A stretch of DNA of 64,000 nucleotides from Chitinophaga sancti (GTDB lineage: Bacteria; Bacteroidota; Bacteroidia; Chitinophagales; Chitinophagaceae), in the NCBI RefSeq assembly GCF_034087045.1, contig NZ_CP139247.1, forward strand, positions 7,776,001 through 7,840,000. Reading direction: 5' to 3'. Made by a program: the position numbers and the translations under genes. Shown here piece by piece: positions 1 to 64,000 of this stretch (position 1 is the first letter of the stretch; each line of letters begins with the position of its first letter). The notes below the pieces were generated by a model. That model was given only the letters and a program-made list of their open reading frames with translations. It searched no databases and was not told where the DNA came from.

Positions 1-1
1 C

Positions 2-955
2 TACATAGACCCCTGGCAGCCTGTTCAAAAGGCTGTTATTACCCACGCACATTCCGACCACGCCCGTGGGGGAAGCGAAAATTACCTTTGTCATCATGAT
101 AGTGTACCCATTCTACAACTCAGGTTGGGAGCGGAGATCCATGTGCAGGGAGTGGCGTATGGAGAAAAGATCCGCATGAATGGTGTGACCATTTCTCTGC
201 ACCCTGCGGGGCATGTGATTGGTTCTGCACAGATAAGGGTAGAACATGAGGGGGTAGTATGGGTAGCGAGTGGAGATTATAAAACGGAGTACGATGGCAT
301 TTCTGCAGCATTTGAACCCGTGCCTTGTCAAACGTTTATTACAGAGTGTACTTTTGGACTGCCTGTCTATAACTGGCAACCCCAGCAGGTTGTGTTTGAT
401 AACATCCGGAAATGGGTATATGATAATCAGCAGGTGGGTAAGACGAGTGTGTTGCTGGGGTATAGCCTGGGCAAGGCGCAACGGTTGTTGTATCACCTGA
501 GAGATATTAGTCCTGAGATATGGGCGCATGGCGCTATTTACATCACCAATCAAATGCTGCGGGACAATGGCTGGGATCTGCCGGAGCTGCATCGTATTAC
601 GCCCGATACTCCGCATAGTGTGTTTAAAAACAATTTAGTGATTGGCCCTCCCTCTGCTGCGGATACTACGTGGATGCGGCGTTTCAATCCCTATTCACTG
701 GGTGTGTGCAGTGGGTGGATGCAGGTACGGGGGCATATGAGAAGAAGGAATGCGGATGCAGGATTTATTTTATCAGACCATGCTGACTGGCATGGATTGT
801 TAACTGCTGTGAAAGCCACGGGGGCAGAAAAGGTGTATACAACCCATGGTTTTAGTAGTGCATTTGCACGCTACCTGCAGGAGAATGGGATACCTGCGGA
901 AGAAGTAAAAACTGAATATGGTGTCACTGAAGAAGAAGAAACGAATCCATCATGA
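2..955 (+). CDS. Ligase-associated MBL-fold DNA exonuclease (5' end cut by window edge)
   Basis: This is a metallo-beta-lactamase-fold nuclease of the DNA-ligase-associated exonuclease family, expected to process DNA ends for the ligase encoded next. The reading frame is open to the left edge, so the start is missing, probably by about 15-20 residues. The metal-binding motif HAHSDH is encoded at 44-61, and the family's C-terminal SDHADWHGLL stretch at about 774-804 supplies further His/Asp ligands. An internal TTG at 125 is not credible as a start because it lies after the catalytic motif. The stop overlaps the ligase start by four bases (ATGA), indicating translational coupling. Family assignment is secure from motifs and context; the activity itself is inferred. 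Confidence 0.9.
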   Translation, partial: YIDPWQPVQKAVITHAHSDHARGGSENYLCHHDSVPILQLRLGAEIHVQGVAYGEKIRMNGVTISLHPAGHVIGSAQIRVEHEGVVWVASGDYKTEYDGISAAFEPVPCQTFITECTFGLPVYNWQPQQVVFDNIRKWVYDNQQVGKTSVLLGYSLGKAQRLLYHLRDISPEIWAHGAIYITNQMLRDNGWDLPELHRITPDTPHSVFKNNLVIGPPSAADTTWMRRFNPYSLGVCSGWMQVRGHMRRRNADAGFILSDHADWHGLLTAVKATGAEKVYTTHGFSSAFARYLQENGIPAEEVKTEYGVTEEEETNPS

Positions 956-2541
956 AAGCATTTGCAGACCTTATAAAATTGCTGAGCAACAGCACGAAGA
1001 CGAATGAGAAACTGGATGCGCTGAGTCGATACTTTGCGAGTGCTGATCCGAAGGATAGCATATGGGTGTTAGCGTTGTTTACCGGCCGGCGGCCAAAGAG
1101 AACGGTGAATGCCACACAGTTGGCGACATGGTGCTTGCAGATGACGGATTTGCCGGGGTGGTTGTTTGAAGAGTGTTATCATACAGTAGGTGATCTGGCA
1201 GAGACGATTGCATTGCTATTACCGCCGGGCAAGAGTATTGCTACACATCCTTTGCATTTTTGGCTGGAACAACTTCTCAAACTGGAGAAAGCAAGTGAAG
1301 TGGAAAAGCAGCAATTCATATTGAATGCGTGGGATGAACTGGATACAAGTGAACGGTTTGTGTTTAATAAATTGATAACGGGAAGTTTCAGGATCGGGGT
1401 ATCACAGAAGATGATGGTGAATGCACTTGCCACTACACATGCTATTCCGGCCCCTACCCTATCGCATATGATCAGTGGAAACTGGGATCCCAGACAGATC
1501 ACACTGGATGAATTATTGAATGAAGATGTAAAGGGTGCAGATGCGTCGAAGCCTTTTCCTTTTTATCTCGCGTATGCATTGGAGACAGCGCCGGATGTGC
1601 TGGGAGTGCCGGAGGAATGGCAGGCGGAATGGAAGTGGGATGGGATACGTGGGCAGATCATTAAAAGACAGGGGCAATTATTTGTGTGGTCCAGAGGGGA
1701 AGAATTGATAACGGAGAAGTTCCCGGAGTATGGACCATTGCTGGAGCATTTGCCGGAAGGGACAGTGATAGATGGGGAGATCCTAACGTATGCGAATGAT
1801 TTTCCTTTGCCGTTTCAGACCTTGCAGACAAGAATTGGAAGGAAGAATGTGACGAAGAAGCAATTGCAGGAGGCGCCGGTAGTGTTTTTGAGTTATGATC
1901 TACTGGAATGGGAAGGGAAGGATATCAGAACGTCTCCATTATCTGAAAGGCGGCAATTGTTAGAGCAGGTGGTGGAGCGGGTGAATCATCCTGCATTGCG
2001 GTTATCGCCGGCGATCACTTTTCATAACTGGTCAGCATTGATAGAGTTTAGGATGCAGGCCCGTGAAATGGGAAGCGAGGGATTGATGTTGAAGAAAAAA
2101 GATTCTGCTTACCAGGTGGGTCGCAAGAGAGGTGATTGGTGGAAATGGAAGATCGATCCATTGACAATAGATGCCGTCATGATATATGCACAAAAGGGGC
2201 ATGGGCGGCGATCAAATTTGTATACTGATTACACATTTGCAGTAAAGGATGGGGATCAGTTAGTATCGTTTACAAAAGCGTATTCCGGGTTGACAGATAA
2301 GGAGATCAATGAGGTGGATAACTGGGTAAAAAGGAATTCTATAGAAAAGTTCGGGCCGGTGCGGACAGTGAAACCTGAGCTGGTATTTGAGATTGCTTTT
2401 GAAGGGATTGCGGCTTCTAACAGGCATAAGTCAGGGGTGGCGCTGCGCTTTCCCCGTATCAGCAGGTGGAGGAAGGATAAGCCTCCTGAAGAGATCAATA
2501 CCCTGGCTGATCTCCAATTATTATTAAAAATGCAGCAGTAG
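952..2541 (+). CDS. ATP-dependent DNA ligase (bacterial ligase-associated cluster type)
   Basis: This 529-residue protein joins DNA nicks using ATP through a covalent lysyl-AMP. The adenylation motif KWDG is at residues 228-231, with K228 as the expected nucleophile. It is preceded by an all-helical N-terminal domain (about 1-190) and followed by nucleotidyltransferase motifs such as DGEIL, EGLMLK and WWKWK, then a C-terminal OB-fold region. The size fits the roughly 530-residue ligases found beside an MBL exonuclease, a DEXH helicase and a PdeM phosphoesterase in many bacteria. It is translationally coupled to the exonuclease upstream. This is an accessory repair ligase, separate from the essential NAD-dependent LigA, which is not in this window. 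Confidence 0.95.
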   Translation: MKAFADLIKLLSNSTKTNEKLDALSRYFASADPKDSIWVLALFTGRRPKRTVNATQLATWCLQMTDLPGWLFEECYHTVGDLAETIALLLPPGKSIATHPLHFWLEQLLKLEKASEVEKQQFILNAWDELDTSERFVFNKLITGSFRIGVSQKMMVNALATTHAIPAPTLSHMISGNWDPRQITLDELLNEDVKGADASKPFPFYLAYALETAPDVLGVPEEWQAEWKWDGIRGQIIKRQGQLFVWSRGEELITEKFPEYGPLLEHLPEGTVIDGEILTYANDFPLPFQTLQTRIGRKNVTKKQLQEAPVVFLSYDLLEWEGKDIRTSPLSERRQLLEQVVERVNHPALRLSPAITFHNWSALIEFRMQAREMGSEGLMLKKKDSAYQVGRKRGDWWKWKIDPLTIDAVMIYAQKGHGRRSNLYTDYTFAVKDGDQLVSFTKAYSGLTDKEINEVDNWVKRNSIEKFGPVRTVKPELVFEIAFEGIAASNRHKSGVALRFPRISRWRKDKPPEEINTLADLQLLLKMQQ

Positions 2542-2601
2542 GGAAATTTTAGTATATTGTACTTATTTTCGTAGGCTAATTAGAACATTATACTATACAA
2601 T

Positions 2602-3105
2602 ATGAACCCGGGTAACAACACAATTAAAAAAGATAACGCAACCGAAATTGCGCTGGACGAAAAAGACATCGCCATCCTTCAGCTGTTGGAGGAAGATGCC
2701 AAGATGACCATCCGCGACCTGGCAGCACGTCTTAACCTGAGTGCAACCCCGGTTTACGAACGTATCCGTAAGATGGAACAGGCCGGCGTAATTCGTCAGT
2801 ATGCTGCTATTGTAGATCCCAGCAAGATCGACAAGGGCCTGACTGTATTGTGCTACATCTCCCTCAAAGAGCATGGTAAAAAAGCAGGCAGTAAATTCAT
2901 CAAGGAAATTACTTCTTTCCCTGAAGTACTGGAATGCCTCAACATCTCCGGTCAGTTCGACTTCATGTTGAAAGTACAGGTAAAAGATATGATCGCTTAC
3001 CACGACTTCAATGTGAATAAACTGGGAGAGCTGGATAATATCGGCCACATGGAGAGTGTGTTCGTAATGTCTGTGATCAAAGCGACACACCGGGTGGTGT
3101 ATTAA
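2602..3105 (+). CDS. Lrp/AsnC family transcriptional regulator
   Basis: This 167-residue feast/famine regulator has an N-terminal winged helix-turn-helix (about residues 16-75, starting LDEKDIAILQLLEED and including a recognition segment NLSATPVYERIRKME). A C-terminal ligand-binding and oligomerisation (RAM) domain covers about 80-165. Members bind DNA as dimers to octamers and respond to amino acids. The AraC-type regulator begins 9 bp downstream, so the two may be cotranscribed. Both lie inside the ligase-associated gene set but have no obvious functional link to it. The start ATG lies about 60 bp after the ligase stop. The regulated genes cannot be read from the sequence. Confidence 0.92.
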   Translation: MNPGNNTIKKDNATEIALDEKDIAILQLLEEDAKMTIRDLAARLNLSATPVYERIRKMEQAGVIRQYAAIVDPSKIDKGLTVLCYISLKEHGKKAGSKFIKEITSFPEVLECLNISGQFDFMLKVQVKDMIAYHDFNVNKLGELDNIGHMESVFVMSVIKATHRVVY

Positions 3106-3114
3106 TCTCACGCT

Positions 3115-3981
3115 ATGATCATCCGCTATCCGGAATATACAAAAGACTTTAACTGGACTGTATTACAATCCGACAGTTATACGTATGCCAAATACAAAAA
3201 GGCCATTGGTGCACACAGGCGGGTCATCTTTCTGAAAGAACATACTATTTTGTTTGCCCTGGCGGGGAATAAAACTATCTTCCTGGGCGATGAAGTACTG
3301 CATGTGAATCCATCCAGTATTGTGATTTTGAAAAGAGGTCTTTATGGTATGACAGAAGTGGTGCCGGATGGATTTGAATACGAAGCGCTCCTACTCTTTT
3401 TCCCGGATAGTATGCTGCAAAATTTTCTTCGGCAGCATCAGTTACAACCAGATAAAATTATAGCCGATCCCCAATCGTATGTGATGTTGCCTACCAGCGA
3501 TCTGCTGCATAGTTTCAGGGAACAGTACATGCTGTTCTTTCAGAATCGTGCGGAGAATATGGAGGCAATTTTACAACTGAAAATACAGGAAGCATTTTTA
3601 TTACTACTGGCTGGTGAGCACAGGGATGCCGTTCTGAATTTATTCCAAGGCATCACACATGCACAGCCAGCCAATATCGAATACATCGTTAATACCCACT
3701 TATTACAGCCCCTTACACTGGGCGAACTGGCGCAGCTTTCAGGCCGAAGCCTGGCGTCTTTTAAACGTGATTTCCAGCAGTACTTTAATTGCTCTCCAAA
3801 GAAATGGATCAATGAAAAAAGACTGGCGCATGCACGAATGCTATTGCTCAATGATGACATGAATGTATCTGAAGTAGCACTGGCCTGTGGATTTGAAAAT
3901 GTGCCACATTTTATAAAGATCTTCAAACAGGAATTTGGAGATACTCCCCACGCGCTGCGAGCTAAAAAAGCAACAATTTGA
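3115..3981 (+). CDS. AraC family transcriptional regulator
   Basis: This 288-residue activator-type regulator has an N-terminal cupin-like sensing region (about residues 1-170) resembling the ExsA-type N-terminal domain. The C-terminal AraC double helix-turn-helix covers about 185-283, including LTLGELAQLSGRSLASFKRDF and the signature VALACGFENVPHFIKIFKQEFG. It starts 9 bp after the Lrp-family gene and is followed by a small SnoaL-like gene with its own promoter-like element. It may control that gene or the S66 peptidase, but this is only positional inference. Length and domain order are normal for the family. Confidence 0.92.
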   Translation: MIIRYPEYTKDFNWTVLQSDSYTYAKYKKAIGAHRRVIFLKEHTILFALAGNKTIFLGDEVLHVNPSSIVILKRGLYGMTEVVPDGFEYEALLLFFPDSMLQNFLRQHQLQPDKIIADPQSYVMLPTSDLLHSFREQYMLFFQNRAENMEAILQLKIQEAFLLLLAGEHRDAVLNLFQGITHAQPANIEYIVNTHLLQPLTLGELAQLSGRSLASFKRDFQQYFNCSPKKWINEKRLAHARMLLLNDDMNVSEVALACGFENVPHFIKIFKQEFGDTPHALRAKKATI

Positions 3982-4015
3982 GCTTTTAACGTTATTCCTT
4001 TTTTTTACTCCGGAC

Positions 4016-4023
4016 TAATTTTG
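4016..4023 (+). promoter_or_regulatory. Putative -7 promoter element upstream of the SnoaL-like gene
   Basis: TAATTTTG matches the Bacteroidota -7 consensus TAnnTTTG exactly and lies 19 bp upstream of the ATG at 4043. No clear TTG element is seen at the expected -33 distance, so the call rests on one half of the promoter. Confidence 0.45.
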
Positions 4024-4042
4024 CTGATATAAATTATACTTT

Positions 4043-4420
4043 ATGTCAAAAGCAGTCGTATTAAGATTCAATGAAGAAGTGCTTGTAAAAGGTGACTTAC
4101 AGGTATTTGAAGAAATCGTTTCTCCTTCCTTTACAAACCATTCAACACCAGCAGGTACGGACAAAGGGAAAGCTGGTCTGCTGGCTTTTTATCACAATGT
4201 ATTGAAACCAGCATTGCCGGATATCACGATAGAGATCCATGAGATGTTTGAAGAGGGTGATACCGTTATTACAAGAAAAACTATTCGTGGTACGCTTGGT
4301 ATTCCTTTCATGGGTTTTGAAGCGGGTACAAAAGTAGCGATGCCAACGATTGATATCGTGAAAGTAAAGGATGGTCAATATGTAGATCATTGGGCAGAAA
4401 GGCATATTCAACCTGCATAA
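4043..4420 (+). CDS. SnoaL-like / ester cyclase family protein
   Basis: This is a 125-residue single-domain protein of the NTF2-like SnoaL fold (ester cyclase type). It has the typical pattern FEEIVSPSFTNHS near the N-terminus, a central DITIEIHEMFEEGDTVITR strand pair, and a closing DGQYVDHWAERH. Members are small alpha+beta barrels acting as cyclases, isomerases or ligand-binding proteins, and substrate cannot be predicted from sequence. No signal peptide is visible, so it is probably cytoplasmic. It follows the AraC regulator by 61 bp and precedes the S66 peptidase, and may be regulated by the former. Confidence 0.85.
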   Translation: MSKAVVLRFNEEVLVKGDLQVFEEIVSPSFTNHSTPAGTDKGKAGLLAFYHNVLKPALPDITIEIHEMFEEGDTVITRKTIRGTLGIPFMGFEAGTKVAMPTIDIVKVKDGQYVDHWAERHIQPA

Positions 4421-4450
4421 AAATTGGAGATTAATGCTTACATTAATAAA

Positions 4451-5482
4451 ATGAATCGTAAGCATTTTCTTTCTTCTCTTGCCATCACATCGCTGGGGCT
4501 TTCGGCATTTTCTCATCTTCCTGCACCTGTAGCCGAAGATGAGAATTTTACTATTTTTCCACCTTATCTTAAAGCGGGTGATACGATTGGTATTACCTGT
4601 CCTGCGGGGCATATCAGGCAGGAAGAAATCATGCCTGCTATTCGCATTATGCAGAGCTGGGGTTTCAAAATTCGCATAGGAAATACGGTTGGGAAAAGTG
4701 ATTTTAGTTTTGGTGGTACAGATGCAGAGCGATTACAGGATCTGCAGGCTATGCTGGATGATCCTTCTATTCAGGCGATCATGTGTGCGAGAGGTGGATA
4801 CGGTTGCGCCCGTATTATTGACCAGGTTAATTTTAATAATTTCAGACAGCACCCGAAATGGGTGATTGGGTTTAGTGATATTACTGTATTGCATTGTCAT
4901 ATCAACCGGTTGTTCGGGATTGCTTCTCTGCATTCTAAAATGTGTAATAGTTTTCCTGATGATTTTGCAAAGGCCGAAGCAGTAGTACAGGAAACGATTC
5001 TTTCCATTCAGCAGGCCCTGACCGGGAAACCTATGCAATACCTCACACCGGCAGATGCTAATAATCGGATTGGTTCAGCAAAAGGTGTATTGATTGGAGG
5101 GAACCTATCTATGCTGGCAAGTGTGTTGGGGACTAATTCAGAAATCAATACCATTGGTAAAATTCTCTTTGTGGAGGAGGTGAGTGAATACCTGTATACC
5201 ATTGATCGCTATTTTAATAGTTTACAGCGGGCGCATAAATTAGATAATCTCGCGGGGCTTGTGATTGGTGGGTTTAACAAGCTGAAAGCGGATGATCCGG
5301 GAGAGGAATTCGGGAGAACGGTGTATGATATTGTGAAGGAGAAGGTGAAGGATTTTGATTATCCTGTTTGTTTCAATTTTCCGGTGGGGCATCAGAAAGG
5401 GAATTATGCATTGAAGTGTGGGGTGATGCATCATCTGGAGGTTCAGAATAACAGGGTTTCTATGAAGGAGATTGTTAGTTAA
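4451..5482 (+). CDS. S66 family LD-carboxypeptidase with export signal
   Basis: This 343-residue serine peptidase belongs to the LD-carboxypeptidase A / MccF family (S66), which trims the terminal D-Ala from peptidoglycan tetrapeptides or cleaves related amide bonds. The catalytic serine lies in GFSDIT, preceded by the RGGYG motif; GGNL, the glutamate in LFVEEV and the histidine in FPVGHQKG complete the family pattern. The N-terminus MNRKHFLSSLAITSLGLSAF looks like a signal sequence, so it probably acts in the periplasm. The ATG at 4451 is preferred to an upstream in-frame TTG at 4424 because the signal sequence begins there. It sits inside the split ligase-associated cluster without a clear functional tie. 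Confidence 0.9.
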   Translation: MNRKHFLSSLAITSLGLSAFSHLPAPVAEDENFTIFPPYLKAGDTIGITCPAGHIRQEEIMPAIRIMQSWGFKIRIGNTVGKSDFSFGGTDAERLQDLQAMLDDPSIQAIMCARGGYGCARIIDQVNFNNFRQHPKWVIGFSDITVLHCHINRLFGIASLHSKMCNSFPDDFAKAEAVVQETILSIQQALTGKPMQYLTPADANNRIGSAKGVLIGGNLSMLASVLGTNSEINTIGKILFVEEVSEYLYTIDRYFNSLQRAHKLDNLAGLVIGGFNKLKADDPGEEFGRTVYDIVKEKVKDFDYPVCFNFPVGHQKGNYALKCGVMHHLEVQNNRVSMKEIVS

Positions 5483-5548
5483 TACGATGAAACGAAACCT
5501 TATACGGTGACAGACTTTTTCCTGCTTTTTCCTTAATTTCATACACTC

Positions 5549-8011
5549 ATGAAAAATACAGCGAGTGGATGGAAAGTGGTTACAGACTGGCTCGCCGCCA
5601 GAGACCGGCAGCCTTTTGTGTTCCAGGAAGAAGCCTGGAATTATTACCTGCAAGGCAAATCGGGCCTTGTGAACGCCCCTACCGGATACGGTAAAACATT
5701 TTCTCTTTTTCTGGGTGTGGTGATCGACTGGATCAACCGCCATCCCAAAGACTATCAGGATAAAACTAAGAATGGTCTGCAGCTGCTATGGATCACGCCG
5801 CTGAGGGCACTGGCCAAAGACATTGCGCGTGCGATGGAGGAAGTGCTGCAGGAGCTGGATATCCCCTGGCAGGTGGGTATCCGGAGTGGAGATACACCAG
5901 TATCTACCCGTGCTGCGCAGAAAAAGAATATGCCCGAGGTATTGATCATCACCCCGGAAAGTCTGCATCTCCTTATCGGGCAAAAAGAATATCCAAAAGT
6001 ATTTACTTCTCTGACTACAGTAGTAGCCGATGAATGGCATGAACTGCTGGGCACCAAGAGAGGTGTGATGATAGAATTAGGCCTGAGTCGTCTGCGCGGA
6101 TTGACGAAAAAAGCCGGACGTCCGCCATTGAAAGTCTGGGGGATCTCTGCCACTATTGGTAACCTGGAAGAGGCTATGGATGTGTTGCTTGGAGCACCTG
6201 ATCCCGAGGCTGTGATAGTGCGGGCGAAGTTGGGTAAAAAAATAGCACTACAAAGTATTCTCCCTGATGAGATAGAAAAATATCCATGGGCGGGGCATTT
6301 GGGTACAAAATTACTTTATAAGGCGCTGCCCATTGTCAATGAAAGTAATACCACGCTTATTTTCACAAATGTCCGTTCGCAAACAGAGATCTGGTACCAG
6401 GAGATATTAAGACAATGCCCTGACCTCGCAGGAGCGCTGGCGCTACATCATGGCTCTATTGATATGGAGTTGAGAATATGGGTGGAAGAAGCCTTGCATA
6501 CAGGTACGCTGAAAGCGGTGGTATGTACTTCCAGCCTGGATTTGGGAGTAGATTTCAGGCCTGTGGATACAGTGATACAGGTAGGTAGTCCAAAAGGTGT
6601 AGCACGGTTTTTACAGCGCGCAGGTCGTAGCGGACACCAACCCGGAGCTACCAGCAAAATATGGTTTCTGCCCACACATAGTTTAGAGCTCGTAGAAGCT
6701 GCGGCGCTTAAGTCGGCTATTAAACAGCAGATAGTAGAAAGCCGGATGCCGGTGATCCTTGCATACGATGTATTGTTGCAATACCTGATGACACTGGCTA
6801 TTTCTGATGGCTTCCACGCCCCTGAAATATGGGAAGAGGTAACAAATACCTTTTGCTTTCGTGAAATGACGGAAGATGAGTGGGAATGGATACTGGCATT
6901 TCTCACCACTGGTGGAGACGCCTTGTACAGCTATGATGAATTTAAAAAGATTGAGAGGGAAGGTGACTTCTTTATTTGTCGTAGTCGTATGCAGGCCATG
7001 CGTCACCGTTTACATATCGGTGTCATCGTCAGCGATGCGATGCTGAAAGTAAAGTTCATGGGTGGTGGATTTATCGGCATGATTGAAGAATGGTTTATTG
7101 CCCGGCTTACAGCTGGCGATACTTTCAGTTTAGGTGGCCGCATTCTTGAGTTTGTTATGATCAAGGATATGACTGTGTTAGTGCGGAAGTCCAATGCAAA
7201 AAAAGCCATTGTACCCAGCTGGATGGGAGGACGATTACCCCTTTCCCCGAACCTTGGAAAGATATTGCGTGAAACTTTTAATGAAGCGCTTTCCGGTGAT
7301 ACGACTGAACCTGAATTACAGGTTTTACAGCCGCTATTTAAACTACAGGAATATCTTTCTCATGTGCCGAAAGCAGATGAGCTGTTGATAGAAATGATTC
7401 ATACAAGGGATGGTTATCATCTGTTCGCCTATCCGTTTGAGGGTCGGCTGGTGAATGAAGTAATGGCTACTTTACTGGCTTACCGGTTAAGTAAACGTAC
7501 GCCTATTACGTTCTCGATTGCCATGAATGATTATGGTTTTGAATTATTGTCTGACCAGGTTATTCCACTTACGCCACATGATGTGTATGAATTGTTTTCG
7601 TTAGATAACCTGAACAACGATTTGCTGGCTAGTGTGAATTCTACAGAGATGGCCCGTCGTAAATTCAGGGACATTGCGGTGATAGCAGGATTGATATTCC
7701 AGGGATATCCGGGCAAGCATAAACAAAGCCGTCATTTGCAGTCATCGGCATCTTTGTTATTTAATGTATTTACAGAATACGATCCGCAGAATCTCCTGCT
7801 GAGACAGGCTTTTAACGAAGCGTTCTTTTACCAGATGGAAGAAGCCCGTTTGAGAGAAAGTCTTGACAGGATTTATAATAGTAAAATCGTGATCACTTAT
7901 CCGGAAGAGCTGACACCTTTTTGTTTCCCGATTAAGGTGGATAGTTTGCGTGAACAACTGACCAGTGAGAAACTGGAAGACAGGATAAAAAAAATGCGCC
8001 CGGATTTTTAA
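5549..8011 (+). CDS. Ligase-associated DEXH-box (Lhr-like) DNA helicase
   Basis: This 820-residue superfamily 2 helicase matches the Lhr-related type encoded with bacterial ATP-dependent ligases. Walker A PTGYGKT is at residues 44-50, the Walker B box reads DEWH at 161-164, motif III SAT is at 200-202, and motif VI QRAGRSGH begins near 356. A long C-terminal region (about 420-820) corresponds to the winged-helix and Lhr-core extensions. It is expected to unwind DNA during repair together with the exonuclease, ligase and PdeM. Here it is separated from the ligase by about 3 kb carrying four other genes, and is followed 24 bp later by pdeM. Confidence 0.95.
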   Translation: MKNTASGWKVVTDWLAARDRQPFVFQEEAWNYYLQGKSGLVNAPTGYGKTFSLFLGVVIDWINRHPKDYQDKTKNGLQLLWITPLRALAKDIARAMEEVLQELDIPWQVGIRSGDTPVSTRAAQKKNMPEVLIITPESLHLLIGQKEYPKVFTSLTTVVADEWHELLGTKRGVMIELGLSRLRGLTKKAGRPPLKVWGISATIGNLEEAMDVLLGAPDPEAVIVRAKLGKKIALQSILPDEIEKYPWAGHLGTKLLYKALPIVNESNTTLIFTNVRSQTEIWYQEILRQCPDLAGALALHHGSIDMELRIWVEEALHTGTLKAVVCTSSLDLGVDFRPVDTVIQVGSPKGVARFLQRAGRSGHQPGATSKIWFLPTHSLELVEAAALKSAIKQQIVESRMPVILAYDVLLQYLMTLAISDGFHAPEIWEEVTNTFCFREMTEDEWEWILAFLTTGGDALYSYDEFKKIEREGDFFICRSRMQAMRHRLHIGVIVSDAMLKVKFMGGGFIGMIEEWFIARLTAGDTFSLGGRILEFVMIKDMTVLVRKSNAKKAIVPSWMGGRLPLSPNLGKILRETFNEALSGDTTEPELQVLQPLFKLQEYLSHVPKADELLIEMIHTRDGYHLFAYPFEGRLVNEVMATLLAYRLSKRTPITFSIAMNDYGFELLSDQVIPLTPHDVYELFSLDNLNNDLLASVNSTEMARRKFRDIAVIAGLIFQGYPGKHKQSRHLQSSASLLFNVFTEYDPQNLLLRQAFNEAFFYQMEEARLRESLDRIYNSKIVITYPEELTPFCFPIKVDSLREQLTSEKLEDRIKKMRPDF

Positions 8012-8035
8012 TAAAATCGGAACTTGCAAGGATCT

Positions 8036-8683
8036 ATGGATGAAGTGATTTATAATTTCAGGAATCAGACGTGGCTGTTATCCGCCCACCGCGCTATATT
8101 CTGGAAAGAAGAGCAGGCTTTAATTGTATCAGATCTGCACCTAGGCAAGTCTGCGCATTTCAGAAAAGCAGGCATTGCTGTTCCTGCCAATATCGGGCAT
8201 GATGATCTGTATCGTTTACAAAAACTCATTACTGTTTATCATCCGTTGCAGGTGATTATTGTGGGCGATATGTTTCACAGTAGTCATAACAATGATGTGC
8301 CTTTGTTTAAGTTGTGGAGACAACAGTTTCCGCATATCAAATTTAAGCTGGTGAAGGGGAATCATGATATACTGGCGAAACAGGTGTATGTTGATATTGA
8401 TGTGGAGGTGTATGATGAATTGCAGATTAATGAGATTCATTTTGCGCATGAGCCATGTGAGGAGGGGAATGGTGCTAAGTATACCTTCTCTGGTCACATT
8501 CATCCGGGGGTGGCGGTGTCGGGTACTGGCAGACAGCGTTTGCGTTTACCCTGTTTTTATTTCGGGCGTAATTGCAGTATTCTGCCGGCGTTCGGGCGGT
8601 TTACAGGTTTAGCGATGCTGGATGCAGAGGAGGCGGATGCGGTATTTGTGATTGCTAATAATAGTGTATTAAAGATTGGGTAA
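8036..8683 (+). CDS. pdeM: PdeM, ligase-associated metallophosphoesterase/endonuclease
   Basis: This 215-residue calcineurin-like phosphoesterase is the fourth member of the ligase-associated repair set. Metal-binding motifs are all present: SDLHLG with D33 and H35, GDMFH at 77-81, GNHD at 108-111, and GHIHP at 153-157. The ATG at 8036 is chosen over an in-frame TTG at 8024. It follows the helicase by 24 bp. The last codons (reading NNSVLKIG) and the stop lie in the first unit of a 39-bp tandem array that fills the downstream intergenic region, so the C-terminus has been involved in a local duplication. Confidence 0.93.
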   Translation: MDEVIYNFRNQTWLLSAHRAIFWKEEQALIVSDLHLGKSAHFRKAGIAVPANIGHDDLYRLQKLITVYHPLQVIIVGDMFHSSHNNDVPLFKLWRQQFPHIKFKLVKGNHDILAKQVYVDIDVEVYDELQINEIHFAHEPCEEGNGAKYTFSGHIHPGVAVSGTGRQRLRLPCFYFGRNCSILPAFGRFTGLAMLDAEEADAVFVIANNSVLKIG

Positions 8684-8984
8684 TGATATATCGCCGATAA
8701 TAGTGTTCTAAAGATTGATTAGTGATGTATTACCGATAATAGTGTATTAAAGATTGGGTAATGATATATCGCCGATAATAGTGTTCTAAAGATTGATTAG
8801 TGATGTATTACCGATAATAGTGTATTAAAGATTGGGTAATGATATATTGCCGATAATAGTGTTCTAAGATTGATTAGTGATGTATTGCCGATAATAGTAT
8901 TCTACAGATTGGTTAGTGATGTATTGCCGATAATAGTATTCTACAGATTGGTTAGTGATATATCGCCGATAATAGTGTTCTAAA
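8653..8984 (+). repeat. 39-bp tandem array starting inside the pdeM 3' end
   Basis: About 8.5 near-contiguous copies of a 39-bp unit run from the last codons of pdeM to just before the next gene. Each unit begins CGATAATAGTG. Two variants alternate (one containing GTATTAAAGATTGGG, the other GTTCTAAAGATTGATTAG), which gives a 78-bp higher-order period in the first half; one unit is 38 bp. The first unit encodes the pdeM tail and its double stop TAA TGA. Since 39 is divisible by three, each unit repeats in frame as a DNSVLKI tail followed by two stops. There are no spacers, so this is not a CRISPR array. It accounts for the whole gap between pdeM and the deacetylase gene. Confidence 0.9.
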
Positions 8985-8999
8985 GAATAGTTGAATGTC

Positions 9000-9896
9000 A
9001 TGCTGATTGCTTACGATCCCATATTTGCACACCCGTTACCTGAAGGCCATCGTTTTCCGATGGCAAAATATGAACTGATTCCTGCGCAGCTGTTGCGGGA
9101 AGGGATTGTTACTATTGATCAGTTTCATAAACCCCAACCGGTGAGTGAAGAGACAATTCTTCTGACGCATACCCGTGAATATTGGGATAAATTAAAAAAT
9201 GGGAAGCTGAGTGAGAAGGAAGTGCGTAAGATAGGTTTGCCACAATCACCAGCATTGGTGATGCGGGAAAGGGTGATTTGCCAGGGAACGATTGATTGTG
9301 CATTGCATGCATTGGAGCATGGTATTGGTTTAAATGTGGCGGGTGGTACGCATCATGCGTTTACTGATCATGGAGAAGGGTTTTGTCTGATGAATGATTT
9401 TGCGGTAGCCACGAATTATTTGTTGCATCAAAAGCTGGCTGGATATGTGATGATAATAGATCTGGATGTACATCAGGGGAATGGCACTGCTGCCATATTT
9501 GAGGGGAATGAACGGGTGTTTACATTCAGTATGCATGGGGAGCATAATTATCCCTTTCATAAAGAGACTTCTGTATGGGATGTTGGGTTGCCTGATGGCA
9601 CGACGGATGAGGAATATCTACCTAAGTTAGAGAGTTGTTTAGCTTCTTTATTCGAGAGGGAACGGCCTGATTTTGTATTTTATTTATCCGGGGTAGATAT
9701 ACTGGCGACTGATCGGTATGGGAGGATGAAAGTAACCGAAAATGGATGCCGCTGCAGAGATGAATTGGTGTTAAATACGGTAAAACAATATGGAATTCCC
9801 TGTGCAGTTGCGATGGGAGGAGGGTATTCTCCACAACTGAGGCATATTGTGAATGCGCATTGTAATACATTCAAAACAGCGGCAGCCATCTTCTGA
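9000..9896 (+). CDS. Histone deacetylase family protein
   Basis: This 298-residue protein belongs to the arginase/deacetylase fold, including bacterial HDAC-like, acetoin-utilisation (AcuC) and acetylpolyamine amidohydrolases. Catalytic elements are visible: the His pair in GGTHHAF (118-119), the zinc ligands D156 and H158 in DLDVHQGN, and a later Asp in SGVDIL. It probably removes acyl groups from lysines or small amines in the cytoplasm; the substrate is not predictable. ATG at 9000 is preferred over the in-frame TTG at 8991 because the fold starts MLIAYDPIF. The gene directly follows the 39-bp array behind pdeM. Confidence 0.9.
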   Translation: MLIAYDPIFAHPLPEGHRFPMAKYELIPAQLLREGIVTIDQFHKPQPVSEETILLTHTREYWDKLKNGKLSEKEVRKIGLPQSPALVMRERVICQGTIDCALHALEHGIGLNVAGGTHHAFTDHGEGFCLMNDFAVATNYLLHQKLAGYVMIIDLDVHQGNGTAAIFEGNERVFTFSMHGEHNYPFHKETSVWDVGLPDGTTDEEYLPKLESCLASLFERERPDFVFYLSGVDILATDRYGRMKVTENGCRCRDELVLNTVKQYGIPCAVAMGGGYSPQLRHIVNAHCNTFKTAAAIF

Positions 9897-9994
9897 TTTT
9901 CTCTAAGAACGGCGGTGTTTAGATTTAAAAGGCATTTGATTCATCGAAATAACATGCATGCATTTAATTTTTTCTAAGTGCAGGAAGACAATTG

Positions 9995-10159
9995 ATTCGC
10001 CATAAGTCCGCGGTGTCTGATAACGATTTTCAGAGCATAAAGCAATTTCATTCGCCATAAGTCCCGATGCCAGATAATGATCTTCCAAAGCATAAAGTAA
10101 TTTCATTCGCCATAAGTCCCGATGTCAGATAATGATCTTCCAAAGCATAAAATCTTCTG
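9995..10159 (+). repeat. Three 55-bp tandem repeats covering the cupin gene 3' end
   Basis: Three adjacent 55-bp units start at 9995, 10050 and 10105, each beginning ATTCGCCATAAGTCC. The third contains the last codons and stop (complement of TCA at 10125-10127) of the minus-strand cupin gene. The first two are intergenic copies of that gene end. The middle copy is nearly identical to the genic one; the outermost has diverged. The sequence before 9995 shows no further clear unit. Confidence 0.85.
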
Positions 10160-10421
10160 AAACATTAATAAACTTATGCCACGTTCCTGCCGGTACAAAA
10201 AGATAATCCCCTGAATCAATATCTACGACTCTATCCTTGTATTGTACTTCTGCACATCCTGACATAACGATGTACGTTTCATTTTGTGAATCCGGCTCCT
10301 GTGTGTAAACATCCTCGGGACATAACAATATTACCCTCATTGTATTGTGTTCCCATAGGGTCACGGCTGCTTCTCCACTGTTTTCCAGCTGGCGCAATGC
10401 GTCAACAAATGCGATACGCAT
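10125..10421 (-). CDS. Small cupin-domain protein
   Basis: This is a 98-residue single cupin barrel. The second conserved motif reads GDYLFVPAGTWHKF, with the expected metal-binding His; the first motif is partly degenerate (ETYIVMSGCAEVQYKD). Proteins of this type bind small ligands or metals or act as simple enzymes; no specific role can be assigned. It is probably cytoplasmic. Its 3' end lies in a 55-bp tandem array, and it is convergent with the deacetylase gene. No obvious operon partner: the upstream regulator gene on the same strand ends 188 bp away. Confidence 0.85.
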   Translation of the reverse strand: MRIAFVDALRQLENSGEAAVTLWEHNTMRVILLCPEDVYTQEPDSQNETYIVMSGCAEVQYKDRVVDIDSGDYLFVPAGTWHKFINVSEDFMLWKIII

Positions 10422-10520
10422 AGTTTAATCTTTGAGATTATTAAAAAAAGGGGTTGGAGTAAGTAGCTTTATTTATTCTGATGGTTATTTTGATATTCGT
10501 TTTTAAAGGTTGATTGATTT

Positions 10521-10539
10521 GGAGGCGACATGCGCCTCC
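10521..10539 (-). terminator. Short GC hairpin downstream of the XRE-S24 regulator gene
   Basis: GGAGGCG at 10521-10527 pairs with CGCCTCC at 10533-10539 around a 5-nt loop. There is no strong U-run on the minus strand after it, so termination is uncertain. Confidence 0.35.
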
Positions 10540-10609
10540 CTGTACATAGTCTTCCCAATGCTTAGAAGTCTATGCATTTTATCTTTTGAAAAAGTAATTG
10601 AGGTTGTAA

Positions 10610-11362
10610 TTAATTCCTGGTCTTTTTCTTCAGCATATTTACCTGATCCTGGAGGTGGCTCACCATATCTGCGAGGTGGTTCACACTCATACGGCTTTGT
10701 GGAGCAGCTTTGCTGATCACAGCGTCAGACTGCCAGAGTTCCAGCACTTCATCCATACCTACGGAATAAGGTTCGAACTGAGGGTTATCAGATACCAATG
10801 TCAGTTTTCCTTTTGTGCGGTTACTTTTCAACAAACGTTTATACACAATTCCTTCTCTGCTTGTCACCACCACATAGGCTTCGTTGTTACGAATATCTTC
10901 CCAACCGTCAACTTTGTGGCAAACGATTACAGAACCGGATGGTGTAGGTAACATGGAGTCACCGGCGATTTCGAAAGCTCTGTAACTACCAGCGCCCATC
11001 ATAGGGAGGGTGAAGGTGTTCAGTTCTTCGATGAATTCATCATCGTTATAACCTGCGAGGTAACCAGCGGCAGCTTTTACGGGTACAAACTCTATGGACT
11101 GGCGGCTATTGCCGAGCTTTTGCTGGCGGCGCTTTTCGAGGAAAGTATCTTTTTGGGAACCTACATCACGCCGAAGGAGATCGTCAATAGAAACCCTGAA
11201 CATATCGCTGACCAGTTCCAGCACTTCTGTACGGGGCTCTGCACGCTCTTCTTCATAAGCTCCCAGGAGGGAACGTTTGATCCCTAGTTTATCAGCAAAC
11301 TCCTGCTGCGTCCATCCTTTCTGCTTACGCAGAAACTTTAAATTGCGGCATACAACTGACAT
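10610..11362 (-). CDS. XRE-type LexA/CI-like transcriptional regulator with S24 peptidase domain
   Basis: This 250-residue repressor has an N-terminal XRE helix-turn-helix (about residues 6-62, WTQQEFADKLGIKRSLLGAYE). A C-terminal S24/LexA-type peptidase domain follows, with the Ser in GDSM (S136) and the Lys in YKRLL (K175), a spacing close to LexA. An Ala-Gly pair (99-100) in KAAAGYLAG is a plausible self-cleavage site. A short Lys-rich tail follows. Such proteins repress target genes and may self-cleave after DNA damage, though many Bacteroidota versions are uncharacterised. A palindrome just inside its own promoter (11375-11390) suggests autorepression. Confidence 0.9.
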   Translation of the reverse strand: MSVVCRNLKFLRKQKGWTQQEFADKLGIKRSLLGAYEEERAEPRTEVLELVSDMFRVSIDDLLRRDVGSQKDTFLEKRRQQKLGNSRQSIEFVPVKAAAGYLAGYNDDEFIEELNTFTLPMMGAGSYRAFEIAGDSMLPTPSGSVIVCHKVDGWEDIRNNEAYVVVTSREGIVYKRLLKSNRTKGKLTLVSDNPQFEPYSVGMDEVLELWQSDAVISKAAPQSRMSVNHLADMVSHLQDQVNMLKKKTRN

Positions 11363-11374
11363 AATCTAAATTAT

Positions 11375-11390
11375 TTAGTAGAATTACTAA
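11375..11390. promoter_or_regulatory. Palindromic operator candidate (TTAGTA-N4-TACTAA)
   Basis: TTAGTA at 11375-11380 and TACTAA at 11385-11390 form perfect 6-bp arms around GAAT. On the minus strand the site covers the expected transcription start just after the -7 element of the XRE-S24 gene, the classic place for an autorepressor. An extra half-site TTAGTA lies at 11396-11401, inside the promoter. Confidence 0.6.
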
Positions 11391-11422
11391 CAAATTTAGT
11401 ATATAATTTTTGGAATAACCAA
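11391..11422 (-). promoter_or_regulatory. Promoter of the XRE-S24 regulator gene
   Basis: Read on the minus strand, TAAATTTG (complement of 11391-11398) matches the Bacteroidota -7 consensus TAnnTTTG, with a TTG (complement of 11420-11422) 21 bp upstream as the -33 element. The predicted start is near 11384, giving a short leader to the ATG at 11362. Confidence 0.6.
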
Positions 11423-11443
11423 ATAAATCCGGTGATTCTCACT

Positions 11444-11451
11444 TATTTTTG
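11444..11451 (+). promoter_or_regulatory. Putative -7 promoter element of the four-helix membrane protein gene
   Basis: TATTTTTG matches the Bacteroidota TAnnTTTG element and lies 24 bp before the ATG at 11476. No TTG is seen at the usual -33 spacing. The element is divergent from the XRE-S24 promoter, so that regulator could influence both. Confidence 0.45.
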
Positions 11452-11475
11452 TCAGGAAATCCAACTCAAAGATTT

Positions 11476-11946
11476 ATGTATACACCGTTGCTGATTATTC
11501 ACTCCCTGTTAAGGTGGGCAATTTTACTGGCTGGCATTTGGGCCGTTTACCGTTCATGGAAAGGCGTTAGTGGCAAAACACCTTTTACCGGTGCGGACAA
11601 CAAGGCTGGTTTATTCTTTATGATTTTCTTTGACCTGCAATTGCTGGTAGGCTTGTTATTGTACTTTGTAGCCAGTCCATTTGCAATGAAAGCAATATCC
11701 GAAATGGGTATGGGCGCTGTAATGAAAAGTAGTGTTCGTCGCTTCTATGCGGTAGAACATATCACTATGGCTGTTTTAGCATTCATCCTGGTACACATTG
11801 GTCGTGCAAAAGTAAAGAAAGCACCGACCGATGCATTGAAACATAAGAAGGGACTGATCTTCTTCGGTATTGTTTTGGTGCTGGTATTACTGCTGACACC
11901 ATGGCCTTTCCGCGAAGCGGGTGCTATGAGAGGATGGTTGTATTAA
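11476..11946 (+). CDS. Four-helix integral membrane protein, function unknown
   Basis: This 156-residue protein shows four predicted membrane helices (about 5-25, 47-68, 93-113 and 127-145). Histidines in or near helices (IIHSLLRW, VEHITM, VHIGRAK) recall small cytochrome-b-like membrane proteins, so heme binding is possible but unproven. The ATG at 11476 is preferred over an in-frame TTG at 11449 that would overlap the promoter element. It is divergently arranged from the XRE-S24 regulator and convergent with the SdpI-family gene, sharing a bidirectional terminator with the latter. I do not recognise a specific function. Confidence 0.75.
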   Translation: MYTPLLIIHSLLRWAILLAGIWAVYRSWKGVSGKTPFTGADNKAGLFFMIFFDLQLLVGLLLYFVASPFAMKAISEMGMGAVMKSSVRRFYAVEHITMAVLAFILVHIGRAKVKKAPTDALKHKKGLIFFGIVLVLVLLLTPWPFREAGAMRGWLY

Positions 11947-11971
11947 CCGATACGATTATTCAAAAATACAG

Positions 11972-12003
11972 AGGGGCTGATGTTGTCACATCAGCCCCTT
12001 TTA
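11972..12003. terminator. Bidirectional intrinsic terminator
   Basis: A perfect 12-bp stem (AGGGGCTGATGT at 11972-11983, complement at 11988-11999) with a 4-nt loop is followed by TTTT. It lies between the convergent membrane protein and SdpI-family genes. Confidence 0.85.
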
Positions 12004-12026
12004 CTTTCGTCGTTTTTTCATCATTG

Positions 12027-12701
12027 TCACCCCTTATCCGTATGATATAAACGGAATGAATAGATATACGGCAATGCTGCCAGTATAGCTCCTGTAAAAA
12101 TCAATAAAAATACCCCCGTCATTACGGGTAAAAAGAACCCTCCAACGAATGTGGCGATCCCCGTCCACATCCAAAGATTGCCTGCCATCAGATGCGTTTG
12201 CTGCCAGATTTCGGTGCTTTGCAGTGTCCAAGGTGTACGTACCCCCACAAAATAATTCGGTTGTAATTTGCGTAAATAGATCCCGATCACCGCGATTAAT
12301 ATGCCCACTCCTGTAAATACCCAACGCTCCATTATTAAAGCGCGCCCCTGACTTACCATCCAGATAATTGCGCCGGTGAATATGGCCAGGTATATGTGAA
12401 TGGAGAAGCGGATACGATAGTATTGCTGTCGCTGCAGGCGCTCATTTGCTTCCGGAAAGTCCGCGTGGTCTACGTGAGGGAGGTAGCGGAAGAGGAAGTA
12501 TAACATGAGGTTGGTGAGGAATAGGAAGGTCATGAGTAATAAGAAATCACTTTTGGTACCGACCCGTTCCGGTATGCCTGTGATGCTGTAGTTGTTTGGG
12601 AAGAGGTCTGGCATTGAAGGCCAGATGACTCCCAGGTATGCCATCGGCATCAATAGTAAGAGCAACAATAATAGTTCTTGTCCTAAATCCGTCTTTTTCA
12701 T
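12027..12701 (-). CDS. SdpI-family membrane protein with DUF1648-type region
   Basis: This 224-residue membrane protein has the DUF1648 / SdpI layout: an N-terminal helix (MKKTDLGQELLLLLLLLMPM), a DUF1648-like segment with PDLFPNNYSITGIPERVG, and a C-terminal SdpI domain containing NYFVGVRTPWTLQSTEIW. The founding member, Bacillus SdpI, gives immunity to a killing toxin; most homologues have unknown roles. The frame remains open upstream to 12908, but the extra 69 codons run through a perfect 24-bp inverted repeat and lack conserved sequence, so ATG at 12701 is preferred. About six membrane helices are likely. No toxin gene is recognisable nearby. Confidence 0.88.
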   Translation of the reverse strand: MKKTDLGQELLLLLLLLMPMAYLGVIWPSMPDLFPNNYSITGIPERVGTKSDFLLLMTFLFLTNLMLYFLFRYLPHVDHADFPEANERLQRQQYYRIRFSIHIYLAIFTGAIIWMVSQGRALIMERWVFTGVGILIAVIGIYLRKLQPNYFVGVRTPWTLQSTEIWQQTHLMAGNLWMWTGIATFVGGFFLPVMTGVFLLIFTGAILAALPYIYSFRLYHTDKG

Positions 12702-12825
12702 AACAACATGGATTTGGTGTACATGAAAGGTGACAAATACTATACCGTTGGCATACATATATATTACAATTGTGAAGGGTGAATGGTTTAAATGGTGATT
12801 TGTTTTAATAGCAGATTGTTTTAAT

Positions 12826-12876
12826 TGCCAGACTAAGAACGGATTTGCCAAAGGCAAATCCGTTCTTAGTCTGGCA
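12826..12876. repeat. Perfect 24-bp inverted repeat (hairpin, 3-nt loop)
   Basis: Arms at 12826-12849 and 12853-12876 are perfect complements around AAA; the left arm begins TGCCAGACTAAGAACGG. There is no T-run on either side, so a simple terminator is unlikely. It lies upstream of the SdpI-family gene and directly abuts another inverted repeat. Confidence 0.85.
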
Positions 12877-12877
12877 A

Positions 12878-12974
12878 GCGGATTGTCGCGCCGAGGCATC
12901 GGCGACAATCCGCAGGAAAGGACAAAACCGCAGTAAGCGCGACAATCCGCCGGAAAAGAACTAACCGCGATAAG
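12878..12974. repeat. GC-rich inverted and direct repeat cluster
   Basis: GCGGATTGTCGC (12878-12889) pairs with GCGACAATCCGC (12902-12913); an inner CGCCGA/TCGGCG pair overlaps. GCGACAATCCGC recurs at 12939-12950, starting an imperfect second copy of a 37-bp direct repeat that runs to about 12974. Base composition is richer in G+C than the flanks. It resembles REP-type intergenic elements, but no transposase is nearby. Confidence 0.7.
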
Positions 12975-13039
12975 GGGCGAAATACAGAAATGGCTGGAAT
13001 TCCAGGGTTTGTTATTAAGTTGTTATTATGCTAACTATT

Positions 13040-13065
13040 TTAGTATTTACTAATAATATTAGTAA
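13040..13065. promoter_or_regulatory. Second TTAGTA/TACTAA palindrome
   Basis: TTAGTA-TT-TACTAA (13040-13053), followed by TTAGTAA at 13059-13065, uses the same arms as the operator candidate before the XRE-S24 gene, with a shorter spacer. The region is AT-rich and intergenic, between the SdpI-family gene start and the aspartate kinase terminator, so chance remains possible. Confidence 0.35.
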
Positions 13066-13100
13066 TTTTACCTCCGAGGCTTTCCCTCACAATCACCATA

Positions 13101-13138
13101 AAAAAACAGGTCGTCCCCTTTATTGGAGACGACCTGTT
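13101..13138 (-). terminator. Intrinsic terminator of the aspartate kinase gene
   Basis: AACAGGTCGTC (13105-13115) pairs perfectly with GACGACCTGTT (13128-13138). The A-run at 13101-13106 becomes a U-run on the minus strand, 23 bp after the stop. Confidence 0.85.
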
Positions 13139-13160
13139 CCTTTATAATTCCCTTTTAAGA

Positions 13161-14483
13161 CTATTCCAGATCAAACAATCCCTTGTTCAATAACTGGAGC
13201 GTTTTCTCCTTATGCTGACCACCAATCAGGATAGAAATATTATGACGGCTACCGCCATAAGAAATCATTCTCAAAGGCACTTCATTCAGCGCTTCAAACA
13301 GTTTCTTCAGGATAGAAGGCGTTGCCGCTACTTCGTTACCCACGATTGAAACGATAGTCTGATGATGATCCAGTTCTACTGAACCAAATGGCTGCAGTTC
13401 TTTCAGCAGCTGATCCAGCTGTGGTGTATTTTCTATTGTCAGTGATACCGCCACTTCTGAGGTAGTGATCATATCAATAGGTACACGGTATTTTTCAAAT
13501 ACTTCGAAGATCTTACGCAGGAAACCATATGCCAGCAACATACGGCTGGATTTGATCTTAATTGCGATAATACCATCCTTGGCAGCTACTGCTTTCACAC
13601 CATCGCCACCTGGCAATTCTGTAATAATGGTACCATGTGCCTCAGGCTGCATCGTGTTCAGCAACTTCACCGGAATGTTGAAGTGCTGTGCTGGCCATAT
13701 AGATGCAGGATGCAGGATCTTAGCGCCAAAGTACGCCAGCTCCGCAGCCTCGTCAAATGACAGCTGATCGATCGGGAAAGTTTTCTTTACTACACGAGGA
13801 TCATTGTTATGCATACCGTCGATATCTGTCCAGATCTGTACTTCTTCTGCCTGGATAGCTGCACCGATCAGGGATGCTGAATAATCACTACCTCCACGTT
13901 TCAGGTTGTCTATCTCTCCTCTGTGATTGCGGCAGATATACCCCTGTGTAACGAAAATCTTATTATCCTTATGTTTATCCAACAGGTTGCCCAGGCGGAT
14001 CTTGATCTTTGGAATTTCCGGTTCCTCGTACTCGTCTATGCTCATGAAATCCAGGGCTGATATCAATTCAGAATGGATACCCGCTTCTTCCAGATATACA
14101 CTGAACAGTTTGGTAGAGAGTAATTCACCCTGCGCCAGGATATCCTTGTTCAAAGCTTCGTTGAAGCTAATCTTCAGGATGATGTTCAGGAATTCAAAAT
14201 GCTCGTCAATAACAGCACCAGCCTTTACACGTGCTTCAGGCTGCTTCACCAGCGCCTCAATAAATGAGCGGTAGTGTGCTTCCAGCTTATCTATCTGCCC
14301 CTTAGCCTGCTCCTTTTTACCTTCAGACAAGGACTGTCCTATCTCAACCAAGGAATTGGTGGTACCGGATAATGCAGACAACACGACGATTTTTGGAGCG
14401 TCATCAGCAGTCACCAGCTGGGCCACGGCATGCATGCGTTCAGGTTTACCTACCGACGTGCCGCCAAATTTTAAGATCTTCAT
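13161..14483 (-). CDS. lysC: Aspartate kinase (monofunctional)
   Basis: This 440-residue enzyme phosphorylates aspartate, the first step towards lysine (diaminopimelate), threonine and methionine. The N-terminal KFGGTSVG (residues 4-11) and the later RGGSDYSASLIGAA are the kinase signature elements. The C-terminal third (about 300-440) carries two ACT-type regulatory domains, with sequences such as TIVSIVGNEVA. There is no fused homoserine dehydrogenase. It is likely feedback-regulated by lysine and/or threonine. It lies downstream of the Ldh-family gene on the same strand with a 69-bp gap and ends with a clear terminator. Confidence 0.95.
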   Translation of the reverse strand: MKILKFGGTSVGKPERMHAVAQLVTADDAPKIVVLSALSGTTNSLVEIGQSLSEGKKEQAKGQIDKLEAHYRSFIEALVKQPEARVKAGAVIDEHFEFLNIILKISFNEALNKDILAQGELLSTKLFSVYLEEAGIHSELISALDFMSIDEYEEPEIPKIKIRLGNLLDKHKDNKIFVTQGYICRNHRGEIDNLKRGGSDYSASLIGAAIQAEEVQIWTDIDGMHNNDPRVVKKTFPIDQLSFDEAAELAYFGAKILHPASIWPAQHFNIPVKLLNTMQPEAHGTIITELPGGDGVKAVAAKDGIIAIKIKSSRMLLAYGFLRKIFEVFEKYRVPIDMITTSEVAVSLTIENTPQLDQLLKELQPFGSVELDHHQTIVSIVGNEVAATPSILKKLFEALNEVPLRMISYGGSRHNISILIGGQHKEKTLQLLNKGLFDLE

Positions 14484-14552
14484 TACTGTTGTATTGTTAT
14501 GTGTTTGACGTAACTCTTATAAAAAGCGCAAGTTCGCGCTTAATTCCTGACT

Positions 14553-15626
14553 TTAAAAGCTCAATTTAAATTTCTCCCCAACTTCTCTCAGATCTTTTAT
14601 CACCGGGTCCAGTAATGGAATACCTCCCTGGCGGCGATGTGCTTCCATTTCACGCTCAGGATCACCAGGTATCAATACCTGCTCTCCTGCTACCGGTGTT
14701 GCATTTCTGAAGCGGGTGATCCACTTGTCCATATGCTCCTTGAACTCATCAGCAGGGCGGAAGGCGTCTATACGCATGGCTCCCAGAAAGTGGCCCAGCC
14801 CCTCTCCTACAGGATCAGGTGCCAATGGCAGGAAACTTACGAACGGCGGTGCCCAGGGACCATAATTGGCTCCTGACAACACTGCTGAAAATATATCGAC
14901 GATCGCTCCCAGGCAATATCCCTTATGACTACCATGTTCACGGTCGCCACCCAGTGGCAACAGGGCGCCGCCATCTTTGAGTTCATGTGGATTAGTGCTG
15001 GAATGACCTTCTTTGTCCTGGATCCATCCGGTTGGAGCTTCCTCGCTTTTACGCTGCAGGATCTCCAGCTTACCGTTGGCAGCCGTAGTAGTAGCGAAAT
15101 CCGCTACAAAGGCAGGTTGTGTTTTGGCAGGAATCGCTACTGCAATAGGGTTGGTACCCAGCATACGCTCTGTGGCAAAGGTTGGTGCTACCAGTGGACT
15201 GGCATTGGTCATCGCCATACCAATCATGTCTTTATCCAGCGCCATCATGGCATGCTGGCCGGCAATGCCGAAATGGTTGGAGTTCTTTACGCTCACCCAG
15301 CCACTACCCACGTTAGCAGCTTTTGCTATTGCTACCTGCATGGCATAAGGAGCTACGACCAGGCCAAGGCCACGATCACCATCTACTACAGCTGTACTGG
15401 GGGTTTCATGTACTACCCGGATGTTCGGAGTGGCATTTACACGACCGTTTTCCCAGAGGCGTACATAGCCAACAAGGCGCGCTACCCCATGAGAATCAAT
15501 ACCTCTGAGATCTGCTGATAATAAAACTTCACTGGCTGTTGCCGCATGTTCGTCTGAACAACCCATGCGTTTAAAAACTTCCTGGGTAAATTCCCTTAAA
15601 TGAGGATAGGAGAAAATCTGGCTCAT
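14553..15626 (-). CDS. Malate/L-lactate dehydrogenase family (Ldh_2) NAD(P)-dependent oxidoreductase
   Basis: This 357-residue protein belongs to the type-2 malate/lactate/ureidoglycolate dehydrogenase family, which is unrelated to the classical Rossmann enzymes. Family hallmarks are SHGVARLVGYV near the N-terminus, the catalytic His region NSNHFGIAGQHAM, the GTNPIAVAIPA segment, and GSHKGYCLGAIVDIFSAVLSG. It should reduce or oxidise a 2-keto/2-hydroxy acid with NAD(P); the substrate is not certain. The ATG at 15626 is chosen because upstream in-frame codons to 15701 run into the DUF3467 gene end and are not conserved in character. Confidence 0.9.
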   Translation of the reverse strand: MSQIFSYPHLREFTQEVFKRMGCSDEHAATASEVLLSADLRGIDSHGVARLVGYVRLWENGRVNATPNIRVVHETPSTAVVDGDRGLGLVVAPYAMQVAIAKAANVGSGWVSVKNSNHFGIAGQHAMMALDKDMIGMAMTNASPLVAPTFATERMLGTNPIAVAIPAKTQPAFVADFATTTAANGKLEILQRKSEEAPTGWIQDKEGHSSTNPHELKDGGALLPLGGDREHGSHKGYCLGAIVDIFSAVLSGANYGPWAPPFVSFLPLAPDPVGEGLGHFLGAMRIDAFRPADEFKEHMDKWITRFRNATPVAGEQVLIPGDPEREMEAHRRQGGIPLLDPVIKDLREVGEKFKLSF

Positions 15627-15675
15627 GATGGATTTCCGTGCTATTGATTTTTGTATCAGTTGATCTGGTCCTGTT

Positions 15676-15990
15676 TTAGGCCTGAGCGGTAGGTCCTCCA
15701 AAGTTCATGGGAAGGGATACCGGTTCCTGGTCCTGAATAGTTCCGTGAATCGATTCGAATTTCTTGATATTGTCCAACATTGCCTTCATGAAGCGCTTTG
15801 CATGCTGAGGAGTGAGGATAATGCGGGATTTTACCTTTGCTTTGGGCATTCCGGGCATTACATTCACAAAATCGACTACAAATTCTGCATTGGAGTGAGT
15901 GATAATCGCCAGGTTAGCGTATACACCTTCTGCAATTTCCTCGGTCAATTCTATATTGAGCTGGGCTTGTTCGTCCTGCTGATTTTCCAT
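15676..15990 (-). CDS. DUF3467 family protein
   Basis: This 104-residue protein matches the DUF3467 family common in Bacteroidota. The core includes EGVYANLAIITHSNAEFVVDFV and a helix with LTPQHAKRFMKAMLDNI. Function is unknown; the acidic N-terminus and lack of a signal peptide suggest a cytoplasmic protein. It precedes the Ldh-family gene by 49 bp on the same strand and may be cotranscribed with it. Confidence 0.9.
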   Translation of the reverse strand: MENQQDEQAQLNIELTEEIAEGVYANLAIITHSNAEFVVDFVNVMPGMPKAKVKSRIILTPQHAKRFMKAMLDNIKKFESIHGTIQDQEPVSLPMNFGGPTAQA

Positions 15991-16137
15991 GTTCTGTTAT
16001 ATTTTCGGTACAAATGTAAAAAAGAGGATGTAAAATAAATTCTAAAAAAGAAATTGGCCGGAGAGTTGGCCTGCGGCAGCAAAGAAAAGGTATCATTATT
16101 TTTTCTTAACGATGGCTAATTTTTTCTTGCCAAAAGC

Positions 16138-16165
16138 AAAAAACCGGTGGCGGCCACCGGTTTTT
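16138..16165 (-). terminator. Intrinsic terminator after the first SusC/SusD pair
   Basis: AAAACCGGTGG (16140-16150) pairs with CCACCGGTTTT (16154-16164) around a 3-nt loop. The upstream A-run gives a U-run on the minus strand, 20 bp after the SusD stop. Confidence 0.8.
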
Positions 16166-16184
16166 GTTGAAATTTAATTCCGAA

Positions 16185-17525
16185 TTACTGGGCATCCCAC
16201 CAGACCCTTCTCGTCAAAGTCGTGTTGGATGGGGTATTCGTATTATACCTCACCTCACTGCTCGGATAATAAAGAGACCTCGGCAATGAGCCATTCAACA
16301 CATTCCCGGAAGGAGCAGTCAGCGCAGGATAACCGGTTCTGCGCCAATCTGTCCATGTTTCAGGGCTTAGGAACAATGCAATGTACTTTTGTACCATTAT
16401 ATCTTTCAGTGTAATATTCGCCGCTGTCTTTGTCACATTCGCCAGATAATCCGTACTATCCACCGTTCTCAACAGGTTCGCTGCCACCGCATCATTGTAA
16501 GCCGTAGCTGCGGCTGTTGTATTGCCATTCCGGAATTCTGCCTCTGCTTCGATGAACTTCAACTCGTCATAACTCATAAAATACACAGGAGAATTCTCTG
16601 AACCATATAAACTACCCAACAACGTACTGTCTGACGTATCAAAATACACCCCATACCTGTCATCCCCCGCAGCATACATAAGGTCATTCAGGTAGCCATC
16701 AAAGGTGATATCCCCCCGCTGGTCATTGAACTGGAACCAGGGGCTCTGTGTCGTTACCGCACTGCTACCTACAAATGTGAGAGAAGCCCCCTCTCCTGCT
16801 GCAAAACCACTGGCGATCTGCGCCAGACAATTAGTGATAGCCGAAGTATTCACCTTTACCGTATGCAGGTAGAATTTTGCTTTCAGTGAATGCGCATATT
16901 TTATCCACATATTCAGATCTCCCTCATACATCAGGTCGTCTGTTTTGCTGGGCTGAAACTCAGAACCATCATCTGTGCTTAAAAAAGTGATGGCCCTGTC
17001 CAGCAAACTATGCAACGTATCGTACAGTTGTTCCTGCGAATCGTATTTTGGAGAGGTGTTATTCAACCCCTGAAATGCTTCGGTGTAAGGTACATCTCCC
17101 CAGAAATCTGTTACCTGACCAAGATTGGTCGCCATCATGATCATCCCTATCCCTGCATAGTGCAGTTGACCATCTGCCAATGCAATCCTGATCAGGGTAT
17201 CGCAGTTTGTCATGATGCCTGCATAGAAACCTGCGTTCCACATATTATCCACATCATCAGGTGTCAGGTTGTAAAGACTGTAACTCACAGATTGGTTTGC
17301 AGCACCTGTCGTTTGCTGCATAAAGAGAGATGCAAACCTGGAAGGATCACCTCCCCAATTATAAGCAGAAGCCAGTTCCACACCCGCTAAGATGGAGGAA
17401 GGTGTCGGATTGTGCAGCTGGGAAGGATCTTCGTTGATGCCATCGTAAAAATAAGCCCGTTTACAGCCTCCCGCCACTACCATCAATATCATTACAGGTA
17501 CGATAAATTTTATTGTTCGGAACAT
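16185..17525 (-). CDS. SusD/RagB-like nutrient-binding outer-membrane lipoprotein
   Basis: This 446-residue lipoprotein is the substrate-binding lid of a SusCD transporter. The N-terminus is a lipoprotein signal with lipobox VAGGC (C21). The body fits the SusD-like_2 type, with an early DPSQLHNPTPSSILAGVELA segment, tetratricopeptide-like helices, and the C-terminal ETWTDWRRTGYPAL motif typical of these proteins. It starts 19 bp after the SusC gene, so they form one transcription unit. No polysaccharide-degrading enzyme is nearby, so the ligand cannot be guessed; peptides and glycans are both possible. Confidence 0.93.
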   Translation of the reverse strand: MFRTIKFIVPVMILMVVAGGCKRAYFYDGINEDPSQLHNPTPSSILAGVELASAYNWGGDPSRFASLFMQQTTGAANQSVSYSLYNLTPDDVDNMWNAGFYAGIMTNCDTLIRIALADGQLHYAGIGMIMMATNLGQVTDFWGDVPYTEAFQGLNNTSPKYDSQEQLYDTLHSLLDRAITFLSTDDGSEFQPSKTDDLMYEGDLNMWIKYAHSLKAKFYLHTVKVNTSAITNCLAQIASGFAAGEGASLTFVGSSAVTTQSPWFQFNDQRGDITFDGYLNDLMYAAGDDRYGVYFDTSDSTLLGSLYGSENSPVYFMSYDELKFIEAEAEFRNGNTTAAATAYNDAVAANLLRTVDSTDYLANVTKTAANITLKDIMVQKYIALFLSPETWTDWRRTGYPALTAPSGNVLNGSLPRSLYYPSSEVRYNTNTPSNTTLTRRVWWDAQ

Positions 17526-17544
17526 GATCTTACTTTTTAACGGT

Positions 17545-20500
17545 TTAGAAATGGAACTTCAAATTCAGACCATAACTGGATGTACCAGGCATATTGAAAT
17601 AATCAATCCCCTGTGCATTTGTCGCTCCTGTCAAACTTGTTTCCGGGTCTATCCCCTTATAGGGTGTCCATAAAATGATGTTACGTGCAAACGTACTTAC
17701 CGTGATACCCCTTATAAACTTCGATTCTTTGAATCCTTTGAAATCATATGACAAAGTCACTTCACGCAGTTTTACATAAGAGCCATCATCGATAAAGCTC
17801 TCTGTCTGTGCACCAAATCCACCGCCATTTCCCTGGTACCAGGCTTCATCCAGTGGTACTGCTGTGGTATTGACTGCTCCTACACCCGCTACTTCTGAAC
17901 CACCTTCTGTGTGTACGATTTCGCCCGCATCACTCAGGTGCCCCAGCACACCGTTAAATGTATGTTCCGAGCCCCTGTTCAACGTATATTTGGATGTACC
18001 AATCGCCATCAGTGACCCACGGGTACCATTCCATATATCTCCCTTACATTTCCAGTCAACCAGCGTATACAGGGTAAATCCTTTATAGCTGAATGTATTG
18101 CCCCATCCCATCAGGAATTTTGGGTTAGGGTTACCAACTGCTTTTTGCGCTGTTGATACCACCGGATAACCATAGTCATCACTTTTATCGCTGATCACGA
18201 TTCGTCCCTGGCTATCCCTGAGCCAACCATATGCATAGATGATCCCTGCAGGTTGGTTCGGTAAATGCGCGATGACTGTACCTGTAAAACCATTGACTGT
18301 GATCTGGCTGATACCCGGTGCCAGTTTCAGCACCTTACTCCTGTTCATGGAGTAGTTGATGTTCATATCCCAGGTAAATGGCCTGTCTGCAAGGATCTTA
18401 CCAGTCAATGTCAGCTCCACCCCATTGTTGCGGATACTACCTGCATTCAATGTCACAAACTGGAAACCGGATGTGCCTGCAATCGGTGATTGTACGATCA
18501 GGTCAGTACCTTTTGAGTAGTAGTAAGTCGCATCCACTCCCAATCTGTTGTGAAAGAATTGCAGTTGTAAACCAGCTTCGTAGGATGTTGTTTTCTCTGG
18601 TTTCAGACCGGGGTTACCCAATACATTGTCAAGGAAGAAAGCACCTTTGCTATCATACGGGAAAGAGACGCCAGAGGTATAACCATCTGCAAATGTAGTA
18701 GGTGCAAAGAACGAGCGGGTACGGAACTCACCGGGGTCCTTACCTACCTGTGCCACTGACAAACGGATCTTACCAAAATTCAGTACATCGTTATCCTTCA
18801 ATCCGTTCAGCTCTGTGAATACCCAACCTAAACTGGCAGATGGATAGAAGAAAGAGTTGCTGTTCTTTGGCAATGTGGAAGACCAGTCATTACGTCCTGT
18901 TATTTCCAGGAACAACATTGATTTGTAATCCATGTTGATATCAAAATAACCGGATACTCTTCTATATGGTGTAACGAAATTATAAGACTTCTGTACGGTG
19001 GCATTACTGATGTTGTCGTACCCCGCAGCGGTCAGACCATCACCTTGTGTATACAACTCATCGAGCTTGCGGGAGTAATAGTTGTTACCCAGCTTTACAT
19101 CCAGTCTGAAATCTTTAGAGAGTTGTCTTGCCCATGTCAGGATCGCATCTGAGTTCACACTTCTGTAGGTATATCTATCATCAAACACACGTCCACCGGA
19201 ATAAGCACCTGATTGGATTTCGTAGTATTGGTGACGGTTATCCTGGTATACATCTGTACCCACCCTGTAAGTGAGGGAAAGGTCTTTCCAGATATTCCAA
19301 TCCAGTTGTGTACTACCGATCAGACGATTGACTGATGTGGTATATGGATTTTTATTGATGGTCCAGTATGGATTATCATAGGTACTGTTTCTATAGGATC
19401 TGACTAATCCATTTGACAATAGGTAAGTGTTCGGATCGTCTGCTTTTAATCCTCCATTTGAATTGTCAAAAGAGATGGGTGTCCTGGTCAGCCCCAGCAT
19501 GATACCGGAGGTGTTACTACCATTCTGTGGCATATTACCACCATCATTGGTGTAGTTCAGATTTCCGGATACCTTTACCCTGTCAGATATTTTCAATGTA
19601 CCTGCCATCGCGATGGAAGTACGTGTATAGCTTTGCAACGGCACGATAGAGTTCTGGTACATGTGAGAAACAGACATGCGGTAAGTCGCTGCATCTGTAC
19701 CACCTGTGAAGGAAAGCGAATTGTTGTAAGTTGCACCAGTGCGCCAGAAATCTTTTGTATTATCATAAGGTACAAACTTCGTTTTTGCAGCTGCATCGGA
19801 CGCGCCAACTACATTACCGTGTTTATCCCATTCATTGGCATTACCATCCCAGTAAAGGGTATCTATATTGGCTCCCCATGAATACCGGTTACTGGATAGA
19901 AATGGAGCAATGGCGCCCCCCGATCCTTTTACATATTGTTTCTGAATGCCTGGCAAACGGTTCACTACATCGAAGGAAATACCTGTGCTGAAATCGACCT
20001 GCATTCTGCCGGCCTTTCCTTTTTTGGTGGTGATGATGATGGCACCGTTCGCAGCGTCAATCCCATACAAAGCTGCAGCTGCAGGGCCTTTCAGGACAGA
20101 GACACTTTCAATGTCTTCAGGATTGATATCTGCACCTCGGTTGGTGTTGGTAGCACCCTGCAATAAATTGTTCGTACCATCAGATGGGTCGCCGGAATAG
20201 TTTTGTCCGTTATCGACGGGGATGCCATCTATTACAAATAAAGGCTGGTTGTTTCCAGTGAGTGAATTGGTACCTCTTAATTTGATATAGGTAGCGGCAC
20301 CGGGTGTACCCCCGGAACCGATTACCTGCATACCAGCTACCTTTCCGGACATCGCCCTGAGCGCGTCGCCCTGACTTGCTTTCGTGAGTTCGTCACCTTT
20401 TACATCCTGTACGGCATAGCCGAGTGCTTTCTTTTCACGTTTGATGCCAAGACCTGTAACAACAACTTCCTGAAGGTTTTGATTGTCTTGTGCAAGAGAG

Positions 20501-20775
20501 ACATTCACTACGCCACCGCTGCCTGCGGGAACTTCTTTCATGGTATAGCCGACACTCCTTATCTGAAGTATCGCATTGTCCATGTCGAGGGCTAACTTAA
20601 AATTACCAGACGGGTCGGCAGTAGTACCTTTGTTGGTTCCCTTGACCTGGATGGTCGCGAAAGGAACTGGACCTCCATCAGGACCGGTGATTTTACCGGT
20701 TACCACACGTTGTTGTGCATGTAGTGTTGTGAGGAGAGATACAATAATGAATAAGGTAAGTAAGTGTTTTAACAT
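17545..20775 (-). CDS. SusC/RagA family TonB-linked outer-membrane transporter
   Basis: This 1,076-residue protein imports SusD-captured ligands across the outer membrane using TonB energy. A signal peptide (about 1-20) precedes a carboxypeptidase-regulatory-like domain (about 22-95, TGKITGPDGGPVPFATIQVKG). A TonB-box-like QEVVVTGLG comes next, then the plug domain (about 115-250, including GTNSLTGNNQPLFVIDGIPVD), and a 22-strand-type beta barrel to the C-terminal Phe. It is the first gene of the SusC-SusD unit. No anti-sigma or ECF sigma gene accompanies it, and there is no N-terminal signalling extension, so regulation is elsewhere. Confidence 0.95.
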   Translation of the reverse strand: MLKHLLTLFIIVSLLTTLHAQQRVVTGKITGPDGGPVPFATIQVKGTNKGTTADPSGNFKLALDMDNAILQIRSVGYTMKEVPAGSGGVVNVSLAQDNQNLQEVVVTGLGIKREKKALGYAVQDVKGDELTKASQGDALRAMSGKVAGMQVIGSGGTPGAATYIKLRGTNSLTGNNQPLFVIDGIPVDNGQNYSGDPSDGTNNLLQGATNTNRGADINPEDIESVSVLKGPAAAALYGIDAANGAIIITTKKGKAGRMQVDFSTGISFDVVNRLPGIQKQYVKGSGGAIAPFLSSNRYSWGANIDTLYWDGNANEWDKHGNVVGASDAAAKTKFVPYDNTKDFWRTGATYNNSLSFTGGTDAATYRMSVSHMYQNSIVPLQSYTRTSIAMAGTLKISDRVKVSGNLNYTNDGGNMPQNGSNTSGIMLGLTRTPISFDNSNGGLKADDPNTYLLSNGLVRSYRNSTYDNPYWTINKNPYTTSVNRLIGSTQLDWNIWKDLSLTYRVGTDVYQDNRHQYYEIQSGAYSGGRVFDDRYTYRSVNSDAILTWARQLSKDFRLDVKLGNNYYSRKLDELYTQGDGLTAAGYDNISNATVQKSYNFVTPYRRVSGYFDINMDYKSMLFLEITGRNDWSSTLPKNSNSFFYPSASLGWVFTELNGLKDNDVLNFGKIRLSVAQVGKDPGEFRTRSFFAPTTFADGYTSGVSFPYDSKGAFFLDNVLGNPGLKPEKTTSYEAGLQLQFFHNRLGVDATYYYSKGTDLIVQSPIAGTSGFQFVTLNAGSIRNNGVELTLTGKILADRPFTWDMNINYSMNRSKVLKLAPGISQITVNGFTGTVIAHLPNQPAGIIYAYGWLRDSQGRIVISDKSDDYGYPVVSTAQKAVGNPNPKFLMGWGNTFSYKGFTLYTLVDWKCKGDIWNGTRGSLMAIGTSKYTLNRGSEHTFNGVLGHLSDAGEIVHTEGGSEVAGVGAVNTTAVPLDEAWYQGNGGGFGAQTESFIDDGSYVKLREVTLSYDFKGFKESKFIRGITVSTFARNIILWTPYKGIDPETSLTGATNAQGIDYFNMPGTSSYGLNLKFHF

Positions 20776-21119
20776 AACGGAGATGGTTTATTATGTTAAC
20801 CACATGGCATGAAGAGGATGCATGCTGCGGTGCAGCACGGTTTCATGTAATATGGTGCGAATTAAAAACTTACAAATAGAAGCATCCTGACAGTTTAGGA
20901 TCAGAATATGGTCGTTCCCTTAGATTTTTAGTTTCCGTAAAGCATTCAATTATAATTATAACATACAGGGATTATAAATAGTTCATTTACAGGGATTGCC
21001 CTGGTATAGCATGGTAGAAATCCATTGATTTTCCCCGGAAAAACGAGTTCTTACTGTTTAGGAAGTTACCACATCAGAAAAAAAACAAACGTCCTTACTG
21101 CAGCGGGTCTCTTTAACGA
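20776..21119. other. Intergenic region upstream of the first SusC gene
   Basis: This AT-rich stretch carries the leader and presumably the promoter of the minus-strand SusC gene, but I could not find a full TTG/TAnnTTTG pair. It contains no open frame with coding character and no repeat. The terminator of the second SusCD unit follows at 21120. Confidence 0.5.
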
Positions 21120-21151
21120 AAAAGGTTACCGGTAAACACCGGCAACCTTTT
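21120..21151 (-). terminator. Intrinsic terminator after the second SusC/SusD pair
   Basis: AAAAGGTTACCGGT (21120-21133) pairs with ACCGGCAACCTTTT (21138-21151) with one mismatch. On the minus strand the stem ends in a U-run, 23 bp after the SusD stop. Confidence 0.75.
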
Positions 21152-21173
21152 CTTATTATTAGGGTATTGCTTA

Positions 21174-22610
21174 TTAATAAATATCCCAGAACAACTTCGT
21201 CTCTACCACATCTCCACCAATAGCAGAAGCTGCTTCATTGTAATTAGTAGTATTCAGGTTCTGTTCTGCAATCGGATAAGTGAAACGCACCGGATATCCA
21301 GACTGGGCCTTTGGAGGAGGCGTCAACTGAGGATAATCCAAATGACGCTGTGCCGTCCATGCATCAAAACCACGATTGTATAATGCAATCCATTCCTGCA
21401 TACCAATCTTCTGTTTCCAGTCACCAGCAGCAGTCAGATAATTTACATCTGTTCTTGCCAGGTAGGTTACAGCATCCTCTTCTGTACCACCCCAGTAAAG
21501 AATTGAATTTGTAATTGCATTATTATAGTGTGTAATTGCTGTACCACCTACAGCCCAGCCTCTTTCTATAGCCTCTGCACGGATAAATTCCACTTCAGAA
21601 TAATCGATGAACACACCAGGCAGGTCTTTCTGCTCCAAAAGGCTGCCGGGATGTGAATAGTTTGCATAAGGACTTTTTACTCCATTAGTACCACCTTTAT
21701 ATATACCACCAATGGTAGTGAAATAAAAAGGTCTTCTTGGATCTTCTACTGAGTTGATATAATCAACAAATGTATTAGATCCTACGAAATCCTGACGTCC
21801 GCTCTGTACCAGATCTTCCCACAGTGGGTTGGTATTTGGAGGAACGGTTGAGTAAGGGAACTTTGCATATTCACCCTGTGTATCAAATGCACCTGCAGAT
21901 GCTGCTGTTACAATAGTTTGTGCTGTAGCCGGATCAATATCTGCCAGCAAAATTCCCAGACGTAATTTCAGGGAGTTGGTAAACTTTTTCCAGTTTACAA
22001 TCTCATCACTACTAAACAACATATTGGAGGTACCCATACCTGTTGCGCTTTCATCGAATGCAGCCAGATCGGCATCCAGACGGGCGATCAGGTCAGTATA
22101 GATGGTATGTGCGTCATCGTATTTGTTGAACAGATTGTCAGAATTCAGTGATTGTGAATAAGGCACATTACCAAAGGTATTTACCAATACAGAGGTGCCA
22201 TATACTGACATCACATCGATCTGTGCCAGCATATTTTTCTTCACAGTAGCATCGGTGCTTTCATCTGCTTCCAGTACTGTTTTTGCTTCTTTCAGATCCA
22301 TCAGCGCATCTGTGTAGAAAGCGTCCCAGAAGTTGTCAGGAATTGTTCTGGTCACGAGGTTATAATTGCTCTCATCGATGTAAGTAGTCTCCGTCCATTG
22401 CTGTACGATCAACCTGAAGATACCCAGGTTTACGTTTGTGCTGGTGATCGCATCTGCCATTTCTTTTGTTGCACTGGCATACAGTGAAGACGCACTTACG
22501 GAGCTGGGTTTATTCGGATTTGTATTTAAGTCGGTAATGTTCTTTGTACAGGATACCGTAGACAGTATACCCATTGCAGCAAAGGAACCGTATATGATAT
22601 ATTTTTTCAT
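21174..22610 (-). CDS. SusD/RagB-like nutrient-binding outer-membrane lipoprotein
   Basis: This 478-residue SusD-like lipoprotein is the partner of the SusC encoded just upstream (40-bp gap). MKKYIIYGSFAAMGILSTVSC forms a lipoprotein signal with the cysteine in STVSC. SusD-like_2 features include NLGIFRLIVQQWTETTY, the ELYAS-like helices, and a C-terminal region with EWIALYNRGFDAWTAQRHL. An in-frame ATG at 22637 would add nine charged residues before the signal, so 22610 is preferred. It lacks close sequence identity to the other SusD here, suggesting different ligands. Confidence 0.92.
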   Translation of the reverse strand: MKKYIIYGSFAAMGILSTVSCTKNITDLNTNPNKPSSVSASSLYASATKEMADAITSTNVNLGIFRLIVQQWTETTYIDESNYNLVTRTIPDNFWDAFYTDALMDLKEAKTVLEADESTDATVKKNMLAQIDVMSVYGTSVLVNTFGNVPYSQSLNSDNLFNKYDDAHTIYTDLIARLDADLAAFDESATGMGTSNMLFSSDEIVNWKKFTNSLKLRLGILLADIDPATAQTIVTAASAGAFDTQGEYAKFPYSTVPPNTNPLWEDLVQSGRQDFVGSNTFVDYINSVEDPRRPFYFTTIGGIYKGGTNGVKSPYANYSHPGSLLEQKDLPGVFIDYSEVEFIRAEAIERGWAVGGTAITHYNNAITNSILYWGGTEEDAVTYLARTDVNYLTAAGDWKQKIGMQEWIALYNRGFDAWTAQRHLDYPQLTPPPKAQSGYPVRFTYPIAEQNLNTTNYNEAASAIGGDVVETKLFWDIY

Positions 22611-22650
22611 GATTACTTTTTTACTTTTTTTAAACATCTGATCAGCACTT

Positions 22651-25600
22651 TTAGAAACGTAATCTCAGGTTAGCACCAAAAGTTCTTACGGAAGGGTAGC
22701 TACCCACCATAAAGCCCTGTGCGTTACCGGAGCTCATTGCATCATCAGGATCTGCATAAGGCATGTTCTTATGTATGATCCACAGGTTACGACCTGTCAG
22801 TGAAAGATCTATGCCTTTGAAAGGATTGATGTGCCTGATCAAAGATGTTGGTAAAGAGTATGTCAGCGATACTTCACGCAGTTTTACATAGCTCGCATCG
22901 TATACGAATGCTTTGTCTGCATTGTAGTAGTAACCATATACACCATAATCGTTGGCAATACGTGTAGCATTGGGTTTACCATCATCAGTTACACCAGGCA
23001 GAATTACACCACCGCCTTCGCTGAGAGGTGCTCTCGACTCATTGCCCAGATCATTGACAAGTGCTGTTTCAGGGAAGAGACCTGTAGCCAGACCATAGTA
23101 CATATCCATGTTGAACATGTCGCCACCATGACGTACGTCGATCAGGAAGCTCAGCGCCAGGTTTTTATATTTAACTGTGTTGGAGACACTACCAATCCAG
23201 TCAGGGTTTACATTACCAATAGTATGGTTGGAGGTACCAGTGATTTCATAGTAGCCATCTGCATCTACCACCTTCTGGCCATCTTTGTAGATATAGTCAG
23301 AGCCAGTAATAGTTCCGTAAGGCTGGCCTACGACTGCATTTACAGTAATACCACCCTGGAAGTCACCAATCTGCAATTTGTCAATACCAGGTAATGATAC
23401 TACCTTATTTCGGTTGCGGGACCAGTTTACATTAATTGTCCAGGAGAAGTCTTTTGTTTTTACAGGTGTACCGAATACAGACAATTCAATACCCTGGTTC
23501 TGGATGTTACCAGCGTTGATCACTTTGTAATCGTAACCAGTGGATGTGGAAACTGGTAATGGTACGATCTGGTCAACGGTATTTTGTTTGTAGTAAGTCG
23601 CATCGAAACCTAAACGGTTATTCAGGAAAGACATTTCCAGACCGGCTTCGAAACTCTTTGTTTTTTCTGGTTTCAGATCAGGATTATACTTGGTACCACC
23701 TACTGAACCTAATGCTACCCCATCGATACCAGTTGGCACATCGTAATAGTTTTGAGTATACAATGGGGGTGCAGTGTTACCTACTTCTGCCCAGTTTACT
23801 CTTACTTTACCATTGGATAACCAGGTAGCTTCCGGTATCAGCTTAGAGAATACAAAGCCAAGAGAGGCAGAGGGATAATAGTAACTATTGTTGCCTTTAG
23901 GAAGTGTGGAAGACTGATCCCTTCTCAGGGTCAGATCCAGGAATAATAATTCTTTCAGGCCGAAATTGGCAGCGGCATAAATGCCATCTACTTCTTCTCT
24001 GGTAGCGATTTCGGTAGGTGCCTCCATTGGGTTTGCTGTATTCAGCAGGGCATACAAACGAGGGATGAGGAGACCGCCGTTGGTAGAAGATAAGATAGAG
24101 CTAATATTAGTCTGTCTTACGTTCCCACCCAGAATACCTTTGAAGGTCAGGTCCTGGGTAATATTCTTGTTGAAGTTCAGCATCAGGTCGTAGTTATACT
24201 CGCTGAAGGAACGTTTGAATTCGCTGAATTTTGAAACATCGATAGAACCGATTGCGGATCTTTCTTCCTGGTGTTCATTGTAATTATCCAATGATACACG
24301 GCCTACGATGTCTAACCAGTCAGTTGCTTTATAGTTCAGGCTGATGTTGCCGAAGTGACGGGTACGGCCATCAGTTTCATAGTTCTCATATCTTGTCCAG
24401 TAAGGGTTATCCCAGAAGATAGGGTTCAGCGCACCAACATCTGCCTGGTTCCAGGTGATGTTACGCTTTTCAACAAAGTACATGTCTTTCTGTTCCTTCA
24501 CATCTACGTTGGTTTGCCACCATTCTCTCATGTTTGTCATGAGGTTTTTGGAGTCATAACCTGTACCGTAACGGCCCAGACCATCGATGATAGAAGAGTT
24601 GACAGATGCACTTGCGGTTAACTTGTTGGAGATGTTGTAAGAAGCGCCGAAGTTGATGAGATCCTTTGCAATACGGCTGTTTGGCATAATACCTTTGTCA
24701 ATAAATTTGGTATAGCCCAGTTTGAAATAACCTTTATCGCTGGCACCATCTATTGAAATGCTGTTGTTGGTACCTATAGCAGTTTCGAACAGTGCGCTTG
24801 GATTGTTGCTGGCAGCAACCCATGGACGGGTCTTCATGTAGTTGGGTGACTTGTCATAAAAAGCATCCCAATGGTATACCTGTAAAGTAGGATCGAACTT
24901 ACCACCATAGGAAGCATCTTCTGTAACTGGTACTACGCGGTCATCTACGCCATCACCATTTACATCGGTGTAGTAGAAGTAACCATCCGGAGAACCGTAA
25001 CCAGAGCCATAACCAGCTCCATATTTGTTTTGATATTTTGCAAATGTGGAAGGATCGTACTTACCTACATTCACACCTGTATTGAAGGTAACACCAAATC
25101 CTCTTGCACCTTTTTTGGTCGTGATCATTACCACACCATTGGAAGCGCGGGAACCGTACAATGCAGTAGCAGCGGCACCTTTCAGTACACTCACTGATTC
25201 TACATCGTCCGGGTTGATATCTGCGGCAGCGTTACCATAGTCATAACCACCCACACCTTCTGTCTGATCTTTGGTGTTGGTGTTAGAGTTATCGATAGGT
25301 ACACCATCTACTACGAAAAGAGCCTGGTTGTTGCCTGTCAGGGATTTGGCGCCACGCAGTACGATATTCGTGGAACCACCCAGGGTATTATTTTTACGGA
25401 TTTCAAGACCTGAAACTTTACCGGCCAGTGAGGTAGTAATGTTCACATCTCTTGTTCTGTTTAAGTCTTCAGGAGCCACTATCTGTGCAGAGTAAGGCAG
25501 TTCGTTTTTATTTCTCTTTACGTTCAGAGCGGTTACTACTACTTCCTGGAGGTTTTGGTCATCAGATTTCAATGCGATGTTGACAGTACCGGATGAACCT

Positions 25601-25848
25601 ACCGGAATGTTCTGTGCTATATATCCTACGCTGCGAATAATCAATACGGCATCTGGTTTTGCGTTCAGTTTGAAAAATCCATCCTGATCTGTGGTTGTCC
25701 CAGTGTTTGTTCCTTTGATTTGTACAGTAGCAAAAGGTACAGGTGAACCGTCCGGGCCGGTGACTTTCCCTGTAACCTGGCGCTGTTGCGCATACGTCAG
25801 GGTTACACTCACCATGAGCATGGTGAAAAAGAGTAACGCTCTTTTCAT
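22651..25848 (-). CDS. SusC/RagA family TonB-linked outer-membrane transporter
   Basis: This 1,065-residue SusC paralogue has the same plan as the first one: signal peptide (about 1-20), carboxypeptidase-regulatory-like domain (about 22-95), TonB-box-like QEVVVTALN, plug (including GNNQALFVVDGVPIDNS and a DPDDVESVSVLKG-type segment) and barrel ending in Phe. The N-terminal 100 residues closely resemble the first SusC, while the barrel differs. The plug segment EGVGGYDYGNAAADINPDD is an insertion relative to the first. It begins the second SusC-SusD unit. Its 5' leader is partly duplicated about 320 bp upstream. Confidence 0.95.
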   Translation of the reverse strand: MKRALLFFTMLMVSVTLTYAQQRQVTGKVTGPDGSPVPFATVQIKGTNTGTTTDQDGFFKLNAKPDAVLIIRSVGYIAQNIPVGSSGTVNIALKSDDQNLQEVVVTALNVKRNKNELPYSAQIVAPEDLNRTRDVNITTSLAGKVSGLEIRKNNTLGGSTNIVLRGAKSLTGNNQALFVVDGVPIDNSNTNTKDQTEGVGGYDYGNAAADINPDDVESVSVLKGAAATALYGSRASNGVVMITTKKGARGFGVTFNTGVNVGKYDPSTFAKYQNKYGAGYGSGYGSPDGYFYYTDVNGDGVDDRVVPVTEDASYGGKFDPTLQVYHWDAFYDKSPNYMKTRPWVAASNNPSALFETAIGTNNSISIDGASDKGYFKLGYTKFIDKGIMPNSRIAKDLINFGASYNISNKLTASASVNSSIIDGLGRYGTGYDSKNLMTNMREWWQTNVDVKEQKDMYFVEKRNITWNQADVGALNPIFWDNPYWTRYENYETDGRTRHFGNISLNYKATDWLDIVGRVSLDNYNEHQEERSAIGSIDVSKFSEFKRSFSEYNYDLMLNFNKNITQDLTFKGILGGNVRQTNISSILSSTNGGLLIPRLYALLNTANPMEAPTEIATREEVDGIYAAANFGLKELLFLDLTLRRDQSSTLPKGNNSYYYPSASLGFVFSKLIPEATWLSNGKVRVNWAEVGNTAPPLYTQNYYDVPTGIDGVALGSVGGTKYNPDLKPEKTKSFEAGLEMSFLNNRLGFDATYYKQNTVDQIVPLPVSTSTGYDYKVINAGNIQNQGIELSVFGTPVKTKDFSWTINVNWSRNRNKVVSLPGIDKLQIGDFQGGITVNAVVGQPYGTITGSDYIYKDGQKVVDADGYYEITGTSNHTIGNVNPDWIGSVSNTVKYKNLALSFLIDVRHGGDMFNMDMYYGLATGLFPETALVNDLGNESRAPLSEGGGVILPGVTDDGKPNATRIANDYGVYGYYYNADKAFVYDASYVKLREVSLTYSLPTSLIRHINPFKGIDLSLTGRNLWIIHKNMPYADPDDAMSSGNAQGFMVGSYPSVRTFGANLRLRF

Positions 25849-26485
25849 AAACGATTTAGATTTTAGTTGACAATAAAAGTTTTATATAGGTTCCCCTAAT
25901 TCAATAGTTTTTCTCTGGTCAATAAGTTTTCAGAACACAGTATTGCTGGTCTTATTACGATTTAGTTGTTATTCGATTTAGTTGTTGTTGTTTTAAAAGT
26001 TACCATCCGGGATGAAGGCGGCAAGAACCTGGATGGTAGTTTGAAGCACAGAATAATCTTATCCTTTGTTCATAAGCAAAAAAGCGTACTGCTACACCGC
26101 TGTACACAGGTTGACAAATCATTCAGAAAATATAAACAGGATAAAGAGTAACTGGCCTCTTTCATGATTACGATTTAGATTTTGGTTGAAGAGCACAATT
26201 TAGAGAAAAATTTTACTCACCACCAAGAAAAATTTAACCTTTTTTTAAGAGTGCAATTTTTTTTCATATGTATGCAAATTATTTGCAATATTCTATAGAA
26301 GAAAATTTAACATTCAATAACACTTCTATTTCTGCAATATTTTAGCATTTTTAAACAGTTTTATTGATTTTGTAATGAGATTTTGGTCGTTTTTTAAAAC
26401 ATTATGAAACTTTTTCCTTGATAAGGAGGTGATAGTTTTTTGTTCTCACCAGCTGATATATGTCACTTAATGGGAATGCTTAATG
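25849..26485. other. Long AT-rich intergenic region upstream of the second SusC gene
   Basis: This region of about 640 bp separates the second SusC gene from the HHH-barrel gene. It holds a 19-bp direct repeat (CGATTTAGATTTT[A/G]GTTGA at 25852-25870 and 26171-26189) and a 32-codon minus-strand frame. The stretch at about 26190-26430 is strongly AT-rich. A promoter for the SusC gene is expected here but no full consensus was found. Confidence 0.5.
26070..26165 (-). CDS. Possible 31-residue peptide behind a copy of the SusC leader
   Basis: An ATG on the minus strand at 26165 opens a frame of 31 codons, cysteine-rich and with a hydrophobic stretch (SLSCLYFL). It is notable only because the sequence before it repeats the leader in front of the SusC ATG (CTAAATCG just upstream of both starts). 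I recognise no family; it may be chance or a leader remnant. Confidence 0.2.
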   Translation of the reverse strand: MKEASYSLSCLYFLNDLSTCVQRCSSTLFCL

Positions 26486-28045
26486 CTACACAGTATAGAC
26501 TACCTGCATTGTCAAAGTTCCCTTTATTTCAATTCTCGCCCATGCCTGCCAATGTTTCTTTTGCTTCCATCGGAGGGTACAACTTTGCTTCGCTCCTTTG
26601 CCATACAATTGAGACAAATTATAATCGTATAGCACGCTTCTGTCTGGAATATAAAAGCGGGTAGCAGTACCTCCTGTGCTATACCAGATGTAATTAAGCG
26701 TACAGCGCAGTGGCCATTTGGGGAACTGCCAGGCCAGTTCCTGCTGGTATAGACCTCCGTACTGGTTGCCACTATCATCCTGCCAGGTGTTTGCTTCTAC
26801 ACGTGTTTTCCACGTCCAGTCTTTGGCTGGGGATAATGTGAGTTGAAACCTGTAATTTTCATGGCGGGTTTCAATCATCGGTGGAATAAATTCATTCCCT
26901 TTTGATTGCTGGAATTTTTGTTTGTATTGGTACCTGAAGTAGATTCGTGTTTCTTTATCAGGTGTGTAGGTCAGCGATGCAAATAATTCCTGTCCGTCCG
27001 TAGGTACGTTGGTTTTATATTGCAATCTTGGGAAGTGGAAGATGTCTGCATAGGCATCCAGTTGCCAGTGTTTAATAGTGTGTATACTGATCCCTGTGTA
27101 CAATCCTTCTTCATTGACAGGACTTGAATTTTCTCCCATTGCATTGGCATGAATGGGTTGATAGTTTGTGTTGTAATTTCTGTAAAACAGGGCAAGGTCT
27201 GCGCTCTTACCAACACTTGTGAGCATACCTATGATGGTAGCTGTGCGATGATTGACAGCCAGCTCGCCGAATAGATGATAGTTGCGGATGGAGATGGCGT
27301 AATCCATGCTGACATTATGTTCCAGCCAGTTGATGCCAATGTGTGCCTGTGGTAATTTATAAGAGACATTTGCGCCCAACTGATGTAGAGATACAATACC
27401 GGTGGTCTCCCAATGACCTTGTTGCAATGTAATGGCGGCGCCTCTATTCACACCACTGGTATTTGAACCTCTTATGATCTCTCCTTCTCTTTTGATGTGT
27501 GTGATCATGCTGTTTTTGCCCAGTGCATATGCCTGCCAGTTAATCAAACCTTGTCCCATGTTTACAGTAAAATCTCCGATCGCTAAGGCTTTTATTTTCC
27601 TGTGATTTTTGATGAAATAGTAAGCACTATAATTATCCTTTTTCAGCTGCATGCCTATGGTAGAACTACGATATCGGAACAGGTCTTTTCTTGCCAGTAA
27701 GGTGATTGGACTTTTGTCTGGTTTGATATTTTCTGCGACTGTTACATAGGGTAATACTAACTGAATAGTTGTTTCATCAAACCCAGGCACAGCTTGTAAT
27801 TCATAGATGCTTAACAGGTTGCCGAATTGCTTTTTATAATTGATCAATTCATCAATTTGTAATGAAGTTAACAGCCCTAATGAAGTGAGTTCAGCAATGT
27901 CTGCCCTGTTCAGTGATAAAGGATGTTTTTTGTATACTTCCAGCTGTTGCCATTGCATATCATCATTGACAATATCATCTTCCTGTCTTGCGTATACTAA
28001 TAATGGCATACACAATATTACTATTATCAATTTTACACTTGCCAT
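26486..28045 (-). CDS. Helix-hairpin-helix (ComEA-like) protein with probable outer-membrane beta-barrel
   Basis: This 519-residue exported protein starts with a signal peptide (MASVKLIIVILCMPLLVYA). A ComEA-like double helix-hairpin-helix follows at about 37-100 (PLSLNRADIAELTSLG ... YELQAVPGFDETT). The remaining 400 residues are rich in alternating aromatic and polar strands (for example TRIYFRYQYKQKFQQ, CTLRWKQKKHWQAWARI), suggesting an outer-membrane barrel. HHH motifs normally bind DNA non-specifically; the GIG hairpin is degenerate here, so binding is not assured. The upstream gene overlaps its start by 13 bp, so the two are coupled. The role is unknown; DNA handling at the cell surface is an inference. 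Confidence 0.8.
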   Translation of the reverse strand: MASVKLIIVILCMPLLVYARQEDDIVNDDMQWQQLEVYKKHPLSLNRADIAELTSLGLLTSLQIDELINYKKQFGNLLSIYELQAVPGFDETTIQLVLPYVTVAENIKPDKSPITLLARKDLFRYRSSTIGMQLKKDNYSAYYFIKNHRKIKALAIGDFTVNMGQGLINWQAYALGKNSMITHIKREGEIIRGSNTSGVNRGAAITLQQGHWETTGIVSLHQLGANVSYKLPQAHIGINWLEHNVSMDYAISIRNYHLFGELAVNHRTATIIGMLTSVGKSADLALFYRNYNTNYQPIHANAMGENSSPVNEEGLYTGISIHTIKHWQLDAYADIFHFPRLQYKTNVPTDGQELFASLTYTPDKETRIYFRYQYKQKFQQSKGNEFIPPMIETRHENYRFQLTLSPAKDWTWKTRVEANTWQDDSGNQYGGLYQQELAWQFPKWPLRCTLNYIWYSTGGTATRFYIPDRSVLYDYNLSQLYGKGAKQSCTLRWKQKKHWQAWARIEIKGTLTMQVVYTV

Positions 28046-28791
28046 ATAATCGTTGTTCCGGGTGAGAAACCTAATTGTGGATGATGGGCTGCATATACTT
28101 TTATAAATAGTTTCTTTAGCCCAAATGACACCGCCATATTTCTTTGCATAGGATCATTACACCAATCTAATTCCATGAGGAATTGAGGGATGAATGCGTA
28201 TTCACACATGACTTTGAAGGCAGGTGGCAAGCCTTCCTGTTGGATCAATGCAGTACTTAGTAAGAAACTTTCACTGGCTTCATATCCCAACCCTGCTGAG
28301 AAGATCACAGGTACATCCGGTGTGTTGACAGGATTAAATGCATGTAGTCCTGCAAATAACACCGGGGTGATTTGTACCAGGGTACCTGCTTCCGCTGTCA
28401 GGGCATGGGTACTACCATATCCCATCGTCATCGTATTCAGGTAGTTTACCTGCATACCTACGCTACATTTCTCTCCCATGTTATGGCTGTAAGCAAGGCC
28501 AAATAATTGTTCATGCCAGGCACGGAATCCTGTTTGTTTAAGAATGCCGGCGAAGGTGCCGGAGTGTGTAGGCCATGCAATAGCAAGGGTGTGGATACTG
28601 AGTGCATTTAGTAAAAAACGTCTTTCTGTATTTATACCGATAGCAGGGCCTTTCAGCCAGGTAAGGCCGGCTTGATTTTGTAGTGCGGTGAAGAGGTATT
28701 GATGATGTTTCGTATAGGTACCTGCAGTAGGTTGGGCACAAATGGTGAGCATGCACCAGGTGCAAACAATGGTAACAACAATGGATTTCAT
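28033..28791 (-). CDS. Exported, probably outer-membrane barrel protein of unknown function
   Basis: This 252-residue protein begins with a signal peptide (MKSIVVTIVCTWCMLTICAQ). It continues with short amphipathic strands and many Gly/Ala turns, as in PorV/PorQ- or FadL-like Bacteroidota barrels; I cannot place it in a named family. Its end overlaps the HHH-barrel gene by 13 bp, which implies translational coupling and a shared function or complex. No lipobox is seen. It is preceded by the terminator of the deoxynucleoside kinase gene, so this pair forms its own unit. Confidence 0.75.
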   Translation of the reverse strand: MKSIVVTIVCTWCMLTICAQPTAGTYTKHHQYLFTALQNQAGLTWLKGPAIGINTERRFLLNALSIHTLAIAWPTHSGTFAGILKQTGFRAWHEQLFGLAYSHNMGEKCSVGMQVNYLNTMTMGYGSTHALTAEAGTLVQITPVLFAGLHAFNPVNTPDVPVIFSAGLGYEASESFLLSTALIQQEGLPPAFKVMCEYAFIPQFLMELDWCNDPMQRNMAVSFGLKKLFIKVYAAHHPQLGFSPGTTIIWQV

Positions 28792-28803
28792 ATATAGAAG
28801 TTA

Positions 28804-28848
28804 CAAAAAAAAAGTCTCCTGCCGAAACGGTGGGAGACTTTTTTTGGA
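28804..28848 (-). terminator. Intrinsic terminator of the deoxynucleoside kinase gene
   Basis: An AAAGTCTCC...GGAGACTTT hairpin flanked by A- and T-runs lies 45 bp beyond the kinase stop. It can act in either direction; on the minus strand it separates the kinase from the two-gene barrel unit. Confidence 0.8.
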
Positions 28849-28893
28849 TAGCCTGCGGCGCTGACATTTTAAATCAGCCTGCATTTTTTCTTA

Positions 28894-29529
28894 TCAAAAC
28901 AGCCCGTGCAGCTGTGAATCAATCTTCGAAATAATCTCACCTAAATCTTCATCACTCTCCGGAAACTTATTTTTATCGATATCAATGATCAACAAAGGTC
29001 CTTCTGTATATCTTTCTATCCAGTTATTATAATATTCATTCAGTCGCTTCAGGTAGTCCAGTCGGATATTCTCTTCATACTCTCTTCCTCTCTTCTGAAT
29101 CTGTGCCACCAGGGTAGGTACAGAAGCTTTGAGATAGATCAGCAGATCCGGTGGTTTCACCATTGACTTCAGCGTCTCAAAGAAATTAAAGTAGTTGTCA
29201 AAGTCGCGCTTTGTCATCAGCCCCATCTCATACAGGTTAGGAGCAAAGATGTGCGCATCTTCATAGATGGTACGATCCTGAATCACAATATCATTGCCAT
29301 TCTGAATTTCCAACAGTTGTTTCAATCTTCCATGTAGGAAATACACTTGCAGGTTGAAGGACCAGCGCGGCATATCCTCATAGAAATCATTAAGATATGG
29401 ATTGTGCTCTACATCTTCAAACTGGGGATCCCATTTGTAATGCTTTGCTAGCAGTTCAGTAAGTGTGGTCTTACCGGCACCAATGTTCCCGGCTATCGCG
29501 ATGTGTTTGAGCTTGTTATTTTTTGCCAT
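28894..29529 (-). CDS. Deoxynucleoside kinase
   Basis: This 211-residue dNK/dGK-type kinase phosphorylates deoxynucleosides for nucleotide salvage in the cytoplasm. Walker A GNIGAGKT is at residues 14-21. Further family features are the substrate-binding region EDVEHNPYLNDFYED, the DRTIYED motif (equivalent to the ERS/DRS box), and an Arg-rich lid, IQKRGREYEENIRLDYL. It ends with a terminator and lies 123 bp after trpS stop on the same strand. The preferred base is not predictable. Confidence 0.92.
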   Translation of the reverse strand: MAKNNKLKHIAIAGNIGAGKTTLTELLAKHYKWDPQFEDVEHNPYLNDFYEDMPRWSFNLQVYFLHGRLKQLLEIQNGNDIVIQDRTIYEDAHIFAPNLYEMGLMTKRDFDNYFNFFETLKSMVKPPDLLIYLKASVPTLVAQIQKRGREYEENIRLDYLKRLNEYYNNWIERYTEGPLLIIDIDKNKFPESDEDLGEIISKIDSQLHGLF

Positions 29530-29652
29530 GATGTATCGAGGTCACTAATCATTAATTTGAAGCAGCGAGCAGCAACTACCATTAGATGACATCCCATTAA
29601 TTTACAATTTTATCTGGTTATCAGCCTAAAAATGTTGCAGTTCTTCTTATGA

Positions 29653-30651
29653 TCAGTAATAGTTAATTCCGATGAGTTTTCTCGCTTGCTGCAAAGTCTG
29701 TGCCGCACTTTCTCTCGCTTTCTCAGCTCCATGGCGCATAATTTTGTTCAGGTAGGCCGGATCTTCCTGCAATGATTTGGCTTTTTCGCGGATAGGTGCA
29801 ATAAATTTCACCATGTCCTCGCCCAATTGCTTTTTCATGTCGCCGTAACGGATAGTACCGTCTTCGAAAGTTTTCATAAAGTGGGCGATTACATCCGGGG
29901 TAGATACCTGCTCCATGAGGCTAAAGAGGTTTGCGACCGCTTCCGGCATGCTACCATCTTCTTCTTTACCTGTGGCAGACTTTGCCTTCATCATTTTCTC
30001 TCTGATCAACTGATCACTGTCAGACAGGTACAAAGTAGCCATCTGGTTCTCACTCTTACTCATTTTGCCAGTACCATCGAGGCTTGCGATCCTTATCAGG
30101 TTATCACCAAAGTTAAATGGAACCGGTTCAGGGAATAGCTCTCCATAACGTTCGTTAAAACGCTTTGCAAAGTTGCGTGCCATTTCCAGGTGCTGTTCCT
30201 GATCTTTACCTACCGGCACTTTTACAGCACGGTGCACGAGGATATCGGCACTCATGAGTACAGGATAAGTAAGTAGACCGGCATTAACGTTTTCTGGTTG
30301 AAGGCGTACCTTGTCCTTAAAAGTAGGTACCCTCTCCAGTTCGCCTTTGTAAGCCATCATATTGAGCAACAGGTACAATTCTGCGATCTCAGGGATATCG
30401 CTCTGTACGTAGAGCGCTACCTTTTCCGGGTCGAGGCCCGAAGCTATATTTTCAGCCAGTACGCGGTAAACATTACCACGCAGGTCTTTGGGATCAGGAT
30501 GGGTCGTCAGGGAATGCCAGTCTGCTACGAAAAAATAACAGTTATAGGCCTCCTGCATCTTTACATAATTGCGGATTGCGCCGAAATAATTACCTAAGTG
30601 TAAAAAACCGGTAGAGCGGATACCGCTTACTACTATCTCTTTGTTTGCCAT
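29653..30651 (-). CDS. trpS: Tryptophan--tRNA ligase
   Basis: This 332-residue class I aminoacyl-tRNA synthetase charges tRNA-Trp. The HIGH-equivalent HLGN is at residues 18-21 and KMSKS at 196-200, and the length is normal for bacterial TrpRS. ATG at 30651 (MANKEIVVSGIRSTG) is preferred to an in-frame ATG four codons earlier because the catalytic fold begins right after it. It diverges from gatC across 138 bp. No T-box or other leader was recognised, as expected for this phylum. Confidence 0.96.
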   Translation of the reverse strand: MANKEIVVSGIRSTGFLHLGNYFGAIRNYVKMQEAYNCYFFVADWHSLTTHPDPKDLRGNVYRVLAENIASGLDPEKVALYVQSDIPEIAELYLLLNMMAYKGELERVPTFKDKVRLQPENVNAGLLTYPVLMSADILVHRAVKVPVGKDQEQHLEMARNFAKRFNERYGELFPEPVPFNFGDNLIRIASLDGTGKMSKSENQMATLYLSDSDQLIREKMMKAKSATGKEEDGSMPEAVANLFSLMEQVSTPDVIAHFMKTFEDGTIRYGDMKKQLGEDMVKFIAPIREKAKSLQEDPAYLNKIMRHGAEKARESAAQTLQQARKLIGINYY

Positions 30652-30789
30652 AATGGGGTGCAATTTAGGAAATTCTTAGGAGCTACCCTGCCAGAGGAGC
30701 GCATTTTTCAGGTAACACTCTCTTTAGTATTTAGTAACTTTAACGCCGGTTTAATAAATATTTTATTATCTTTTCATTTAATTTGACTT

Positions 30790-31080
30790 ATGGAAGTGAA
30801 CGAACAGCTGGTAGATCAATTAGCAGACCTGGCAAGACTTGAATTTACCCCGGCGGAAAAAACATCCATCCAGGGAGATTTACAGAGAATGATCACCTTT
30901 GTGGAAAAACTGAATGAACTGGATACCACAGAGGTTAAGCCATTATTGCACATGACTGCCGATCGTAATGTGTACCGTGAGGATAAAGTGGTTCCTTCCA
31001 TCACCCGGGAAGAAGGCTTACAAAATGCACCCGCAGCCAATGATCAATACTTTAAAGTTCCTAAAGTGATCAAAAAGTAA
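30790..31080 (+). CDS. gatC: Aspartyl/glutamyl-tRNA amidotransferase subunit C
   Basis: This is the 96-residue C subunit of the GatCAB amidotransferase, which converts Glu-tRNA(Gln) or Asp-tRNA(Asn) to the correct amidated form. The family pattern is clear: LADLARLEFTPAEK near the N-terminus, FVEKLNELDTTEVKPL in the middle and a DKVVPSITREEGLQNAP segment. gatA and gatB are not in this window. It is followed after 60 bp by an ABC ATPase gene on the same strand and is divergent from trpS. Confidence 0.95.
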   Translation: MEVNEQLVDQLADLARLEFTPAEKTSIQGDLQRMITFVEKLNELDTTEVKPLLHMTADRNVYREDKVVPSITREEGLQNAPAANDQYFKVPKVIKK

Positions 31081-31140
31081 TCCTTATACCACCAGATAGC
31101 ACAACTCAGGCAATCATCTTGTATCTAATACTGTAAGCAA

Positions 31141-31854
31141 ATGCGCCCACAATCCGTCATCCATTTAGAAGATATCCGTAAAAGCTATTACATGGGTTCT
31201 AATGAATTACCCGTGCTGAAAGGTATTAACATGGACATTTTCAAAAATGAATATGTTGCCCTCATGGGCCCTTCCGGTTCCGGAAAGTCTACCTTAATGA
31301 ATATGCTCGGGGCACTCGATACCCCTACCAGCGGAAAATATATCCTGAATGGCCATGATGTAAGCACAATGGAAGATGATGACCTGGCCAGGGTACGGAA
31401 TAAGGAAATCGGCTTTGTATTCCAGCAATTTAACCTCATGCCCCGCCTCACCGCGTACGAAAATGTGGCCGTGCCACTGATCTATGCAGGTATCAGCAAA
31501 AAGGAAAGAGAGGAAAAAGCCATCTATATGCTGGAAAAAGTAGGTCTGGGAGAGCGTTACAAACATAAACCCAACGAGCTTTCCGGTGGTCAGTGTCAGC
31601 GTGTGGCTATTGCCCGCGCACTGGTAAATGACCCTTCCATTATTCTGGCGGATGAGCCTACTGGTAACCTCGATACCAAAACTTCCGTGGAAATCATGGA
31701 GATCTTCGGACAGATCCATGCCTCCGGCAATACGGTTGTACTCGTTACACATGAAGAAGACATTGCTGCCCACGCCAAAAGAATTATCCGGCTCAGGGAT
31801 GGTCTGATTGAATCAGACAGATCTGTAGAGGATAGTATGCTGGTCAAAGCGTAA
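31141..31854 (+). CDS. ABC transporter ATP-binding protein (MacB/LolD type)
   Basis: This 237-residue ATPase belongs to the MacB/LolD/FtsE-like class. Walker [10 protein letters not shown] is at residues 43-51, signature LSGGQ at 147-151 and Walker B IILADE at 167-172, followed by the class-typical PTGNLD. It would power an export or lipoprotein-release permease of the FtsX type, but no permease is encoded nearby. It is 60 bp downstream of gatC. Its 3' end (TGCTGGTCAAAGCG before the stop) resembles the 23-bp repeats found immediately after it. Confidence 0.92.
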
Positions 31855-31859
31855 AAAGG

Positions 31860-31995
31860 GAGCCTTTCCGGCAAGCCTTAGCTGGTCACTCCAGGAAGGC
31901 CAGGCTAATTTTTCAAAGAAGGCTACGCTGGTTATTCCATCATACCTACGCTGGTCACTCTTTCAAACCTACTTTGGTCAATCCATCAAACCTAC
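31860..31995 (+). repeat. Degenerate 23-bp tandem repeats between two convergent gene ends
   Basis: At least three 23-bp units are clear from about 31924 to 31992, with consensus CCTACGCTGGTCA...; more diverged ones precede them (for example TTAGCTGGTCACTCC near 31880). The last unit runs into the stop codon (complement of 31992-31994) of the minus-strand adenosyltransferase. A related GCTGGTCA also occurs in the last codons of the plus-strand ABC gene, so both flanking gene ends share the repeat motif. Confidence 0.65.
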
Positions 31996-32561
31996 GCTCC
32001 CACCCTCGGCGTCCACTTAATCTCCTCCACCTTCAACCGGTGGCCTATCCATCTTGCTAATACGAAAAGATGATCGCTCAGCCGGTTTAAATATTGTAGT
32101 ACCAATGGTGCTATAAACTCCTCATTCTCCTGTACCCTTACCACTAAGCGCTCTGCCCTCCGGCATACACAACGGGCTACATGCGCTGTAGACACCGCCA
32201 CATGCCCACCGGGCAGAATAAATGATTTCATCTCCGGCAGTTCCTCATTCATGGCATCAATGCTGGCTTCCAGCACCTGTACATCTTTCTCATACAGATC
32301 CGGAATACGCATTTTAATATCTTTTTCAGGATCACAGGCCAGTGAAGCTCCCACTGTAAACAAACGATCCTGTATTTCGCGCAGAAAAGCGACCATATTT
32401 CCATCAAAAGAGATATAATCACTCACCAGCCCAATATAAGAATTGAGCTCGTCTACCGTGCCATAAGCATCAATGCGAAGGCTGCTCTTGGAAACTTTAG
32501 TACCCCCGATCAGGGAGGTCTGTCCTTTGTCGCCGGTTTTGGTGTAAATCTTAAATGACAT
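31992..32561 (-). CDS. Cob(I)yrinic acid a,c-diamide adenosyltransferase (PduO type)
   Basis: This 189-residue enzyme transfers the adenosyl group of ATP to cobalt in cob(I)alamin, giving adenosylcobalamin. The N-terminal ATP-binding region reads YTKTGDKGQTSLIGG and includes RIDAYGTVDELNS. The C-terminal helix pair contains RCVCRRAERLVV and YLNRLSDHLFVLAR, matching the PduO/MMAB family. It is followed downstream by the repeat array and preceded by a LolD-type ABC gene that ends 10 bp before its start, so the two are likely cotranscribed. Confidence 0.95.
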   Translation of the reverse strand: MSFKIYTKTGDKGQTSLIGGTKVSKSSLRIDAYGTVDELNSYIGLVSDYISFDGNMVAFLREIQDRLFTVGASLACDPEKDIKMRIPDLYEKDVQVLEASIDAMNEELPEMKSFILPGGHVAVSTAHVARCVCRRAERLVVRVQENEEFIAPLVLQYLNRLSDHLFVLARWIGHRLKVEEIKWTPRVGA

Positions 32562-32571
32562 AAGATAGGTT

Positions 32572-33222
32572 TTAGAGCATCTTCCCGTCCTTCATGACCA
32601 GTTGCCTGTCACTCAACGGTGCCAGCTCCTCATTGTGGGTAACGATGATAAAGGTTTGCTTAAACTGGTCTCTCAGCTGGAAAAACAGCTGGTGCAGCTC
32701 CCGGGCATTGTGCGAATCCAGGTTACCGGTGGGCTCATCGGCCATTACGATATCCGGGTTATTGATCAGCGCCCTGGCAACTGCCACTCTTTGTTGCTCC
32801 CCGCCTGACAATTCGTTGGGTTTATGATCCATTCTGTCAGCCAGGCCTAAAGTTTCCAACAAAAAAGCGGCCCTTTTTTTGACTTCATTCTTATTATGAC
32901 CGGCTATAAAACCCGGTACACAAACGTTTTCTATCGCGGTAAATTCAGGTAAAAGATGATGGAACTGAAAAATAAATCCCATGTGTCGGTTACGAAAATC
33001 AGCCAGTGCATTGCCTTTGAGTGCTGTCAGGTTCACATCATTCAGCCATACCTCTCCGGAGGTAGGCGTATCCAGGGTACCCAGAATGTGCAGCAGGGTG
33101 CTTTTCCCAGCTCCGGAAGATCCTACTATCGTAACGATCTCTCCTTTGTTCACAGTTACATCCACTCCCTTCAAAACGGGTAAGTTGGAATAATTTTTGG
33201 TAAGATTGCGTGCGGTCAGCAT
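32572..33222 (-). CDS. LolD-like ABC transporter ATP-binding protein
   Basis: This 216-residue ATPase is close to LolD, which drives LolCE to release lipoproteins from the inner membrane. Walker A GSSGAGKS is at residues 34-41, the signature reads NELSGGEQQRV, and Walker B IVMADEPTGN. ATG at 33222 is preferred over an in-frame ATG at 33243 because the ABC fold starts at MLTARNLTKNYS. The membrane partner is not in this window. It is followed by the cobalamin adenosyltransferase after 10 bp. LolD is a family-level call; other MacB-type roles are possible. Confidence 0.9.
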   Translation of the reverse strand: MLTARNLTKNYSNLPVLKGVDVTVNKGEIVTIVGSSGAGKSTLLHILGTLDTPTSGEVWLNDVNLTALKGNALADFRNRHMGFIFQFHHLLPEFTAIENVCVPGFIAGHNKNEVKKRAAFLLETLGLADRMDHKPNELSGGEQQRVAVARALINNPDIVMADEPTGNLDSHNARELHQLFFQLRDQFKQTFIIVTHNEELAPLSDRQLVMKDGKML

Positions 33223-33260
33223 ACTTGAATAAAAGTAATTCACCGTTAAGATAGTAATAG

Positions 33261-33290
33261 TTGTTTATTTCAAATTAAATAATACTTTTG
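33261..33290 (+). promoter_or_regulatory. Promoter of the DUF2795 gene
   Basis: TTG at 33261-33263 and TACTTTTG at 33283-33290, 19 bp apart, match the Bacteroidota housekeeping promoter well. The expected start near 33297 gives a leader of about 26 nt. Confidence 0.75.
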
Positions 33291-33322
33291 CCAAAATTTA
33301 AGACAGTAAAAATTTCAATAAC

Positions 33323-33544
33323 ATGTACTGGACCTTAGAATTAGCTTCATACCTGGAGGATGCTCCATGGCCAGCTACTAAAGACGAATTAATTGATTAC
33401 GCCATCCGTTCCGGTGCACCGATTGAAGTGATTGAGAATCTTCAGGAACTGGAAGACGAAGGTGAAATTTATGAGGGAATAGAAGATATCTGGTCTGATT
33501 ATCCGTCACAGGATGACTTCTTCTTTAATGAAGACGAATATTAG
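33323..33544 (+). CDS. Small acidic DUF2795-type protein
   Basis: This 73-residue acidic protein has the DUF2795 pattern LEDAPWPATKDELIDYAIRSGAP followed by VIENLQELEDEGEIYEG, ending in an acidic tail. Its function is unknown; such small proteins are conserved in Bacteroidota. It has its own strong promoter, a short leader, and a terminator 60 bp after its stop, so it is a monocistronic gene and probably well expressed. Confidence 0.85.
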   Translation: MYWTLELASYLEDAPWPATKDELIDYAIRSGAPIEVIENLQELEDEGEIYEGIEDIWSDYPSQDDFFFNEDEY

Positions 33545-33602
33545 CGCATAGATATTCCATTTATTGTTGCCTCAGCAAATTTGCCTATGCTAAAAAATTT
33601 CC

Positions 33603-33638
33603 AAGCCGCTCCTTCATTGAAGGACCGGCTTTTTTTGG
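33603..33638 (+). terminator. Intrinsic terminator of the DUF2795 gene
   Basis: AAGCCGCTCCTTC (33603-33615) pairs with GAAGGACCGGCTT (33619-33631), one mismatch, followed by a run of eight T. Confidence 0.85.
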
Positions 33639-33714
33639 AGTAAAATTACCGGCAAAATCTGGCGCAAATCCATGCCAGATAAAGAAACTACTATTTTTGT
33701 GGTATAAAACAGAA

Positions 33715-33762
33715 AGCCGTGAAAATGAATAGCTAATATTCACTTTCACGGCTATTATTTTT
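33715..33762. terminator. Intrinsic terminator downstream of fabI (possibly bidirectional)
   Basis: AGCCGTGAAAATGAATA (33715-33731) pairs with TATTCACTTTCACGGCT (33737-33753), one mismatch, 5-nt loop. It is 23 bp beyond the fabI stop; on the plus strand it is followed by ATTATTTTT. Confidence 0.75.
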
Positions 33763-33775
33763 GGATCGTACTATC

Positions 33776-34588
33776 TTATTTTTCCATCTGCAGCATCACA
33801 TCCATCGTTACACCGGTAGAAGAGAATCCACCGTCATGGAACAGGTTCTGCATGGTCACCATCCTTGTCAGGTCAGAGAACAGTGATACGGTATAGTCAG
33901 CACATTGTTTGGCCGTTGCATTACCCAATGGGCTCATTTTCTCAGCATAGTTGATAAAACCTTCAAAACCTTTTACACCGCTACCAGCAGTAGTACGGGT
34001 AGGTGACTGAGAAATTGTGTTGATACGTACCTTTTTGCTGATACCATAGTGATAACCGAAGCTACGTGCTATTGATTCCAGCAGGGATTTTGCATCAGCC
34101 ATTTCACTGTAGTCTGGAAATACACGCTGTGCAGCGATGTAAGTCAGTGCTACTACAGAAGCCCACTCGTTCAGTGCGTCCAGCTTATAAGCTGTTTGCA
34201 ACACACGGTGAAGGGACATCGCTGAAATATCAAAGGTTTTATGGGAGAAGTCGTAGTCGAGGTCAGTATAAGGCTTTCCTTTACGCACGTTGAGGCTCAT
34301 ACCTACAGAGTGCAGTACGAAGTCTATTTTACCGCCAAAATGCTCCATGGATTTAGTGAACAGATTGTTCAGGTCTTCAAGGCTGGTCACATCTGCTGGT
34401 ATTACAGGAGCATTGGTAATTTCTGCCAATTTGTTGATCTCTCCCATACGTAAAGCGATAGGTGCATTTGTCAACACGATTTCAGCGCCCTCTTCCACAC
34501 AGCGAAGTGCGGTTGCCCAGGCAATGGAATTTTCATCCAATGCACCAAATATGATACCCTTCTTTCCTTTTAATAAGTTATAAGCCAT
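33776..34588 (-). CDS. fabI: Enoyl-ACP reductase FabI (NADH)
   Basis: This 270-residue short-chain-dehydrogenase-type enzyme performs the last reduction of each fatty-acid elongation round. The N-terminal nucleotide site GIIFGALDENSIAW is present. The FabI active site pattern Y150, Y160 and K167 (Y-x6-K, in FPDYSEMADAK) is intact, followed by RINTISQSPTRTTA. The C-terminal GGFSSTGV is typical. ATG at 34588 is preferred over 34612 because the fold begins at MAYNLLKGKKG. A promoter-like element precedes it and a strong hairpin follows. It is likely the only enoyl-ACP reductase gene visible here. Confidence 0.96.
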   Translation of the reverse strand: MAYNLLKGKKGIIFGALDENSIAWATALRCVEEGAEIVLTNAPIALRMGEINKLAEITNAPVIPADVTSLEDLNNLFTKSMEHFGGKIDFVLHSVGMSLNVRKGKPYTDLDYDFSHKTFDISAMSLHRVLQTAYKLDALNEWASVVALTYIAAQRVFPDYSEMADAKSLLESIARSFGYHYGISKKVRINTISQSPTRTTAGSGVKGFEGFINYAEKMSPLGNATAKQCADYTVSLFSDLTRMVTMQNLFHDGGFSSTGVTMDVMLQMEK

Positions 34589-34609
34589 TGGGTTGATAAT
34601 TATTTGGGG

Positions 34610-34617
34610 CAAAAATA
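34610..34617 (-). promoter_or_regulatory. Putative -7 promoter element of fabI
   Basis: The complement reads TATTTTTG, an exact TAnnTTTG match, 22 bp before the ATG. No TTG is found at the usual -33 distance. Confidence 0.5.
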
Positions 34618-34656
34618 GGCGTTATAGTTGAAAAAAAAACATTAATTGATAAGGCC

Positions 34657-36306
34657 CTATTTTACCAGCTCCCTCGCATTTTCCAGGGCTGCAGCCGTCG
34701 GCTTTTCCCCACTCATCATCTGTGCAATATGATTGATCCTCTCCTCTCTTGTCAGCAACCTTACATTCGTCTGCACCTTTCCTGACTTCATATCTTTAAA
34801 CACAAAATAATGCGCATCGGCCTTACCCGCAATCTGCGGCTGGTGCGTGATACAGATGATCTGGTGCCCTTTGGCCATGCCTTCCATGATAAAGCTTACC
34901 TGGCGGGCCGCCTCCCCTGAGATACCTGTATCTATCTCATCAAAGATCAGCGTTGGCAATGCTACTGACTGTGCAACCAGTGATTTGATACACAGCATCA
35001 GTCTGCTCAACTCACCACCAGACGCCACTTTCCGGATAGGTGCAAAGTTGCCGCTCTTATTCGCATCGAATAAGAACTCTATGACATCCTGTCCAAATTG
35101 GTTCAATGCACCTTTTACTATCGATGCTTTCAACCTTGCATTTGGCATACCTACCTGTGCCAGCAAAGCATTCACAGATTTTTCAAACGGACCTGCCGCT
35201 TTTTCACGGCCAGCTGTAATACCTGCTGCCTGTGCCTGTAACTTACCCTGTAAAGTTTCCAGCTCTTTCTCTAACCCTTCCAGTTTTTCATCCAGGTTCA
35301 GCACTCCTTCTACCTTGCCCGTTAGTTCTTCCTGGATCTTCAGCAGCTCGGTCGTATGCTGTGCTGCGTGTTTCTTCAGCAATCTGTACCCGAGTGATAA
35401 ACGTTCGTTCAGCTGTTCTAACCTGGCACCATCCGTTTGTACCTGATCATTCATATGCCCGATTTCTCCCGTTATATCCTGTAACTCTACATATGCTGAT
35501 TGCAAACGCGCTGCAATGGCCGGCGCTTCTTTATGAAAATTAGCCAACCCCTGTACAGATGATTGAATCTGTTTTAATTGCTGCAATAAAGGTTGTTCAT
35601 CTTCTTTTAACTGGAAGTACACCTTGCTCAGGGTATTCCGGATCTCCTCCGCGTGACTCAGCACCTTCAACTCCGCATCCAGCTCCTCTATTTCATGATC
35701 CCTGAAGCTGGCCTCTGTCAGTTCGTCCAGCAGGAATTTATTATAATCCAGTTCTTTATTTGCATTGTTACGCAGGTCATGTAGCTGCTTCAGCTCCCGC
35801 TGTACGGCTACATATCTGCCATATCCCTGCTGGTATTGCTGCAGGGCTGTTGGCTGGTTGACCAGGGCATCCAGTACTTCCCGCTGAAAATCGGACTTTT
35901 CCAGTTCCAGGGTATCGAACTGCTGATGCAGGTCTACCAGGTACTGACTCAGTTCGTGTAGCTGGGACAGGTTCACAGGAGTATCATTGATAAATGCACG
36001 GGACTTACCAGCGGTGCTGATTTCACGCCGGATGATCAGCTGATCTTCCAGATCCAGTTCATGCTGCTGGAAAAAATCTGCCACCTGCGATTTCTTCACC
36101 TTAAAATTCCCCTCTATCACACATTTCGTATCCTTACTGTGCAATACCCCCGGATCTGCACGCTCCCCAAGTATCAATGACAATGCGCCCAGCAGAATAG
36201 ATTTACCTGCACCCGTTTCGCCCGTGATGACGTTCAGGTTCCCGGAAAAATCTACTTCCAGCTGTTCAATAATGGCGTAGTTCTTAATTGTTAGTTTTTG
36301 TAGCAT
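34657..36306 (-). CDS. recN: DNA repair protein RecN
   Basis: This 549-residue SMC-like ATPase takes part in recombinational repair of double-strand breaks. Walker A GETGAGKSI is at residues 29-37. The middle (about 150-360) is a long antiparallel coiled coil, and the C-terminal half carries the signature VASGGELSRLMLCIK and Walker B PTLIFDEIDTGISG, ending with a His-switch ICITHQPQIA. Length matches RecN. It lies 68 bp downstream of... the TPR gene start side and before fabI on the same strand, with a hairpin-free gap. The start ATG gives MLQKLTIKNYAIIEQLEV, the normal N-terminus. Confidence 0.96.
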   Translation of the reverse strand: MLQKLTIKNYAIIEQLEVDFSGNLNVITGETGAGKSILLGALSLILGERADPGVLHSKDTKCVIEGNFKVKKSQVADFFQQHELDLEDQLIIRREISTAGKSRAFINDTPVNLSQLHELSQYLVDLHQQFDTLELEKSDFQREVLDALVNQPTALQQYQQGYGRYVAVQRELKQLHDLRNNANKELDYNKFLLDELTEASFRDHEIEELDAELKVLSHAEEIRNTLSKVYFQLKEDEQPLLQQLKQIQSSVQGLANFHKEAPAIAARLQSAYVELQDITGEIGHMNDQVQTDGARLEQLNERLSLGYRLLKKHAAQHTTELLKIQEELTGKVEGVLNLDEKLEGLEKELETLQGKLQAQAAGITAGREKAAGPFEKSVNALLAQVGMPNARLKASIVKGALNQFGQDVIEFLFDANKSGNFAPIRKVASGGELSRLMLCIKSLVAQSVALPTLIFDEIDTGISGEAARQVSFIMEGMAKGHQIICITHQPQIAGKADAHYFVFKDMKSGKVQTNVRLLTREERINHIAQMMSGEKPTAAALENARELVK

Positions 36307-36367
36307 ATGGGAAAATATTCCGCAAATTAAATTTCTCGGTACGAACTGTATCTGCGCAGCGACTACC

Positions 36368-37855
36368 TCAACCTCCGTTCAATCGCTGAATTCCGGCCTT
36401 TGCCCGCTGATCCAGTGAGTTCTTATAATCATGTCCTTTCATATCCAGACAAGTCTGATAACATTGTTGTGCTTTCACCCTGTCATTCCTCTTTTCATAA
36501 ATATAACCCATTTGCAGGGATGCTCTTGCAGCAAAATATTCTGGTCTGTTCATTCCTGCTTTTATGGTTACTTCATACATGGCAATTGCACTATCATCCA
36601 TTCCCATTTCATCATATATCCTCCCCAGGCGATAGGCATATTCCAGTTTATCTTCCATGCGGGCATAGTCTGCCGCCTTTCTCGTTTGTAACAATTTCAG
36701 GGCATCGCTAAAAAAACCTCCATCGCTCAGTAATCGTGCTTTCAGTAGTACAGCATCCGGCCATTTACCACCTTTTGCATCTTTAAGGGCCTGCTTATCT
36801 GCATCGGTTTCTGTATTGCCCCGGGTCAGGATCTGTGCCCGGTATTTATTGGCAGCATCCATATTCCCATGCAGGTAATAGTACCAGCTTAAACGTTGCA
36901 GACATTCCTTGAGATAAAATTTACCCCTGAAGTTGTCGGTGAATCGCTGCAGGTACACATTTGCATCTTCATCCTGCCTGTCCAGTTTCAATACCCCAAG
37001 CAGGTAATTATTGTATTTGATATCCAGGTATCCGCCACTGTCATTTCTGTCAGACAGGGTTTTGATACCCAGTGCTGCTTTCTGGTTGTTCATAGCGATA
37101 TTCGCTACCATGAGGGCAAAGAGGTAATTATTTTTTGTATCCAGCTGATGTTTCTGGATGAATGCCCATACATCTTCCGGTTTATTTTCAATGAACAGTT
37201 TCAGGTAGCAAAAGTAATAAGAAGCTTCGGCCCTGAATATTAACGCTACGTCATTATTGCTCTCGGCAGACTGTTGTACCTGCCGCATACCCTCGCGGAT
37301 ATTGCCTTTCATGCCCAGTATATTGGAAATCCAGCGATAGCCTTCGGGGATAGTACCGAATACGGCCTGCAATGCACCAATCATCATCCTGTTTGGCTGA
37401 AACTGCGGAAACTTACGCTGGTTGTCTTTAAACTGCACAAATGCTTTCCTGATTTCCCATACGGCATCCCACTTTTCGCTGAACTTGATGCGGATCATAG
37501 CCCACTGAAAACGAATGGCTGCCTGGGTATACAGGTAGTAAGGACTATCTTCAGGCCCCAAAGCCATCATATCCAACCGCTGGTCCCGCAGGTCCTTTCG
37601 TTTCGAATATACAGCAGGATCTTCGTTGAAAAAGAGATTGAAAAAGTCGATATAATTTTCGAGAAAGTAAGGTATCAGGTTATCGGGATGCTCTTTTTTT
37701 TCGGCTTCCAGTAGAGCGGTGCCCGTGGTAACCTTCAATTGCATAATGGCATCATAGGCTTGCTGGCAGCGGGGATTAAAGTCATATACTTTTTGCCGGG
37801 CTACAGCAGGAAAAAAAAGAGCGAGGAACAATCCCAACAGGAATACGGTACGCAT
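36368..37855 (-). CDS. Exported TPR-repeat protein, function unknown
   Basis: This 495-residue protein begins with a signal peptide (MRTVFLLGLFLALFFPAVA). The rest is helical, with TPR-like repeats that are clearest at about 395-480 (YAYRLGRIYDEMGMDDSAIAMYE and QMGYIYEKRNDRVKAQQCYQ). It is probably periplasmic or outer-membrane associated and may act in protein-protein contacts. ATG at 37855 is preferred over 37957, because the upstream extension reads through the terminator of the preceding gene. It precedes recN by 61 bp on the same strand. I do not recognise a specific family function. Confidence 0.82.
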   Translation of the reverse strand: MRTVFLLGLFLALFFPAVARQKVYDFNPRCQQAYDAIMQLKVTTGTALLEAEKKEHPDNLIPYFLENYIDFFNLFFNEDPAVYSKRKDLRDQRLDMMALGPEDSPYYLYTQAAIRFQWAMIRIKFSEKWDAVWEIRKAFVQFKDNQRKFPQFQPNRMMIGALQAVFGTIPEGYRWISNILGMKGNIREGMRQVQQSAESNNDVALIFRAEASYYFCYLKLFIENKPEDVWAFIQKHQLDTKNNYLFALMVANIAMNNQKAALGIKTLSDRNDSGGYLDIKYNNYLLGVLKLDRQDEDANVYLQRFTDNFRGKFYLKECLQRLSWYYYLHGNMDAANKYRAQILTRGNTETDADKQALKDAKGGKWPDAVLLKARLLSDGGFFSDALKLLQTRKAADYARMEDKLEYAYRLGRIYDEMGMDDSAIAMYEVTIKAGMNRPEYFAARASLQMGYIYEKRNDRVKAQQCYQTCLDMKGHDYKNSLDQRAKAGIQRLNGG

Positions 37856-37920
37856 GAACACAAATATATTTACAACTGCCGGCTTTACGTCAAATTCCAA
37901 ACCAAAAACGCCTGCAATGA

Positions 37921-37954
37921 AAAAAGGTTGTATCATAAACGATACAACCCTTTT
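37921..37954 (-). terminator. Intrinsic terminator of the zinc-ribbon gene
   Basis: GGTTGTATC (37926-37934) pairs with GATACAACC (37941-37949), flanked by A- and T-runs. On the minus strand it lies 27 bp after the stop. Confidence 0.75.
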
Positions 37955-37980
37955 CAAAATTATTCTTGGAACTATATTAA

Positions 37981-38736
37981 TTAAATAGTCACAGTTGCTT
38001 CCAGATCATTGTCTACCAGCACGCGACCGCAATGTTCGCAGATGATGATCTTCTTGCGCTGACGGATTTCCGCCTGACGCTGAGGAGGAATTGCATTAAA
38101 GCAACCACCGCAGGAATCACGCACTACAGTAGCTACAGCCAGACCGTTACGGTAGTTCTTACGGATTTTTTCGTAAGCTGCCAGCAGGCGGGGTTCTACT
38201 TTTGCACGAGCTTCTTCGCTTTGTTTGTAGAAAGCTTTCTCTTCTTTTTCAGTTTCACCGATGATCTTTTCCAGCTCACCTTTCTTGTGTTTCAGGTTCG
38301 CTTCTTTTTCACCAATGGTTCTCTTTGCTGATTCCAGGGTACGGCTCTTGTCCTTTACCTCGTCATTTGCATCGCGAATGTGTTTCTCAGCCAGCTTGAT
38401 TTCCAGGGACTGCATTTCCAGTTCCTTGGTGATAGCTTCGAACTCACGGTTATTCTTTACGTTATCCTGTTGCTTCTCGTATTTCTTAATCAGCGCTTCT
38501 GACTCCTTAATCTGGTTCTTCTTGTTAGTTATGAAGTCCTGAATGCCACGGATTTCGTCTTCAACATGGGCCAGACGTGTGTTTAACCCTTCGATCTCGT
38601 CTTCCAGATCTTTAACTTCCATCGGCAACTCCCCCTTCAACACCTGGATCTCATCCAGTCTGGAGTCCATCTTCTGTAGTCTAAGTACAGACACCAATTT
38701 TTCCTCTACGGAGTAATCTTTATTTACAGTAGCCAT
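37981..38736 (-). CDS. Coiled-coil protein with C4 zinc ribbon
   Basis: This 251-residue protein has a long N-terminal helical hairpin (about 10-190, charged heptads such as VKDLEDEIEGLNTRLAHVEDE). A C-terminal zinc ribbon follows, with CGGC and CEHC pairs (about 208-240). It corresponds to the widespread CT398-like coiled-coil family with unknown but possibly nucleic-acid or secretion-linked roles. It follows the Nif3 family gene by 9 bp, an arrangement that is conserved in many bacteria and suggests cotranscription. Confidence 0.9.
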   Translation of the reverse strand: MATVNKDYSVEEKLVSVLRLQKMDSRLDEIQVLKGELPMEVKDLEDEIEGLNTRLAHVEDEIRGIQDFITNKKNQIKESEALIKKYEKQQDNVKNNREFEAITKELEMQSLEIKLAEKHIRDANDEVKDKSRTLESAKRTIGEKEANLKHKKGELEKIIGETEKEEKAFYKQSEEARAKVEPRLLAAYEKIRKNYRNGLAVATVVRDSCGGCFNAIPPQRQAEIRQRKKIIICEHCGRVLVDNDLEATVTI

Positions 38737-38745
38737 GTAATGTGT

Positions 38746-39840
38746 TTATAAATAATTTACCGGGTTTGTTCGAATGGTAGATTTAAGAGGCGCAAAATTA
38801 GGGAATTTTTCAGTCAATATATGAAAAAATAAGTCAACCGTAAACTGCTCGCTCTCGAAATGTCCAACATCCGCTATAACTATTTGATTTTCAGCGTCAA
38901 AAAACTCATGGTATTTAAAGTCAGCCGAAATATATGCATCGGCTCCAGCCCCAATTGCCCTTTTCAGGAGGAAACTTCCGGCTCCTCCGCAGAGTGCCAC
39001 CCTTTTAATTGGCTTGTTCCTGAGTGGGGTATACCGGACGCAACCGGTATCGAACTGCTGCTTCACGAACTTCAAAAATGCCATCTCGTCCATCGGCGCT
39101 TCCAGCTCTCCTATCAGACCGGACCCAACCTGTGCGTACTCGTTTTCGAGTTTTACCACATCGTAGGCCACTTCTTCATAAGGATGACTGGCTAAAAGAG
39201 CCTTGATCACATATTGTTCCAAATATAAGGGAAAAATAACCTCGATCTTCGTTTCTGCTTCTAAATGACGGGTTCCGACCTCCCCAACATAAGGCTGGGT
39301 GCCTGCTCCGGCTTTAAAAGTTCCCTCTCCTGCCCCATTATAACTACATTCACTGTATGCGCCAATATGTCCGGCACCGGCTGCAAATAATGCAGACCTG
39401 ACATTTTCGGCAGATTCATGAGGTACAAAAGTGTATAATTTTCTTAATAGCTCCTTTTTAGGCGCTAATACCCTGGTATTTTTCAGGCTCAGCCGCTGCC
39501 CCATCATCTCACAGACCCCGTTCCTCACATTGTCCAGGTTGGTATGCGCTGCATATATAGCGATGTCATGCTTGATAGCTTTGATAGCCACCCGCTCTAC
39601 ATAATTAGCACCATTTATCTTTTTCAGACCACCAAATACAATGGGATGATGTGCCACGATCAGGTTGCATCCCTTGCTGATCGCCTCGTCTACTACCGCT
39701 TCTGTCGTATCCAGGGAGAGCAGTACACCTGTTACCTCCCAGTCGCCACTGCCGAAGAGTAAACCGGCATTGTCATAGCTTTCCTGGTATTGCAATGGTG
39801 CAAATGCGGCGATGGCCGCTGTGATATCTTTAATTTTCAT
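38746..39840 (-). CDS. Nif3-like dinuclear metal centre hexameric protein
   Basis: This 364-residue protein belongs to the Nif3/YbgI/YqfO family, hexameric ring proteins that bind two metal ions. Metal-site motifs include LIVAHHPIVFGG, YAAHTNLDN and a C-terminal IADVGHFESEQ. It is longer than short YbgI-type members because of an inserted central domain (about 125-235), as in YqfO. Biochemical function remains uncertain; GTP cyclohydrolase type annotations are unproven. ATG at 39840 is preferred to one three codons earlier. It is divergent from the M32 carboxypeptidase across 50 bp and shares an operon with the zinc-ribbon gene. Confidence 0.93.
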   Translation of the reverse strand: MKIKDITAAIAAFAPLQYQESYDNAGLLFGSGDWEVTGVLLSLDTTEAVVDEAISKGCNLIVAHHPIVFGGLKKINGANYVERVAIKAIKHDIAIYAAHTNLDNVRNGVCEMMGQRLSLKNTRVLAPKKELLRKLYTFVPHESAENVRSALFAAGAGHIGAYSECSYNGAGEGTFKAGAGTQPYVGEVGTRHLEAETKIEVIFPLYLEQYVIKALLASHPYEEVAYDVVKLENEYAQVGSGLIGELEAPMDEMAFLKFVKQQFDTGCVRYTPLRNKPIKRVALCGGAGSFLLKRAIGAGADAYISADFKYHEFFDAENQIVIADVGHFESEQFTVDLFFHILTEKFPNFAPLKSTIRTNPVNYL

Positions 39841-39890
39841 GACAAGCAAATATGATGGGAATTATTTAAAATTGCAAAAAACTAACTGGC

Positions 39891-41399
39891 ATGACGACAC
39901 AATCTTCGGGTGAATTGTACGCCTTGTACAAAACGAAAATGCAACAGATCGCCGATATACGCAATGCGATTGCTGTGTTGGGATGGGATCAGGAAACTTA
40001 CCTGCCTGAAAAAGGAGCCGCCTTTCGCGGGCAACAGATCACCACTCTCAGTTCTATGGCGCACGAGCTATTTACTGAAGATAAACTGGGTGAATTACTG
40101 ACCACCCTGCATGCCCGTCAGGATATGGACATCATTGCTACTAAGAATATCGCCCTCTCTCTCGAGGACTATGAAAAAAATAAAAAGTACCCTGCCAGTT
40201 TTGTAGCTGAGTTATCTACCACGACCAATGAATGCTACCATGCATGGATCAAGGCAAGAAAAGCAAACGACTACAGGATCTTTGAACCCGTGCTGGCGAA
40301 AATGGTTGCGCTCAAAAAACAGGAGGCAGACATACTTGGATATAACGGGCATCCCTACAATGCACTGCTGAATGAATATGAAAAAGGGGCGAATACCTCC
40401 ATGCTGGATACCATCTTTGCTGATGTAAAAGCAGCACTGGCCCCTTTATTAAAGCACATCGAATCAAAACCACAGGTCAATAAAGACTTCCTGCACCTGC
40501 ACTACGACCGTCATGCACAATGGGCATTTGGAATTGAAATTCTGAAAGCAATGGGGTATGATATGAACGCCGGCAGACAGGATATTTCAGAACATCCGTT
40601 TACCACCAGCTTCAACCCACAGGATGTAAGGGTCACTACACGTATCGATGAAAAGGATTTTGGGAACATGACCTGGAGCTGTATCCACGAAGGTGGCCAT
40701 GCCCTGTACGAACAGGGACTACCTGTAAATGGCTACGGACTACCATCCGGCGAAGCTGCGAGCTTAGGTATCCACGAATCACAGTCAAGGCTGTGGGAAA
40801 ATAATGTAGGTCGTAGCCTACCCTTCTGGCAGCATCACTATGCAGCTTTGCAGGCACGCTTTCCGGACAACCTGCAAAAAGTATCGCTGGATGATTTCTA
40901 TAAAGCCATCAACCAGGTACGACCTTCCCTGATTCGTACCGAAGCCGATGAACTGACTTATCACTTCCATGTAATGATCCGCTATGAAATTGAAAAGGGA
41001 TTACTGGATGGCACCTATTCTACCAAAGACCTGAATGAAGTCTGGAATAAATACTACAAGGAATACCTGCATGTAGATGTACCTGATGATAATCAAGGTG
41101 TATTGCAGGATATTCACTGGTCACATGGTAGCTTCGGTTACTTCCCCACATATTCACTGGGTAGTTTGTATGCCGCACAGTTTTTCATCGCTGCACAAAA
41201 GCAGATACCGGGATTGATTGAGCAGATTACAAAAGGAGATTATAAACAGTTACTCACATGGTTACGTGATGAAATCCACCACCATGGCAGGTATTACACC
41301 AGCAATGAATTGTGTGCAAAGGTAACGGGAGAACCACTGGCGTTTAAATACTTCCTGGATTACGCTACAGAAAAGTATCACCACATTTACAATGTATAA
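39891..41399 (+). CDS. M32 family metallocarboxypeptidase
   Basis: This 502-residue enzyme is a thermostable-carboxypeptidase-1 (Taq) type zinc peptidase that removes C-terminal residues from peptides in the cytoplasm. The zinc site HEGGH is at residues 266-270, with family motifs DVRVTTRIDEKDF before it, and GIHESQSRLWEN and IRTEADELTYHFHV after it. No signal peptide is present and the length is normal. It ends with a strong terminator. Confidence 0.95.
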   Translation: MTTQSSGELYALYKTKMQQIADIRNAIAVLGWDQETYLPEKGAAFRGQQITTLSSMAHELFTEDKLGELLTTLHARQDMDIIATKNIALSLEDYEKNKKYPASFVAELSTTTNECYHAWIKARKANDYRIFEPVLAKMVALKKQEADILGYNGHPYNALLNEYEKGANTSMLDTIFADVKAALAPLLKHIESKPQVNKDFLHLHYDRHAQWAFGIEILKAMGYDMNAGRQDISEHPFTTSFNPQDVRVTTRIDEKDFGNMTWSCIHEGGHALYEQGLPVNGYGLPSGEAASLGIHESQSRLWENNVGRSLPFWQHHYAALQARFPDNLQKVSLDDFYKAINQVRPSLIRTEADELTYHFHVMIRYEIEKGLLDGTYSTKDLNEVWNKYYKEYLHVDVPDDNQGVLQDIHWSHGSFGYFPTYSLGSLYAAQFFIAAQKQIPGLIEQITKGDYKQLLTWLRDEIHHHGRYYTSNELCAKVTGEPLAFKYFLDYATEKYHHIYNV

Positions 41400-41403
41400 A
41401 ACA

Positions 41404-41442
41404 AAAAGATGGTGTATCAATTAGTATGATACACCATCTTTT
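41404..41442 (+). terminator. Intrinsic terminator of the M32 carboxypeptidase gene
   Basis: A perfect 16-bp stem (AAAAGATGGTGTATCA and its complement) with a 7-nt loop starts 5 bp after the stop and ends in TTTT. Confidence 0.88.
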
Positions 41443-41585
41443 ATTTAACAGGTAGGTGTTTAAGCAATTCTCAGGAGGTTGATATAACCTCTGTTTGTTT
41501 GGATAATGGCTTGCTGGTATAGGGATACGGTCCAGCTAATAGCAATAAAATAAATTCAATTGGCCTCGGCTTGCCATAGATGACA

Positions 41586-42248
41586 TTAGTTTAATTCTAC
41601 GATGCCTGTTTTTCTCCAGACTTCCTTTCCTTCTTTGTAAAGGATAAATGTAGGTAAGGTAGTAGCACCAAGCGTTTTAATCACGTTCGTATCTTTACTA
41701 CCGTCTACTTTTAACAACTTTATACCTGCATTTGCTTTTAAATAAGCAGCTACCACTGGCTCCATCTTTTGACAGGGAGGACACCAGTCAGCGCTTATGT
41801 AGATTAATACATCTCCTTCAGAGATCTTACCGGTAAAATCGATCAGTGTAAGCTGAGGGGTATTTGCGCCCCCTTCAACTGTAAGACCCGCCTGTTTCCA
41901 GGCAGTCAGACCACCGTCCAGTTCTACAACATTTGCGAATCCGGCTTCGCGCATCTTCTTTGCGGCGGCATTACTACGCGGTCCACTCAGGCAATACACA
42001 TAAACAGGCTGCTCCTTATTCAAGTATTTTATTCTCTCATTAAATTCTTCGTCACGTGTAAAGTCAGCCTGCATAGCATGCGGGAGGTGCCCACTACTGT
42101 ACTCTGCCAAGGTACGTACATCAAATACCTGTACACCCGATTGTTTAATTCCTGTCTGAAATACGTCAGGTTTTACCACATTGTTATTTTGTGCATATAC
42201 AGCAGTACTCACACATAAAATGAAAAAGCACATAATATACTTACACAT
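41586..42248 (-). CDS. Exported rhodanese-thioredoxin fusion protein
   Basis: This 220-residue protein has a signal peptide (MCKYIMCFFILCVSTAVYA). A rhodanese domain follows (about 28-123) with the active cysteine C86 in CLSGPRS. A thioredoxin domain (about 130-220) has CPPC at 156-159 and the cis-Pro region TTLPTF. It should act in the periplasm on sulfur transfer and/or disulfide reduction. Both active sites are intact. ATG at 42248 is chosen because the signal peptide starts there. It is divergent from the giant PKD gene and has no recognised operon partner. Confidence 0.9.
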   Translation of the reverse strand: MCKYIMCFFILCVSTAVYAQNNNVVKPDVFQTGIKQSGVQVFDVRTLAEYSSGHLPHAMQADFTRDEEFNERIKYLNKEQPVYVYCLSGPRSNAAAKKMREAGFANVVELDGGLTAWKQAGLTVEGGANTPQLTLIDFTGKISEGDVLIYISADWCPPCQKMEPVVAAYLKANAGIKLLKVDGSKDTNVIKTLGATTLPTFILYKEGKEVWRKTGIVELN

Positions 42249-42460
42249 CGTAAATTTGCTGTATATTGTTGAGCTCGTGCCAACAGTTAAAGCTGGAATA
42301 ACTTTTGTGTGATTTTCTTTTCTACTCTGAACCATTAACAATTTGTTTACGTTTACTTAACGTTAGACTTATACAGGTATAACGTTAAAAAATTGAACCT
42401 TTATTTTTTTAAAACCTATGCTACTGTCGAAAGCCGAACGACATTAGCCATATCCGGAGA

Positions 42461-45400
42461 ATGAAACACCAACGCCTAAGCCTTTTAGTCCATACCTGGT
42501 ATGCCGTTGCATACACATGTGTATTAGTCCTACTCTCTGCCTTCAGAGTTCAGGCACAAAACACAGCAGCATTTACTGCCGATAATTTTTCAGGATGTGG
42601 GACTGCCTATGTACAATTTATTAATCAGTCTACAACAGGAGGCACTGCTTCCTGGGATTTTGGGGATGGAGGAGCCAAATCGACCCTCTGGAACCCAACC
42701 CGATCCTTTACTAAACCTGGCACATACACTGTAACTCTTACAGTTACGTTTGCAGACGGTACGAAAGGGACCGCTACCCATACTGTAAATGTATATAAAA
42801 AACCGACAGCACAGTTTACCACGGATGTAACCAGCGGTTGTACACCATTACCTGTTAAATTTACAGACCAGTCTACCGCAGGTGATGGTACGATCAGTAG
42901 TGTGAACTGGGATTTTGGGGATGGTAACGGAGCTACGGGTAGTACTGCTAATTATACTTATAATGTAGGAGGCGACTATTCTGCTACGACTATCGTGACC
43001 AATAGCTATGGTTGTACCAATAGCTATTCACAGATTATTCATGCGAATGCTACCCCTCAGCCAGCATTTACCAGCAATACACAGGGTAGTTGTAAAGCAC
43101 CGCTAACCGTTACTTTTACAAACAATACGACGATCAATACCACTGGTAATCCGGGTATTACATACCTCTGGAACTTTGGAGACGGTAGTACCAGCAGTGA
43201 TATGAACCCGATCCATACATACACCGCAGAAGGGAAATACACCGTTACACTAACGGCTACTTCCGCCGATGGATGCACACAAACACTCACACAAACTGAG
43301 TATATCCAGGTCGCTACTATTGCAGCGGACTTTACTATTGCAGAGAGTCTTTGTAAGGGAACAACCCTCCATTTTACCAATACTACTCAGCCTGCTCCGC
43401 AGACCGCTACCTGGACTTTTTCAGATGGCGATGTACAAAATACAATTGACGCAGTCAAGACTTTTAATACTGCTGGTACCTATACTGTCACATTACAGGC
43501 GCTGACACAGGATGGTTGTCAGGCAAATGTGACAAAGACTTTCACCATCTCTGATATTCCTACTGCTACGGTTACCGCATCTCCCATTACCGCATGTGCC
43601 GTTCCTGCCAATGTGAACTTTACTGGTGTAACCACCGGTGCTACCAGCTGGAAATGGGATTTTAACGATGGTACTTCTTCTACTGTACAAAATCCAGCAC
43701 ATACTTATACGGCCGAAGGCAGTTATACTGTTTCACTACAAGCCAGCAATGCTGCGGGTTGTACAGCAACCGCCTACCAAACCATCTCTGTAAAGGAACC
43801 TATTCTGAGTATAGATGGTATACCAAATGGTTGTGTGCCACTGGATGATACCTTCACGCCTATCGTGGCTACTGCCGATCCGGTTGTAAGCTGGTCATGG
43901 AATTTCGGCGATGGCGGCACTTCTACCGACAAGATACCGACACATACTTTCACCACACAAGGTGATTATATCGTTACCTTAACGATTACTACACAGGGCG
44001 GCTGTACGCAGACTGCTACCTTCCCTGTGGAGGTGGGCACACCAGTGGCAGTAGATTTCACTGTAGATCAAACAACCGGTTGTCAGCCTACTATTTTCCA
44101 TTTCACCAACACAAGTGTTCCTAACGGTACTGCATGGGAATGGACGTTCGAGGAATCAGGCAATACCGGCAATGGTTCTTCTTCTCTGGAAAATCCGACT
44201 TATGTATGGACTAGCATCGGTACACATACTGTGATACTAACGGTTATCAATAATGGTTGCCGGCAGACACTCACTAAAACGGATCTGATCACTATCTATC
44301 CGCCATCTGCTGCATTCCTTGTACAAACAGTGAATTGTGCGAATATCTACTCCCGTACTTTCACCGATCAATCTGACTTTGGTACAAGTACGACTAAATT
44401 ATGGAACTGGGATTTTGGCGATGGTACATCTTCTACCACCCAGAATCCAACACATGTTTATACTGCAGGTGGTACATATACTGTGACACTCACAGTTGAT
44501 AATGGTAGCTGTCAGTCTGTATACAAAACGAATGTCACTATCATTGATGAAACACCCAAGATCTATTCAGATGTCACTACCATTTGTAAAAATGGTACCG
44601 TGAATTTTGCCATGGATCCTGTAACTGCCAGCCATTTCGCCAGCTACCTCTGGAACTTTGGCGATGGTAATACTTACAATGCACCGGCACAGGGCCCTAT
44701 CGGTTATGTATATCCCACACCTGGTGATTATACGGCCAGCCTGGTGCTGACAGATGTATACGGTTGCCTGCACACTTCCAATACGATTCCGATTTCTGTG
44801 AATGGCGCAAATGCGAAATTCAGCATTGATACCAAACAGTGTAGAAATGTACCAGTGAGCTTTACTGATCAATCTACGACCAAGACAGGTAATACCATTG
44901 TATCCTGGACATGGGATTATGGAGATGGCAGCACGCCGGAGACTTACACTACTGCACCTACAAATATCACGCATACTTATACAGCGATCAATGACTACCC
45001 TGTTACACTGACCGTGAAAGACAATACCGGTTGTGAAGACAGTTATACAGCAACTGTACGTATTGCAAATATGATTGCGGCATTTGGTGGACCGGATAGC
45101 ATTGCATGTCTGAATACTCCTTATCAGTTCTCTAACTCTTCCATCACAACACCACTCACTTACCAGTGGGACTTTGGTGATGGTACGACCAGCACAGATG
45201 CGACTCCTGCACATACTTATACACTGCCAGGCAAGTATACGGTATCGCTGATCATTGCTAACACTACTGGTTGTAGCGATACGATTACGACTGTTGACTA
45301 CCTGCGTGTACCTAACCCGATTGCTGACTTCAGCTTCCCGGCGGTAGCGGCTGATGTATGTCCGCCAGTAAAAATTCAGTTTACCAACCTCTCCTCTGAT

Positions 45401-47332
45401 TATGTAAGTTCTGCATGGAGCTTTGGTGATGTGAGTAGTTCTACAGAACAGGATCCGCTGCATAACTATATCAAGGCTGGTACATTTGATATTACACTCA
45501 CTGTTTATTCACAGGGTGGTTGTGCGAGTGCGGTAGCCGGACCAAAAACTATTTCTATCGCCGGACCAGATGGTAGCTTCACTGTTACACCTGAAACAGG
45601 TTGTTATCCGCTGACGGTGACGATGAATGCCAGTTCTACGGCGGCTGTTAAATATATCTGGGACTTTGGAGATGGTTATTCAGCCACCACCACTACACCT
45701 ACTTCACCATCTTACACTTATCCACAGGAAGGTGTGTATTACCCGGTTGTATTGCTGGAAGATGACAGAGGTTGTCGCGTAGCGGCAGATGGTAATTCAA
45801 AAGTAATTGCTGATAAAGTGGCGGCTAACTTTGGTACGGATGTTACACAGGCTTGTGATGGTGGTACTGTATTCTTCACAGATTCATCCACCAGCGTTTC
45901 TGCAGGACTGGGTATGGCTATGACCTATGCATGGGATTTTGGTGTCACTACCAAAACTGATGATGTGAGTACAGATCAGACACCTTCTTATGTATACGAT
46001 GCGCCAGGTACTTACAATGTGAAACTGACTACGACCAGTTCTTATGGTTGTGTGAGCACTATCGAAAAAGCGATTGTAGTAGAACCTAAACCAGTAGCGG
46101 TGATCGATACACTGGGGCCGTTGTGTATAGGAGCGACTATGCAGCTGGTGGGTCATGAAACAAAGAATATACCTGGTACCAAATGGAGCTGGCAGATACT
46201 GGGACAAAACTATTTAGTACAAACGCCACCGGCTACCACCTTTAACCAGGCTGGCGATCAGTTAATTACACTGACGATCACTACTGCCAGCGGTATTTGT
46301 AGTAGTACAGCTACGAGAACGGTGAGTGTAGTAGATTATCCATCACTGAATCCGAACCCTGCGAGCGCCAGCATTTGCCGTGGTGCTTCTATCACACTCA
46401 ATGCAAATACAGATGCCGGTGTGACTATCAACTGGACAGATTATAAGATCAATGATATTCATAGTGCGAGTCCGGTAGTCAGTCCGGAAATAGATACGAC
46501 CTATCATGTATCAGTGGTAAATGCAGCAGGTTGTAAGGTGGAAGGAGATGTGCCGGTGATGGTATCTCAACCATTCCAGGTAACGGCTACAGACACCTTT
46601 ATCTGTAAAGGTGGTTCTGCACAACTACATGCATCAGGTGCGACTTCCTATTCCTGGTCTCCTGCTACAGGATTGAGCAATCCTGCGGGTCAGAACCCGA
46701 TGGCTTACCCTGATACGACTACTACTTATACTGTGACAGGATATGGTAAGGATGCCTGCTTTACTTCGCAGGCGACAGCGTTGGTAACAGTACATCCGTT
46801 GCCGGTAGTGAATGCAGGTCCGGATTTGACATTGGCTACAGGTAACAGTTACCTGATACCGACTACAGGCAGTGCTGATATTACCGACATTGAATGGTGG
46901 CCGGTGAATTACCTGGATTGTGTAGACTGTCTGCAACCTACCGCTACACCAAAAACGACGACGACTTATACTATAACGGCGACGAATACATATGGCTGTA
47001 AGGGTGTGGATGATATCACCATCAGGATGGTGTGTGAATCAGGCAATACCTGGCTGCCAAATACCTTTACACCTAATGGCGATGGACAGAATGATATCTT
47101 CTACATCAGAGGTAAGGGTATCAAAACCGTAAAATCATGGAGAATATATAACCGTTGGGGACAACTTGTATTTGAGCGGACCAACTTTAACGTAGAAGAC
47201 ATTACAAGTGGATGGGATGGAAAAGTGAAAGGCGTACTAGTGAACCCGGATGTGTTTGTATATGTAGCTGAGGTAGTTTGCGATACAAATGAAGACTTTA
47301 CCCTGAAAGGTAACGTGATGCTGTTACGTTAA
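42461..47332 (+). CDS. Giant PKD-repeat surface protein with T9SS type B sorting domain
   Basis: This 1,623-residue secreted protein starts with a signal peptide (about 1-33). It then carries about 14 PKD domains, each around 80-90 residues with a WDFGDG-like core (WNFGDG, WDYGDG and so on) and an HTY motif; a few cores have decayed (WTFEESG, WDFGVTT). It ends with the gliding-motility-associated C-terminal domain (NTFTPNGDGQNDIFYIRG to FTLKGNVMLLR), the T9SS type B sorting signal. It is expected to be exported and displayed on the surface, perhaps as an adhesin. The PorP/SprF gene starts 38 bp downstream, as is usual for type B cargo. Confidence 0.95.
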   Translation: MKHQRLSLLVHTWYAVAYTCVLVLLSAFRVQAQNTAAFTADNFSGCGTAYVQFINQSTTGGTASWDFGDGGAKSTLWNPTRSFTKPGTYTVTLTVTFADGTKGTATHTVNVYKKPTAQFTTDVTSGCTPLPVKFTDQSTAGDGTISSVNWDFGDGNGATGSTANYTYNVGGDYSATTIVTNSYGCTNSYSQIIHANATPQPAFTSNTQGSCKAPLTVTFTNNTTINTTGNPGITYLWNFGDGSTSSDMNPIHTYTAEGKYTVTLTATSADGCTQTLTQTEYIQVATIAADFTIAESLCKGTTLHFTNTTQPAPQTATWTFSDGDVQNTIDAVKTFNTAGTYTVTLQALTQDGCQANVTKTFTISDIPTATVTASPITACAVPANVNFTGVTTGATSWKWDFNDGTSSTVQNPAHTYTAEGSYTVSLQASNAAGCTATAYQTISVKEPILSIDGIPNGCVPLDDTFTPIVATADPVVSWSWNFGDGGTSTDKIPTHTFTTQGDYIVTLTITTQGGCTQTATFPVEVGTPVAVDFTVDQTTGCQPTIFHFTNTSVPNGTAWEWTFEESGNTGNGSSSLENPTYVWTSIGTHTVILTVINNGCRQTLTKTDLITIYPPSAAFLVQTVNCANIYSRTFTDQSDFGTSTTKLWNWDFGDGTSSTTQNPTHVYTAGGTYTVTLTVDNGSCQSVYKTNVTIIDETPKIYSDVTTICKNGTVNFAMDPVTASHFASYLWNFGDGNTYNAPAQGPIGYVYPTPGDYTASLVLTDVYGCLHTSNTIPISVNGANAKFSIDTKQCRNVPVSFTDQSTTKTGNTIVSWTWDYGDGSTPETYTTAPTNITHTYTAINDYPVTLTVKDNTGCEDSYTATVRIANMIAAFGGPDSIACLNTPYQFSNSSITTPLTYQWDFGDGTTSTDATPAHTYTLPGKYTVSLIIANTTGCSDTITTVDYLRVPNPIADFSFPAVAADVCPPVKIQFTNLSSDYVSSAWSFGDVSSSTEQDPLHNYIKAGTFDITLTVYSQGGCASAVAGPKTISIAGPDGSFTVTPETGCYPLTVTMNASSTAAVKYIWDFGDGYSATTTTPTSPSYTYPQEGVYYPVVLLEDDRGCRVAADGNSKVIADKVAANFGTDVTQACDGGTVFFTDSSTSVSAGLGMAMTYAWDFGVTTKTDDVSTDQTPSYVYDAPGTYNVKLTTTSSYGCVSTIEKAIVVEPKPVAVIDTLGPLCIGATMQLVGHETKNIPGTKWSWQILGQNYLVQTPPATTFNQAGDQLITLTITTASGICSSTATRTVSVVDYPSLNPNPASASICRGASITLNANTDAGVTINWTDYKINDIHSASPVVSPEIDTTYHVSVVNAAGCKVEGDVPVMVSQPFQVTATDTFICKGGSAQLHASGATSYSWSPATGLSNPAGQNPMAYPDTTTTYTVTGYGKDACFTSQATALVTVHPLPVVNAGPDLTLATGNSYLIPTTGSADITDIEWWPVNYLDCVDCLQPTATPKTTTTYTITATNTYGCKGVDDITIRMVCESGNTWLPNTFTPNGDGQNDIFYIRGKGIKTVKSWRIYNRWGQLVFERTNFNVEDITSGWDGKVKGVLVNPDVFVYVAEVVCDTNEDFTLKGNVMLLR

Positions 47333-47370
47333 ACGGCGATTACCAGATTCCTATTTAAAATTTGCCAAGC

Positions 47371-48402
47371 ATGAGAAGGACTTGTAGAAAACTGTTTGTG
47401 GCACTTTGTTTATGTCTGAGTTCCAGAGTGATGGCACAGGATATTCACCTGTCGCAATTTTATGAAACCCCCATTCTGCGTAACCCTGCGCTGATAGGCA
47501 TCTTTAACGGAGATTACCGCGTACAGGCAGTGTACAGGAACCAGTGGAACAGTGTGACTATTCCCTACCAGACAGGGGCTGTGAGCGGGGAACTGAAATT
47601 TCCGGTAGGCCGTGGAGAGGATTTTCTCACCACAGGTGCGCAATTTACTTATGACAGAGCTGGTACGGCACGATTACAGTCTGTGCAGATTCTGCCAGCT
47701 ATCAACTACCATAAGTCAATGAGCGAGGTGAAGAACATGTTCCTTTCAGTCGGTTTCATGGGAGGTTTTGTGCAAAGACAGTTCGATGCCACCAAGCTCA
47801 CTTTCAATAACCAGTATACCAATGGTCGCTATGATCCCACTGTAGCCAGTGGTGAAGAAGGCAGACTGGCACTGCGTGGATATGGTTACTGGGATGCCGG
47901 TGCAGGTATTAGTTTCAACAGTACGATTGGTGAAGACATCAATTATTATATAGGTGCAGCCATGTTTCACTTTACACGTCCAAGGGTGTCCTTTTATAAA
48001 GACAATAGTATTGTAATGGATCCAAAGTATACCTTCAATGCGGGTATTACCATCCCAATGGAAGACAGGTTGAAACTGATTGCGCAGTACAACCAGATTC
48101 ATGAAGGGTCGTATTCCGAGTATAATGGAGGAGCCATCCTGGGTTATATGTTATATAATGAGGGCCTGGAAAGCACAAGAGGTATTTACGGCGGGTTGTT
48201 TGTGCGATGGGGAGATGCGATCATTCCTACCATGCGCCTGGATATGGACAAGTACGAGATCAGTATGACATACGACTGTAATATTTCAAAACTGAAAACG
48301 GCGAGTCAGAGTTTTGGGGGATTTGAGCTGGCACTGGTATTCAAAGGGTTCCTGAATAGCAGGAACAGTACGTTGGATGCAGTGCATTGTCCAAGATTTT
48401 AA
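47371..48402 (+). CDS. PorP/SprF family type IX secretion outer-membrane protein
   Basis: This 343-residue protein has a signal peptide and starts its mature part QDIHLSQFYETPILRNPALIG, the hallmark of PorP/SprF proteins. The rest is predicted beta-barrel. SprF-type proteins are needed for secretion or anchoring of type B sorting-domain proteins such as SprB, so this one probably serves the PKD protein encoded 38 bp upstream. ATG at 47371 is preferred over an in-frame TTG at 47362. No other T9SS core genes are present here. Confidence 0.94.
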   Translation: MRRTCRKLFVALCLCLSSRVMAQDIHLSQFYETPILRNPALIGIFNGDYRVQAVYRNQWNSVTIPYQTGAVSGELKFPVGRGEDFLTTGAQFTYDRAGTARLQSVQILPAINYHKSMSEVKNMFLSVGFMGGFVQRQFDATKLTFNNQYTNGRYDPTVASGEEGRLALRGYGYWDAGAGISFNSTIGEDINYYIGAAMFHFTRPRVSFYKDNSIVMDPKYTFNAGITIPMEDRLKLIAQYNQIHEGSYSEYNGGAILGYMLYNEGLESTRGIYGGLFVRWGDAIIPTMRLDMDKYEISMTYDCNISKLKTASQSFGGFELALVFKGFLNSRNSTLDAVHCPRF

Positions 48403-48422
48403 TTCCCTTATTAATCCTTTAC

Positions 48423-48430
48423 TATATTTG
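48423..48430 (+). promoter_or_regulatory. Putative -7 promoter element of the peroxiredoxin gene
   Basis: TATATTTG matches TAnnTTTG and lies 20 bp before the ATG at 48451. No good TTG is seen at -33. Confidence 0.45.
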
Positions 48431-48450
48431 CCAGTCTAAAATAATATAAA

Positions 48451-48921
48451 ATGAGCATTGCAATCGGCACAAAAGCACCAGCTTTTTCTTTGAATGATAC
48501 TGAGAAGAAAAAAGTAACCCTGGAAGATTTCAAAGGACAGAATCTGGTTATCCTTTTCTTTCCATTGGCATTTACCAGTGTATGTACAGCAGAACTGTGC
48601 AGTGTAAGAGATACCCTGGCTACTTATAACAGTTTGAATACTGCGGTAGTTGGTATTTCTGTAGACTCTCCGTTCACCCTGGGTAAATTTAAGGCAGAGC
48701 AGAACCTGAACTTCCCATTGCTGTCTGACTTTAATAAAGAGGCATCTCAGGCTTATGGTGCTTATTATGAGAACTTTGTACTGGACCTGAAAGGGGTATC
48801 CAAGAGAGCGGCTTTCGTAGTAGACAAAGAAGGCACTGTGAAGTATGCACAGGTGCTCGAGTCTGCCGGCGATCTGCCAGATTTTGAAGCAATAAAGAAA
48901 ACACTGGCTGATTTACAATAA
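48451..48921 (+). CDS. Peroxiredoxin (BCP/AhpE-like)
   Basis: This 156-residue thiol peroxidase reduces hydrogen peroxide and organic peroxides in the cytoplasm. The peroxidatic cysteine C45 is in PLAFTSVC, and C50 sits five residues later as in BCP-type atypical two-cysteine enzymes. The thioredoxin-fold core runs from GTKAPAFSLND to AAFVVDKEGTV. It has its own promoter-like element and no obvious operon partner. AhpE-like one-cysteine chemistry is the alternative. Confidence 0.92.
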   Translation: MSIAIGTKAPAFSLNDTEKKKVTLEDFKGQNLVILFFPLAFTSVCTAELCSVRDTLATYNSLNTAVVGISVDSPFTLGKFKAEQNLNFPLLSDFNKEASQAYGAYYENFVLDLKGVSKRAAFVVDKEGTVKYAQVLESAGDLPDFEAIKKTLADLQ

Positions 48922-49135
48922 AAATTGACGGAAAGCGTTAATTTTTGTTAAAAACTAATGGCAGTGCTTCCTTTTTGGCCTGCCATTTGTTATTTTTACA
49001 ATAGAAGAATTGGTAAAACGGGTTCTCATGTAATAATAAATATATCTAATATAAAAGATAATTTTATTGTACCATTCCCCGCTATTTCAAAACGAAAATT
49101 AATAGATATTCGAAAAAATCTTTATCTTTACGGGT

Positions 49136-49489
49136 ATGTGGAAAACCTTTACTCTTTTACTTACATGCTTTATACTACTGACGACCTTAGTTTCTAAGGC
49201 GCAGACGTATAAACCTGCTTCATCAGGTACTGATGGAGTGAGTAAAATTGTGAAGTTGTACCCTAATCCTGCATCCTCGAGAATTAATTTTGAATTACAG
49301 CATAATAACGAGCAGGTTTATGATCTTATTGTATTCAATTTTCTCGGAAAGATGGTAGGGCAGGTAAAGAATATAAGTAACAAGACTACGATGGAGCTGG
49401 ATAACTATTATAGTGGGTTGTATATTTTCCAGTTGAGAGATAGGCAGGGGAACCTGATAGAGTCTGGAAAGTTCAATGTCGTCAAGTGA
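49136..49489 (+). CDS. Small exported protein consisting mainly of a T9SS type A sorting domain
   Basis: This 117-residue protein has a signal peptide (about 1-22, LLLTCFILLTTLVSKAQ) and then almost only the type A sorting domain: VKLYPNPASSRINFEL at about 40, IVFNFLGKMVGQV, LDNYYSGLYIFQLRD and a closing GKFNVVK. The N-terminal passenger is about 20 residues, so it has no visible effector domain. It could be a tiny secreted product, a remnant of a larger protein, or a free sorting domain. It has its own intergenic region and a strong terminator. Confidence 0.9.
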   Translation: MWKTFTLLLTCFILLTTLVSKAQTYKPASSGTDGVSKIVKLYPNPASSRINFELQHNNEQVYDLIVFNFLGKMVGQVKNISNKTTMELDNYYSGLYIFQLRDRQGNLIESGKFNVVK

Positions 49490-49506
49490 TTTTAAAGATA
49501 TTATAT

Positions 49507-49538
49507 AAAAAAAGGCTGTCTCACGACAGCCTTTTTTT
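49507..49538. terminator. Bidirectional intrinsic terminator
   Basis: A perfect stem, AAAAAAAGGCTGTC and complement, with a 4-nt loop lies between the T9SS type A gene and the convergent methyltransferase gene. The right arm overlaps the methyltransferase stop at 49537. Confidence 0.88.
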
Positions 49539-50709
49539 ATTGTACTTCTACTATTAAGAACTTCAGATAAGTTGTATTCTCAATATTCCATAATATCGGA
49601 TGATCCTGCGCCTGTGTCTGGAAGGTCACCTGTCTCAGTTTCTTCTTCGCATCTTTCGCAGCCATATCAATGATTTCCAGGAACATAGATGGCGGTACCA
49701 GGTTTGTACAAGACGCTGTAACCAGGAAACCACCCGGTTTTAGCAGCTTCATTCCTCTCAGGTTGATCTCTTTGTAACCCGTAATCGCCTTCTGGATATT
49801 CTCACGGCTTTTGGTAAATGCCGGTGGATCCAGGATCACCACATCAAACTTCTTCTCTTCCTTTGTCCACTGTTTCAGCACATCAAATGCGTTGACTGCC
49901 TGGAACTTACATTTATCTTCGAGGTTATTCAGCTGGGCATTTCTGCGGGCAGTATTTACTGCATGCTCAGAAATATCCAGGCCCAATACGCTCTTTGCAC
50001 CATAGTGCCCTGCATGACAGGAGAAAGTACCTGTGTAACAGAACGCTTCCAGTACATCTGCGTCTTTTACAATATGTTGTATGGCCCTGCGATTATCCTG
50101 CTGATCCAGGAAGTAACCGGTTTTCTGGCCATTTTCGATATCTACATGGAACTTTAATCCATTCTCATTAATAATGATGTTCGTATCAAAAGGAGCACTC
50201 AGGAAACCTTTTTGCTGTTGCATACCTTCCAGTTCCCTTACCGGTACATCGTTGCGCTCATAAATCCCTTTTGGAGAGAAAATTCTGTTCAGGGCATCGA
50301 CAATTGCACCTTTCCACTTTTCCATACCCAATGCCAGGGTCTGCAATACGAAGTAATCATTGAACTTATCTATGACAAGCGCCGGCATTTCGTCAGCTTC
50401 TCCAAACACTAAACGGCAGTTCTCCACATACCCTAGCTGCTGGCGGTATTTCCATGCCTTGAGCAAGCGGCGGTAGAAGAATTCGGCATCGATCATCTCG
50501 TTTTTGTCACGGGTCAGCAGGCGAACCAGGATCTGAGATTGTGGGTTTATATACCCTCTACCCAGAAAGTGGCCCTGATGCGTGAATACATCCACAATAT
50601 CGCCGGCATCTACCGGTCCCTGGATCTCACCGACTTCGTTGCCAAAAATCCATGGATGTCCCTGCAGTACGCGATTCTGTATTTTTTTCTTTAAAAAAAC
50701 TTTGGTCAT
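49537..50709 (-). CDS. Class I SAM-dependent 23S rRNA methyltransferase (RlmI type)
   Basis: This 390-residue protein has an N-terminal PUA-like domain (about 1-75, GHPWIFGNEVGEI) and a C-terminal Rossmann methyltransferase with motif I VLEAFCYTGTFSCHA and the catalytic-loop motif LDPPAFTKS. This matches RlmI, which makes m5C in 23S rRNA (position 1962 in E. coli). ATG at 50709 is preferred to one two codons earlier. It is divergent from grpE and carries a promoter-like element (50729-50736). Confidence 0.9.
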   Translation of the reverse strand: MTKVFLKKKIQNRVLQGHPWIFGNEVGEIQGPVDAGDIVDVFTHQGHFLGRGYINPQSQILVRLLTRDKNEMIDAEFFYRRLLKAWKYRQQLGYVENCRLVFGEADEMPALVIDKFNDYFVLQTLALGMEKWKGAIVDALNRIFSPKGIYERNDVPVRELEGMQQQKGFLSAPFDTNIIINENGLKFHVDIENGQKTGYFLDQQDNRRAIQHIVKDADVLEAFCYTGTFSCHAGHYGAKSVLGLDISEHAVNTARRNAQLNNLEDKCKFQAVNAFDVLKQWTKEEKKFDVVILDPPAFTKSRENIQKAITGYKEINLRGMKLLKPGGFLVTASCTNLVPPSMFLEIIDMAAKDAKKKLRQVTFQTQAQDHPILWNIENTTYLKFLIVEVQ

Positions 50710-50728
50710 TATCAATAGTTCGAAGGCG

Positions 50729-50736
50729 CAAAGGTA
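50729..50736 (-). promoter_or_regulatory. Putative -7 promoter element of the RlmI-type gene
   Basis: The complement reads TACCTTTG, an exact TAnnTTTG match, 20 bp before the ATG at 50709. The -33 element is unclear. Confidence 0.5.
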
Positions 50737-50793
50737 AAGAAAAGGTAGGCATCTTACATGGTTAATATAGAATGCAGAACGGACTCAACTTTC

Positions 50794-50828
50794 AAAATGA
50801 CACCTTTATATAAGATGTTTGTCATTTT
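50794..50828. promoter_or_regulatory. Inverted repeat just upstream of the grpE promoter
   Basis: AAAATGACA (50794-50802) and TGTCATTTT (50820-50828) are perfect 9-bp arms with a 17-bp spacer, ending 16 bp before the -33 TTG of grpE. It is not the CIRCE sequence. It could be an operator or activator site for heat-shock control. Confidence 0.45.
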
Positions 50829-50844
50829 GGCGGCATTTGAGCGC

Positions 50845-50874
50845 TTGGCAAGTAAATTGTCTAACGTACCTTTG
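50845..50874 (+). promoter_or_regulatory. Promoter of grpE-dnaJ
   Basis: TTG (50845-50847) and TACCTTTG (50867-50874) with a 19-bp gap match the Bacteroidota primary promoter. The predicted start near 50881 gives a leader of about 29 nt before grpE. Confidence 0.75.
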
Positions 50875-50909
50875 TACATTTTAAGTTAACAAACGAAAAC
50901 ACTACCCAT

Positions 50910-51467
50910 ATGCAGACAAACGGACAGGACACCGAAAACGGTAAAGGTATGCCAGATATTAATGCAGATGAGAACATGGCCGGCACTTCCCACCTTAACG
51001 ATGCCTTGGCGGATGAAAGCGAATTCGACAAGAAACAACAGGAGCTGGATGAGATGAAGGACAAGTATCTCCGTCTGGTTGCTGAGTTTGACAACTTCAG
51101 AAAACGCACTGCCAAAGAAAGGATCGAGTTGATGCAGACTGCCAACAAGGAAACGATCATTTCCCTGCTGGACGTACTGGATGACAGTGAACGCGCCACC
51201 AAACAACTGGAAAACACCACCGACATTACTGCCATTAAAGAAGGCGTTATGCTGGTTTTCAATAAATTGAAATCTACACTACAAGCCAAAGGCCTGAAAC
51301 CTATGGAGAATTTGCATACTGAATTTAATGCAGATCTTCACGACGCTATCACAGAAATACCTGCACCTACAGAAGAACTGAAAGGGAAAGTACTGGATGA
51401 GTTGCAAAAAGGCTACATGCTGAATGACAAATTGATCCGTCATGCAAAGGTTATTGTAGGGAAATAA
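50910..51467 (+). CDS. grpE: Nucleotide exchange factor GrpE
   Basis: This 185-residue co-chaperone releases ADP from DnaK. An acidic, unstructured N-terminus (1-35) precedes a long dimerising coiled coil (about 40-95) with YLRLVAEFDNFRKRTAKER. The C-terminal beta domain contains GVMLVFNKLKSTLQAKG and ends YMLNDKLIRHAKVIVGK, as in GrpE. dnaJ follows 66 bp downstream on the same strand; dnaK is not in this window. The pair has a strong promoter preceded by an inverted repeat that may mediate stress control. Confidence 0.96.
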   Translation: MQTNGQDTENGKGMPDINADENMAGTSHLNDALADESEFDKKQQELDEMKDKYLRLVAEFDNFRKRTAKERIELMQTANKETIISLLDVLDDSERATKQLENTTDITAIKEGVMLVFNKLKSTLQAKGLKPMENLHTEFNADLHDAITEIPAPTEELKGKVLDELQKGYMLNDKLIRHAKVIVGK

Positions 51468-51503
51468 GGTGACTTTCTGACAGAATAGTTTTTCTTTAAC
51501 CAT

Positions 51504-51520
51504 GCCGGCGAAACGCCGGC
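51504..51520 (+). terminator. GC-rich hairpin between grpE and dnaJ
   Basis: GCCGGCG-AAA-CGCCGGC forms a 7-bp stem with only three T after it. It lies 14 bp before the dnaJ ATG and may attenuate transcription, protect a processed mRNA or affect translation. Confidence 0.5.
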
Positions 51521-51533
51521 TTTAGTGCGATAT

Positions 51534-52697
51534 ATGTCTACCAAAAGAGATTATTACGAAATACTGGGCGTCGCCAAGTCTGCCTCCCAGGATGAAATTA
51601 AAAAGGCTTACCGAAAGGTAGCTATGCAGTACCATCCTGACCGCAATCCCAACAATAAGGAAGCAGAAGAAAAATTTAAAGAGGCAGCTGAAGCCTACGA
51701 GGCATTGAGCGATGCGGACAAACGTGCCCAGTACGACCGTTTTGGTCACGCGGGTATGGGTAACCGCGGTGGTGGTTACGGTGGCGGTAACATGAATATG
51801 GATGATATCTTCTCCAACTTTGGAGACATTTTCGGAGACGATATCTTTGGCAGCTTCTTCGGTGGTAACCGTGCCGGCGGTGGTGGTGGCAGACGTGGCA
51901 GAGGTACACGCGGCTCCAATCTTCGTATTAAGATCCGCATGACCTATGAAGAGATCGCGAAAGGTGCCAATAAAAAGATCAAGGTTAAAAAACATGTACC
52001 CTGTCAGCATTGTGGCGGATTAGGTGCGAAAGATAAAAATGCTTTCCAGACCTGTAATACCTGTCATGGGTCCGGCCAGGTAAGAAAAGTAACCCAGACT
52101 TTCCTGGGTCAGATGCAGACAGTCGCTACCTGTCCAACCTGTCATGGCGAAGGCCAGATCATTACCAGCAAATGCGGGCACTGTAAAGGTGAAGGCCGTA
52201 TGTATGGTGAAGAAATGGTAAGCATCGACATTCCGGCAGGCGTACAGGAAGGTATGCAGCTGAGCATGAGCGGTAAAGGTAATGCCGGTGAAAGAGGTGG
52301 TGCTCCCGGGGATCTGCTGATCCTCATTGAAGAGGAACCACATCCGGAACTGCAAAGGGATGGGCTGAATGTAGCCTTTGACCTGTACATTTCCTTCCCT
52401 GATGCGGTGTTTGGTACTTCGGTAGAGGTGCCGACCATCGATGGTAAGGCAAAGATCAAGATCCCGGCTGGTACACAATCCGGTAAGGTATTCAGGTTGA
52501 AAGGTAAAGGTTTCCCTTCCGTGAATTCTTATGAGAAAGGCGATCAGCTGATCCATGTGAATGTATGGACACCTCAGCAGGTAAACAGTGAAGAGAAAAC
52601 TTTCCTGGAAAAGGTGCAGAGTTCAGACAACTTCCAGCCTAAGCCAGATAAGTCTGAGAAAGGCTTCTTTGAAAAAGTAAGAGACATATTTAGCTAA
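51534..52697 (+). CDS. dnaJ: Molecular chaperone DnaJ
   Basis: This 387-residue co-chaperone stimulates DnaK ATPase and delivers unfolded substrates. The J domain (about 4-70) carries HPD at 34-36. A Gly/Phe-rich linker follows, then four CxxCxGxG-type zinc motifs ([32 protein letters not shown]) and the C-terminal substrate-binding domains. ATG at 51534 gives the standard [13 protein letters not shown] start; an in-frame GTG at 51525 is less likely. It is the second gene of grpE-dnaJ and ends with a strong terminator. Confidence 0.97.
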
Positions 52698-52731
52698 GGC
52701 TATAGCTTGTGGCAGGTGACCTGCCCGGCCG

Positions 52732-52770
52732 GAAAAATCCGTTGATCGCATAGCGGTCAACGGATTTTTC
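52732..52770 (+). terminator. Intrinsic terminator of grpE-dnaJ
   Basis: A perfect 14-bp stem (GAAAAATCCGTTGA and complement) with an 11-nt loop, starting 34 bp after the dnaJ stop. Confidence 0.8.
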
Positions 52771-52796
52771 GCTTTTTAGCCATAATTTTACTCCCC

Positions 52797-53741
52797 ATGT
52801 TCGATCCTTCCAAATTACAAATGCTAGAAAACCGGCTGGTAAAGGTTTATCGCCATATTGGTAAAATCGCCCGCCGCCAGAACATCACCTGTTACAGGGT
52901 GTATGATGACGATATCAATGAATTTCCATTCAGTGTGGATCGCTATGACGATCATATCTATGTGGCAGAATACGATCGCCCGCATGGTATGGATGAAGAG
53001 ACCCATGAGCATTGGCTGGATAGCTCTCTGGAAGTAGTAGGCAAGGTACTGGATGTGCCATTGAACAAGATATGGGTGAAGCAAAGACAACGGAAAGCCA
53101 GCAGACAGGAACAGTATGAGAAGCTTTCTTTTGAAAGCCATGAGGTGGTGGTGCATGAAGCAGGGCTGAAATTCAAAGTCAATCTTTCTGATTACCTGGA
53201 TACAGGTCTCTTTTTGGATCACCGTATTACAAGGGGCATGGTCCGGGAGAGTGCGAAGGATATGAAAGTGCTGAACCTCTTTTGTTATACAGGTTCCTTT
53301 TCTGTGTATGCAGCTGCAGGTGGTGCCAGCGAAGTAGTGTCTGTAGATTTGTCTAAGACCTACCTGGCATGGGCGGAAGAGAATATGCAGCTGAATGATC
53401 TGAAAGGTAATTTTCAGTTTGTACATGCGGATGTATTGCAATACCTGGATACATTGCCTGCTGATTATTTCGATCTGGTGGTGCTTGATCCTCCTACTTT
53501 TTCCAATAGCAAGCGCATGAAGGAGTTCCTCGATATACAGAGAGATCATGTGTCGATATTGAATAAGGTATTGCATGCGACCAAACCCGGGGGAGTGGTG
53601 TATTTTAGTAATAACTATCGTAAGTTTCAGCTGGATACGGAACAGATTCAGGCGGGTACGATCAAGGATATTACCGGGCAGACAATGCCGTTTGATTTTC
53701 AGCAAAAGCTGATTAGAAAATGTTATAAGATCACCAGATAA
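52797..53741 (+). CDS. Class I SAM-dependent methyltransferase, RlmK-like
   Basis: This 314-residue protein resembles the RlmK half of the E. coli RlmKL fusion, which makes m7G2069 in 23S rRNA, but is a stand-alone protein. Motif I reads VLNLFCYTGSFSVYAAAGGA, the acidic motif VVSVDLSKTYL, and the catalytic motif LDPPTFSNS. An N-terminal RNA-binding-like part includes YRVYDDDINEFPFSVDRY. Its last 13 codons and stop are the first unit of a 54-bp tandem array that continues to the next gene. RNA position is inferred from homology only. Confidence 0.88.
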   Translation: MFDPSKLQMLENRLVKVYRHIGKIARRQNITCYRVYDDDINEFPFSVDRYDDHIYVAEYDRPHGMDEETHEHWLDSSLEVVGKVLDVPLNKIWVKQRQRKASRQEQYEKLSFESHEVVVHEAGLKFKVNLSDYLDTGLFLDHRITRGMVRESAKDMKVLNLFCYTGSFSVYAAAGGASEVVSVDLSKTYLAWAEENMQLNDLKGNFQFVHADVLQYLDTLPADYFDLVVLDPPTFSNSKRMKEFLDIQRDHVSILNKVLHATKPGGVVYFSNNYRKFQLDTEQIQAGTIKDITGQTMPFDFQQKLIRKCYKITR

Positions 53742-53965
53742 GAATATTGGTTTCAGCAGAAGCTGATCAGAAAATGTTATAAGATCACCAGATGAGAATA
53801 TTGGTTTCAGCAGAAGCTGATCAGAAAATATTATAAGATCAACAGATGAGAATATTGGTTTCAGCAGAAGCTGATCAGAAAATGTTATAAGATCACCAGA
53901 TAAGAATATTGGTTTCAGCAGAAGCTGATCAGAAAATATTATAAGATCAACAGATGAGAATATTG
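53700..53965 (+). repeat. 54-bp tandem array spanning a stop-start gene junction
   Basis: Nearly five contiguous copies of a 54-bp unit start at 53700, 53754, 53808, 53862 and 53916. The first encodes the end of the methyltransferase, with stop TAA at 53739-53741. The last carries the start ATG of the glycosyltransferase (53954). Units contain either AGATAAGAATATTGG or AGATGAGAATATTGG; in the latter, TGA and ATG overlap, so each such unit has both a stop and a start. Units two and three therefore open 14-codon frames. Intergenic copies are almost identical to each other. There are no spacers. Confidence 0.93.
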
Positions 53966-54994
53966 GTAGCCGGAGATTTTGAAGCTGATTATAATCGCAC
54001 GAGAATTATCCTGGATGGTTTACGTACCATTCCTGCTGTGTCACTTTCTTTTTACAATTATAAGGAGCAAAGTAAATGGAATTTCGCAGCCCTGCGCAAA
54101 GCGTGTGGGGATGCGGATGTGATCTTTTTGCCTGCATTTACACACCAGGATGTGGCGATAATTAAGATGCTTTCCGGCAAGCCTGTGTTGTTTGATCCAT
54201 TGATCTCAAGGTATCTGTCTAAGGTGTTTGATTATAAGAAGGTGAACAGGTATTCTCCGAGAGCTTTGAAAAATTATCTGAAGGATAAGATCTCTATGCG
54301 TATGGCGGACCTTGTTATTTGCGATACAGAGGGGCACCGGGATTATTATCATAGGACTTTCAGCATTCCTTTGCGGAAATTGTATGTAGTGCCTGTGGGG
54401 GTGAATACGGATGAATTTCCACCGGCACCTGCTATTGGATTACGGGATACTTTTGTAGTGGGGTTCTATGGTGGTTTTATTCCTTTGCAGGGCACACGAA
54501 TGATTGTGGAGGCGGCGAATGTTTTAAAAGATCATACAGATATTCATTTCCGTTTGATCGGAAATGGATTTGAGTATAAAGTAATACAGCAATTAGTAGC
54601 GCAATATCAATTGAATAATATTAGTTTACCTGGTTGGGTAGCTTATGATCAATTGGCAGGGGAGATGAATAATTTTGATATTTGTTTGGGGATATTTGGA
54701 GAGACGCAGAAAGCGGATTTAGTGATACCGAATAAGATATTTCATTATGCTGCGTTGAGGAAGGCGATCATTAGTAAAGAGTCTCCTGCGATAAAGGAGG
54801 TGTTTGAAGATGGGAAAAGTATTTTATTGACAGCAAATACACCGGAGGCGATTGCAGAAAAGATTCTCTTATTGAAGGAGAATGTGGTGCTGAGAGAGCA
54901 ATTGGCGCAAGGTGCATATGAGGCTATTTGCACGAAGTATAATCATCGTGCAATTGGGCAGCTGGTATATAATCTGGCGCTGGAAATTAAGTAG
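53954..54994 (+). CDS. GT4-type glycosyltransferase
   Basis: This 346-residue protein has the GT-B layout of group 1 (GT4) glycosyltransferases. The N-terminal domain starts MRILVAGDFEAD, a linker contains LYVVPVGVNTDEFPP, and the C-terminal domain includes FVVGFYGGFIPLQG, the LIGNGFEYK element, and a late acidic region, SKESPAIKEVFEDGKSILL. It should transfer a sugar from a nucleotide donor to a glycan or lipid. Donor and acceptor are unknown. Its start lies in the last unit of the 54-bp array and its stop in the first unit of the 108-111-bp array. Base composition is lower in G+C than in the neighbouring housekeeping genes. Confidence 0.87.
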   Translation: MRILVAGDFEADYNRTRIILDGLRTIPAVSLSFYNYKEQSKWNFAALRKACGDADVIFLPAFTHQDVAIIKMLSGKPVLFDPLISRYLSKVFDYKKVNRYSPRALKNYLKDKISMRMADLVICDTEGHRDYYHRTFSIPLRKLYVVPVGVNTDEFPPAPAIGLRDTFVVGFYGGFIPLQGTRMIVEAANVLKDHTDIHFRLIGNGFEYKVIQQLVAQYQLNNISLPGWVAYDQLAGEMNNFDICLGIFGETQKADLVIPNKIFHYAALRKAIISKESPAIKEVFEDGKSILLTANTPEAIAEKILLLKENVVLREQLAQGAYEAICTKYNHRAIGQLVYNLALEIK

Positions 54995-55301
54995 GCGGGA
55001 TTACAGGTAAGCCATTACATTATCAATAAGATCCATTATCCCCTTTACATTAAAATGCATTATACCTGCGTAGGCTGCATTTTTCCGCCGCTGGAATTAA
55101 GTAGACGTAATTACAGCAGCCATTACATTAACAATAAGATTCATTATCCCCTTTTCACTAAGATGCATTATACCTGCGTAGGCTGCATTTTTCCGGGGCT
55201 GGAAATTAAGTAGACGTAATTACAGCAGCCATTACATTATCAATAAGATCCATTATCCCCTTTACACTAAATTGCATTATGCCTGCGTAGGATGCATTTT
55301 A
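54980..55301. repeat. Three 108-111-bp tandem repeats covering the ends of two convergent genes
   Basis: Units start at 54980 (111 bp), 55091 (108 bp) and 55199 (about 103 bp). Each begins with a copy of the last codons and stop of the plus-strand glycosyltransferase (CTGGAAATTAAGTAG or CTGGAATTAAGTAG) and ends with a copy of the last codons and stop of the minus-strand glycosyltransferase. The first unit holds the true end of the former gene, the third the true end of the latter. This looks like amplification of one short convergent junction. Confidence 0.92.
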
Positions 55302-56398
55302 TGTGCTAATTTTTCAACAGCATTCAGATCAATCCGGGTGCCCATTTCATGCAGCAATTCCAGGTAAGAACGTGTAATACAATTGAGGCTATGCCTTTCA
55401 GTTGTGTAGGCAAATGCGCATCTGGCCACTGACTCTCTTTTCAAAGGTTCTTCCAGTAACGACTGTATACCGGCAGCCAGTTGTTCCGGTTGATGTACTT
55501 CGCAGGAAACTGCTCTCCCACCCTGTACCAGATCTGACAAGCCACCTGCATTTGTAGAAACTACAGGTACACGATACATAAAGGCATCCAGCACACTACT
55601 ACCTAATCCTTCCTGTTCTGAACTCATGGTGAAGATGTCTAACACCGAGAAGATATCCTCCACATTATCATAAAAGCCCATCAGTTTATACACATCTTCC
55701 AATCCGTATTCAGCTATTTTATCACGCATTTGTTGTTCCAGCTCCCCTTTACCAAAGTGCAGGAATACAAAATCACGACGTACAGTTGCCAGTTCACGGA
55801 TGGCTTCGATCATAGTGAGTGGATCTTTGTGTTGTACAAGTGCAGCCGTGGTACCGATCAGGTGTAATGACGGATCGACGCCTGCATCAGTGAGTATCCT
55901 TTCTGCCCTGGACTTATCCAGTTGCTTTGCCATAATAGCACTGGATATCAAACGGACATCTTTAGCACCAAAGTCTGTCAATATACGTTTGATGGCGTGG
56001 CTGATAGCAACGACCTGGTCAGTGAGTTTATATTTGAGCAAGGTCATCTTTCCGTGGGGAACAAAATCCACGCGACGGGTAAAAATGATCTTAGCCCTGT
56101 GAAAGGGCTTGGAAAGAATTGCATACGTGAGAATATGGGAAGATTGTGCATGAAGTATATCATAACGGCTTCCCTTGAAGATCAGGAAGAAGAGCACGCC
56201 AAAAATATTTGAAAATGATTGGGTTTTAAAGCCCTTCTCGTTTGCCTTTTTTTCCAGCGGGTAGTTTTTTCTACAAAGTAGTTCCACATTAATACCGGCC
56301 TCTTTGAAACCGGACATGGTATACATAGTTTGCCGTTCTCCACCACGCCATCCACGCTCGAAGTTTAGTTCAAGAATCATTACAGACTTGCTATGCAT
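55277..56398 (-). CDS. GT4-type glycosyltransferase
   Basis: This 373-residue GT-B enzyme has the group 1 pattern: N-terminal LELNFERGWRGGERQTMYTM with the Gly-Gly-Glu donor loop, a middle KIIFTRRVDFVPHG, and C-terminal HLIGTTAALVQHKDPLTMIEA with the FTMSSEQEGLGSSVLDAFMYRVPVVST E-x7-E element. It probably acts in surface glycan or lipopolysaccharide synthesis, with unknown specificity. It is convergent with the other glycosyltransferase, and its last codons are part of the 108-bp repeats between them. The intergenic 56399-56584 upstream is AT-rich with no recognised motif. Confidence 0.93.
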   Translation of the reverse strand: MHSKSVMILELNFERGWRGGERQTMYTMSGFKEAGINVELLCRKNYPLEKKANEKGFKTQSFSNIFGVLFFLIFKGSRYDILHAQSSHILTYAILSKPFHRAKIIFTRRVDFVPHGKMTLLKYKLTDQVVAISHAIKRILTDFGAKDVRLISSAIMAKQLDKSRAERILTDAGVDPSLHLIGTTAALVQHKDPLTMIEAIRELATVRRDFVFLHFGKGELEQQMRDKIAEYGLEDVYKLMGFYDNVEDIFSVLDIFTMSSEQEGLGSSVLDAFMYRVPVVSTNAGGLSDLVQGGRAVSCEVHQPEQLAAGIQSLLEEPLKRESVARCAFAYTTERHSLNCITRSYLELLHEMGTRIDLNAVEKLAHKMHPTQA

Positions 56399-56584
56399 AG
56401 GTTTCCCAGGTTTTTAGTTCTTACACAATAGGTTGCATTAACAAAAGGTTAGATGCATAAATGATGCAAAGTTTAATTGGGAAGGTACACATTTAACAAT
56501 AAATAACAGTTGAGGTAAGAATTCCCCTATTCATATTATGTATTAATTAACTATAAATCAATTATATATCCTTTAAAAATAATA

Positions 56585-58393
56585 CTAGTTGATGCTTTTA
56601 TTCTTTTCCAGGTTTTTTACCAGCTTGATAAATTCTTTTCTGTAGTTACCCGGATCGTCTCCCAATGCTCTTTTTGCAATTTCTAATACCATCTTGCTAT
56701 CTCCCTCCCCTTTATAGGCAGAATGTCTTAAAAGCATGCCACATAATGCAACGGATGTTGCAAAACGGAAATCGACGTCTGCATCCTGGAAGTCGATACA
56801 GGAATTGTGTATCTGGTGCCAGATGGTGTGGAAGGAGGAGTCTGTTGGGAGTTGGTAGTTGATTCGGATTTGGGCTAATAGGGAGTCGTGGGGTTTAAAT
56901 ACGACATCGGTGTCGTGAAGAGGGTGGGTGTAGGGATTGGGGAGTTCAGTACCAGGCACTATTTCATACATAGCAATCGCACAATGCCCTGCCCCTACAA
57001 TCCCTCCGGAAACACGCCCTCCGGTAGTATCTGCATTGCTGATCACTTTATTTTCATACCCAATCAGGCGGTAAGACTTGACCATAGCAGGGTTAAAGTA
57101 AACTTCGGCCTGTACATCTTTGGCTACAGTAAATAAGGTACCTCCAAATTCTTTAGCGAATATTTTACTGGCTTCTTCCAGGTTGTCGATATAGGCAAAG
57201 TTACCATTGCCTTTACTGGACAGGGTTTGGAGTTTGCTATCTTTATAATCACGCATACCGAACCCCAGGCAGGTGAGTAGTACCCCACTCTCCTTTTTGC
57301 TGACGATGAGTTGTTCCATATCCAGATCGCTGGTCTGACCTACATTGAAATCACCATCAGTAGCCATGATGACGCGGTTGTTGCCATCTTTGATAAAGTT
57401 GTCCTGTGCCAGCTGGTAAGCGAGTTTGATAGCCGCTTCGCCGGCAGTAGCGCCGCCAGCACTGAGATTGTCGATTGCATTGAGGATTTTATCTTTCTGA
57501 TCGCCAGGGGTACTTGGCAGAATGATGCCTGGGGCACCAGCGTAAGCAACGATGGCAACATGGTCGTTCTTTCTTAAGTTATTGACAAGGATGCGAAAGG
57601 CAGCTTGTAGTAATGGTAGTTTATTGGCGGGAGCCATAGAGCCGGAGGCATCGATCAGGAATACGAGATTGCTGGGAGGCAGACTATCTGTATCCATGAC
57701 TTCACCCCTTACCACAATTTGCAGTAACCGGTGTTCAGGTTTCCAGGGGCAGGTGGCGTAACTACTGTAGACAGCGAGGGTCTGGCCTTTTTTCGGAGGA
57801 GGATAATGGTAGTTGAAGTAGTTGAGCATTTCTTCAATGCGCACGGCATCGACAGGAATCTTTTCTTTGAGGTGGATGAAACGGCGGATATTGCTATAGG
57901 CAGCTCTGTCTACATCTACAGCGAAGGTAGAATGGCTACGGATGAGGGTTTTCATGAATTGATTTTCGTAGAGGGCGCCGTAAGTTTCATCAAAGAAGAC
58001 ACGGGTGCCCATGCTGGTGTTGCCATAGTTTGGGTTGGAGCCGCTGGAAGAGCGGTTGCGGGCTATGGCCTTGGCTTTGGCGATGGCGTCCTGGGGGTTG
58101 TCGAGGGCGTCGAGTTGAACGAGGATGCGGTTATACACACCTATAGGGATTCTTTTAGGACGGTATTTGTCCAGTTGAAAGAGTAATATAGCGTCCTGAG
58201 AAGGCACCGCAATCCGAAAAAGACCGTACTGATTGGTAGCGACTTTTGCGGTATCATTGATCACTGAGATTAATACACCGGGTAAGGGATTGTGTGAAAT
58301 ACTGTCCTCTACAGCCCCGGTGATGTAAATTTTCTGTGCATTCGCAGGTACAAGGAATAGCAGGCTGCCGAGCAGCATGAGAAGCTTTACCAT
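56585..58393 (-). CDS. YfbK-like von Willebrand factor A domain protein
   Basis: This 602-residue protein has a signal peptide (about 1-19), a carboxypeptidase-regulatory-like beta-sandwich domain (about 21-95), and the YfbK-type N-terminal region (TFAVDVDRAAYSNIRRFI). A VWA domain (about 240-410) carries a complete MIDAS (DASGSM, D248/S250/S252; later ATDGDFNVG). A YfbK-type C-terminal domain follows. It is probably periplasmic or surface-exposed and binds proteins through a metal. Function is not established in the family. No operon partner is obvious; the next gene upstream is terminated by a strong hairpin. Confidence 0.92.
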   Translation of the reverse strand: MVKLLMLLGSLLFLVPANAQKIYITGAVEDSISHNPLPGVLISVINDTAKVATNQYGLFRIAVPSQDAILLFQLDKYRPKRIPIGVYNRILVQLDALDNPQDAIAKAKAIARNRSSSGSNPNYGNTSMGTRVFFDETYGALYENQFMKTLIRSHSTFAVDVDRAAYSNIRRFIHLKEKIPVDAVRIEEMLNYFNYHYPPPKKGQTLAVYSSYATCPWKPEHRLLQIVVRGEVMDTDSLPPSNLVFLIDASGSMAPANKLPLLQAAFRILVNNLRKNDHVAIVAYAGAPGIILPSTPGDQKDKILNAIDNLSAGGATAGEAAIKLAYQLAQDNFIKDGNNRVIMATDGDFNVGQTSDLDMEQLIVSKKESGVLLTCLGFGMRDYKDSKLQTLSSKGNGNFAYIDNLEEASKIFAKEFGGTLFTVAKDVQAEVYFNPAMVKSYRLIGYENKVISNADTTGGRVSGGIVGAGHCAIAMYEIVPGTELPNPYTHPLHDTDVVFKPHDSLLAQIRINYQLPTDSSFHTIWHQIHNSCIDFQDADVDFRFATSVALCGMLLRHSAYKGEGDSKMVLEIAKRALGDDPGNYRKEFIKLVKNLEKNKSIN

Positions 58394-58422
58394 GGGGGTC
58401 TTGCATCAGTTAGTGTAATATA

Positions 58423-58466
58423 AGCAAAAAATCTCTTCTGCTTTTTAGGCAGAAGAGATTTTTGCT
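58423..58466 (-). terminator. Intrinsic terminator downstream of hpt
   Basis: AGCAAAAAATCTCTTCTGC (58423-58441) pairs with the complementary arm at 58449-58466 (one bulged A). On the minus strand it is about 70 bp after the hpt stop. Confidence 0.75.
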
Positions 58467-58538
58467 TTATTATTTGGCCTGCGGCTGCAAACAAATGCAC
58501 TCTTTTCTCTGGCTGGCGCCTGGAGCAATCAGATTACC

Positions 58539-59081
58539 TTAGGCATTTTCTACTAACTGATAAATTTCCGGTAAGTTCCTTCCTAATCCATCATAGTCTA
58601 AACCATAACCAAGTAGGAACTTGTTAGGCACACTAAAACCTAAATAATCAATCCTGATCGGGTACTTCATCGCTTCTGGTTTAGTGAGCAGAGAAGTCAC
58701 CAACAGTCTCTTTGGTTGCTGGTGTTCTAACTGTGGGAGGAACTGACTCAATGTCTTTCCTGTATCAACAATATCTTCCAGGATTACTACCGTACGGCCA
58801 AACAGATCTTCATCCAGACCAATTGCCTGCACTACATTTCCAGTCGACTTCATGCCCTTGTAAGAAGCGAGTTTGATAAACGAGATCTCCGCTTCTATGG
58901 TCAGGTACTTAAAAATATCAGCGGCAAACATAAAGGAGCCGTTGAGGATGGCAATGAATAATGGTTTTTCACCTTTCAGGTCATTGCTGATAGCAGCTGC
59001 CAGTTCCTGAATACGCGCCTGCAGCTTATCTGCGTTGATGTAAGGTGTGAATTGCTTGTCATGAACCTGTATAACAGACAT
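58539..59081 (-). CDS. hpt: Hypoxanthine phosphoribosyltransferase
   Basis: This 180-residue purine-salvage enzyme joins hypoxanthine (and often guanine) to PRPP, making IMP or GMP. The PRPP-binding motif EDIVDTGKT is at residues 102-110, with the base-specificity region DYLGFSVPNKFLLGYGLDYD near the C-terminus. It lies 22 bp downstream of the glucosaminidase gene on the same strand, so the two are probably cotranscribed. Length is normal. Confidence 0.95.
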   Translation of the reverse strand: MSVIQVHDKQFTPYINADKLQARIQELAAAISNDLKGEKPLFIAILNGSFMFAADIFKYLTIEAEISFIKLASYKGMKSTGNVVQAIGLDEDLFGRTVVILEDIVDTGKTLSQFLPQLEHQQPKRLLVTSLLTKPEAMKYPIRIDYLGFSVPNKFLLGYGLDYDGLGRNLPEIYQLVENA

Positions 59082-59103
59082 GTGTTTCCTTATTTACGTT
59101 TGT

Positions 59104-60990
59104 TTAAATTTTTCCTACTAAAAGCCTTTGACCGATTTTAATGTCGTAGGCTTCCAGGTGATTCCATTCCCGTAACTGTTCTACGGTTACGTTAAAGCGT
59201 TTGGCTATGCCATATAAAGTTTCTTTGGAAGTGACGTCGTGGTATAACAAATTACCCACCTGGATAGTTCCCTCAGGTAATCCGTTGGATGTAGGAGGAG
59301 TTGGGGTATTTGATGTAGTGGCTATTGGCAGAGCAGGTGACTGCGTGGCTGGTGCCTCTGTTGGTGTAGCCGGTGTTGGTGCTACAGGAGCTGTTGGTGT
59401 AGCCGGTGTTGGTGCTGGTGTAGTAGCAGGTGCAGTTGCTACAGGAGCTGCTGGAGCAGTAACCGTACCTGTTGCTACCGGTGGTGCAGGATTGTAGGTT
59501 GGTGTTGATGCCTGAGCAGTTGGTGCAGAGGCAGATGTACCTACGCTTGCAGATGCATTTACTACAGGAGCTGTTGGCGCTGTAGCGGTAACTGTACCTG
59601 TTGCTACCGGTGGTGCAGGATTGTAGGTAGGTGTTGTTTTAGCGGGTATTGATGCAGATGCACCTACGCTTGCAGATGCATTTACTACTGGTGTTGTTGG
59701 CGCTGTAGCAGTAACTGTACCTGTTGCAGCCGGTGCCGGATTATAAGTTGGTGTTGTTTTAGTAGCTGTTGCCGCAGGTTTTGCAGCAGTGCTTGTACCT
59801 GCTGGTGTCACCTCTCCTATCTTCTTCAAATCATCCACCATCCCATCAGGCAATTTATTTACCTGCTGCTGTTTTGATTGTGCCGGCTGTTGCTGAGCCT
59901 GTTGCTGTTGCGCCAGCTGTTGCTGACGTTCCATTTCCGTCTTCACATCATCCACTATCTGCTTTGGATTCAGATCTCCTTCAGTCGGATCTTCTACCAG
60001 TGCATTCTTCGCCAGTTCAGGTTTTACGCTTGCAAATCCCTGCAGCGCCAGTTTCTGACCTGCTGCCGGCTCCTCACCTTCCTTCATTTTGTTACGACGG
60101 CGTAACCAACGTAACTGTATACCTTCTGCCTGGGAAATATCGTACATGGTTTCACCCTGTTTCACTATGTGAAAATCATTCTTCCCTGACTTTCCTTTTT
60201 TCTCCAAAAAGATATAATTACTCTTTGGCAAAGGATTATCATTTTCCAGGTCATTATACTTCACGAGATTTCGCAGCTTCACATCCTTTTCACTCGCCAG
60301 TTGAATCAATGCAGTACCTGCCTGTGCATACATTACTTTACGACCATTGATTTCAAATATGCCAGTTGGAATAGGTTTATCAGCAGCTGCTGTATTGCCT
60401 TTTCCGGTAGTAGTGGTGGAAGGTTTTGTGGTGGTGGAAACGGAAGTTGATGGCGTAGACCTTGGTATCAGGCCCTCTCCTTCCTTTGTATATTGCTGTA
60501 AGTTATAATCTTCAATAACCTTAATCAGCTGCTGGGGATATGTTTTGCTTGTTGCATAACCCGCCTGTTTCAAACCATATGCCCATGATTTATAATCTTC
60601 CAGCTGAAAAGAGAAGAGAAAACTATAGCGTGGGTTATTTTTCAGGAAGTCAGAGTGATCCTTGTAAGAATCAGCCGCTGTGGTGTATTTACGGAAGCAT
60701 TCCTGGCGGGCGTCGTCATCATAATTCACGGTAGCGCCTGTCCAGTTGTTTTTACACTTGATACCAAAGTGATTATTGGAATTCTGTACCAGCCAGCTAT
60801 TGCCTGACTGTGTTTCCAGCACCCCCTGTGCAAGGGTGATGGAAGCAGGAATTCCACTCCGCTTCATTTCATCGATCGCGATATCCTTATACATCGCAAT
60901 GTACTGCGGTGTCGACGTGGTCTGCGCTTTCACCAGTGGCATGCAGCCAATTAGAAAACTGACCGTGAAAAAGGCTCTCCTTAGTTGCAT
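59104..60990 (-). CDS. Exported N-acetylglucosaminidase with LysM domains and a Pro/Ala/Thr repeat linker
   Basis: This 628-residue cell-wall hydrolase has a signal peptide (about 1-22). A glucosaminidase (GH73-like) domain follows (about 28-165), with a probable catalytic Glu in QGVLETQSG (E59). A LysM-like domain lies at about 273-316 (FHIVKQGETMYDISQA), then a long low-complexity Ala/Thr/Pro linker (about 395-575) with three TPTYNPAP units, and a C-terminal LysM (about 583-628, VTSKETLYGIAKRFNVTVEQL). It should cut peptidoglycan glycan strands and bind them through LysM. The linker repeats make it prone to length variation. hpt follows 22 bp after the stop. Confidence 0.92.
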   Translation of the reverse strand: MQLRRAFFTVSFLIGCMPLVKAQTTSTPQYIAMYKDIAIDEMKRSGIPASITLAQGVLETQSGNSWLVQNSNNHFGIKCKNNWTGATVNYDDDARQECFRKYTTAADSYKDHSDFLKNNPRYSFLFSFQLEDYKSWAYGLKQAGYATSKTYPQQLIKVIEDYNLQQYTKEGEGLIPRSTPSTSVSTTTKPSTTTTGKGNTAAADKPIPTGIFEINGRKVMYAQAGTALIQLASEKDVKLRNLVKYNDLENDNPLPKSNYIFLEKKGKSGKNDFHIVKQGETMYDISQAEGIQLRWLRRRNKMKEGEEPAAGQKLALQGFASVKPELAKNALVEDPTEGDLNPKQIVDDVKTEMERQQQLAQQQQAQQQPAQSKQQQVNKLPDGMVDDLKKIGEVTPAGTSTAAKPAATATKTTPTYNPAPAATGTVTATAPTTPVVNASASVGASASIPAKTTPTYNPAPPVATGTVTATAPTAPVVNASASVGTSASAPTAQASTPTYNPAPPVATGTVTAPAAPVATAPATTPAPTPATPTAPVAPTPATPTEAPATQSPALPIATTSNTPTPPTSNGLPEGTIQVGNLLYHDVTSKETLYGIAKRFNVTVEQLREWNHLEAYDIKIGQRLLVGKI

Positions 60991-61056
60991 GTATATGAAT
61001 TTAATGGGTTAGTCTTTGTTTTAACTGCTTTTTTTCTGCTTGCTGGTAAACTGAAA

Positions 61057-61166
61057 TTCAGGAATGCAATATTCTCGTCAACTACATTTCCTGCATATCA
61101 GTAATCCAAATTTCAGGAATGCAATATTCACCTCAACTCCTTTTCCTGATCATCAGCAATCCGTCT
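61057..61166. repeat. Two 55-bp tandem repeats at the O-methyltransferase 3' end
   Basis: Two 55-bp units start at 61057 and 61112 with TTCAGGAATGCAATATTC, followed by a partial third. The second contains the stop (complement of 61133-61135) and final codons of the minus-strand O-methyltransferase. The first is an intergenic copy that still encodes a similar ending and stop. Confidence 0.8.
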
Positions 61167-61777
61167 CTCAGGGTGAGCAATAACTGTTCCGAGCGCCCAT
61201 CTGCAGCCACTTTCTCACAAAACCTTACCATCGCTTTCGCGTTATTGCTCTGCTGTGAACTCTCCAGCAAAGTCTCTCCATGAAACATCACATTATCCGC
61301 TAAAACGATCCCACCGGGACGTAATTTTTCCCACACGAGATCATAATATTTCTCATACCCTACTTTATCCGCATCAATAAATACCAGATCAAATACCTCG
61401 TCAAACTGCGCAATAATATCCGCTGCTTTGCCAATATGCATTTTGATCTTATCTGAAAGGCCTGCCTTCTCAAAGTAACGCAGGCACATATCTTCCCTTT
61501 CTTCGTTAATGTCTATCGTATGCAATACACCCGTAGGCGTGAGGCCCTGCGCCATACAAATGGCGGAATACCCTGTATATGTCCCTAGTTCCAGTATCCT
61601 TTCCGGGCGCAGCATATGGCTGACCAGGCTAAGGAACTGACCTTGCAGGTGACCACTCAGCATATGTGGCTGCTCTACCTTCAGGTTTGTTTCCCTGTTC
61701 AACTGTCGTAACACCTCGCTTTCCGGGGTGGTGTACTTCTCTGCAAACGCTTCCACGTTGGCTGGAATTATATCCAT
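61133..61777 (-). CDS. SAM-dependent O-methyltransferase (class I)
   Basis: This 214-residue enzyme belongs to the Methyltransf_3 / catechol- or caffeoyl-CoA O-methyltransferase family. Motif I ILELGTYTGYS is at 61-71, the acidic motif HTIDINEER follows, and DLVFIDADKVGYEKYYDLVWEKL supplies the metal and SAM contacts. It methylates a hydroxyl, probably of a small aromatic; the substrate is unknown. Its 3' end lies in a 55-bp repeat. The LOG-family gene is 51 bp upstream on the same strand. Confidence 0.92.
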   Translation of the reverse strand: MDIIPANVEAFAEKYTTPESEVLRQLNRETNLKVEQPHMLSGHLQGQFLSLVSHMLRPERILELGTYTGYSAICMAQGLTPTGVLHTIDINEEREDMCLRYFEKAGLSDKIKMHIGKAADIIAQFDEVFDLVFIDADKVGYEKYYDLVWEKLRPGGIVLADNVMFHGETLLESSQQSNNAKAMVRFCEKVAADGRSEQLLLTLRDGLLMIRKRS

Positions 61778-61828
61778 TTACGCTTAATTTTTGCAAACCT
61801 ACAGAAAATACCGGGAAGGAAAGCGGTT

Positions 61829-62527
61829 TTAGAAGTTCGGCCGCAGCTTGTTGGTGGTGTAGAATACCCTAAAATACTCCACTACCTCGTCAGCAGTATC
61901 GAATAACTTCAGGAGTCCCAGGTCTTCTGGTGATATATTGCTTTCCTTTTCCATCATGGTGCTGCGAATCCATTCCAGCAAGCCACTCCAATATTCCTTG
62001 CCTACCAGTACCATCGGCGTTTCTGTCATTTTCTTGGTCTGGATGAGGGTGGCAACTTCAAAGAATTCGTCCATGGTACCGAAACCGCCAGGCATCATGA
62101 TAAAGCCCTGGGAGTACTTGGTAAACATAACTTTGCGAATAAAGAAGTAGTCGAAATGGAGGTTCTTGTCGTGATCTACGTATGGATTGGGGAACTGCTC
62201 GTGTGGCAGGGTGATGTTTGCACCTACTGATTTACCCTTTGCTTCCTGGGCACCACGGTTGGCGGCTTCCATAACGCCAGGGCCACCGCCGGTAATGATA
62301 CCGAAACCTTCGTCGGCCAGGCGACGGCCTATTTCGTGTGCGAGTTCGTAATATTTATTGCCAGGTTTGGTTCTGGCGGAACCGAAAATGGAGATGCAGG
62401 GGCCCATTTTGGCCATGGCTTCGAAGCCTTCTACGAATTCGGCCATGATCTTAAAAATCTGCCAGCTGGAATGTGCTTTGGTTTCTGTCCAGTCCCTTTC
62501 TTTCAAATTCATTAAACGATCGTTCAT
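61829..62527 (-). CDS. TIGR00730/LOG family Rossmann-fold protein
   Basis: This 232-residue protein is of the LOG (lysine decarboxylase-like) family. The hallmark PGGFGTMDE is at 146-154, with the nucleotide site ITGGGPGVMEAANRGA at about 78-93. Characterised members cleave the ribose from nucleoside monophosphates (cytokinin riboside 5'-monophosphate phosphoribohydrolase). It is probably cytoplasmic. It lies just upstream of the O-methyltransferase on the same strand. In Bacteroidota the physiological substrate is not known. Confidence 0.92.
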   Translation of the reverse strand: MNDRLMNLKERDWTETKAHSSWQIFKIMAEFVEGFEAMAKMGPCISIFGSARTKPGNKYYELAHEIGRRLADEGFGIITGGGPGVMEAANRGAQEAKGKSVGANITLPHEQFPNPYVDHDKNLHFDYFFIRKVMFTKYSQGFIMMPGGFGTMDEFFEVATLIQTKKMTETPMVLVGKEYWSGLLEWIRSTMMEKESNISPEDLGLLKLFDTADEVVEYFRVFYTTNKLRPNF

Positions 62528-63310
62528 TATAGCTATGGATTTTTTTATATAAGCTAAAATACGGAGAATTTGGGATTAGCAAGGTGATATGGGACAGGCG
62601 AAAAGAGGGTTTTTATTATATGAGTACTATGAACAAGGGGAATTGGCCTCCGGCAGCAGTGAAGCGGCATTTTTTAATCTAAATGCCTGAAAAGAAACAA
62701 AAAGGCACTCCTTTGGCTGATCCCAGTACAGAAATCAGCATTTTCTGATCTAAATAACTGAAGAAGAAGAAAGAGGCACTCCTTGCGCTGATCCCACTAC
62801 AGAAATCGGCATTTTCTAATCTAAATAACTAAAGAGAAAGGACCTCATATTCCCCCAAAAAAGTGAATTCCTTTTGAACTACAATAATAATAAGCTTAAA
62901 GAAGCAGGTAACTTGAAAGAAACCCGCTTAACATTTAACACGTTATGAACATGCAGCAGCCATAAGGCCTACCGCACTATCTTAAATATCGTTATGCTGG
63001 ATTGACACAATCACTAAGTATATCGCATAGCAAAAAACAGCACAGGTGCTGGTCACTTCAGGTTTTCCTCAAATAGTAAATTGCTCTCTGCCGCAGCAGC
63101 TTTGTGTACAGTACAATGCCTTCATCCTAACGTGGTTTATCCTTTTGGCCAGGCAACGTGGAAGGCCAATTTTTACAAAAATTACTGATAATAACCCATA
63201 AAAACAATTATGACTCTGAAATAATCATGATAGCTGTGGTAACAAATTAAATAACAGTGTCAATCCTACAATTTATCTACGCTAAAATACAGCTGGTAAA
63301 GGGAAATAAA
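62528..63310. other. Long intergenic region upstream of the LOG-family gene
   Basis: This stretch of nearly 800 bp contains the 71-bp tandem repeats (62676-62840) and otherwise AT-rich sequence. No open frame with coding character or RNA gene was recognised. The promoter of the LOG-family gene should lie at its left end, but no full consensus was found. Confidence 0.5.
62676..62840. repeat. Two to three 71-bp tandem repeats in the long intergenic region
   Basis: Units start near 62676, 62748 and 62819 with ATCTAAAT; each contains GGCACTCC, GCTGATCCCA, and TACAGAAATC followed by GCATTTTCT. The third is partial. Unlike the other arrays, no gene end is included. Confidence 0.75.
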
Positions 63311-63342
63311 AAAGGGCCGACCAGAAAAACCAGTCAGCCCTT
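63311..63342 (-). terminator. Imperfect hairpin terminator of the outer-membrane barrel gene
   Basis: AAGGGC(C)GAC pairs with GTC(A)GCCCTT. The A-run before it gives a U-run on the minus strand, 19 bp after the stop. Confidence 0.65.
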
Positions 63343-63360
63343 CTTACGAATTTAATAGGT

Positions 63361-63936
63361 TTACAACCCTAAGGTAGCTCCTACCCGCAGGATCAATCCA
63401 TTCGAATAAGGTGATCTGCTATCCTGTATTACATCATACAACGCCATGATATTGATAGCCGCCTTGTCACTGATCGGTTGTACATAACCGCCACCCATCA
63501 GCAAACTCGGTACCCCATAATGATCTGAATACGTCTCCTTTGGATCATACAGCGTTGTCTTTACATTGATAAAGTTATATTCCGGCTGTATATGGATAAA
63601 CATGAAATCAAAAGGATAAAAACGCCCCCAGAGCCCGCCACCCAATATTGAATACTGGTTACGCTGAGAGGTTGTACCATCATAGTAACGGAAGCGCTCC
63701 GAACCGTACTGTGCATTGACAGCCACACCTGCTGCAAACATTTGATTGATACGGATACCTATCAATGGAGAAAAATCAATATTGGTATAATCCCCAAAAG
63801 CAAGGCCTACTGACCCACCAATCATAAGACGGGATGCGTCGAATTCTTTCTTTCTTGCGGTGTCTGTTTTGTAGTACTGTGCCTGCGTAAGTTGCACGGT
63901 ACCTAACAGGAATAAGCAAAATAATAATCGTTTCAT
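63361..63936 (-). CDS. Outer-membrane beta-barrel protein
   Basis: This 191-residue protein has a signal peptide (MKRLLFCLFLLGTVQLTQA). It then shows alternating amphipathic strands such as FMFIHIQPEYNFIN and the pattern GGSVGLAFGDYTNIDFSPLIGIRIN, as in OmpA-like 8-strand barrels. No periplasmic domain follows. The function is unknown. Its start at 63936 leaves 64 bp to the window edge, so the upstream context is not visible. Confidence 0.85.
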   Translation of the reverse strand: MKRLLFCLFLLGTVQLTQAQYYKTDTARKKEFDASRLMIGGSVGLAFGDYTNIDFSPLIGIRINQMFAAGVAVNAQYGSERFRYYDGTTSQRNQYSILGGGLWGRFYPFDFMFIHIQPEYNFINVKTTLYDPKETYSDHYGVPSLLMGGGYVQPISDKAAINIMALYDVIQDSRSPYSNGLILRVGATLGL

Positions 63937-64000
63937 AGTATACTTTGAGTATTATTTGATTGTTGAAACCACCAATAGTTTAACGATGGTGATAAGCAGC

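Follow-up and report, generated by a model that had tools for sequence, protein, structure and literature searches.

Tandem arrays at gene junctions of Chitinophaga sancti and related genomes, and their relation to stop codons

The window analyzed here is a stretch of 64,000 nucleotides of the 8.32-Mb chromosome of Chitinophaga sancti (GCF_034087045.1, NZ_CP139247.1, positions 7,776,001 to 7,840,000; this genome is termed G000 herein). A preliminary description of the window had claimed six tandem arrays at gene 3' ends, with units of differing lengths and unrelated sequences. All six were detected with TRF, each lying over at least one stop codon, and the unit lengths and lack of sequence relationship held in TRF and BLAST analyses. 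The arrays have TRF scores of 96 to 525, and their existence is beyond chance. A seventh non-coding array overlaps no gene end or stop. Genes were called with our own hexamer script, not taken from a curated annotation, and the start positions are the weakest part of these calls.

Table 1. Non-coding tandem arrays in the window (unit length x copy number)
Feature	Array	Position in window	Strand	Basis
Site 1	39 bp x 8.6 (also 78 x 4.2)	8651-8986	+	TRF, gene calls
Site 2	55 bp x 2.9	9995-10151	-	TRF, gene calls
Site 3	degenerate 23 bp x 3.3, 77% match	31923-31998	-	TRF, gene calls
Site 4	54 bp x 5.0	53697-53967	+	TRF, gene calls, relatives
Site 5	109 bp x 3.0	54978-55300	+	TRF, gene calls
Site 6	55 bp x 1.9	61057-61162	-	TRF, gene calls
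Seventh array	71 bp x 2.4	62667-62839		TRF; missing from the earlier six-site list

The array at site 1 starts within the 3'-terminal ∼30 bp of gene 8024-8683 (+) and ends 13 bp before the next called start. Those at sites 2 and 6 take in the 3'-terminal 27 bp of gene 10125-10421 (-; presumably cupin-like) and the 3'-terminal 30 bp of gene 61133-61777 (-), respectively. The site 4 array is built from the 3'-terminal ∼45 bp of gene 52797-53741 (+) together with ∼14 bp from the beginning of gene 53954-54994 (+). At site 5, the array spans both convergent stops, at 54994 (gene 53954-54994, +) and 55277 (gene 55277-56398, -). Site 3 is the weak case, where the array shares just 7 bp with the 3' end of gene 31992-32561 (-); a plus-strand gene stop at 31854 falls outside the array.

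The junctions were compared with those of a sister genome (G014; like G000 a single contig, 95.57% identity in the aligned window region), of draft assembly G040 (99.28% identity to G014 between assemblies), and of a draft assembly of C. silvisoli (G041, locus L053). G014 and G040 both carry arrays at sites 1 (39 bp x 6.4), 3 (46 bp x 3.2), and 5 (103 x 2.4), and C. silvisoli has no array at these three junctions, its called genes overlapping by 14 bp at site 5. Site 2 has an array in G014 (56 bp x 4.9) and C. silvisoli (43 x 2.1) and a run of N in G040. The seventh junction has an array in G014 (72 bp x 2.5), with none found in C. silvisoli, and no array was found at the site 6 junction in G014, G040, or C. 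silvisoli. Draft assemblies can collapse an array to a single copy, which would look ancestral, a point that concerns C. silvisoli. Arrays are hard to assemble, as the run of N in G040 illustrates; that they are themselves assembly artifacts is nevertheless very improbable, given that sites 1, 3, and 5 agree in unit and copy number between the G014 and G040 assemblies and that both single-contig genomes have arrays, with units differing between the two species.

An in-place origin is seen at site 4. The joint is a plain ATGA gene overlap (4 bp) with no array in G014, G040, and locus L052; in the window, five 54-bp copies of the junction stretch lie there, the overlap is broken, and the repeated unit matches the bare junction of G014. 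In C. silvisoli, the joint carries an array that differs from this one (TRF period 61, with sub-units of ∼15 bp by eye). The same in-place picture was seen at junctions 9 and 10 of locus L093 and junction 4 of locus L115, and at junction 11 of locus L103 a gap of 2 in G000 corresponds to an array and a gap of 186 in G014. At several junctions, then, arrays formed on the spot when the local gene joint was duplicated in tandem. An alternative source of junction arrays is the insertion of a mobile repeat, in the manner of MIRU or of small dispersed repeats. When the non-coding units were used as BLAST queries on 1.48 Mb of the genome, 10 matches fell outside the arrays, 7 of them from one dispersed 11/33-bp family outside the six sites and 3 adjoining two other arrays; the remaining units have no off-array copies there, the site 1 sequence occurs at a single place in the genome, and the corresponding junction of relatives matches the unit. 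Apart from the one dispersed family, a mobile origin is therefore scarcely credible, and the suggestion of independent local junction duplications, not one repeat family, agrees with both the BLAST results and the relatives' junctions.

Non-coding arrays with units of at least 23 bp (the long class; TRF periods of 23 to 327 bp) number 38 in the 1.42 Mb of G000 that we used outside the window (∼27 per Mb; 1.48 Mb in all). In three further Chitinophaga genomes, each a single contig, 2 such arrays occur in 0.42 Mb (P = 0.004 versus G000, in Fisher tests that treat arrays as independent although they cluster along the genome). Five other genomes have 3 in 0.60 Mb, a test that omitted one 21-kb locus from C. 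tropicalis, with no arrays, and one from C. skermanii, with 2. The fetched sequence is partly N, and N is counted in these base totals. The genome-wide habit supposed from the window alone is supported by the G000 sample and common to sister G014. No description of such a pattern in Chitinophaga was found in the titles and abstract openings of the literature searched. Loss of a repair gene does not match the density among the genes considered: mutS is present in 14/14 genomes and recJ and xseA each in 6/6, and sbcD, which is above the cutoff in 4/14 genomes, does not follow array density, since it passes in G000 but not in G014.

Differences between the sister genomes are extensive. Among 198 orthologous G000/G014 junctions, taken from regions selected because G000 has arrays there, 24 carry arrays in both genomes, 12 in G000 only, 12 in G014 only, and 150 in neither, so that 36/198 are filled in each. 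Arrays are found at 10/22 convergent, 34/132 codirectional, and 2/21 divergent junctions (convergent versus divergent, P = 0.016). At the 21 shared junctions compared, unit lengths are similar in 13, and in 12 of these 13 the copies within a genome are more alike than those between genomes. Because 5 of the 8 flagged length differences are approximately multiples of one another (78/39, 23/46, 67/201, 28/57, and 47/91), only 3/21 junctions count as having unrelated unit lengths. Copy numbers at shared junctions also differ between G000 and G014, which are separate species-level genomes. Between G014 and G040, three array junctions differ among the 47 compared, one being the run of N in the draft; changes at two junctions look like whole-unit steps (88 = 2 x 44 bp and 72 = 1 x 72 bp), which are unsafe, given that run of N at site 2, and are not counted as proof.

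Arrays inside genes pass a frame filter. Of 43 intragenic arrays with a period of 15 or more in the 1.48 Mb, 38 have periods divisible by 3, in comparison to 18/45 for non-coding periods. Arrays at junctions might instead be functional 3' elements kept by selection, acting as terminators, as mRNA-stabilizing ends, or as a MIRU-like relay coupling translation onward, and the 24 junctions with arrays in both genomes could be read in this way, as could the fact that two lineages have unlike arrays at site 4. Forty-three units examined lack a stable hairpin per unit of the kind seen in palindromic or terminator-like 3' elements: their mean best-strand z score was −0.53, versus −1.42 for 43 ordinary 3' junctions (P = 0.07, in the direction of units being less folded than controls), with z below −2 in 3/43 units (0.07) and 15/43 controls (0.35). 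A stop-to-start relay through 29 codirectional arrays was no better than through shuffled spacers, with a mean progress of 0.096 versus 0.073 for ATG only and 0.329 versus 0.310 for ATG/GTG/TTG. Both functional hairpins and a relay are thus unsupported, the units are unrelated in sequence, and the sister genome is without an array at 24/48 array junctions; taken together, these results make selection for function quite unlikely.

The preliminary description had further suggested that the mechanism might be tied to stops or to the ends of transcription. Duplications would then start preferentially at these points, for example, where RNA polymerase or the ribosome exits, and arrays would mark termination. 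Three nulls were applied. A crude genome-wide placement null, similar to the shuffled-position control that had been proposed, favors this idea, with stop overlap in 18/41 arrays of G000 including the window against 8.4 expected (13/38 without the window, P = 0.037 at the same expected fraction). When each array was instead placed within its own junction, the excess in G000 was gone (13/35 against 11.5 expected, without the window). The window alone has 6/7 arrays on stops against 3.6 expected (P = 0.03) and is an extreme sample; given junction geometry, the position of its arrays on stops is not clearly beyond chance. In G014, with its own arrays collapsed, the own-junction null left a 3' excess (17/30 versus 10.7, P = 0.006), as it did for arrays private to G014 (6/10 versus 2.2, P = 0.006). 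Collapsing one array leaves older decayed copies in place, which lowers the expected stop overlap, and by our judgment we therefore rank highest a null based on the gaps of C. silvisoli. This null covers the arrays with an array-free C. silvisoli counterpart (30/42 in G000 and 25/30 in G014, sets that share many junctions and are not independent), and under it stop overlap is at expectation in both G000 (13/30 versus 14.2) and G014 (13/25 versus 12.5).

What remains after this junction correction is an avoidance of 5' ends, with start overlap in 2/30 arrays of G000 against 9.5 expected (P = 6e-5) and in 1/25 of G014 against 9.4 expected (0 of 50,000 draws as low). Misplaced start calls could account for part of this avoidance. 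For the 17 arrays private to either single-contig genome, a null based on the sister's gaps gave 9 on stops versus 7.1 (P = 0.18) and 3 on starts versus 5.1 (P = 0.10), so that 5' avoidance is not significant there and there may be a small 3' preference among private arrays. Convergent junctions, which offer 3' ends only, show no excess of stop overlap outside the window (4/6 versus 4.0 in G000 and 4/6 versus 4.2 in G014; 3/3 versus 1.8 in the window). With the genome-wide null favoring stop targeting, the own-junction null split between the genomes, the C. silvisoli-gap null not favoring it, and arrays found inside genes as well, we consider targeting unlikely.

We think it probable that these arrays result from tandem duplication and turnover of the ordinary kind, on which selection acts as a filter and which are unusually frequent in the G000 clade. 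A duplication would copy a junction stretch, comprising a gene end, the spacer, and at times the start of the next gene, and we infer that slippage or recombination then adds, removes, and homogenizes copies. A duplication of any length across a gene 3' end would survive since the first copy keeps the gene whole, one inside a gene would survive mostly if in frame, and one over a promoter or start would tend to be lost, so that selection is the presumed cause of the 5' avoidance. Because the first copy stays intact, stop overlap would follow from geometry plus selection, and on the best reading arrays lie on stops mainly since duplications there do little harm, not through attraction to stops. 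In this clade, the process appears to have run unusually far, separating genes that adjoin or overlap each other in relatives, through either a higher duplication rate or weaker selection. More tentatively, and with real doubt, the G000/G014 clade might have a heritable mutator-like tendency to tandem duplications of ∼25 to 150 bp, probably through a clade-shared change in replication or repair, that has filled a sizeable share of junctions in some regions and dismantled overlapping, presumably translation-coupled gene pairs by inserts of ∼200 to 400 bp. If true, such a clade-specific bias would be a natural mutator for a seldom-measured mutation class. Close genome pairs with matched empty and filled junctions make the birth of minisatellites in bacteria observable and allow one to ask what gene spacing costs. 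A genome-wide shuffle can create a false link, so a junction-level null is required for elements that lie on stop codons.

MIRU units form one related family, whereas the arrays here have unrelated units built from the host junction, only one 11/33-bp family being dispersed across loci, and gave a negative relay test. The likeness is one of position: MIRU occupy close gene junctions, including at −4-nt spacing, and are described as apparently mobile, present at many loci, and showing ORF coupling to the next gene (PMC12548453 and PMC2734929). The TAACTGA repeats of Beggiatoaceae are likewise intergenic direct repeats, some lying over upstream stops (13 ORFs, ascribed to repeat-encoded stops), and differ in being one heptamer family oriented mostly toward start codons (PMC4679880). 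A comparable region is rnc-fpg1 (VNTR3239/ETR-F) of the Mycobacterium tuberculosis complex, with 279 to 358 bp of direct repeats that vary in number among strains, at a junction of 1 to 54 bp in the other mycobacteria tabulated in PMC2734929 (54 in M. leprae, 20 or less in the rest). There, too, a junction that is short elsewhere became a direct-repeat stretch in one clade, although at one locus instead of the many here. The rnc-fpg1 array starts 40 bp after the stop and has a reported link to expression (PMC2734929). Bacterial minisatellites (VNTRs) have head-to-tail units of roughly 10 to 100+ bp. With such units by TRF, non-integer copy numbers, and units of tens of bp unrelated between loci, the Chitinophaga arrays belong with these known minisatellites, from which they differ in their density and in having been born directly from tight junctions, many of them within a single clade.

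TRF on the window recovered the six arrays of the preliminary description at their places and with the same unit lengths, and sequence reading together with our gene calls placed the final codons and stop of a gene inside the array at each of them (see table). Site 3 is the weakest of the six, with a 77% match and 7 bp lying within one gene. The window (G000:C1:7776001-7840000) belongs to a single-contig genome of 8.32 Mb; across the aligned parts, it is 95.57% identical to G014, a single-contig sister genome (8.67 Mb), and 85.77% identical to Chitinophaga silvisoli (G041), and G014 is 99.28% identical to G040, the ATCC 35208 record. The nearest named matches to one window protein were [Flexibacter] sp. 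ATCC 35208, C. silvisoli, C. tropicalis, uncultured Chitinophaga, and C. skermanii; gene names were assigned by reading the translations and have no database basis. The gene at 59104-60990, which contains in-frame repeats, has orthologues in G014 and L052 (a relative's locus at site 4) that are unlike in length and identity despite the near-identical genomes.

Tandem arrays in the window and in other fetched stretches (second-class arrays selected from a longer set)
Feature	Stretch	Position	Unit	Method
Site 1	window	8651-8986		TRF
Site 2	window	9995-10151		TRF
Site 3 (-)	window	31923-31998		TRF
Site 4 (+)	window	53697-53967	54 bp x 5.0	TRF
Site 5	window	54978-55300		TRF
Site 6	window	61057-61162		TRF
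Seventh non-coding array	window	62667-62839		TRF
In-frame repeats	window	59359-59762	15 bp and 123 bp	TRF
Larger array	L068	430-1781	156 bp x 8.7
Larger array	L115	11432-12340	327 bp x 2.8
Second class	L049	16104-16157
Second class	L058	13093-13207
Second class	L059	11873-11977
Second class	L064	10947-11006
Second class	L074	10591-10642
Second class	L075	17792-17898
Second class	L082	3995-4046
Second class	L113	15114-15209

Comparison with relatives shows how such arrays arise. At site 4, genes A (52797-53741) and B (53954-54994) share an ATGA overlap in G014, G040, and L052, and the array is absent; in the window, a 54-bp stretch made of the end of A and the start of B is present five times, with a few substitutions. 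C. silvisoli carries a different array at this joint (period of 61 by TRF, with sub-units of ∼15 bp by eye) that resembles its own A 3′ end. At locus L103, three junctions measure 3, −4, and −4 bp in C. silvisoli, and gaps reach up to 473 bp where arrays are present; junctions 7 and 9 bear an array in both G000 and G014, and junction 11 has a gap of 2 in G000 versus an array and a gap of 186 in G014. Gene ends differ as well: at junction 9 of L093, the upstream gene ends in different codons in G000 (array) and G014 (array free). For the gene at 31992-32561, the search showed a TGA within the aligned frame of the orthologue in G014 and G040 (L118 and L117), and reading of the junction suggests that array turnover shifted its stop.

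Among 198 orthologous junctions (arrays with a period of ≥13 and a score of ≥50), an array was present in neither genome at 150, in both at 24, in G000 only at 12, and in G014 only at 12. Unit lengths at 21 shared sites were similar at 13, approximate multiples at 5, and unrelated at 3, and at 12 of the 13 similar-length sites, copies were closer within a genome than between genomes, a comparison that is indicative only, as the identity measures differ. With that limit, the pattern is the signature of recurrent gain and loss or of conversion.

The proposed genome-wide habit was supported. TRF on 72 stretches of G000 (1.484 Mb including the window) found 124 arrays. Restriction to a period of 23 to 330 and a score of ≥90, with intragenic arrays excluded, left 45, of which 7 are in the window and 38 in the remaining 1.42 Mb. 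Non-coding arrays numbered 0 in 140 kb of G007, 0 in 140 kb of G008, and 2 in 140 kb of G001, all single contigs outside the clade (P = 0.004 against G000 without the window), 1 in 80 kb of G004, 0 in 100 kb of G015, 0 in 21 kb of C. tropicalis, and 2 in 21 kb of C. skermanii. Counts for C. silvisoli (6 in 320 kb), G040 (3 in 80 kb), and G014 (31 in 340 kb) are not independent density estimates, since these stretches were selected for matching either the window or arrays of G000. In 150 kb of E. coli K-12, compared with the annotation, 0 non-coding and 2 intragenic arrays were found. The long non-coding arrays of G000 are uneven, with 10 in 680 kb (0 to 4 Mb) versus 35 in 804 kb (4 to 8.3 Mb, 7 of them in the window), and some single 20-kb stretches hold 3 to 5. 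The two larger arrays may differ in nature from those at junctions.

Whether stops attract arrays depended on the null. Under genome-wide random placement (period of 23 to 120), 18 of 41 arrays covered a stop versus 8.4 expected, and 13 of 38 did so without the window (P = 0.037). Junctions, however, are short, and most have at least one flanking stop. In a second null, each unit was placed at random within its own junction, whose length was taken as the spacer holding the array after that one array had been collapsed. Stop overlap was then 13/35 versus 11.5 expected for G000 without the window (P = 0.33), 6/7 versus 3.6 for the window alone (P = 0.03), 17/30 versus 10.7 for G014 (P = 0.006), and 6/10 versus 2.2 for G014-private arrays (P = 0.006). 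A collapsed spacer can retain older decayed copies and so understate the chance of stop contact. When the ancestral length was taken from the corresponding gap in C. silvisoli, for junctions that had one, stop overlap was close to random expectation (G000, 13/30 versus 14.2; G014, 13/25 versus 12.5), and the suggested link to stops or transcription ends was not supported; start codons were overlapped by 2 arrays versus 9.5 expected in G000 (P = 6e-5) and 1 versus 9.4 in G014. Barring start-touching units gave stop overlaps of 17/40 versus 17.5 in G000 and 17/30 versus 14.6 in G014 (P = 0.19). For the 17 arrays private to either of the two single-contig genomes, placed in the sister's gap, 9 covered stops versus 7.1 expected (P = 0.18) and 3 covered starts versus 5.1 (P = 0.10). 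We conclude that arrays do not strongly target stops and that 5′ ends are avoided, significantly under the own-junction and ancestral-gap nulls and not in the small private-array set.

Periods were divisible by three in 38/43 intragenic arrays (period of ≥15) versus 18/45 non-coding long arrays, and arrays lay at 10/22 convergent, 34/132 codirectional, and 2/21 divergent junctions. These frame and orientation biases are consistent with the loss of duplications disrupting a reading frame or a promoter. Tight junctions (≤20 bp in C. silvisoli) were neither enriched nor depleted among codirectional array junctions (6/34 versus 27/98 others; P = 0.36).

The long-array units do not qualify as hairpin elements, do not form a start-stop relay, and are not a dispersed repeat family, save one 11/33-bp family spread across L049, L064, L074, and L075. 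A second class of arrays has periods of 11, 22, or 33 bp, close to one, two, or three turns of the helix, and 6 of the 8 selected places are divergent spacers; these arrays look nearer to phased protein-binding sites than to junction minisatellites.

The point of interest is what causes the clade to make or tolerate so many junction duplications. Four repair-gene families were searched, and no explanation of the array density was found among them; sbcD was above the cut-off in G000, G007, G010, and G020 and in 0 of 10 other genomes searched, a patchy distribution among relatives.

The closest precedent is the rnc-fpg1 spacer of the Mycobacterium tuberculosis complex, with 279 to 358 bp of repeats versus 1 to 54 bp in the other mycobacteria visible in the same table (PMC2734929), and minisatellites are given as 2 to 4% of variable loci in the E. 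coli alignments of one study (PMC2884548). MIRU (PMC12548453) and the TAACTGA repeats of Beggiatoaceae (PMC4679880) are described there as particular repeat sequences, whereas the Chitinophaga arrays are unrelated local duplications. The Chitinophaga junction arrays thus belong to a known kind of element and are unusually numerous.
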